Shown: positions 1 through 22,889 of the stretch, piece by piece
How positions within the stretch are numbered: the stretch's first letter is position 1
Layout of the letters: each line of letters begins with the position of its first letter
Position numbers and translations under genes: made by a program
Notes under the pieces: model-generated
What the model was told of the DNA's origin: nothing
The model's database searches: none
What the model saw: only the letters and a program-made list of their open reading frames with translations
From: a virus
Length of the DNA: 22,889 bases
Reading direction: 5' to 3' (one strand)
IMG/VR virus record: IMGVR_UViG_3300047121_000348
Span: 1-22,889 of that record

Positions 1-13
1 AGATCTGTAGTTG

Positions 14-33
14 TTTTAAATCAACATTTAAAA
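14..33. repeat. 8-bp inverted repeat upstream of first promoter
   Basis: TTTTAAAT (14-21) and ATTTAAAA (26-33) form a perfect inverted repeat around CAAC, ending 5 nt before the -35 hexamer at 39. It could be an operator, an AT-rich UP-like element, or a weak hairpin at the end of an upstream gene. AT-rich palindromes arise easily by chance, so the role is open. Confidence 0.35.
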
Positions 34-38
34 AACGC

Positions 39-67
39 TTGACACACTCCTTGTTTTTTCATATACT
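39..67 (+). promoter_or_regulatory. sigma70-type promoter for the accessory block
   Basis: TTGACA at 39-44 and TATACT at 62-67 are separated by 17 nt, a near-consensus bacterial housekeeping promoter. It lies 30 nt before the first gene (ATG 98) and can drive the tightly packed block that follows. No terminator was seen before about 5.6 kb. Host-type promoters of this quality usually mark early phage transcription. It lacks the ATCCTAA box found at other promoters in this window. Confidence 0.75.
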
Positions 68-97
68 ACATGTATGGTGATTAACAAGGAGATTGAG

Positions 98-418
98 ATG
101 AACTTGAATGTAACTGACACGATTTCTTGGGATTCCGCAGCAGGTAACCTTCTCGGTACTATCAAAAAAATCTTTCTTGCCCCTGCAGGTAATAACAAAA
201 TGACCCCTTGGATCATTATTGAAATTATGGGGAAGTCCAACACAATTAGAATGTGTGCGTCTGATTCTTACCTTAAGATGATGAAGGTAGAAAAAGTTGA
301 AATACCCACTGAAGAAATGAAAACTGTTAAAAACTACATGACAGGTGAAAAAGTTGTGATTCCTGCAGATACGCCACGCTGTTGTGATCCTTCAAGTGAA
401 CTTTATTGGAGCATGTAA
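98..418 (+). CDS. Small phage protein, possible SH3/Tudor-like beta barrel
   Basis: The product is 106 aa. The start at 98 is preferred over an in-frame ATG at 74 because AAGGAG (86-91) sits 6 nt before 98 and the upstream ATG is too close to the promoter. The N-terminal 60 residues (TISWDSAAGNLLGTI, then IIIEI and NTIRMC) look like a short beta-rich barrel of the kind in Tudor-like hypervirulence-associated domains; this is an impression from pattern only. The C-terminus has a Cys-Cys pair (RCCDP). There is no signal peptide or membrane segment. It is the first gene after the 39-67 promoter, so probably early expressed. Function unknown. Confidence 0.8.
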   Translation: MNLNVTDTISWDSAAGNLLGTIKKIFLAPAGNNKMTPWIIIEIMGKSNTIRMCASDSYLKMMKVEKVEIPTEEMKTVKNYMTGEKVVIPADTPRCCDPSSELYWSM

Positions 419-419
419 A

Positions 420-590
420 ATGTACTCAGGTGGAACAATGTTTGTACAACATGTACGAACAGTAGATATGCTACAGGATATGATTGATCAAAAAAAACCG
501 TTGACAGATATCCTGTGGTTTTTGTATGATTGTCAAACTACATATGATGATTTAAAACAACTTGCCCAAATTGCCAAAGATGTTAAGTAA
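420..590 (+). CDS. Small phage protein of unknown function
   Basis: The product is 56 aa and predicted mostly helical (VDMLQDMIDQKKPLTDILWF). The start at 420 has GGAG (408-411) 8 nt upstream, inside the end of the previous gene. An alternative in-frame ATG at 438 follows AGGTGG, so the N-terminus is uncertain by six residues. It begins 2 nt after the preceding stop and overlaps the next gene, consistent with translational coupling in one operon. No family recognised. Confidence 0.65.
   Translation: MYSGGTMFVQHVRTVDMLQDMIDQKKPLTDILWFLYDCQTTYDDLKQLAQIAKDVK
501..530 (+). promoter_or_regulatory. Possible internal sigma70 promoter
   Basis: TTGACA (501-506) and TATGAT (525-530), with an 18-nt spacer and a TG just before the -10, lie inside the 420-590 gene and 50 nt before the next start at 580. 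It could boost the downstream micro-protein block. It is embedded in coding sequence, so chance is a real alternative. Confidence 0.35.
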
Positions 591-759
591 TATTCTTAAA
601 ATTGTTGTTGGTATTGCTTTTTTCTGTGTTAGCATGCATTATGTTATCCAATTAGAGTACTATTTTACCGATCAGCATATAGCAAAATGTAAAGAAAAAT
701 CGGGTAAGGTTGTATTAGATACTAAAGATAGGTTTAAAAGTTGTATAATTGACCCTTAA
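580..759 (+). CDS. Small single-pass membrane protein
   Basis: The product is 59 aa. ATG 580 is chosen over an in-frame TTG at 562. Residues 4-26 (start ILKIVVGIAFFCVS) form one hydrophobic segment, followed by a charged tail containing two cysteines (AKCKEKSG and FKSCIIDP). A signal anchor with the tail in the periplasm would allow a disulphide. It overlaps the previous gene by 11 nt. Tiny membrane proteins in early phage regions often modify the host envelope or block superinfection, but nothing here proves that. Confidence 0.65.
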   Translation: MLSNILKIVVGIAFFCVSMHYVIQLEYYFTDQHIAKCKEKSGKVVLDTKDRFKSCIIDP

Positions 760-769
760 CGGATTAAAA

Positions 770-868
770 ATGAATGAATCGCTTATGCATGATGTTATAG
801 TTGGTATTGGTATGATTTTAATTTTTATTGCTACTGTAATTATGTTATTGACAGGACTAATTCAATGA
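770..868 (+). CDS. 32-aa membrane micro-protein
   Basis: The product starts MNESLMHDVIVGIGMILIFI and continues hydrophobic to the end, giving one transmembrane helix. It begins 11 nt after the previous stop and its TGA overlaps the next ATG in an ATGA arrangement (865-868), which argues that it is translated and coupled. Upstream only a weak GGA (761-763) is visible. No homologue recognised. It is one of four tiny membrane proteins in this block. Confidence 0.5.
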   Translation: MNESLMHDVIVGIGMILIFIATVIMLLTGLIQ

Positions 869-1059
869 ATGAACAAATTAAGTTATTAGCTGAACAGGCT
901 ACAAGAAAGTATGACAGGTTAGGCTTTGAGATTCCATTTGCACAACCCGATCTAGAGCAATTTGCTAATTTAATTCTTTTTGAATGTGTTAAACTTGCAG
1001 TGTTTAATGGTGATAGTGCCACTGCACGAGCCATTAAAGAACATTTTGGAATGGAATAA
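865..1059 (+). CDS. Paralogue 1 of the LAEQA/HFGVE small-protein family
   Basis: The product is 64 aa. It starts MNEQIKLLAEQA, has a central FANLILFEC helix, and ends IKEHFGME. The same three landmarks, in order, occur in four more genes to 2644. AGGA (853-856) lies 8 nt before the ATG. The codons for the final FGME contain GGAA, placed 7 nt before the next ATG at 1059, so the gene end also serves as the next ribosome binding site. Similar short proteins are common in phage metagenomes without known function. It is soluble and predicted helical. Confidence 0.85.
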   Translation: MNEQIKLLAEQATRKYDRLGFEIPFAQPDLEQFANLILFECVKLAVFNGDSATARAIKEHFGME

Positions 1060-1154
1060 TGTCATACCGTCAATATTATTTACGTCAAATGAAGCATGTT
1101 ACTAAAGCTTTTTTTATCTACTTTAAAGGGTTTGTCCTTAATAGGAAAGTATAA
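1059..1154 (+). CDS. 31-aa basic micro-protein
   Basis: The product is MSYRQYYLRQMKHVTKAFFI plus eleven more residues, rich in Arg, Lys and aromatics. It starts in a TAATG overlap with paralogue 1, with GGAA (1048-1051) 7 nt upstream, and its own stop overlaps the next ATG as TAATG (1152-1156). The double coupling is the main evidence that it is real. The FFIYF stretch could lie in a membrane interface. Function unknown. Confidence 0.5.
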   Translation: MSYRQYYLRQMKHVTKAFFIYFKGFVLNRKV

Positions 1155-1384
1155 TGAACAAGAAAATACGAGAACTTGCTGAACAAGCTCAAGATTGGGC
1201 AGATGCTCATGCACCTTTTGCTAGCGAAGAACATGTATACTTTGCTGAAAAGTTCGCCGAGTTGATTGTTAGAGAATGTATTTCCGAACTGGAAAAAATA
1301 AAAAGGTCAGGAGTTCCAATGCCTATTCAGGGCGGGTTGAACCTTGGAGTGGTTTCATTAAAAGAACATTTCGGAGTTGAATGA
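1154..1384 (+). CDS. Paralogue 2 of the LAEQA/HFGVE small-protein family
   Basis: The product is 76 aa with MNKKIRELAEQA at the start, EKFAELIVREC in the middle and LKEHFGVE at the end. The middle shares a 24-bp identical DNA segment with paralogue 3 (1247-1270 against 1754-1777), so the two diverged or recombined recently. AGGA (1143-1146) lies 7 nt before the start. Compared with paralogue 1 there is an insert of variable sequence between the central EC and the C-terminal motif (KRSGVPMPIQGGLNLG). Function unknown. Confidence 0.85.
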   Translation: MNKKIRELAEQAQDWADAHAPFASEEHVYFAEKFAELIVRECISELEKIKRSGVPMPIQGGLNLGVVSLKEHFGVE

Positions 1385-1491
1385 TGAATCGATTAGAATT
1401 ACACTTTTTCTGGACAAGTGTGTTTGCTATTTGTAAAGGTATTATACACTTGTTATTTGCTGCTGCCTTAATCAAATATCTTTGGAGTTGA
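1384..1491 (+). CDS. 35-aa membrane micro-protein
   Basis: The product starts MNRLELHFFWTSVFAICKGI and stays hydrophobic almost to its end, consistent with one or two short membrane helices. ATG 1381 and 1384 are both possible; 1384 places GGAG (1373-1376) at 7 nt, the same spacing used by its neighbours. It starts overlapping the stop of paralogue 2. Its last codons (TTTGGAGT) repeat in another frame the DNA that ends paralogue 2, as if a gene-end fragment had been copied to supply the next ribosome binding site. Confidence 0.5.
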   Translation: MNRLELHFFWTSVFAICKGIIHLLFAAALIKYLWS

Positions 1492-1494
1492 ATG

Positions 1495-1578
1495 ATGAAC
1501 GAGATTGGTTTGGCACTGCTGGCCTGTTATGTGATAGGTTTTGTCACTGGTTTTGTTTGGGGCTGGCAAAAGAATTAG
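1495..1578 (+). CDS. 27-aa membrane micro-protein
   Basis: The product starts MNEIGLALLACYVIGFVTGF and ends VWGWQKN: one transmembrane helix with a Gly-x-x-x-Gly pattern (GFVTG), then an aromatic and basic end. GGAG (1484-1487) lies 7 nt upstream. ATG 1492 is an alternative start directly after the previous stop. The ORF is very short, but spacing and coupling match the surrounding genes. No homologue recognised. Confidence 0.5.
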   Translation: MNEIGLALLACYVIGFVTGFVWGWQKN

Positions 1579-1588
1579 GATTAGAAGA

Positions 1589-1879
1589 ATGAACGAACGA
1601 ATTAAGGAACTGGCTGAACAGGCTGAACTACCTGTAATAGATGGCATGTGGGATTACAATGATCGTGAAATTCTTCGCCGAGAAGATGGCGAATGGCGAG
1701 TAGCCACTCCAGCAGAAATCATCAGTCTTTTGTTTGCGTGTGAAAAAGGTAGAGAAAAGTTCGCCGAGTTGATTGTTCAGGAATGTGCTGATGTGGCTAA
1801 AGAAACAAGATGGGCTGTGCCTCCTAGCCAAGAGCAGATTGCCAGAGGAATCCAACAACATTTCGGAGTTGAAGAATGA
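1589..1879 (+). CDS. Paralogue 3 of the LAEQA/HFGVE small-protein family
   Basis: The product is 96 aa, the joint longest member with paralogue 5. It starts MNERIKELAEQA, has EKFAELIVQEC in the second half and ends IQQHFGVEE. The longer reading frame from 1541 is rejected because it would run through the 1495-1578 gene. Between the N-terminal helix and the core is an extra stretch with many charged residues (DYNDREILRREDGEWRVATP). The last codons contain GGAG (1865-1868), 7 nt before the next ATG at 1876. Function unknown. Confidence 0.85.
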   Translation: MNERIKELAEQAELPVIDGMWDYNDREILRREDGEWRVATPAEIISLLFACEKGREKFAELIVQECADVAKETRWAVPPSQEQIARGIQQHFGVEE

Positions 1880-2115
1880 ATAGTCGCCTTGAGGATCTAA
1901 TGTATCGTGCAGGACTGACCGCCCAAGGTTGTTGGGATAGTATGGATGACTATGATCATAAGGCTATAGAAAAGTTTGCTGACCTTATTATACAAGAATG
2001 CTTACTATCATTAGAACCCAACCTTTATGAAAGCGATATTGAATATAAAGTTGATCAAGCATTATATAAAAGATGTGAACGTATTATATTAAAACACTTT
2101 GGAATTGAAAAATGA
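1876..2115 (+). CDS. Paralogue 4 of the LAEQA/HFGVE small-protein family
   Basis: The product is 79 aa and more divergent: MNSRLEDLMYRAG at the start, IEKFADLIIQEC in the centre, LKHFGIEK at the end. It overlaps paralogue 3 by ATGA and the following lipoprotein gene by ATGA (2112-2115). The terminal FGIE codons contain GGAA (2101-2104), 7 nt before the next start. Like the other copies it has no signal peptide or membrane segment. It is probably translated from the same mRNA as its neighbours. Confidence 0.85.
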   Translation: MNSRLEDLMYRAGLTAQGCWDSMDDYDHKAIEKFADLIIQECLLSLEPNLYESDIEYKVDQALYKRCERIILKHFGIEK

Positions 2116-2354
2116 GATACCTTCTTATATTTTTCACACTGCTTACTTTAATTTCTTGTAGTGCAAAACAACCTGAGTCAACTACTGCAGCAGGTGTAGA
2201 CTTTAAAGTGGATAAATTGTTTACTCATGATGGATGCACTGTATATAGATTTGTTGACGGTGGAAATTATCGTTATTTTACTAATTGCCAAGGATCAACT
2301 AATTGGACAGAAAATTGTGGTAAAAATTGTAGTAGAAACATGAGCGTAAATTAA
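2112..2354 (+). CDS. Predicted lipoprotein, DUF4884-like
   Basis: The product is 80 aa. It has a lipoprotein signal: MR, hydrophobic LLIFFTLLTL, then lipobox L13-I14-S15-C16, so processing at Cys16 is likely. The rest (VDKLFTHDGCTVYRFVDGGN, then YRYFTNC) resembles the DUF4884 family of small phage and bacterial proteins; this match is from memory. Further cysteines could form disulphides, which fits a periplasmic location. Some phages, such as T5 with Llp, use lipoproteins to block superinfection, so that role is a reasonable but unproven guess. It sits between paralogues 4 and 5 of the array. Confidence 0.8.
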   Translation: MRYLLIFFTLLTLISCSAKQPESTTAAGVDFKVDKLFTHDGCTVYRFVDGGNYRYFTNCQGSTNWTENCGKNCSRNMSVN

Positions 2355-2644
2355 TGAACAGTAAAATTATTGAAATAGCTAGACAAGCAAATGTATTACG
2401 TACAGAATATGCTAGCCCAAAATATGGTGTACATAGTGAACCTGCATTAGCAGATTTAATGAAATTAACTGAATTAGTGCTTGCAGAATGTTCCAATGTA
2501 TGCGATGATTTGCGTGGTTATAGTGGAGTTGGCACTGATGGTGACCCCTACGATACACCAAGTTGGAACGCAGCACTTATTGCAGTAAAACAAGTTATAC
2601 AACAACGTTTTGGTATAGGAGAATATGATGGCAGATCGTTTTGA
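2354..2644 (+). CDS. Paralogue 5 of the LAEQA/HFGVE small-protein family
   Basis: The product is 96 aa and the most divergent copy: MNSKIIEIARQAN at the start, MKLTELVLAEC in the middle, VIQQRFGIG near the end, then an extra EYDGRSF. The tail exists because the frame runs on through the start of the next gene. The usual FGVE-stop has become FGIGE, but the DNA still carries AGGAG (2617-2621), placed 6 nt before ATG 2628. It begins in a TAATG overlap with the lipoprotein gene. The array seems to end here. Confidence 0.8.
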   Translation: MNSKIIEIARQANVLRTEYASPKYGVHSEPALADLMKLTELVLAECSNVCDDLRGYSGVGTDGDPYDTPSWNAALIAVKQVIQQRFGIGEYDGRSF

Positions 2645-2843
2645 TTTAGAACAACAAATTTTAGGTTGTTGGGGTATTACGGATGAAATTAAATTGTTAA
2701 ACGTGCAAGTGCTTGAAAATGATAACTTTACTAAGGATCAAATTTCAAACTATTTGCTAGGGTTGGAAACAATTTATGCTGTAAAATTTGAACAATTGTT
2801 TGGCACTTTTGAAACTTTGCTCCAAGATAAAAAAATTGCATGA
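2628..2843 (+). CDS. Small conserved phage protein
   Basis: The product is 71 aa and starts MADRFDLEQQILGCWGITDE. ATG 2628 is preferred to ATG 2625 because AGGAG then has a 6-nt spacing. The pattern (RFDLEQQI, CW, and later YLLGLETIYAVKFEQLF) resembles a short protein found in many phage genomes under no functional name; this is recognition from memory. It is acidic and predicted helical. It ends in an ATGA overlap with the nucleotidyltransferase-like gene. Confidence 0.8.
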   Translation: MADRFDLEQQILGCWGITDEIKLLNVQVLENDNFTKDQISNYLLGLETIYAVKFEQLFGTFETLLQDKKIA

Positions 2844-3463
2844 GTCGCTTTTCTTTTGATGATTTATTTGGTAAACCTGAAGAACCTAAGAAGGATTATC
2901 CTTTAGTTCATGCAGATGATCAAGAACCTGTTAGGGTAATATGTCCCACACCACAAGGTCCTTTTATTGCGGGTGGGTCATGTTTACAATGGTATCAACA
3001 TAAACCCATAGATCAAGCTGATATTGATATTTTTTGTGTTGATAGTAATCAAGTAAAAGAGTTAAAACAAAGATTACATGCTCAGGCTACTGTACAAGAA
3101 AAATATCATACAGAAAATGCTTTAACTTACGCTTATGTTTCCAAATCAAAGATTAGACGGTATTGGACTGTACAAATTATCACTAAACGTTTTTATGATA
3201 GTTTACAGGATGTAGTTAATAGTTTTGATATTAGTGTGTGTCAAATAGGAACAGATGGTACAAATTGGGTTATGGGTGAACATACTGCAAGTGATATTCG
3301 TCATAAAATTTTGCGAATGAATTATCCGCTACAACCACAAGCTGCAAAACGTTTAGTAAAATATTGTACCTATGGGTATCGCCCTGTTGATGGGTTGATT
3401 GAAAATATTGTACAGAATGATATCAGTGCTTGGAAATTTACTTCAATGGAAGAATATGAATAG
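2840..3463 (+). CDS. Nucleotidyltransferase-like protein
   Basis: The product is 207 aa. It carries the signature of the minimal (pol-beta-like) nucleotidyltransferase fold: GGS at residues 45-47 on a strand (PFIAGGS), followed 14 residues later by D61-I-D63 (ADIDIF), the usual metal-binding pair. A third acidic residue may be D129 in the FDISVCQ strand. The C-terminal third (LRMNYPLQPQAAKRLVKYC) is helical, as in related enzymes where it helps bind the RNA or nucleotide. The substrate cannot be told. Similar proteins occur in other T4-like phages. It overlaps both neighbours, so it belongs to the same operon. Confidence 0.7.
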   Translation: MSRFSFDDLFGKPEEPKKDYPLVHADDQEPVRVICPTPQGPFIAGGSCLQWYQHKPIDQADIDIFCVDSNQVKELKQRLHAQATVQEKYHTENALTYAYVSKSKIRRYWTVQIITKRFYDSLQDVVNSFDISVCQIGTDGTNWVMGEHTASDIRHKILRMNYPLQPQAAKRLVKYCTYGYRPVDGLIENIVQNDISAWKFTSMEEYE

Positions 3464-3848
3464 ACCTGAACATAGTTGGAGTATACTTGATGCTAAACCT
3501 GTTTTAGTATATCTTCCAAAATATGATGAGTATATTGTTTATTGGAATGGTTTAGTGATGACACATGCACAAGCTTTGTGTTTAGCTATGGAAATATCAT
3601 CAGGTGTATATTGCACTCCACAAATGAAAACATGTTTACAGCAAACGTTTGAAAAACTTTACTATTGTGGTGCATTTAATACACGTGATTGGGATGAAGC
3701 AATAAACAACCAACCTGCTTATGACTATCAAAAACATAAATTAACCTTACATATTAAAAATTTAGTTAGAGATTTAGAATCAAAAGAAGTATTAGCTTGG
3801 TTTGATTTAAAAAACGCACGTATAGCAAAGGATGAAGAAAATGTTTAA
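3456..3848 (+). CDS. Conserved phage protein of unknown function
   Basis: The product is 130 aa, starting MNRPEHSWSILDAKPVLVYL. ATG 3456 is chosen because GGAAGA lies just before it and the longer frame from 3399 would overlap deeply with the upstream gene. It overlaps that gene by 8 nt. The sequence alternates beta-type (VLVYLPKYDEYIVYW) and helical stretches, with several cysteines. No signal or membrane segment. Not recognised. Confidence 0.75.
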   Translation: MNRPEHSWSILDAKPVLVYLPKYDEYIVYWNGLVMTHAQALCLAMEISSGVYCTPQMKTCLQQTFEKLYYCGAFNTRDWDEAINNQPAYDYQKHKLTLHIKNLVRDLESKEVLAWFDLKNARIAKDEENV

Positions 3849-4080
3849 ACTTGGTGATTTTGTTAAATATGATGTTGATGAATCTTATGGTACAGGCTAT
3901 GTTATTGGCAATATGAAACTAGACTATTCTGATGATAAAATACCTGTTATTGCAAATACTAATTTTATAGGTATGCCCATCAATCCTATTTTTCTAAAGC
4001 TTGTTGAATCAGGATTGTTTGATGTTGCTAGTCCTTTACGAAATAGATATATTACAAATTTTGGCGAGATTGATGAGTAA
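3841..4080 (+). CDS. Small beta-rich phage protein, SH3-like
   Basis: The product is 79 aa. ATG 3841 has AAGGA (3828-3832) 8 nt upstream; an in-frame ATG at 3832 overlaps that signal and is rejected. The start MFKLGDFVKYDVDESYGTGY is typical of small SH3-like barrels (GDxVxY, then GxGxV). It overlaps the previous gene by 8 nt. After it comes a 49-nt gap holding a class A promoter. Function unknown. Confidence 0.75.
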   Translation: MFKLGDFVKYDVDESYGTGYVIGNMKLDYSDDKIPVIANTNFIGMPINPIFLKLVESGLFDVASPLRNRYITNFGEIDE

Positions 4081-4083
4081 TAT

Positions 4084-4123
4084 ATCCTAAATGCTTTACA
4101 AGCGGCTATTTTTGAGATAAATT
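4084..4123 (+). promoter_or_regulatory. ATCCTAA-box promoter with late-like octamer
   Basis: ATCCTAA (4084-4090), 4 nt, TTTACA (4095-4100), 17 nt, then TAAATT (4118-4123) at -10. The heptamer and its 4-nt spacing to the -35 recur at four other promoters here. The -10 lies within GATAAATT (4116-4123), one mismatch from the ATAAATA late core, and ends 6 nt before ATG 4130. Transcripts from it would have almost no leader. Confidence 0.6.
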
Positions 4124-4129
4124 ATTTAC

Positions 4130-4576
4130 ATGATACTTAAAGCTAAACCAATTATTAAAAACCAATATTGGGTGGTTACAGATGGCAACCACAAAATAGG
4201 TAATGTTGAAGCAAGTGGTAATGGATATGATTTTAGATCAATCGATGGTACTATCACACATTTTGATGATACTAAATCTATTGAAAAAACCAAGTCCATT
4301 GAGTTTGAAAAACCACATAAAAAACATTACAACGCACATATACCATTTGCTAAATGGCCTACTGAGGGTAAAACATATAATAATGTATATGATGTAAAAC
4401 GAAAATTACACGTTTACACAAAGACAAACAAGAGTAAATGTTACCATGCTGCAGGATATTTTAAGATTAAAATGAATGATGTATGGCAAGTTCTCTTTTG
4501 CCCAAAGTATATTTTTGTACAGCGATATCCTTATCATGGTCCTTACAATACTTTGGAAGAGGCAAATTCTGCATAA
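4130..4576 (+). CDS. Conserved T4-like phage protein of unknown function
   Basis: The product is 148 aa and starts MILKAKPIIKNQYWVVTDGN. It has conserved-looking blocks YDVKRKLHVYTKTNKSKCYH and FCPKYIFVQRYPYHGPY. I recognise the pattern as a hypothetical protein common in T4-like cyanophages; no function is known to me. There is no Shine-Dalgarno sequence before the ATG, and the promoter at 4084-4123 implies a leaderless mRNA. The next gene starts 8 nt after its stop, with a late octamer across the end of this gene. Confidence 0.85.
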   Translation: MILKAKPIIKNQYWVVTDGNHKIGNVEASGNGYDFRSIDGTITHFDDTKSIEKTKSIEFEKPHKKHYNAHIPFAKWPTEGKTYNNVYDVKRKLHVYTKTNKSKCYHAAGYFKIKMNDVWQVLFCPKYIFVQRYPYHGPYNTLEEANSA

Positions 4577-4579
4577 ATA
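4572..4579 (+). promoter_or_regulatory. T4-type late promoter, leaderless arrangement
   Basis: CATAAATA (4572-4579) matches seven of eight bases of the T4 late octamer TATAAATA. It is followed by 5 nt and then ATG 4585. In T4 the start site lies about 5-6 nt past the octamer, so the mRNA would begin at or next to the A of the ATG. Confidence 0.6.
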
Positions 4580-4584
4580 TTGAT

Positions 4585-4776
4585 ATGATTCACATAAAAA
4601 AGTTTATTGACAGAGTTGGAGCTATTGATAATACATCAAATCGTGACTTTATAATGCCACTTAGTGAGGCAAGATCTTTACGTGATGAGATCGCTAAATT
4701 GCTCGCTGACAAAGTAATAGAAAAGCAATCTACTACCGATGTTATTGAAGTACAAGTTAATGGAGGTAGATTTTAA
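4585..4776 (+). CDS. Small conserved T4-like phage protein
   Basis: The product is 63 aa starting MIHIKKFIDRVGAIDNTSNR. The core LSEARSLRDEIAKLLADKV is a clear amphipathic helix, and similar short proteins occur in other T4-like phages (from memory). The longer frame from 4483 is rejected as it overlaps the previous gene by about 90 nt. There is no Shine-Dalgarno sequence; the late octamer ends 5 nt before the ATG. The stop overlaps the next start (TAATG). Confidence 0.8.
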   Translation: MIHIKKFIDRVGAIDNTSNRDFIMPLSEARSLRDEIAKLLADKVIEKQSTTDVIEVQVNGGRF

Positions 4777-5069
4777 TGTCACGTTCACAGCCTAAAATTC
4801 TTGTTGAAATGGTAGACAAGAAAACATATAAAGTTGACCAAGTGTTAGAAGCAGCAGGTATTTGGGCTATTTTTTATGATGATCAACCTATTAATTTAAA
4901 AAATAGTCATCATTATGATAGCAATGCTGTGCCCAAGTATAAAAAAACAAGCTTCAGCAACCCAGGCCACGCTCGCAATCTTTGTAAAAAACTCAATAAA
5001 CAATTTATGACAGATAAATTTTCTGTTGTATTCTTGAATCAGGGAACTAAAGTTTATCCTGACGCATGA
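4776..5069 (+). CDS. Conserved phage protein of unknown function
   Basis: The product is 97 aa, starting MSRSQPKILVEMVDKKTYKV. GGAGG (4762-4766) sits 9 nt upstream, a strong ribosome binding site. The end block (FSNPGHARNLCKKLNKQF, then FSVVFLNQGTKVYP) matches my memory of a widespread phage hypothetical. It is basic and soluble, mixed alpha/beta. It overlaps the next gene by ATGA. Confidence 0.8.
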   Translation: MSRSQPKILVEMVDKKTYKVDQVLEAAGIWAIFYDDQPINLKNSHHYDSNAVPKYKKTSFSNPGHARNLCKKLNKQFMTDKFSVVFLNQGTKVYPDA

Positions 5070-5488
5070 ACCCACTTTCTGACAGAATGGCAGTTGCAGC
5101 TAAAATTCTTCAGTTGACTGAAAACACTATTGATCTACATTTACCTGAAATGTTTTGGATGGACCAACGTCCCCAAGGTGGGTGGCGACTATCTGATTAT
5201 GGTGAAAAACGATTTCAAGAAGCTAAAATAAGCAGCACTACAGTAAAAATGTGGGATATAGATAATAGAATGAAAACTTATCGCACTGCTGTAGATGCTA
5301 AAACATTGCTTGATTTAGACAAGCATATTAAAAGTCCATACTACATAGAATTTCTAAATGGTAACGGTACATTTAAAAAATTTCATATTCAAGTAAAATT
5401 ATATGATGAGCGTATTGGTACCATGATGTTACTGTATGGCAGTGTGTACGATTATTTACAATCTGTTAAAGGAGAAAACAATGACTGA
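5066..5488 (+). CDS. Phage protein of unknown function
   Basis: The product is 140 aa, starting MNPLSDRMAVAAKILQLTEN. The first 60 residues are helical with an aromatic patch (MFWMDQRPQGGW); the rest looks beta-rich (YYIEFLNGNGTFKKFHIQV). It starts by ATGA overlap and its end overlaps the next gene by 8 nt, whose Shine-Dalgarno sequence it contains. No family recognised. Confidence 0.8.
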   Translation: MNPLSDRMAVAAKILQLTENTIDLHLPEMFWMDQRPQGGWRLSDYGEKRFQEAKISSTTVKMWDIDNRMKTYRTAVDAKTLLDLDKHIKSPYYIEFLNGNGTFKKFHIQVKLYDERIGTMMLLYGSVYDYLQSVKGENND

Positions 5489-5645
5489 GCAAAAGAAATC
5501 AAAAAATCCATTTATTAATATGGCTAATGAAGCCAAGGCTAAACAGCAATTCCCACAAAAAGGTGGGTTTAAACCACCATCACCCAAACCTAGTAAAGGA
5601 TTTGGTAATGCTACAGTGGTACGTAGAAGTGGGCGTGGTGGCTAA
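5481..5645 (+). CDS. Small basic, disordered phage protein
   Basis: The product is 54 aa starting MTEQKKSKNPFINMANEAKA, rich in Lys, Pro and Gly, ending VVRRSGRGG. AAAGGAG (5468-5474) lies 6 nt before ATG 5481, which decides this start over the longer frame from 5436. Low complexity and positive charge suggest nucleic-acid contact or packaging with DNA, but nothing more specific. Similar short basic proteins appear in other T4-like phages. It is the last gene of the 98-5645 run. Confidence 0.75.
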   Translation: MTEQKKSKNPFINMANEAKAKQQFPQKGGFKPPSPKPSKGFGNATVVRRSGRGG

Positions 5646-5703
5646 AAATAAATAATTATTGTGTAAACTTTTTGTTTACTCATGCGTTAATAGTAATAGT
5701 ATA

Positions 5704-5765
5704 GTTAATATTAAGTTGCTCTGCGAGATATTAACTTAGTCCGTAAGGATAAGAGAGCATTTTTT
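5704..5765 (+). ncRNA. Structured leader, pseudoknot-capable, ending in T6
   Basis: GTTAATAT (5704-5711) pairs with ATATTAAC (5728-5735). Its loop holds TGCTCT (5717-5722), which can pair with AGAGCA (5754-5759), followed at once by six T. Between them a hairpin CTTA(g)TCC-GTAA-GGATAAG (5735-5753) has a GNRA-type loop. The parts can form an H-type pseudoknot or alternate between a hairpin and a terminator-like stem. The gene at 5779 begins 13 nt after the T run. This resembles a riboswitch or attenuator layout; I cannot assign it to a known class. Transcription into it may come from the upstream operon, as only a weak -10 (TATAGT, 5700-5705) is visible. Confidence 0.5.
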
Positions 5766-5778
5766 ATAAAGAAATATC

Positions 5779-5922
5779 ATGAAACAATTATTCGCAACAC
5801 TATTTGCTGCACTTTTCGCAGTAAGCGCATTTGCAGCAGATGCTAAGAAAGAAGAAAAGAAAGACGCTCCTAAAGCAGAAGCTAAGAAAGAAGAAAAGAA
5901 AGACGCTCCTGCAAAAAAATAA
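5779..5922 (+). CDS. Secreted Lys/Glu/Ala-rich small peptide
   Basis: The product is 47 aa. A classic Sec signal peptide (MKQLFATLFAALFAVSAFA, cleavage after A-F-A) precedes a 28-residue mature part made almost only of A, K, E, D and P, with two copies of AKKEEKKDAP. Such peptides are typical of betaproteobacterial genomes (from memory), so this may be a host-derived gene. The DNA copies are perfect 30-bp repeats. The ribosome binding site is weak (AAAG). A structured leader lies just upstream and the stop is preceded by seven A, see the neighbouring entries. Role unknown; it is exported, not virion-like. Confidence 0.7.
   Translation: MKQLFATLFAALFAVSAFAADAKKEEKKDAPKAEAKKEEKKDAPAKK
5842..5910 (+). 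repeat. Two perfect 30-bp direct repeats inside the secreted peptide gene
   Basis: Positions 5842-5871 and 5881-5910 are identical and in the same frame, with a 39-bp period. Each encodes AKKEEKKDAP. Perfect conservation of synonymous positions suggests recent duplication by slippage, so copy number may vary among related phages. Confidence 0.9.
5913..5919 (+). other. Possible -1 frameshift site, A AAA AAA before stop
   Basis: Seven A end the 5779 gene as GCA-AAA-AAA-TAA. In the zero frame this is the A-AAA-AAA slippery heptamer, and a -1 slip would enter the open frame that continues to 6137. Two overlapping small hairpins lie 10 nt or more downstream (ACGTC/GACGT at 5930-5944, GTTGT/ACAAC at 5943-5955), a plausible but not strong stimulator. 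Confidence 0.35.
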
Positions 5923-6137
5923 TTTTAGCACGTCATAAAGACGTTGTACTACAACCTAAACAAGATTTTGATGATGATTATGAAGTTTATGTATTTGATG
6001 ATAGTATAGGACGTAATCTTACTAGAATTAGAATCGTTACAGAAAATGATGATATATCACCAAGAATTAAATTTAGGTTATGGTTAGCTAGGCAGTTAGC
6101 GTTAATCAAGTTTGATGAAGTATATCAAACAGTATAA
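5919..6137 (+). CDS. Protein-like ORF lacking a normal start codon
   Basis: The frame from 5919 encodes 72 aa with clear protein character: IILARHKDVVLQPKQDFDDD, then YEVYVFDDS, RIRIVTENDD and FRLWLARQLALIKFDEVY. There is no ATG, GTG or TTG between the upstream in-frame stop (5883) and the conserved-looking region; the candidate is ATA at 5919. One G-to-A change would explain this: TGATT instead of TAATT would give an ATGA overlap like others in this genome. Otherwise it may be reached by -1 frameshifting from the secreted peptide, or start at ATA/ATT. A strong terminator follows immediately. Function unknown. Confidence 0.5.
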   Translation: MILARHKDVVLQPKQDFDDDYEVYVFDDSIGRNLTRIRIVTENDDISPRIKFRLWLARQLALIKFDEVYQTV

Positions 6138-6159
6138 AAGGCACTTCGGTGCCTTTTTT
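6136..6159 (+). terminator. Intrinsic terminator with TTCG loop
   Basis: GGCAC (6140-6144), TTCG loop, GTGCC (6149-6153), extended by A-T pairs and followed by six T (6154-6159). It overlaps the stop codon of the 5919 ORF and ends the 5.65-6.14 kb unit. Confidence 0.9.
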
Positions 6160-6198
6160 ATCCTAAGTCTTTGACGCACTGCAACATATAAATAAAAT
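6160..6198 (+). promoter_or_regulatory. ATCCTAA-box promoter overlapping a late promoter
   Basis: ATCCTAA (6160-6166), 4 nt, TTGACG (6171-6176), 16 nt, TAAAAT (6193-6198). A perfect T4 late octamer TATAAATA (6187-6194) overlaps the -10. It follows directly on a terminator and serves the micro-gene run that begins at 6226. Confidence 0.7.
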
Positions 6199-6225
6199 TG
6201 ATACACATACACATGGAGATTGAAA

Positions 6226-6405
6226 ATGTTAATATCACAATTTATGCTCAATATCCTTGAGCGTTTAGCTGAAATGTTTCCAAAAGATGGTTACCAACAT
6301 CGTTTGGAGCGTTATTTAAGTACAAAAAGCATTACAGATGCTGCAACTCTTGATAGTTATATTAAAGAGTTTGAATACAAATCCTACAAGGAATATAACA
6401 AATGA
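6226..6405 (+). CDS. Small helical protein, DUF3563-like
   Basis: The product is 59 aa, starting MLISQFMLNILERLAEMFPK. GGAGA (6215-6219) lies 6 nt before ATG 6226; an in-frame TTG at 6220 is rejected. The layout (short hydrophobic helix, then RLERYLSTKSITDAATLDSY with a conserved-looking LE-YL pattern) resembles DUF3563, a small protein family best known from betaproteobacteria. That comparison is from memory and weak. Its TGA overlaps the next ATG. It may be host-derived; function unknown. Confidence 0.65.
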   Translation: MLISQFMLNILERLAEMFPKDGYQHRLERYLSTKSITDAATLDSYIKEFEYKSYKEYNK

Positions 6406-6521
6406 TTACTTTTTTAAGTAGTATCGCTTATAAAATTTTTAAAACCTTAGAAGCAAGTGGGCAAGCACGTGCTCGCAGATTTATGAGTGAATATCAACGT
6501 GGCATGGGAAAATGGCAATGA
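6402..6521 (+). CDS. 39-aa basic micro-protein
   Basis: The product starts MITFLSSIAYKIFKTLEASG and ends RFMSEYQRGMGKWQ, an amphipathic helix followed by a basic tail. It begins by ATGA overlap with the previous gene and ends by ATGA overlap with the next, which is good evidence of translation. No family recognised. The ending GKWQ recurs in the next protein (RRGKWQ), so the two may share ancestry. Confidence 0.6.
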   Translation: MITFLSSIAYKIFKTLEASGQARARRFMSEYQRGMGKWQ

Positions 6522-6625
6522 CAATTTTAAAAATGATATACGAAATATGGTGTCAAGGGTTGTTAGCTAGTCATTTAACACGCAGGGGTAAATGGCAAAG
6601 TGCAGTAAAATTGATGGGAAAGTAA
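6518..6625 (+). CDS. 35-aa basic micro-protein
   Basis: The product starts MTILKMIYEIWCQGLLASHL and ends TRRGKWQSAVKLMGK. It starts by ATGA overlap. Like its neighbour it is a short hydrophobic helix followed by a basic tail containing GKWQ. Too short for family assignment; its reality rests on the coupled arrangement. Confidence 0.55.
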   Translation: MTILKMIYEIWCQGLLASHLTRRGKWQSAVKLMGK

Positions 6626-6626
6626 T

Positions 6627-6755
6627 ATGATGTTGGCTTATTTTATACTTGGTTCATTAGCACTTGTTGCCTATATTGATGAAAAATTGCACCATCAATA
6701 TGTACTTGGTGAAGAATGGGATTTTTTAACCCCACGTCATCCTAAAAAATTGTAA
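6627..6755 (+). CDS. 42-aa protein with membrane-like N-terminus
   Basis: The product starts MMLAYFILGSLALVAYIDEK and ends EEWDFLTPRHPKKL. The first 16 residues are hydrophobic and may anchor it in the membrane. ATG 6630 is an alternative start; GGGAAAG lies a few bases upstream in the end of the previous gene. Its last codons (CATCCTAAA) contain the ATCCTAA box of the next promoter and its stop lies within the -35, so this end is under double constraint. Confidence 0.6.
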   Translation: MMLAYFILGSLALVAYIDEKLHHQYVLGEEWDFLTPRHPKKL

Positions 6756-6780
6756 TATACAATAGTATATAGTATAAATA
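6739..6780 (+). promoter_or_regulatory. ATCCTAA-box promoter whose -10 is a perfect late octamer
   Basis: ATCCTAA (6739-6745), 4 nt, TTGTAA (6750-6755), 17 nt, TATAAA (6773-6778), where the -10 is the first six bases of TATAAATA (6773-6780). The element lies partly inside the previous coding sequence. The transcript would have a leader of about 55 nt before the strong ribosome binding site of the 6841 gene. Confidence 0.7.
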
Positions 6781-6840
6781 CATTTGAGCGCACATAGGGT
6801 GCACTCAAGATAGACACATACACACAGAAAGGAGAGTAGC

Positions 6841-7119
6841 ATGTCTAATTTTGATCTACCAAAAACTGAAGTAAAATTCAACAAAAACGGTTATGAAATC
6901 CGTACAGAAATCCTTAAAATGGCTAAAGACCTAATCAGCGAGGAATACCATAGTAAGTTTCACGGTTGGGAAATGAGCGTACAACGTGATGATAAAGGTG
7001 TTGTCACAACTACCGTAGGTATGCCTCAGTTCCCAGGCATTGAACAAGTCCTTAAAACTGCAGAAACTATGTACAACTTTGTTAACCACGCTTCACAAAG
7101 CATGACCAAAACAAAGTAA
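6841..7119 (+). CDS. Conserved T4-like phage protein, probably abundant late product
   Basis: The product is 92 aa starting MSNFDLPKTEVKFNKNGYEI. The blocks NGYEIRTEILKMAKDLI and PQFPGIEQVLKTAETMYNFV match my memory of a small protein conserved in T4-like marine phages. It has the strongest ribosome binding site in the window (AAAGGAG with 6-8 nt spacing), its own combined promoter, and a terminator just downstream. This implies high expression as a single-gene unit, as for a virion or DNA-associated protein. Function not known. Confidence 0.85.
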   Translation: MSNFDLPKTEVKFNKNGYEIRTEILKMAKDLISEEYHSKFHGWEMSVQRDDKGVVTTTVGMPQFPGIEQVLKTAETMYNFVNHASQSMTKTK

Positions 7120-7140
7120 TTTAGGATAATTTCAATCCTT

Positions 7141-7167
7141 AAAAGCACAGCTAGTCTGTGCTTTTTT
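7141..7167 (+). terminator. Intrinsic terminator
   Basis: AAAAGCACAG (7141-7150) and CTGTGCTTTT (7156-7165) form a 10-bp stem with a 5-nt loop, followed by a T run to 7167. It closes the 6841 single-gene unit. Confidence 0.9.
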
Positions 7168-7177
7168 ATTATCGTTT

Positions 7178-7186
7178 TGCTACAAT
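7178..7186 (+). promoter_or_regulatory. Extended -10 promoter for the GIY-YIG-like gene
   Basis: TG-C-TACAAT (7178-7186) is an extended -10 element without a clear -35, lying directly after a terminator and about 29 nt before ATG 7215. A promoter is needed here because transcription has just been stopped. Confidence 0.4.
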
Positions 7187-7214
7187 ACCTAAAATTTACA
7201 TGGAGATTACCCAT

Positions 7215-7856
7215 ATGACAGATTCAGGTTATATCTACGTTGGTGGCTATTATCACTATAGCGGTAAGGATATTAGTTCACTTACTGAGAAAAAAGTTGG
7301 CAAAAGTATTAACGTACCAAGCAGAGAAAACGCACTAAACAGCACTAAGTTTACTATTGGTTATACAATGATTAAGTATTGGCAAGTTGATAGTATGAGC
7401 AGAGTTGAAAAATTGTTACATGCTATATTGCCTGAACGTATGCAAGGTGAATGGTTTGAAGATACTGATGGTATGTTAGTTGAACGTGTGTCTAAATTTA
7501 TGGATATTTACGGTGCAAGCGAACAAAATGTTAACCCAACTGACCTTGAACCTGCTGCAGCAAAATATATTACAAGTAATAAATCACGTGATCGTGTAGC
7601 AGAATTAGCAGGACAAACATTTAGCCAATCTAAAAATGACACTAATGGTAATCCTATTAAAGTTAGTTTCACTGTAAACGCAGATGGTTCATTTATTTGC
7701 CATGAAAACGGTAAAACATATGATACTAGCCCACATAGTGCATTTTGTGAACTATGGGCTAATCGTGTAACAGGTGAAGCCAAGACTAACGTATGGACAG
7801 GACCACGTAACGAGCATGGTCGTAGTATGGATCAAGAACTTTCATTATTAAAATAG
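7215..7856 (+). CDS. GIY-YIG superfamily protein (T5orf172/MUG113-like)
   Basis: The product is 213 aa. ATG 7215 follows GGAG (7202-7205) by 9 nt; the frame upstream runs into a terminator. Residues 6-81 match the T5orf172/MUG113 branch of GIY-YIG nucleases: YIYVGG (6-11), KVGKS (27-31), R37, then VEKLLH (64-69) with the expected catalytic Glu65, and GEWF (78-81). Residues 150-197 form a second part (NGKTY 165-169, SPHSAF 172-177, W194) resembling the RAMA/DUF4357 modules linked with modified-DNA recognition; this is tentative. It may act as a DNA nuclease on host or rival DNA. It is placed just before small unknown genes. Confidence 0.75.
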   Translation: MTDSGYIYVGGYYHYSGKDISSLTEKKVGKSINVPSRENALNSTKFTIGYTMIKYWQVDSMSRVEKLLHAILPERMQGEWFEDTDGMLVERVSKFMDIYGASEQNVNPTDLEPAAAKYITSNKSRDRVAELAGQTFSQSKNDTNGNPIKVSFTVNADGSFICHENGKTYDTSPHSAFCELWANRVTGEAKTNVWTGPRNEHGRSMDQELSLLK

Positions 7857-7864
7857 AGGTAATT

Positions 7865-8146
7865 ATGTCACATATTGAATCATCAACCATTAAAAACAAC
7901 TTTACACTATGGCAAGCAATAGGGTTGTCAGGTGATCAACAATTAGCAGAACATTTGTTAGATCGTGGGTTTTATCGTATTCCAATGGACAAATTTAATA
8001 CAGTGAAACAAATTTTAAAAGAAGCTGAGGTTAGTGCTAAGTATCAATACCTTGCAGACAAAGTTGTAAAAAAACCACAAGCGACACATTTTAGTGTATC
8101 ATTAAAACCACAGAAAAAGAAAGTATTGACAAGAGTATCAATTTAG
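7865..8146 (+). CDS. Phage protein of unknown function
   Basis: The product is 93 aa, starting MSHIESSTIKNNFTLWQAIG. GAGG (7856-7859) lies 5 nt before the start. The first two thirds are helical (GDQQLAEHLLDRGFYRIPMD); the end is very basic (KPQKKKVLTRVSI), suggesting nucleic-acid binding. It follows the GIY-YIG-like gene by 8 nt, so the two are probably co-transcribed. Not recognised. Confidence 0.75.
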   Translation: MSHIESSTIKNNFTLWQAIGLSGDQQLAEHLLDRGFYRIPMDKFNTVKQILKEAEVSAKYQYLADKVVKKPQATHFSVSLKPQKKKVLTRVSI

Positions 8147-8155
8147 ATATATCAT
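8126..8155 (+). promoter_or_regulatory. Possible sigma70 promoter before 8183
   Basis: TTGACA (8126-8131) with TATATC (8148-8153, 16-nt spacer) or TATCAT (8150-8155, 18-nt spacer). It overlaps the last codons of the previous gene and lies 28-35 nt before ATG 8183. No ATCCTAA box. Confidence 0.45.
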
Positions 8156-8182
8156 ACTTGTATCTTAACAAAGGACGCAAGT

Positions 8183-8479
8183 ATGGACCTTCAACGTATA
8201 CCCCTTCAATATTGTGACTTTGATAAAACAAATAAAGTTTTAGGTTTATCTAATACGTATTTCGGTGGTAAATTCCCGCAACAGTTTTTTGTAACTAGTC
8301 ATCATACAGGTAAAGAAGTACGTTTTAAGCAAGTTGATTGCTACGATGTACTTTATGATGAAGATGGACATGATGGTGAAATCGCTTATTATCGCCCTAT
8401 AGGTAATGTTCCTAATGTAGAGTATTTGTATGTTACTAACGATGGACGAGTGTTTCTTGACCCTTACAGTATTCGTTAA
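8183..8479 (+). CDS. Phage protein of unknown function
   Basis: The product is 98 aa, starting MDLQRIPLQYCDFDKTNKVL. AAAGGA (8170-8174 region) lies about 8 nt upstream. It is beta-rich and aromatic (QQFFVTSHHTGKEVRF, YRPIGNVPNVEYLYVTNDGR), acidic in the centre (YDEDGHDGE). No signal peptide or membrane segment. Not recognised. The next gene follows behind a late promoter. Confidence 0.75.
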   Translation: MDLQRIPLQYCDFDKTNKVLGLSNTYFGGKFPQQFFVTSHHTGKEVRFKQVDCYDVLYDEDGHDGEIAYYRPIGNVPNVEYLYVTNDGRVFLDPYSIR

Positions 8480-8481
8480 TT

Positions 8482-8489
8482 GATAAATA
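8482..8489 (+). promoter_or_regulatory. T4-type late promoter, leaderless arrangement
   Basis: GATAAATA (8482-8489), 5 nt, ATG 8495. Same geometry as at 4572-4585, even sharing the TT after the octamer. No Shine-Dalgarno sequence is present, so a late leaderless mRNA is predicted. Confidence 0.65.
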
Positions 8490-8494
8490 TTAAC

Positions 8495-8896
8495 ATGAAA
8501 ATCGTTGAATTGTTAGAACAAAAGTCAGACGCATCGTTATATAGAAGTGGTATGTGCGATGCATTTGCGATTGCTTTACATGATTTGACTAATTATCCAC
8601 TAGCTGCTTGGGGTGGGACTTATTATGACGATTTTGACGAAGAAGATGTTATTGAATACTGCCATGTTGTAGTAACCATTCCTAATAGTAATAAATGGAT
8701 TGATGTTGACGGTATTCATGATTCCCCTCCTGATAATTGCTTTTTTAACAATGATGTAAAAAAACTACAATTATATCCAATATCACGTGATGAAGCTACA
8801 TACATATACAGTATGGAAGGTGTTAGTGAAGATGATATTGATCGTGCCATTGCATACATAAAATCTAAGCCACAATTCGCATCATTAATTAGTTGA
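8495..8896 (+). CDS. Possible Cys-His-Asp enzyme (papain/transglutaminase-like)
   Basis: The product is 133 aa from ATG 8495; an in-frame TTG at 8480 lies upstream of the late promoter and is rejected. GMCDAFAIALHDLTNYPL (19-36) puts Cys21 at a helix start, CHVVV (56-60) puts His57 on a strand, and WIDVDG (68-73) supplies Asp70 or Asp72. This order and spacing are those of small papain-fold peptidases and transglutaminase-like domains. The assignment rests on residue pattern only. Late expression suggests a role in virion assembly, lysis or host-protein processing. The start of the protein (MKIVELLEQ) resembles other late proteins of T4-like phages. Confidence 0.75.
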   Translation: MKIVELLEQKSDASLYRSGMCDAFAIALHDLTNYPLAAWGGTYYDDFDEEDVIEYCHVVVTIPNSNKWIDVDGIHDSPPDNCFFNNDVKKLQLYPISRDEATYIYSMEGVSEDDIDRAIAYIKSKPQFASLIS

Positions 8897-8921
8897 CATA
8901 GTTTCAACACCCTGCTATACT
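8893..8921 (+). promoter_or_regulatory. sigma70-type promoter for the AAA+ ATPase gene
   Basis: TTGACA (8893-8898), 17 nt, TATACT (8916-8921), the same -35/-10 pair and spacing as at 39-67. Upstream lies ATCATTAA followed by 4 nt, a degenerate version of the ATCCTAA box. The leader is about 27 nt with GGAG. Confidence 0.75.
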
Positions 8922-8954
8922 ACTCAAATCGATTGACAAACAACGGAGCTAAAG

Positions 8955-10025
8955 ATGCCCAAGTTTATTACTGTGTTTGAAGGTCAGTATTTTGATAAGC
9001 CTATTCCTAGCGGTACTAAGTTTCAAATTCACCAACCAGGTACCCGTCCCAACGAATATGTTGTACTAAATAAAGATCGCTTGTTGGTGAAACCAAGCGG
9101 AAAAATTTCGGAGAAACCTACTATTGTGGTAACTAATTGTGAAATAACTGATAATAATACTGTTACAGTGCCTAAAAAAGCACCTGTAAAATTTACAGCA
9201 GATGAACCTGTTGCAAAGCCTGAACCCACTGATGAACAAATTAAGCAATGGTTTAGAGAAGATTTTGAAAACCTTGAGGAGCATATTGAAGATATGCTAC
9301 GTGGTGAAGAAAAAGGTGGATTATTCATTTGCGGTGGGGGTGGTAGCGGTAAAACCCATATCGTAGAATCAGTGCTTGACCGTTACGCAACATTTACGAA
9401 TGTTGGTGGTACACGTGAAAAGTTTCAAATCATACGTGGTTCACTAGGTGATTCACCCGTACACCTGTACAAAATCTTGTTTGAAGGTAGTGATGCAAAT
9501 TATATTACAGTGTTTGATGACTGTGATGCAATTTTCTTTAATCCTGAAATGCTAAACTTGCTCAAAGCAGCACTAGCAACCACAGGAGAACGTAGAATAA
9601 ACATTCGCTCAAACAGTGCGCAACTACGTAGGGAAGATATTCCTGAAAGTTTTGTGTTCAAGGGTAACCTGATTTTTATCACTAACCTTGATTTAAACAA
9701 AATGCGTGATTCAAATTTAAAGAATCACCTACAAGCGATGGAAACACGTTGGAAATCTATTGAAGTACAGTGTTCATCAGCAAGACACATTGTGCTACGT
9801 GCTAAACAATTACATGAGGATTTGCAAAATGATGGTGGTTTCTTCGCTAACTTTGACCTAACCGCTGAACAAGTTGATGAGTTGTTTGCTTACATTGAAA
9901 CCAACGCAACAAAATTTAAGTCGTTTAGTTTACGTACTTTTGTATATGTTGCTGATTATATGGTACGTAAGGGTGATCGTTGGAAACAAGTTGTTGAGCG
10001 TACCTTGATGTACAAGAATCGTTAA
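8955..10025 (+). CDS. AAA+ ATPase with N-terminal beta-rich domain
   Basis: The product is 356 aa; GGAG (8945-8948) lies 6 nt before the ATG. Residues 1-75 look like a small beta domain (FEGQYFDKPIPSGTKFQIHQ). The ATPase core follows: Walker A GGGGSGKT (127-134), Walker B YITVFDDCD near residue 180, and sensor-1-like LIFITNLD near 235. A helical C-terminal part (LTAEQVDELFAYI, FSLRTFVYVADYMV) resembles a lid domain. It is not obviously gp44 (no SRC finger seen) or Dda. Phage AAA+ proteins of this type act as loaders or remodelers in replication or transcription. It has its own promoter and a terminator. Confidence 0.85.
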   Translation: MPKFITVFEGQYFDKPIPSGTKFQIHQPGTRPNEYVVLNKDRLLVKPSGKISEKPTIVVTNCEITDNNTVTVPKKAPVKFTADEPVAKPEPTDEQIKQWFREDFENLEEHIEDMLRGEEKGGLFICGGGGSGKTHIVESVLDRYATFTNVGGTREKFQIIRGSLGDSPVHLYKILFEGSDANYITVFDDCDAIFFNPEMLNLLKAALATTGERRINIRSNSAQLRREDIPESFVFKGNLIFITNLDLNKMRDSNLKNHLQAMETRWKSIEVQCSSARHIVLRAKQLHEDLQNDGGFFANFDLTAEQVDELFAYIETNATKFKSFSLRTFVYVADYMVRKGDRWKQVVERTLMYKNR

Positions 10026-10045
10026 GATATCTCCTGTAGTAAGTT

Positions 10046-10077
10046 GGGGTAATTGGGTAACCAATTACTCCTTTTTT
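10046..10077 (+). terminator. Strong intrinsic terminator with GTAA loop
   Basis: GGGGTAATTGG (10046-10056) pairs with CCAATTACTCC (10061-10071), one G-T wobble, GTAA tetraloop, then six T (10072-10077). It ends the ATPase unit; the next -35 starts 2 nt later. Confidence 0.92.
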
Positions 10078-10078
10078 A

Positions 10079-10117
10079 TTGACATACCAAGAATTTAAGT
10101 TATACTGATTATAAATA
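10079..10117 (+). promoter_or_regulatory. Tandem sigma70 and late promoters for uvsW
   Basis: TTGACA (10079-10084), 16 nt, TATACT (10101-10106); then a perfect late octamer TATAAATA (10110-10117) ending 9 nt before ATG 10127. There is no Shine-Dalgarno sequence, so either start gives a very short leader. In T4, uvsW is known as a late gene, which fits the octamer. Confidence 0.75.
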
Positions 10118-10126
10118 TATAAACAC

Positions 10127-11584
10127 ATGCCTACTGCCAAAATTATTGTAAAAGATGAAGTCAACGTAAAAATAGAAGGACTTCATCTAGATGACAGAAA
10201 AACCTTAGTAAAACGATTTGAGTACGAGATGCCAGGCGCACGATACATGCCAGCAGTCAAACTCGGTCGTTGGAGCGGGAAAGTATCCTATTTCCAACTA
10301 GGGGGTAGTACGTATATCAACCTGCTTGATCAAATTATTCCATATCTTGAAGAACGTGGATATGATATTGAGCTTGATGATATACGTGATTACAAGCAAT
10401 CGTTTACATTTAACAGTGTAACTGAACAGACTTTTGCAAGTCATGTATGGCCTACAGGTCATCCTAAAGTAGGCGAACCTATTATCTTACGTGATTATCA
10501 AATTGAAATAACTAATCAATTTCTAGCCAATCCACAATGTGTGCAAGAGATTGCCACAGGTGCGGGTAAAACATTGATTACAGCAGCATTAAGTCATAGT
10601 TGTGAGGCATTTGGTAGGACTTTGGTTATTGTCCCAAACAAGTCATTAGTAACACAAACTGAAGAAGATTATAAGAATTTAAACTTAGATGTTGGTGTAT
10701 ATTTTGGAGACAGAAAAGAATTAGGACGCACACATACTATTGTTACTTGGCAAAGCTTAAACAATATTATTAAAAATACTCAAGATGGTGTTGGTGACAT
10801 TACGATACAAGAATTTATTGAAGATGTGGTAGCATTGATTATTGATGAATGCCATATGGCTAAAGCAGATGTGCTTAAATCAATGTTAAGTGGGTCTATG
10901 TCTAAAATAGCTATACGATGGGGATTAACAGGAACAGTACCAAAAGAAAAGTTTGCGTCAGAGGCATTGTTAACTTGTATTGGACCTGTTATTAATAAGC
11001 TAGCTGCAACTGATTTACAAGATCGTGGGGTATTGGCAAACTGCCATGTGCACGTAGTACAATTACAAGATCATTCACTGTTTAAGAATTATCAAAGTGA
11101 ATTGAAATATTTACTAGAACAAGATAATAGGTTGGATGAAATTGCCAATATTATTGACAAAATAAAGGAAAGTGGTAATACTCTTATATTGGTAGATCGT
11201 ATTACAGCAGGAAAAGAGTTAGTAAAACGTTTACCTAATTCAGTATTTGTCAGTGGTACAACTAGCAATAAAAAACGTAAAGAAGAATATGCAGAGGTTG
11301 CGGTGCAAGATGAGAAAATTATTGTTGCAACCTATGGTGTAGCAGCAGTAGGTATTAACATACCAAGAATTTTTAATTTAGTCTTTATCGAGCCAGGTAA
11401 GAGTTTCGTACGTGTAATACAAAGTATTGGGCGTGGATTGCGCAAAGCTGAAGATAAAGATTTTGTGCAAATATGGGATATTACTTCAAGTTGTAAATTT
11501 TCTAAACGTCATTTGACACAGCGAAAAGCATTTTACAAAGAAGCGAATTATCCTTTTACAATGGAAAAGTTGAACTATAAATGA
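10127..11584 (+). CDS. uvsW: UvsW-type superfamily 2 DNA helicase
   Basis: The product is 485 aa, a little shorter than T4 UvsW. The N-terminal 100 residues resemble the small UvsW-specific domain (LVKRFEYEMPGARYMPAVKL). Helicase motifs are complete: Q-like LRDYQIEI, Walker A TGAGKT (144-149), DECH (240-243), LTGT, and motif VI QSIGRGLRK (432-440). UvsW unwinds R-loops and branched DNA, helping switch from origin-dependent to recombination-dependent replication and rescue forks. It heads an operon of overlapping genes to 14181, joined to the next gene by ATGA. Confidence 0.95.
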   Translation: MPTAKIIVKDEVNVKIEGLHLDDRKTLVKRFEYEMPGARYMPAVKLGRWSGKVSYFQLGGSTYINLLDQIIPYLEERGYDIELDDIRDYKQSFTFNSVTEQTFASHVWPTGHPKVGEPIILRDYQIEITNQFLANPQCVQEIATGAGKTLITAALSHSCEAFGRTLVIVPNKSLVTQTEEDYKNLNLDVGVYFGDRKELGRTHTIVTWQSLNNIIKNTQDGVGDITIQEFIEDVVALIIDECHMAKADVLKSMLSGSMSKIAIRWGLTGTVPKEKFASEALLTCIGPVINKLAATDLQDRGVLANCHVHVVQLQDHSLFKNYQSELKYLLEQDNRLDEIANIIDKIKESGNTLILVDRITAGKELVKRLPNSVFVSGTTSNKKRKEEYAEVAVQDEKIIVATYGVAAVGINIPRIFNLVFIEPGKSFVRVIQSIGRGLRKAEDKDFVQIWDITSSCKFSKRHLTQRKAFYKEANYPFTMEKLNYK

Positions 11585-12081
11585 ACATACTATTATTGGA
11601 TGATGTTAAATTTAATTTGGAAAATTTACCTGAAGAAATTGATGATCTACGGTTTGCTATACTAGACAATAGCAATCCTACCGCAGTCGATTATTTTTTT
11701 ATTCCGTTAATCTTTTTAGAATCATTCAACAGTCCTGCGCTTGTATTGCGCATTGATGATATAACAATTAAGATGCCCTTAGATTGGCAAATATTGATTG
11801 GCGAACCTGAGTTTGGTGATCTTGAAACTGTACCACTAACAAGCATTAATGATCGTGGATTTAAAGCATTTCAATTTAATCCTATTAGTGGGTTTAGACC
11901 AACCTTTCTTGACATTGAAATTATTGATATATATCATGATGTTACTTGGTTTGCACCAAGGTTAAAGAACGGTCAATTTCTTTGTGTACCAATAGATGAT
12001 GGGGAAAAACCACGTTGTATATACTTTGTTAAAGAAATTAGTCGTAATAGTGAAATTGTAGATTATAAACAGGCATTTTAA
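11581..12081 (+). CDS. Conserved protein next to uvsW in T4-like phages
   Basis: The product is 166 aa, starting MNILLLDDVKFNLENLPEEI. Blocks such as YFFIPLIFLESFNSPALVLR, MPLDWQILIGEPEFGDLE and NGQFLCVPIDDGEKPRC match my memory of a protein found beside uvsW in many T4-like cyanophages; no function is known to me. It is acidic, beta-rich and soluble. It overlaps uvsW by 4 nt and the next gene by TAATG, so it is co-expressed with the helicase. Confidence 0.85.
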   Translation: MNILLLDDVKFNLENLPEEIDDLRFAILDNSNPTAVDYFFIPLIFLESFNSPALVLRIDDITIKMPLDWQILIGEPEFGDLETVPLTSINDRGFKAFQFNPISGFRPTFLDIEIIDIYHDVTWFAPRLKNGQFLCVPIDDGEKPRCIYFVKEISRNSEIVDYKQAF

Positions 12082-12332
12082 TGTTTGAACTTCCTAGACA
12101 TGAATATCATAGGATTAAAAAAGACTTTGAGATAGCATGCATAGATGATCCTAACCTCATTTTAGTTTGTAAAACTACAAGAGATTGGTATAAACAAAAA
12201 ACAGGTAAAACAATCGTTACTACTTTTAGGGTGACTCAAGATATGTACTTAGAAACATTTTATTATGTGGTCAGTAACGAGGAAGAAATGACATTACTAA
12301 CATTATCATTAGGCTCAAATGAAGGATTCTGA
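12081..12332 (+). CDS. Small phage protein of unknown function
   Basis: The product is 83 aa, starting MFELPRHEYHRIKKDFEIAC. It has a mixed alpha/beta look (LILVCKTTRDWYKQKTGKTI). It starts in a TAATG overlap and overlaps the next gene by 14 nt. No family recognised. Confidence 0.8.
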   Translation: MFELPRHEYHRIKKDFEIACIDDPNLILVCKTTRDWYKQKTGKTIVTTFRVTQDMYLETFYYVVSNEEEMTLLTLSLGSNEGF

Positions 12333-12894
12333 TTTAAAATTACAAAATGTTGACTTTGATCTATTTGCCGCACTCGACGCATTAGATCGCAAAGACTACG
12401 GATATTTTGATAGCTTAACTGAGGAACAACAAAAGAAGTTTGTACCCTACATGATGTTGCATTGGGTTAGTTCAATCAAAAAACAGGGTGAGGTTGGTAA
12501 GTATTACGTACTAGCAACTGAAGAATTTGCCAATAAGCATGTGTTTAATGAGTATGTACAACGTCATCCAAAATTGCAGTGGTTAATGTTATGTATAGTT
12601 AGTCCTGATATGGGTAAACAATTTCACCAATGGATACCACAATTAAGCAATAAAATTAGTGAATTAAAAACCAATAGTAAATCAAAAGATTTTTCGGATT
12701 ATTTGAGTAAAATATATAATACTGCAGATACTGTGTCTATTCGTGAGTTAAGTACACAATTATCTACTGAGCAAAATAAGAAGTATCGATTAGCACAATT
12801 ATTTCCATCAATGAAATTAATTGATATTGAAATTTTATCTAAACATGTTACTGATGAGGAATTAGCAGAGTATGAGCAACAGTGTGGCAAATAA
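12319..12894 (+). CDS. Possible clamp-loader small subunit (gp62-like)
   Basis: The product is 191 aa, close to the 187 aa of T4 gp62, and all helical. FDLFAALDALDRKDYGYFDS, KKFVPYMMLHWVSS and ATEEFANKHVF recall the pattern in gp62-type proteins of T4-like phages (a short alpha-helical region, then a proline- or aromatic-rich block and a final helix). I am not sure of this; the sequence is poorly conserved in the family and no gp44 partner is in the window. The context (uvsW operon, DnaE-like protein downstream) fits a replication role. Confidence 0.8.
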   Translation: MKDSDLKLQNVDFDLFAALDALDRKDYGYFDSLTEEQQKKFVPYMMLHWVSSIKKQGEVGKYYVLATEEFANKHVFNEYVQRHPKLQWLMLCIVSPDMGKQFHQWIPQLSNKISELKTNSKSKDFSDYLSKIYNTADTVSIRELSTQLSTEQNKKYRLAQLFPSMKLIDIEILSKHVTDEELAEYEQQCGK

Positions 12895-13561
12895 TACATG
12901 TGAATTTTGTAATAAAGTTTTTGTCAGAGAAAAATTATTCATTAAGCATCTTTGTGAACCAAAACGTAGGTGGTTAGAACGTGACATGCAAGTAAATCGT
13001 TATGCGCATGGTGCGTGGAAATTTTATTTCACCAAACATCACCCATCAACTAAAAAGACAGATTATATTGATTTTACACGTAGCCCATACTATATGGCAT
13101 TCATGCAGTTTGCTACCTACTGTTTAAACACTAACGTCATTAACATTCATTACTTTATTGATTATCTCATTTCACATAAAGTGCCAATTAATTTATGGTG
13201 TAGTGATAAGGAATATTCTAAGTTTTTAATCGATTATTTAAAAACCGAAGATGTTGATGATGCCACAAATCGTAGTTTGGGCACATTAGAAGAAATGTGT
13301 CGTGATGAAAATATACAAATTAAAGACGCATTTAAGTTTTTAAATGAAAATCGTCTATGTCAAAAAATATATCAAGGTATGATCAGTCCATGGGTATTGT
13401 ATAATTCTGATACTGCCATTGATTTTTTGTCACGGTTAAATGATGATCAAGTTAAGATTATCTACGATTATATTAACCCTGATATATGGAAAATAAAAGT
13501 ATATCGTGAAAAAGCCACTAATAATAAAATTAAAAGCACATTAGTACAGCACCAATTATGA
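12872..13561 (+). CDS. Zinc-finger phage protein
   Basis: The product is 229 aa. The N-terminus has a C2HC-like finger: Cys10, Cys13, His26, Cys28 (CEFCNKVFVRE, then IKHLCEPKRRW), with the basic and aromatic patch that usually follows. The rest is helical and aromatic, including TDYIDFTRSPYYMAFMQFAT and FLNENRLCQKIYQ. I recall such finger proteins as conserved hypotheticals in T4-like phages. DNA or RNA binding is likely from the finger but the target is unknown. It overlaps the upstream gene by 23 nt and the next by ATGA, placing it in the replication operon. Confidence 0.8.
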   Translation: MSNSVANNTCEFCNKVFVREKLFIKHLCEPKRRWLERDMQVNRYAHGAWKFYFTKHHPSTKKTDYIDFTRSPYYMAFMQFATYCLNTNVINIHYFIDYLISHKVPINLWCSDKEYSKFLIDYLKTEDVDDATNRSLGTLEEMCRDENIQIKDAFKFLNENRLCQKIYQGMISPWVLYNSDTAIDFLSRLNDDQVKIIYDYINPDIWKIKVYREKATNNKIKSTLVQHQL

Positions 13562-14181
13562 AATTCAAAAGTGATATTGATATAGATTTTGCAAATCGTG
13601 ATGATATATTGCAACATATTAGACACGTTTCTGCACACCTTAAATCAAACAATAAACTACGTAAGCATCCTACAGGCGTATACGTAACCGAGATACCTTA
13701 TGATCCTATTAATGATTGGAGCGCACTAAATTATCATGAAGCAGAAAATCGTGGTTATGTTAAACTAGATTTTTTAAATGTATGGATTTACAAATATGTA
13801 CGTGATGAAGAACATTTAACTGAATTAATGCGTGATCCACAATGGAGTAGATTAAAGGAAAAAGAATTCTTCCAAAAACTAATTCATATTGGGGATCATT
13901 ATGACAGTATGCTTAAAATGCCACAAGAGATTGATTCAATCCCTAGAATGGCAATGTTTTTATCGGTGATACGGCCTGGGAAGCGGCATTTGATTGGTAA
14001 ATCATGGGCAGATGTTGCGCTAACTGTATGGGACCAAGGTAATGACGGATATTCATTTAAGAAATCCCATAGTATTGCATATGCACATTTAGTTATAGTG
14101 CATATGAATTTGCTTGATGAGTTGGGATTACATGCGCTTGACGAGAGTGATACTTCGTCGCTTGATGCGTCTTTTGGTTAA
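13558..14181 (+). CDS. Condensed DnaE-like (DNA polymerase III alpha) protein
   Basis: The product is 207 aa. Motifs follow the order of the bacterial DnaE palm and fingers: SDIDIDFANRDD (5-16, compare PDxDxDF-R-D, with Asp6 and Asp8 at the places of E. coli Asp401 and Asp403), KHPTGVYV (36-43, compare KHAGGVVI), GYVKLDFLNV (66-75, Asp71 at the place of Asp555), SVIRPGK (136-142, compare ALFRPGP), and FKKSHSIAYA (167-176, compare FNKSHSAAYA). DnaE itself is about 1160 aa, so large parts are missing. It may be a minimal nucleotidyltransferase, a decoy, or a binding subunit. The 3' end overlaps the opposing minus-strand gene by 54 nt. Confidence 0.8.
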   Translation: MKFKSDIDIDFANRDDILQHIRHVSAHLKSNNKLRKHPTGVYVTEIPYDPINDWSALNYHEAENRGYVKLDFLNVWIYKYVRDEEHLTELMRDPQWSRLKEKEFFQKLIHIGDHYDSMLKMPQEIDSIPRMAMFLSVIRPGKRHLIGKSWADVALTVWDQGNDGYSFKKSHSIAYAHLVIVHMNLLDELGLHALDESDTSSLDASFG

Positions 14182-14502
14182 TTCACTTATACTAGTGGCA
14201 GGACCATGTATTATTGTTAATGATTTATTATTAAAGGTTTTAAGATAGGGTTTAAATGGCGACCATTCATCTTTAAGAAATATGTTAATGGGTATAAGTC
14301 GATTACTTTCCCACCACCATACATCACCAAGTTCTAAAAATAATTTTTTTAGTTCTTGTTCTATGATTGCTCCGTAATCATAAAAAGTAGTTACATCATC
14401 GTCACGATTTTGTATGACACCAATGTATTCTTGTCCTGCATATGCGCAAACAGTTATGAATGGATGGTTTGCACTCAATTTTTTTAAGAAATCTGATGAC
14501 AT
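14128..14502 (-). CDS. Conserved T4-like protein, the only minus-strand gene
   Basis: The product is 124 aa, starting MSSDFLKKLSANHPFITVCA. Blocks YAGQEYIGVIQNRDDDVTTF, GDVWWWESNRLIPINIFLKD and the basic end KRRIKRRSITLVKRM match my memory of a hypothetical conserved in T4-like marine phages, which supports it as real rather than a shadow. It converges on the DnaE-like gene with 54 nt overlap, and its start codon shares bases with a rightward late promoter. TATAGT lies 6 nt before its ATG on its own strand, another possible leaderless start. It may regulate or be regulated by antisense transcription. Confidence 0.8.
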   Translation of the reverse strand: MSSDFLKKLSANHPFITVCAYAGQEYIGVIQNRDDDVTTFYDYGAIIEQELKKLFLELGDVWWWESNRLIPINIFLKDEWSPFKPYLKTFNNKSLTIIHGPATSISELTKRRIKRRSITLVKRM

Positions 14503-14507
14503 AAATA
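14500..14507 (+). promoter_or_regulatory. T4-type late promoter for the 14529 structural gene
   Basis: CATAAATA (14500-14507) lies 21 nt before GTG 14529, which has its own AAGGAA. The first three bases are also the (complementary) start codon of the leftward gene, so firing of this promoter collides with expression of that gene. Confidence 0.65.
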
Positions 14508-14528
14508 TACTATAAAGGAACCTTTAAC

Positions 14529-15410
14529 GTGGCTGCATATCAAACGCAAATGTATTTATATAATCAAAGACAATATGTAGTTTTATTAAGTTCTGCAGGA
14601 TCTATTGCAACAAGGAGATATAGTACAGTGTATGCTAAACAACTAATGTTAAATCGTGGTGTTGATAATGTGCTTGAATTTGCATTTATTAATCAAGACC
14701 AAAAACCAATCAATTTGGCAGGAAAGTATTTGTATTTTCGTGTTCTAAACAATAATGGCACTGAGCTATTATTAACCAAACAATTAACTCCTAACTTGCC
14801 CGTTACAGGTATTTTTAATTTAGAATTATCAATATCTGAAGTAAATCAAGTACCCCCACAATATTGCTACTATACGATTGAATTAACCAATACACCGTGG
14901 GTTAATACGGATACCGCAGGATCTGCAGTATTTACTAATGCAAGTGGTATTGCACGTGGAGATTTGGTTATTACTGATAGCATATTCCCCGCTGTTCTTC
15001 CATCATTAGATGTAACTATTCCTACCCATCCTAGACCAACACAGGGTAATGCAATGCAAGGTGGCAATAGTACACAGCCACAACCAAAGACTTATTATAG
15101 TAGTGAAATAAAGAATGAAGATGCGCAAATGCTTACCCTTCAATATCGCATTGAAGAATTTTGTGGTAACATTACTATAGAAGGTAGCAATATTGCAGAC
15201 TTTTCACGTGCTTATAGTATTGGTAACACTGTTGTTTATGGCAATGCCAATGCCTTACCTTATCCTACAGGCGTAACTCAAACAGTTGGCGAGACTATCA
15301 CAGGATATCATCCATATGTTAGACTAGCGATTCAAAATTACGGTAGTGGACCACCTGAAACAAATCAGCAGTACTTAAAAGGTGATGTTGTTAAAATTCT
15401 TGCTAGATAA
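14529..15410 (+). CDS. Virion structural protein, BppU-like N-terminal domain
   Basis: The product is 293 aa from GTG, with AAGGAA 8 nt upstream and a late promoter. Residues 37-110 (QLMLNRGVDNVLEFAFINQD, KPINLAGKYLYFRVLNNNGT, GIFNLELSISEV) look like the Ig-like N-terminal domain of baseplate-upper-type proteins. A Pro/Gln/Gly linker (HPRPTQGNAMQGGNSTQPQP) leads to a second beta-rich domain resembling a carbohydrate-binding or receptor-contact fold (LTLQYRIEEFCGNITIEGSN). It is therefore a likely tail or baseplate component on the virion surface. The exact T4 counterpart is not evident. Confidence 0.85.
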   Translation: MAAYQTQMYLYNQRQYVVLLSSAGSIATRRYSTVYAKQLMLNRGVDNVLEFAFINQDQKPINLAGKYLYFRVLNNNGTELLLTKQLTPNLPVTGIFNLELSISEVNQVPPQYCYYTIELTNTPWVNTDTAGSAVFTNASGIARGDLVITDSIFPAVLPSLDVTIPTHPRPTQGNAMQGGNSTQPQPKTYYSSEIKNEDAQMLTLQYRIEEFCGNITIEGSNIADFSRAYSIGNTVVYGNANALPYPTGVTQTVGETITGYHPYVRLAIQNYGSGPPETNQQYLKGDVVKILAR

Positions 15411-15449
15411 TCCTAAGTAGTTGAATACGTAAGTGTTTTGTGTCATAAT
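15410..15449 (+). promoter_or_regulatory. ATCCTAA-box promoter for the primase gene
   Basis: ATCCTAA (15410-15416), 4 nt, TTGAAT (15421-15426), 17 nt, CATAAT (15444-15449). The -10 ends 8 nt before ATG 15458 and no Shine-Dalgarno sequence exists, so the primase mRNA should be leaderless or nearly so. Confidence 0.7.
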
Positions 15450-15457
15450 TGTGGCGC

Positions 15458-16438
15458 ATGAATACGATCATTAATCAGACCTTACAATTTTGGTCACAAC
15501 GTAAGACCAAGCGTACATCAGGTGGATGGGTATCTGCCAATGCGGTATGCTGTCATCATCGTGGTCATCGACCTGATACAAGGATGCGTGGAGGTTTAAT
15601 TCATACTGAAGAAAAGTTAACCTATTCATGCTTTAATTGTAATTTCAAATGTGGCTATGCAGCAGGTAAATTATTTTCCTCGCATTTTAAATTATTCTTA
15701 TCATGGATTGGCATGGGCGATGATGAGATACAGCATCTTGCCATAGAAGCGATGAAATTGCGTGATACAACGCAACTTATTCAAAAACGTGAAATACGTG
15801 AGATTGTATTTAAAGATATACCTTTACCCAAAGATGCTATTCCTATAGATCCAACGATAGGTACACATCAACCATATGTAGATTTTTTGAACAACCGTGG
15901 GTTTACACCACAAGATTATGATTTTTATATTACTCCACATGCAGAAGGTAGGGATCGTGATAGAGTAATTATACCGTATTATCTTAATAATAGAATGGTG
16001 GGGTATACTAGTAGATATTACGATAATCGTAAACCTAAGTATATTTCTGAGCAGCAATCAGGATATGTGTTTAATATGGACGCACAACATCCAACGTGGC
16101 AAGTATGTATTCTAGTAGAAGGGCAATTTGACGCTTTAGCTATTGGTGGATGTGCTATAATGTCCAATCAAGTATCCGAAAAACAATCATGGTTACTTGC
16201 AAAGTTGGAACGAAGAATAATTTTTGTGCCTGATCGAGATGAAGCAGGTATGAGTGGTATTGATTCAGCATTAAAACTTGGTTATTCAGTTAGTATTCCT
16301 CCTTATTGGGATAAGACTGTTAAAGATGTAAATGATGCTGTTATTAAATATGGTCGTTTTCCAACATTATTAAGTATTATTCAACATGCAACAACAAGTG
16401 CCGCAAAGATAAAAATTTATAAAGATAAAATACTATAA
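15458..16438 (+). CDS. 61: DNA primase, gp61-type
   Basis: The product is 326 aa against 342 in T4. ATG 15458 is chosen over an in-frame TTG at 15449 that lies in the -10. An N-terminal zinc-binding module has Cys31, Cys32, His33, His34, His37 and Cys58, Cys61, Cys65. The Toprim core has VEGQFDAL with Glu221 and a downstream DRDEAG (259-264) that provides metal-binding acids. The enzyme makes RNA primers for lagging-strand synthesis and works as a primosome with the gp41 helicase, which is the very next gene (TAATG overlap). The promoter is of the ATCCTAA class. Confidence 0.93.
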   Translation: MNTIINQTLQFWSQRKTKRTSGGWVSANAVCCHHRGHRPDTRMRGGLIHTEEKLTYSCFNCNFKCGYAAGKLFSSHFKLFLSWIGMGDDEIQHLAIEAMKLRDTTQLIQKREIREIVFKDIPLPKDAIPIDPTIGTHQPYVDFLNNRGFTPQDYDFYITPHAEGRDRDRVIIPYYLNNRMVGYTSRYYDNRKPKYISEQQSGYVFNMDAQHPTWQVCILVEGQFDALAIGGCAIMSNQVSEKQSWLLAKLERRIIFVPDRDEAGMSGIDSALKLGYSVSIPPYWDKTVKDVNDAVIKYGRFPTLLSIIQHATTSAAKIKIYKDKIL

Positions 16439-17823
16439 TGGAATATACAACAGACGTACAGAAATTCTTCCTATCAATGATGATCACTGAGCCTAACTTA
16501 TTTGTTCGTGTTCAGAATATATTGAATCCTGAAAACTTTGACCGTAAATTAAAAGACACGGTAAAGTTTATGATTGATTTTTCAAATAAGTATCATGTCA
16601 TACCTGATGTAGAAAAGATTAAATTAACAACGTCCGTTGAGTTAACACGTATTGCAGACTTGCGTGAACAAGATACAGAATGGTTTTTTGATGAGTTTGA
16701 AAAGTTCACACGTAAACAAGAACTAGAACGTGCTATTTTAAAGAGCGCAGAGTTACTTGAAAAGGGTAACTATGATCCTGTTGAGAAAATTATTAAAGAT
16801 GCAGTACAGATTAGTTTAACTAAAGACTTAGGTACAGATTATTTTGATGACCCAAAAGGACGTTTATTAGCGATTAAACAAAACAATGGACAGATGAGTA
16901 CGGGATGGCCTGTGCTTGATAATAAGCTATATGGTGGGTTTAATCGTGGTGAATTACAGTTATTTTTGGGTGGAAGTGGTTCAGGTAAATCATTATTCAT
17001 GCAAAATTTAGCAGTTAATTGGGTACGTGAAGGTTTAAATGGTGTATATATAACCTTAGAACTTAGTGAAAACCTATGTTCATGGCGTATAGATAGTATG
17101 ATGACTGACATTGCTACCAAGGAAATATTTAAAAATATTGACGATGTAGAGTTAAAGATTAAGATGGCACAGAAAAAGTCAGGTCGCTTGTTTGTCAAAT
17201 ACTTACCTGCACAAAGTAATATTAATGATATTAGATCATATTGTAGAGAGTTACAGGTACAAACTGAAAAGAAACTAGACTTTATGTGTATTGATTATAT
17301 GGATTTATTAATGCCTGTATCTGTTAAAATCAGTGCAAGTGATTTGTTTACAAAGGATAAATTTGTATCTGAAGAATTGCGTAATTTTGCTAAAGAATTA
17401 AATGTATTATTTGTAACAGCTAGTCAATTAAACCGTAGTGCTGTTGAAGAAGTTGAGTTTGATCATAGTCATATCAGTGGTGGTATTAGTAAAATTAACA
17501 CTGCTGACAATGTTTTTGGTATTTTTACTAGTAGAAACATGCGTGAGCGTGGTCAATATCAAGTACAATTAATGAAAACACGTAGTAGTAGTGGGGTTGG
17601 ACAAAAAGTGAACCTAAGATTTAATGTTGATACGTTGAGAATTTATGATGATGAATCAGACAATGATGTTCAACAAACTACAACATCCAATATTTTAGAT
17701 CAAATTAAGGTAGGTAGTAACGTTATTGAGAGCAAAGTTGAAGAATCTGTAAAAGTACCTACGGCAAGTATGAGTACCAATCTAAAGGCTAAGCTAGCGC
17801 AAATAAAGGGTATTTCTTCATGA
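16438..17823 (+). CDS. 41: Replicative DnaB-like helicase, gp41-type
   Basis: The product is 461 aa against 475 in T4. An N-terminal helical domain (residues 1-130) precedes the RecA-like core: Walker A GGSGSGKS (178-185), LELSENL (the H1a region), Walker B FMCIDYMDLL, ASQLNR, and the H4-like ISGGISKINTADNVFGIF. The extended tail is rich in Val, Lys and Ser. It forms a hexamer that unwinds the fork 5' to 3' and binds the primase encoded just upstream. No transcription terminator follows; a late promoter for the next gene lies 15 nt after its stop. Confidence 0.94.
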   Translation: MEYTTDVQKFFLSMMITEPNLFVRVQNILNPENFDRKLKDTVKFMIDFSNKYHVIPDVEKIKLTTSVELTRIADLREQDTEWFFDEFEKFTRKQELERAILKSAELLEKGNYDPVEKIIKDAVQISLTKDLGTDYFDDPKGRLLAIKQNNGQMSTGWPVLDNKLYGGFNRGELQLFLGGSGSGKSLFMQNLAVNWVREGLNGVYITLELSENLCSWRIDSMMTDIATKEIFKNIDDVELKIKMAQKKSGRLFVKYLPAQSNINDIRSYCRELQVQTEKKLDFMCIDYMDLLMPVSVKISASDLFTKDKFVSEELRNFAKELNVLFVTASQLNRSAVEEVEFDHSHISGGISKINTADNVFGIFTSRNMRERGQYQVQLMKTRSSSGVGQKVNLRFNVDTLRIYDDESDNDVQQTTTSNILDQIKVGSNVIESKVEESVKVPTASMSTNLKAKLAQIKGISS

Positions 17824-17838
17824 TACTGTAATATTTTA

Positions 17839-17846
17839 GATAAATA
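17839..17846 (+). promoter_or_regulatory. T4-type late promoter, nearly leaderless
   Basis: GATAAATA (17839-17846), then 7 nt and ATG 17854. No ribosome binding site is present. The mRNA start would fall within 2-3 nt of the ATG. Confidence 0.65.
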
Positions 17847-17853
17847 CTACATC

Positions 17854-18099
17854 ATGGAAAAAAAGACTCGCAGTTTATTAGAAGAATTAGAAGCGTTAAG
17901 TCGCACACGTGATACTAAGCACATTATTGAAAGTCGTGCCAACAGTATTATTACAAGTGCTATACATTTATTAGAAGTGATTGAACGCAATTACACTCCT
18001 GAACAAGCTGAAATATTAGAGCGTAAATTGCTTGTTGCCATTAAAAATCGTGATAGCGATAAATTTGCAAAGAGTTTAAAGAAGAATTCTGATGAATAA
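17854..18099 (+). CDS. Small conserved T4-like late protein
   Basis: The product is 81 aa, starting MEKKTRSLLEELEALSRTRD, and all helical. The core HIIESRANSIITSAIHLLEV followed by YTPEQAEILERKLLVAIKNR matches my memory of a short protein conserved in T4-like marine phages. The high helix and charge content suggests a coiled coil and a structural or scaffolding role. It overlaps the next gene by 8 nt. Confidence 0.85.
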   Translation: MEKKTRSLLEELEALSRTRDTKHIIESRANSIITSAIHLLEVIERNYTPEQAEILERKLLVAIKNRDSDKFAKSLKKNSDE

Positions 18100-19027
18100 T
18101 TTTGTACTAGAAGATTTGGATCAAGTTTTTAGTGCAATTAGACAACAACTTGATCGCAGAGATCCGTCTAAAATTCAAACGGACAATGCAGCTATTAGTG
18201 CAAAAATCAAAGCTACACTACAAGCATATCCTACATGGGCACAACAAACACGTGAATTAGCGGGATATCAACCTCCTACTACGGTTGATCAACCAACTAG
18301 TTATCAAATGGGTGTGGGACCAAAAAAGATAGCACAAACCACTGCACAACAGCGTCAAGTCCAACAAAAAACTAAGCAGGATATGTTGCCTACACCTAAT
18401 TTAAAGGCAGCACCTACATCTATAGCAGGATATGATGCTAAACGTGCTGCGGCAGCTACTAGAGCACAAGCTGATATGAGGCGTGGTAAACCACCTGATT
18501 ATACAACACCTATGCCAACCTTAGTGCGTCAACGACAAGCACGTGGTATGACTGAAGGTAAGTTTAGTGATTTATATGCTTTATTAGAGTCTGCCATACT
18601 TGAACAACAACAAGACCCAGGTAGCTTTACTAATTACCTAAAAACCATTGTAAAATTTGATCCAAGTAAAAGTGATCCTGTTTATAAACAACAGATTCAA
18701 ATGATTGAAAAATTATACAATGAGAATAAAAAAGATGAAGCAGAAAGAGAAGCAGCACAAATATTAGAGCTAATTTATAAGCAACAATTATTAAAAAGTA
18801 GAACAGGCTCAGCAACAAGTGATGTAGGTTCGTTTGATGACTATGATAAAACCAACGTAAATAAGTTTTTAACTAATGTACGTGCTAATTATTATAATGA
18901 AGATGAACTTACAAACATTGTTTTATATTCTTTGCTCAAGTTAAAAACAAAATATCCACAGCAGTTTAACCAAATAACTGCGGATATTGACAGTACTTTA
19001 GCCAACTATCAAAAACAAATTACCTAA
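18092..19027 (+). CDS. Probable virion-associated protein, Gln/Ala-rich
   Basis: The product is 311 aa, starting MNNFVLEDLDQVFSAIRQQL. The first 150 residues are low-complexity and rich in Gln, Ala, Thr and Pro (TTAQQRQVQQKTKQ), likely disordered. The second half is helical (EKLYNENKKDEAEREAAQIL, LTNIVLYSLLKLKTKYPQQF). The segment MTEGKFSDLYALLESAI in the middle looks like the N-terminal motif of other late proteins here and could be where an older gene was fused. No family recognised. The late promoter upstream and the structural genes around it suggest a virion role. An A5/T8 stretch just after its stop could be a very weak terminator. Confidence 0.8.
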   Translation: MNNFVLEDLDQVFSAIRQQLDRRDPSKIQTDNAAISAKIKATLQAYPTWAQQTRELAGYQPPTTVDQPTSYQMGVGPKKIAQTTAQQRQVQQKTKQDMLPTPNLKAAPTSIAGYDAKRAAAATRAQADMRRGKPPDYTTPMPTLVRQRQARGMTEGKFSDLYALLESAILEQQQDPGSFTNYLKTIVKFDPSKSDPVYKQQIQMIEKLYNENKKDEAEREAAQILELIYKQQLLKSRTGSATSDVGSFDDYDKTNVNKFLTNVRANYYNEDELTNIVLYSLLKLKTKYPQQFNQITADIDSTLANYQKQIT

Positions 19028-19049
19028 AAACCGATTTTTTTTCAACTTT

Positions 19050-19057
19050 GATAAATA
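19050..19057 (+). promoter_or_regulatory. T4-type late promoter for 19098
   Basis: GATAAATA (19050-19057) lies 40 nt before ATG 19098. The leader contains a strong AAGGAG, unlike the leaderless set. Confidence 0.7.
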
Positions 19058-19097
19058 AATGTAGAGCTTATGGCTTTTAAAAATAAGGAGATTTAAA

Positions 19098-19496
19098 ATG
19101 GCAGGTTTTACAAGAGTTAATGGTGATTTTCTACCCGTAGCAGTATATGATGACGATACAGGTAATGCTTATACTAATAGTGCTAACGTCAATGCAATGA
19201 CAAGTGGTGTACCCGTACAGCCACAAGGTCCTGCTCTTGAGTTTTTCACAGTCACAGGTAATGGTTCACAGATTGCTGACTATGCAACAGCAGTATTTCA
19301 GTCAATCGAGCAATTAGCTACCATTCATTTGTATCAGTACACAAATGCTACAGATGACACATTAGCAATTGCTGTTTATCCTGTACGTGCATGGACAACA
19401 GCTACATTAGACACAGCTATCACCAATGGTATTCAAGCAGCTAATAGCAGCTTCACAGCAAATATCGCTGTATCAAATGGTGCAACATTTAGCTAA
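19098..19496 (+). CDS. Small structural protein, single-gene late unit
   Basis: The product is 132 aa, starting MAGFTRVNGDFLPVAVYDDD. It is rich in Ala, Thr, Asn and beta-type residues (VQPQGPALEFFTVTGNGSQI, LAIAVYPVRAWTTATL). The pattern matches a small protein seen in T4-like cyanophages and pelagiphages, often annotated as structural (from memory). A late promoter, strong AAGGAG ribosome binding site and a strong terminator isolate it as a high-output unit, as expected for a capsid or tail decoration protein present in many copies. No membrane segment. Confidence 0.88.
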   Translation: MAGFTRVNGDFLPVAVYDDDTGNAYTNSANVNAMTSGVPVQPQGPALEFFTVTGNGSQIADYATAVFQSIEQLATIHLYQYTNATDDTLAIAVYPVRAWTTATLDTAITNGIQAANSSFTANIAVSNGATFS

Positions 19497-19528
19497 ACCA
19501 TAATATATAATAATATATTATACATACT

Positions 19529-19554
19529 AGCCCCGATTTTTTCGGGGCTTTTTT
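19529..19554 (+). terminator. Strong intrinsic terminator
   Basis: AGCCCCGA (19529-19536) and TCGGGGCT (19542-19549) form an 8-bp stem with a T5 loop, followed by T to 19554. A second AT-only hairpin (TAATATAT/ATATATTA, 19501-19520) lies just upstream. Confidence 0.95.
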
Positions 19555-19560
19555 ATTGGC

Positions 19561-19568
19561 GTTAAATA
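19561..19568 (+). promoter_or_regulatory. Late promoter, leaderless arrangement after a terminator
   Basis: GTTAAATA (19561-19568), two mismatches from TATAAATA, then 5 nt and ATG 19574. Because a terminator ends only 19 nt before the ATG, new transcription must start in this short interval, which makes a leaderless start almost unavoidable. Confidence 0.6.
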
Positions 19569-19573
19569 TCCTT

Positions 19574-20005
19574 ATGAAGATAAGGTGCGTAACGCTATAC
19601 GATATAACTCAAACAGGAATAAATCATCGTAGAGCAAAATTAGATAGAAAAGATGATCTTGGTATAAAAGGTAGCCAACAATCAAACTTTGAAACCATAC
19701 TACAATGTATAAACATACGTGCCCAACCTGAGGAAATTTCTTCACCTATTAAAGAACACAAAAAATTATCAAACCTTTTTGGTAACAAATATAAGAACAG
19801 TGGTATGGTACCCATGTGGTCATTTACCTTTAATGTACTACAAAATGGTGTGTTTCAAGTAGGTGAAAATGAGTTAGAAGGACTATATACTGATTGTGAA
19901 GCAGTACCTATGATTAAAGGTTTAGAAGAAATAGGTATACTTTCAGGTACATTGAACACTTCTAAAGAATATAAAAATATACACTTTGAAATAATTGATG
20001 CGTAA
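19574..20005 (+). CDS. Conserved T4-like protein of unknown function
   Basis: The product is 143 aa, starting MKIRCVTLYDITQTGINHRR. ATG 19574 is the first after the terminator; an upstream TTG in frame at 19556 is rejected. The pattern KIRxVTLYDITxTG and SNFETILQCINIRAQP matches a hypothetical seen in T4-like marine phages (from memory). There is no Shine-Dalgarno sequence. It overlaps the next gene by 8 nt. Neighbours suggest a late, virion-assembly context. Confidence 0.85.
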   Translation: MKIRCVTLYDITQTGINHRRAKLDRKDDLGIKGSQQSNFETILQCINIRAQPEEISSPIKEHKKLSNLFGNKYKNSGMVPMWSFTFNVLQNGVFQVGENELEGLYTDCEAVPMIKGLEEIGILSGTLNTSKEYKNIHFEIIDA

Positions 20006-20477
20006 AATACCCTATGACAAGTTAGCAGATATTGCTGAAATCGTACTACCAAAAGTTTTAAATCGAATTATTGTTGATACGGATGGTGGCTATCTACTTT
20101 TTAATGAATACTTTATCAAAAAAAGAACTGATAATTATTACCTAATTAGGCGTGGTGATGAAAAAGAATTTGTGTTTGTTAAATTAAGACATGCAATAAC
20201 TTATGCTATTTTGCATAAAAATTTTAAGATGTATGAAGCTAGTAGGGTACATGAGTTAGACAACTTACTTGATGGATTATCATTGGAACAAAAATTGTAT
20301 CAAAAGTACAAGAAGAAGAAAAAGTTAGATGAATATATATTACATTGGATTAAGTTACAAAATGTGTTTGACAAACATAGTAAATTTACAGATGAATTAG
20401 ATAAATACATTATAGTTGCTAAAGACTGCCAACAAAAAGGATTTGAACATGAGATTAACAGAACTAAACGAAAGTAA
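19998..20477 (+). CDS. Conserved T4-like protein of unknown function
   Basis: The product is 159 aa from ATG 19998. It starts MRKIPYDKLADIAEIVLPKV and has helical, very basic stretches (LRHAITYAILHKNFKMYEAS, YQKYKKKKKLDEYIL, CQQKGFEHEINRTKRK). The same layout exists as a hypothetical in T4-like cyanophages (from memory). It overlaps the previous gene by 8 nt and the following core-like gene by 29 nt, which suggests coupled translation in a head-assembly module. Confidence 0.85.
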   Translation: MRKIPYDKLADIAEIVLPKVLNRIIVDTDGGYLLFNEYFIKKRTDNYYLIRRGDEKEFVFVKLRHAITYAILHKNFKMYEASRVHELDNLLDGLSLEQKLYQKYKKKKKLDEYILHWIKLQNVFDKHSKFTDELDKYIIVAKDCQQKGFEHEINRTKRK

Positions 20478-21159
20478 AGCTAGCAAAGTTGCTAATCGTG
20501 CGCTTAAAGAGCACTACAACATGCAATATGATTTAGATAAGCTAGATTTTCGTACAACGAAAACAATGCTTGACAAAGTACGTACTTTATTGCAAGGTGT
20601 TCGTTCAACAAGCAAGTTACATGAAAGTCACAAAGATAGTTCATATTTAAAACTATTGATGATGGAACAGATGTTATCTAATCATTTTTCTGACTTAAAT
20701 GTTAAACCAAATATTGTTGTAGAAGATGAAACAGTTACTTCTGCAGCTAATGTTATGGCAGCAGAAAATATGATTCAAGAGTTGCAGAAAATGGTTGAGC
20801 GTGTTAGTGATATGCGTGTAAAAGATCTTGCAGCCATTGAAGAACAAATGCGTCAAACTGAGCAAAGTGCACAAGGTGCAGATCAGTTTAGCCAAAGTGC
20901 TAGCGAAGCATTAACACAATTACAAGATGCAATTGCGCAAGCTAAGTCATCGATTGTAGGCGCACAAGATGTATTGTTAGGACGTGCAGCATCAGCAGGG
21001 TTTGATGCAGCAGGAGCAGCAGCACCTGTTAGTGACGAACCTGCAATGGCAGCACCTGCAGCAGAATTAGGCGCAGACATGGACGCAGCAGAAGAAATTC
21101 CTGAACTTCCCGCACCTGATGAGGAAGAAGTAGGTGGAGCAGGTAGAGAGTTGCGTTAA
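20449..21159 (+). CDS. Putative prohead core (internal scaffold) protein
   Basis: The product is 236 aa. ATG 20449 has AAGGA 7 nt upstream and is preferred to the longer frame from 20416. The first 80 residues (MRLTELNESKASKVANRALK, LDKVRTLLQGVRSTSK, LKLLMMEQMLSNHF) are followed by a long coiled-coil stretch and an Ala/Asp/Glu-rich acidic tail (PAAELGADMDAAEEIPELPA). Length and composition match proteins annotated as prohead core in T4-like marine phages. Such proteins fill the procapsid and are cut by the head protease. Codons in the tail are repetitive (GCA-rich). Confidence 0.85.
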   Translation: MRLTELNESKASKVANRALKEHYNMQYDLDKLDFRTTKTMLDKVRTLLQGVRSTSKLHESHKDSSYLKLLMMEQMLSNHFSDLNVKPNIVVEDETVTSAANVMAAENMIQELQKMVERVSDMRVKDLAAIEEQMRQTEQSAQGADQFSQSASEALTQLQDAIAQAKSSIVGAQDVLLGRAASAGFDAAGAAAPVSDEPAMAAPAAELGADMDAAEEIPELPAPDEEEVGGAGRELR

Positions 21160-21161
21160 TC

Positions 21162-21506
21162 GTGCGATTTCGTGAATTTGTCAAAGAAGATACTGAGCAG
21201 GATGATCCTCTACGTGTGAGGATCACCTCTATTCTTAGTCAATTACGTGCACGACAAGAAGATAGCGGTGCAAAGAAAAATTATAGCGTTGATTCAGTAC
21301 TAAATATTTTGGGTAAAGATGGTATTCATATCAGTAAAGATGACCTTTATGACATAATCCAAGATGATCCTATTAAAAATATTATTTCGGACTTTGATAA
21401 AGGAGTTTCTTTTAAGGGTCTTGATAAAGGCAGTGACGCATTACCTACCGATGATAGTGCGAAAATTGTTAAAGATAAAGCGATAAAAGCAACAAAATCA
21501 ATGTAA
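21162..21506 (+). CDS. Conserved T4-like protein following the core gene
   Basis: The product is 114 aa from GTG 21162, 2 nt after the preceding stop; GAGAG lies about 10 nt upstream. It starts MRFREFVKEDTEQDDPLRVR. YSVDSVLNILGKDGIHISKD and IKNIISDFDKGVSFKG match a hypothetical found after the core-like gene in T4-like cyanophages (from memory). It is acidic and probably binds the head-assembly complex. It is followed 2 nt later by the Fe-S carrier gene. Confidence 0.83.
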   Translation: MRFREFVKEDTEQDDPLRVRITSILSQLRARQEDSGAKKNYSVDSVLNILGKDGIHISKDDLYDIIQDDPIKNIISDFDKGVSFKGLDKGSDALPTDDSAKIVKDKAIKATKSM

Positions 21507-21508
21507 GC

Positions 21509-21829
21509 ATGATTAGGTTAACTGAAGTAGCAGCAAACAAAGTTAAAACATTATTAGAAAACCGTGGGCGTGGAATAGGAATCGCAGTCGGTGTAAAAAC
21601 CACAGGCTGCAGTGGTTTAGCATATACCCTAGAATATGTTGACCAAGTTCAAATTGGTATGACTATACATGAATCATATGGTGTACACGTTTATACAAAA
21701 CCTGAGCACCATGTATATCTCAATGAATTAGAAGTAGATTATCAGAAAAAAGGATTAAACGAAGGATTTGAGTTCATCAATCCACTCGAAAAAAGTCGTT
21801 GTGGTTGTGGCGAAAGTTTTACTGTTTAG
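21509..21829 (+). CDS. A-type iron-sulphur cluster carrier (IscA/HesB family)
   Basis: The product is 106 aa, the usual family length. All three cluster-binding cysteines are present: Cys34 in TTGCSGLAY, and Cys98 and Cys100 in the C-terminal CGCGESF. These match Cys35, Cys99 and Cys101 of E. coli IscA. The family delivers [2Fe-2S] or [4Fe-4S] clusters to apoproteins in the cytosol. It is a known auxiliary gene of marine T4-like phages. It has no ribosome binding site and sits 2 nt after the preceding gene, so it is likely translated by coupling and made late with structural proteins. Confidence 0.95.
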   Translation: MIRLTEVAANKVKTLLENRGRGIGIAVGVKTTGCSGLAYTLEYVDQVQIGMTIHESYGVHVYTKPEHHVYLNELEVDYQKKGLNEGFEFINPLEKSRCGCGESFTV

Positions 21830-21832
21830 TTT

Positions 21833-21872
21833 ATCCTAATTGGTTGACATTCTTAATAAATTATTATAAAAT
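21833..21872 (+). promoter_or_regulatory. ATCCTAA-box promoter for the nuclease gene
   Basis: ATCCTAA (21833-21839), 4 nt, TTGACA (21844-21849), 17 nt, TAAAAT (21867-21872). The -10 ends 10 nt before ATG 21883 and there is no Shine-Dalgarno sequence, so the leader is 0-4 nt. Confidence 0.72.
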
Positions 21873-21882
21873 CTAAAACATA

Positions 21883-22593
21883 ATGTACAACCCAAAATTT
21901 AACTATACCACTTTTAATCGTGTCAACATTGATGGCAAAAGACACTATGATACACCTGCAGGTAAGCTACCTTCAGTAACAACCATACTTGATGCTACTA
22001 AACCTGAAGAAGAAAAACGTGCATTATTTGAATGGAAAAAACGTGTAGGTGCAGAAAAAGCACAGCAAATTACTACGGAAGCTGCAAATCGTGGTACTAA
22101 AATGCACACTTATCTAGAACGATATATTAAAGATGGTGTACAACCACCTAAGTCATCTAATTTCATGCACCATGATAGTTGGCACATGGCAGAACAAGTT
22201 ATACATGGTGGATTAAATCATTGTCAAGAATTTTGGGGTGTAGAGGTGCCATTATATTATCCACAATTATATGCAGGTACTACTGATTGTGTTGGTGTAC
22301 ATAAAGGTATTCCTAGTATTATTGACTTTAAACAATCTAATAAACCTAAAAAACGTGAATATATTGATGGGTATTTTCTTCAGTTAGTATTTTATGCTAA
22401 TGCACATAATGAAGTACATGGTACTAATATTAGTCAAGGTGTTATTATGATGTGTGTTAAACCTGACAACAACCAAACACCATTATATCAGGAATTTATT
22501 TTACAAGGTGATGATTGGAAACGATTCAACAGAATGATGTGGGATCGTTTAGAACAATACTTTGAGGAAAAACAAACCCTACACGTTGCATAA
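21883..22593 (+). CDS. PD-(D/E)XK nuclease (RecB/Cas4-type exonuclease)
   Basis: The product is 236 aa. It has the ordered motifs of phage RecB-like nucleases: RGTKMH (70-75), VEVPLY with Glu121, YAGTTDCVG with Asp135, SIIDFKQS with Asp148-x-Lys150, and the QL--Y motif at Gln167-Tyr171. This family cleaves DNA ends and serves in recombination or in degrading host DNA. T4-like cyanophages carry similar genes annotated as exonuclease. The promoter is of the same ATCCTAA class as the primase, consistent with a replication/recombination role although it stands among virion genes. Confidence 0.9.
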   Translation: MYNPKFNYTTFNRVNIDGKRHYDTPAGKLPSVTTILDATKPEEEKRALFEWKKRVGAEKAQQITTEAANRGTKMHTYLERYIKDGVQPPKSSNFMHHDSWHMAEQVIHGGLNHCQEFWGVEVPLYYPQLYAGTTDCVGVHKGIPSIIDFKQSNKPKKREYIDGYFLQLVFYANAHNEVHGTNISQGVIMMCVKPDNNQTPLYQEFILQGDDWKRFNRMMWDRLEQYFEEKQTLHVA

Positions 22594-22596
22594 TTG

Positions 22597-22604
22597 AATA
22601 AATA
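22597..22604 (+). promoter_or_regulatory. T4-type late promoter for the tail-fibre gene
   Basis: AATAAATA (22597-22604) lies 25 nt before ATG 22630. Only a weak AAAAGA precedes the start codon. Confidence 0.55.
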
Positions 22605-22629
22605 AGTATATCACTATAAAAGATATACT

Positions 22630-22889
22630 ATGTCAATTATCCAAATAAGTAAAATCCAAGTAAGGACAGGTAACTTAATTGATTTGCCTCAATTAAGTGC
22701 GGGTGAGTTCGGTTGGGCAGACGATGAGCGCAGATTGTTTATTGGAAATGATTCCAATCGTGTAGGGGACCCTGACCCAAACAATACCGAAATTCTTACC
22801 AAATATAGCCCCATTGAGTTAAGTGGTAATGTTACCATTGCTAATGTAGAAAACTTACACGTAGGTGGGGGCAACAACGGATACTTTTT
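22630..22889 (+). CDS. Tail-fibre-like protein, partial
   Basis: Only the first 86 codons are in the window. MSIIQISKIQVRTGNLIDLP continues QLSAGEFGWADDERRLFIGN, the pattern (IQ-R-G, LP-L--GE-GW--D---L-IGN) of the N-terminal domain found in Mtd-like and many other phage tail-fibre proteins, which attaches the fibre to the virion. The following beta-type sequence (IELSGNVTIANVENLHVGGG) fits a repetitive fibre shaft. The rest of the gene and its receptor-binding tip lie beyond the edge. Confidence 0.85.
   Translation, partial: MSIIQISKIQVRTGNLIDLPQLSAGEFGWADDERRLFIGNDSNRVGDPDPNNTEILTKYSPIELSGNVTIANVENLHVGGGNNGYF

Follow-up and report, generated by a model that had tools for sequence, protein, structure and literature searches.

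A large uncultured group of T4-related phages seems to turn on its replication genes through promoters with a fixed CC dinucleotide at about -44/-43, with the mRNA often starting at the start codon. The window analysed was the whole stretch of 22,889 nt of virus record IMGVR_UViG_3300047121_000348 (positions 1 to 22,889), and its sites are probably sigma-70-type phage promoters of a distinct, most likely middle (replication-stage) class, as judged from sequence. The core shared in this clade was CC located 7–8 nt before TTG and 30–31 nt before the -10; the heptamer ATCCTAA, in which CC is found in the window, is a lineage-specific form of this element.

ATCCTAA had been reported in the initial annotation at 4084, 6160, 6739, 15410 and 21833, exactly 4 nt ahead of a -35-like hexamer and with a -10-like hexamer 16–17 nt past it. 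This arrangement was confirmed at all five positions, on the + strand, with spacers of 17, 16, 17, 17 and 17 nt, respectively. The promoter at 4084..4123 comprises ATCCTAA (4084–4090), TTTACA (4095–4100) and TAAATT (4118–4123), and the ATG at 4130, 6 nt past the end of the -10, predicts a leaderless mRNA; a counterpart ahead of the orthologs of the gene at 4130 was absent from G005 and G006, which counts against the class. The promoter at 6160..6198 (ATCCTAA 6160–6166, TTGACG 6171–6176, TAAAAT 6193–6198) is located 3' of a terminator, its -10 overlaps TATAAATA at 6187–6194, and GGAG is present inside the 27-nt gap to the ATG at 6226. At 6739..6780, ATCCTAA (6739–6745) and TTGTAA (6750–6755) are accompanied by the -10-like hexamer TATAAA and by TATAAATA at 6773–6780; this site lies at the end of a short ORF, and GGAG lies inside the 62-nt gap to the ATG at 6841. 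With such long gaps these two promoters are not leaderless, which counts against the explanation favoured below. The primase promoter (15410..15449; ATCCTAA 15410–15416, TTGAAT 15421–15426, CATAAT 15444–15449), conserved in position among relatives, has its ATG (15458) 8 nt past the -10, and the exonuclease promoter (21833..21872; ATCCTAA 21833–21839, TTGACA 21844–21849, TAAAAT 21867–21872) has its ATG (21883) 10 nt past it, without Shine-Dalgarno; both are displaced from the 6-nt placement, by 2 and 4 nt, which also counts against that explanation.

A probable sixth member is the uvsW promoter on the + strand at 10070..10106, with CC (10070–10071), N7, TTGACA (10079–10084) and TATACT (10101–10106), followed by TATAAATA at 10110–10117 and the ATG at 10127; its CC doubles as the end of a terminator stem and is therefore ambiguous. 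Four more copies of ATCCTAA, absent from the initial annotation, lack the arrangement, at 10461 and 12148 (+ strand, within genes) and at 1575 and 7121 (- strand).

The expectation of replication and recombination genes downstream was supported by PHROGs matches to a primase, a DnaB-like helicase and an exonuclease. The DNA primase gene (15458..16438, + strand; PHROG 47, E 1.5e-39) lies 3' of the 15410 site and the PD-(D/E)XK-type exonuclease gene (21883..22593, + strand; PHROG 298, E 2.5e-55; Pfam PF12705) 3' of the 21833 site. The UvsW-like helicase gene (10127..11584, + strand) matched PHROG 16 and, over the cut-off, Pfam ResIII and Helicase_C, with UvsW_N under its cut-off.

The fixed spacing noted in the initial annotation was supported and exceeded chance. 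ATCCTAA occurs 9 times in the window versus a shuffle mean of 3.31, and none of 100 shuffles got to 9. ATCCTAA-N4-TTG ranked first among all 7-mers and spacings of 0–12 before TTG on the + strand, the only anchor tried (p 3.6e-8; second-best pair, p 1.3e-5), and its level was matched in none of 600 Markov sequences (orders 1–3, 200 each), so that the motif survived the comparison with shuffled sequence on which the initial annotation had made the class depend. A generic sigma-70 scan of the window returned 79 promoter-like sites where 96.7 were expected, hence no excess, and a -35/-10 match by itself is therefore weak evidence. A binomial test on non-coding location was dropped, since spurious reverse ORFs of the gene caller covered 6160 and 6739.

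ATCCTAA itself as the class element, as originally proposed, was not conserved and was rejected as a unit: among 76 relative loci, N4-TTG followed 3 of 310 copies, and only CC and its distances to TTG and the -10 were shared. A contig near-identical to the window (G004; 99.88% over 7.6 kb) extends it downstream by 27.2 kb, and none of the 8 copies there has N4-TTG, which counts against generality. In non-coding sequence, weighted by orthologs, CC preceded TTG by 7 nt in 6.8/33 gene clusters and by 8 nt in 3.5/31, versus a maximum of 2.0 clusters at 0–6 and 9–15 nt. At leaderless-type promoters, CC stood 30 nt from the -10 in 19/34 and 31 nt from it in 8/33, and in none at 27–29 and 32–34 nt. 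Counting against this, CC was also frequent further out, in up to 3.2/28 clusters at 16–20 nt from TTG and up to 3.2/27 at 39–44 nt from the -10. This far-upstream region is one of terminators and coding words. The CC of cluster 14 (gene 11581) was excluded from the counts, because it belongs there to the codons of ...YPF at the uvsW 3' end.

A second feature, missed in the initial annotation, was that much of the class has its -10 exactly 6 nt ahead of the start codon. The -10 ended 6 nt before ATG or GTG in 52 genes versus 0–13 at every other distance from 0 to 59 nt, in 12 of 521 gene clusters versus a maximum of 9 and, when gene calls were not used, in 68 cases versus 4–25. Shine-Dalgarno-like sequences accompanied 2/79 starts with the -10 at 3–10 nt and 60/112 with it at 15–60 nt. 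With the -10 set for a start at the start codon and no Shine-Dalgarno, these genes are predicted to give leaderless mRNAs. CC was found in 20/25 leaderless-type promoters, none of which had a Shine-Dalgarno-like sequence, versus 6/35 leadered ones (Fisher p 1.4e-6, orthologs counted singly; 7 of 67 promoters fell outside both leader groups). T4 and PA5oct had one and two 6-nt cases, respectively, with no peak at that distance and no CC at 30–31 nt.

The region upstream of the primase gene was compared in 42 distinct sequences of relatives; CC started at -44 in 32 of them and within 1 nt of it in 39, in support of the position around -45 to -40 given in the initial annotation, and its conservation equalled that of the -10 region. 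The column consensus from -35 to -26 was TTTGTTTTTG, TT was conserved at -35/-34, and CC was flanked by bases rich in A/T from -42 to -37. The -10 showed TA...T in 42/42 and TG mostly (39/42 per base) in rows that had been selected by their -10. GTG was the start codon in 18/42; start codons were picked by the best -10, so that the 6-nt distance is not independent evidence in this set, from which 2 of 44 distinct sequences were dropped for a poor -10 and to which 13 of 76 loci contributed no usable start.

Held-out orthologs of another gene (46 after removal of 16 of 79 usable loci as members of the earlier set and merging of duplicates) had the predicted -10 at 5–7 nt in 37 cases, 34 of them at 6 nt, and all 37 had CC at -45 to -43, possibly as part of a terminator in 8. 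The other 9 of the 46 failed, which counts against the class; in five of them (L447, L456, L459, L461 and L489), scored as misses, the -10 stood directly before the chosen ATG, maybe a wrong start. L512, a marine relative, had the -10 at 6 nt and lacked CC at -44, and also counts against.

From the sequences we infer that these promoters form a middle class and depend on a phage activator, as had been suggested. The explanation favoured here, at somewhat better than even odds, is that of a distinct, probably middle class of sigma-70-type phage promoters. The weak -35 keeps TTG, with CC 7–8 nt upstream and an often extended -10 at 30–31 nt from CC. A protein would read CC at a place adjoining sigma region 4 or else the alpha C-terminal domain, and compensate for the weak -35; this would most likely be an early phage product. 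In members with the 6-nt placement, the first base of the start codon would also be the first base transcribed, and the leaderless mRNAs would be translated without Shine-Dalgarno pairing. Two further results count against this explanation or part of it: no candidate for the CC-reading protein was found, and CC was not significantly linked to a TTGAC -35 (8/30 versus 17/37, p 0.13), so that compensation of a weak -35 by CC is unsupported. A further-reaching reading, somewhat less likely than not, is a MotA-independent middle programme in which an early phage factor would read CC at -44/-43 and replication genes would be expressed as leaderless mRNAs, some with GTG, a transcription switch thereby being coupled to a translation-initiation switch.

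That the host RNA polymerase itself, or an activator of the host, reads CC in host-style regulated promoters with no phage factor involved is rather unlikely: alpha subunits and host class II activators bind around -42 to -37 and -44, just where CC and the A/T-rich stretch lie, and no phage activator was identified, but 7 of 10 leadered promoters with an exact TTGACA in the same contigs, strong by that hexamer, were without CC. A place near -44 beside the -35 would equally suit an operator at which a phage repressor silences these genes, an improbable reading given that spacing is fixed to the -10 (30–31 nt) while TTG shifts by 1 nt, which suits polymerase contact, and that many -35 hexamers depart widely from consensus. 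T4-type late promoters (TATAAATA) with an incidental upstream word would account for part of the sites at most, and very improbably: all three + strand copies in the window (6187, 6773 and 10110) are beside CC sites, yet they accompany 3 of 6 such sites and are absent from those at 4084, 15410 and 21833, and TATAAATA was not in excess over shuffles (4 found versus 4.83 expected). Chance, in which a word would by coincidence accompany ordinary promoter-like sequence rich in A/T, is consistent with the lack of excess of generic sigma-70 matches and with the absence of the exact arrangement from the next 27 kb; it is nevertheless extremely improbable in view of the simulations and the conservation of CC at the primase gene, and the held-out orthologs in particular make chance unlikely.

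No such promoter class was described in the titles and abstract beginnings searched, nor in the parts covered of PMC5312081, PMC9004378, PMC7403470, PMC10770324, PMC3594737 and PMC2988021. Bacterial and archaeal genomes were scanned for the host; none was found, and the scan gave 9 loci, all of them phage contigs in marine-labelled assemblies of several phyla (7 were examined). The CC geometry provides a concrete motif for one T4-related clade, tied to a predicted translation of replication genes from leaderless mRNAs, and its exactness puts the start sites, as well as the missing activator, within direct experimental reach; leaderless GTG starts, if true, would inform on the host ribosomes.

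The Thermus phage phiYS40 has a different host and is, as far as known, unrelated. Most of its middle and late transcripts are likewise leaderless (PMC3594737, in part), on experimental evidence there and by prediction here, and the portion of that article considered does not mention a CC element. T4 middle promoters similarly combine a phage element with a sigma-70 -10, often TGn, ahead of replication and recombination genes (PMC2988021, in part). They differ in their MotA box, TGCTTtA, which is centred at -30, lies 12 ± 1 bp from the -10 and replaces the -35, whereas the clade has CC at -44/-43 and keeps TTG at -35. MotA and AsiA profiles (PF09114 and PF09010) matched none of 19 records, 14 of them contig fragments, which leaves the absence incomplete, while T4 controls matched both; a class distinct from that of MotA, as first proposed, was supported. 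Of 20 leaderless-type promoters with CC, 2 contained TTGCTT, and the good sigma-70 -10 of T4 middle promoters, with TGn in about half, was also seen at the primase gene, in the rows selected by -10. In many T4-related phages, to our knowledge, middle promoters cannot be recognised. The authors of the work on methylophage Melnitz consider that those of their phage may be too divergent to detect (PMC9004378, in part). T4 early promoters share the sigma-70 -35/TGn/-10 pattern and conserved bases upstream of the -35 (PMC2988021, in part), and differ by UP elements and by a -35 that is strong and close to consensus. The TTGACA leadered promoters of the relatives, mostly without CC, resemble that early class. 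Class II activator promoters of the CRP type have a site centred near -41.5. The CC promoters differ from them in that only CC is conserved, with no palindrome established and a putative reader protein, and are alike in having a site that overlaps or abuts the -35 around -44. They are a real and apparently undescribed promoter class, probably a variant of phage middle promoters, and point to middle-stage phage genes being under a switch not yet described.

The window (the entire IMG/VR virus record, 22,889 bases) had a GC content of 34% and encoded T4-type replication genes, namely a UvsW-like helicase, a primase, a DnaB-like helicase and an exonuclease (PHROGs). An IscA-like iron–sulphur protein (PF01521) was encoded at 21509–21829 and a T5orf172-domain protein (PF10544) at 7158–7856. 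The five ATCCTAA sites of the initial annotation (4084, 6160, 6739, 15410 and 21833, + strand), each four nucleotides before a -35-like hexamer, were located as described; the 4084 site has TTT where the other four have TTG, and four further copies in the window lack this arrangement. Since ATCCTAA had been chosen by eye, all 7-mers at spacings of 0–12 before TTG were scored on the + strand of the window. ATCCTAA-N4-TTG was the top-ranked pair (four sites, p 3.6e-8; runner-up 1.3e-5), and 0 of 600 Markov sequences gave an equally extreme best pair, in agreement with the proposal that the fixed spacing departs from random sequence.

The window helicase was 100% identical in four near-identical contigs, three of which were aligned to the window with a 99.88–99.95% match. 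Outside the window the arrangement was rare: N4-TTG followed 0 of 8 copies in the 27.2 kb downstream extension from one near-identical contig, and 3 of 310 copies in 76 relative loci (helicase identity 63–72%), two of the three loci concerned (L034 and L035) having apparently the same genes in the same places. The word is therefore a local form of the element.

Upstream of primase in relatives, CC directly follows the preceding gene's stop codon, with TTG 7–8 nt on and then an extended -10. Numbered from the start codon, whose first base is +1, CC started at -44 in 32 of 42 distinct sequences, with 4 more at -45 and 3 at -43, and the columns beside it were far less conserved. Start codons in this set were picked by their -10; the set excludes 2 of 44 distinct sequences whose -10 was poor, and no start could be used in 13 of 76 loci. 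The predicted leaderless start was GTG in 18 of the 42 sequences (L016, L019 and L034 among them), several with stop codons just upstream. Genes of 23 sequences, some near-duplicates (20 large relative contigs plus two loci and the window together with the extension), were called by a simple script and sorted into ortholog clusters. With equal weight per cluster and non-coding bases only, the distance from CC to the TTG after it was 7 nt in 6.8 of 33 clusters and 8 nt in 3.5 of 31, with at most 2.0 clusters at 0–6 and 9–15 nt; values reached 3.2 of 28 at 16–20 nt, where terminators and preceding genes are located. In leaderless-type promoters CC lay 30 nt from the -10 in 19 of 34 and 31 nt in 8 of 33, and was absent at 27–29 and 32–34 nt.

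Of 1,277 distinct gene upstreams, 52 had a -10 with TTG at 15–18 nt that ended 6 nt ahead of the start codon, versus 0–13 at every other distance from 0 to 59. Counted by ortholog cluster, this distance occurred in 12 of 521 and any other in at most 9, with a second mode near 30–34 nt constituting a leadered class. When gene calls were replaced by ATG/GTG frames of at least 45 codons, 68 promoter-like sites at 6 nt were counted in 22 relative contigs, and 4–25 at other distances. The control phages T4 and PA5oct had 1 and 2 at 6 nt, without a peak. Shine–Dalgarno-like words preceded 2 of 79 genes with promoters at 3–10 nt, 60 of 112 at 15–60 nt and 452 of 1,277 overall. CC was present in 20 of 25 leaderless-type versus 6 of 35 leadered promoters (Fisher p 1.4e-6, which is too small because orthologs entered singly), and at sequence level the two features co-occur. 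A link between CC and a weak -35 was not significant (TTGAC in 8 of 30 CC-positive and 17 of 37 CC-negative promoters, p 0.13). At 39–74 of the window, TTGACA-N17-TATACT ends 6 nt before the ATG at 74, a leaderless-type promoter without CC.

The layout was evaluated on a held-out gene, that of ortholog cluster 19, which codes for about 336 aa and lies upstream of uvsW in relatives; the layout had already been seen there before the wider set was collected. The one member tested had no PHROGs or Pfam match, and another matched none of 50,697 phage records by tblastn (E 1e-3). At least 80 loci carried relatives of this gene; 79 of 80 could be used, and after removal of the 16 that overlapped the first set, 46 distinct upstreams were left. 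A -10 matching at 5/6 positions or better ended 5–7 nt before the start in 37 of the 46 (exactly 6 in 34), and 9 failed this position test. CC started at -45 to -43 in all 37 (exactly -44 in 24), leading directly into a T stretch in 8, where it possibly closes a terminator stem, and not in 29. At 10046–10084 of the window, and upstream of the cluster 19 gene in loci L431–L505, a terminator passes without a break into the promoter that follows, its T stretch separating the stem from TTG.

Among individual + strand sites, the -10 ends exactly 6 nt before the start codon at 4084, 8 nt at 15410 (primase) and 10 nt at 21833 (exonuclease), the latter two leaving no room for a Shine–Dalgarno sequence, while at 6160 and 6739 the gap is 27 and 62 nt long and contains GGAG. 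CC-N7-TTGACA is also found at the uvsW promoter (10079, + strand), but there the CC ends a terminator stem. The promoter before gene 4130 was missing at its orthologs in contigs G005 and G006. The T4-type late box TATAAATA showed no excess in the window; its only three + strand copies (6187, 6773 and 10110) all adjoin the CC sites with longer gaps (6160, 6739 and 10079), none being beside 4084, 15410 or 21833, and these could possibly be middle/late double promoters. A 10-pair hairpin, TTGAGCGCACATAGGGTGCACTCAA, occupies 6784–6808, within the leader that follows the 6739 promoter; no T run accompanies it on the + strand.

Promoter sequence, spacing, conservation and absence of Shine–Dalgarno sequences are established at the level of sequence, and the promoter class itself is very probably real. 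Host polymerase with sigma-70 would read the -10 and TTG, a factor, for which an early phage protein is the foremost candidate, would touch CC at -44/-43, and the RNA would begin at the start codon. This mechanism as a whole is somewhat favoured; its leaderless prediction is likely to hold, and the chances that the factor is phage-encoded are about even.

Five named phages with a related primase were inspected. In PA5oct, an internal GTG of the annotated primase gene is preceded at 6 nt by a -10, but without CC; at L161 4944 its annotated GTG directly follows TATAAT, and the second GTG 6 nt on suits a leaderless start better. By eye, no such layout was seen in Phosso, Atu_ph07, XaC1 and 2.275.O. 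In the marine contig L512 the -10 at 6 nt was present and CC at -44 was not found. Such phage contigs (L509–L517, one of 335 kb) occur inside public assemblies labelled as marine bacteria of several phyla or an archaeon, and are probably mis-binned. Contigs G006, G015, G016 and G022 contain many copies of a different promoter type, in which TTGACA precedes ATAAAT or AATAAT and which lies about 30 nt ahead of the gene; this is probably the early class.

The T4 MotA class has a -30 box together with MotA and AsiA, whereas no MotA-type -30 box was found in CC promoters, and neither protein was detected in any of 19 records, of which 14 were fragments, by a search that detects both in T4; the distinction from MotA promoters drawn initially is thus maintained. 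Genes downstream of CC promoters include primase, exonuclease and UvsW and, in single relatives, the T4 RNase H-like exonuclease family, functions that fit a middle class by analogy with T4 middle promoters (PMC2988021). Leaderless middle and late RNAs occur in phiYS40 according to a review (PMC3594737), and the leaderless layout, predicted for CC promoters, therefore has a precedent.
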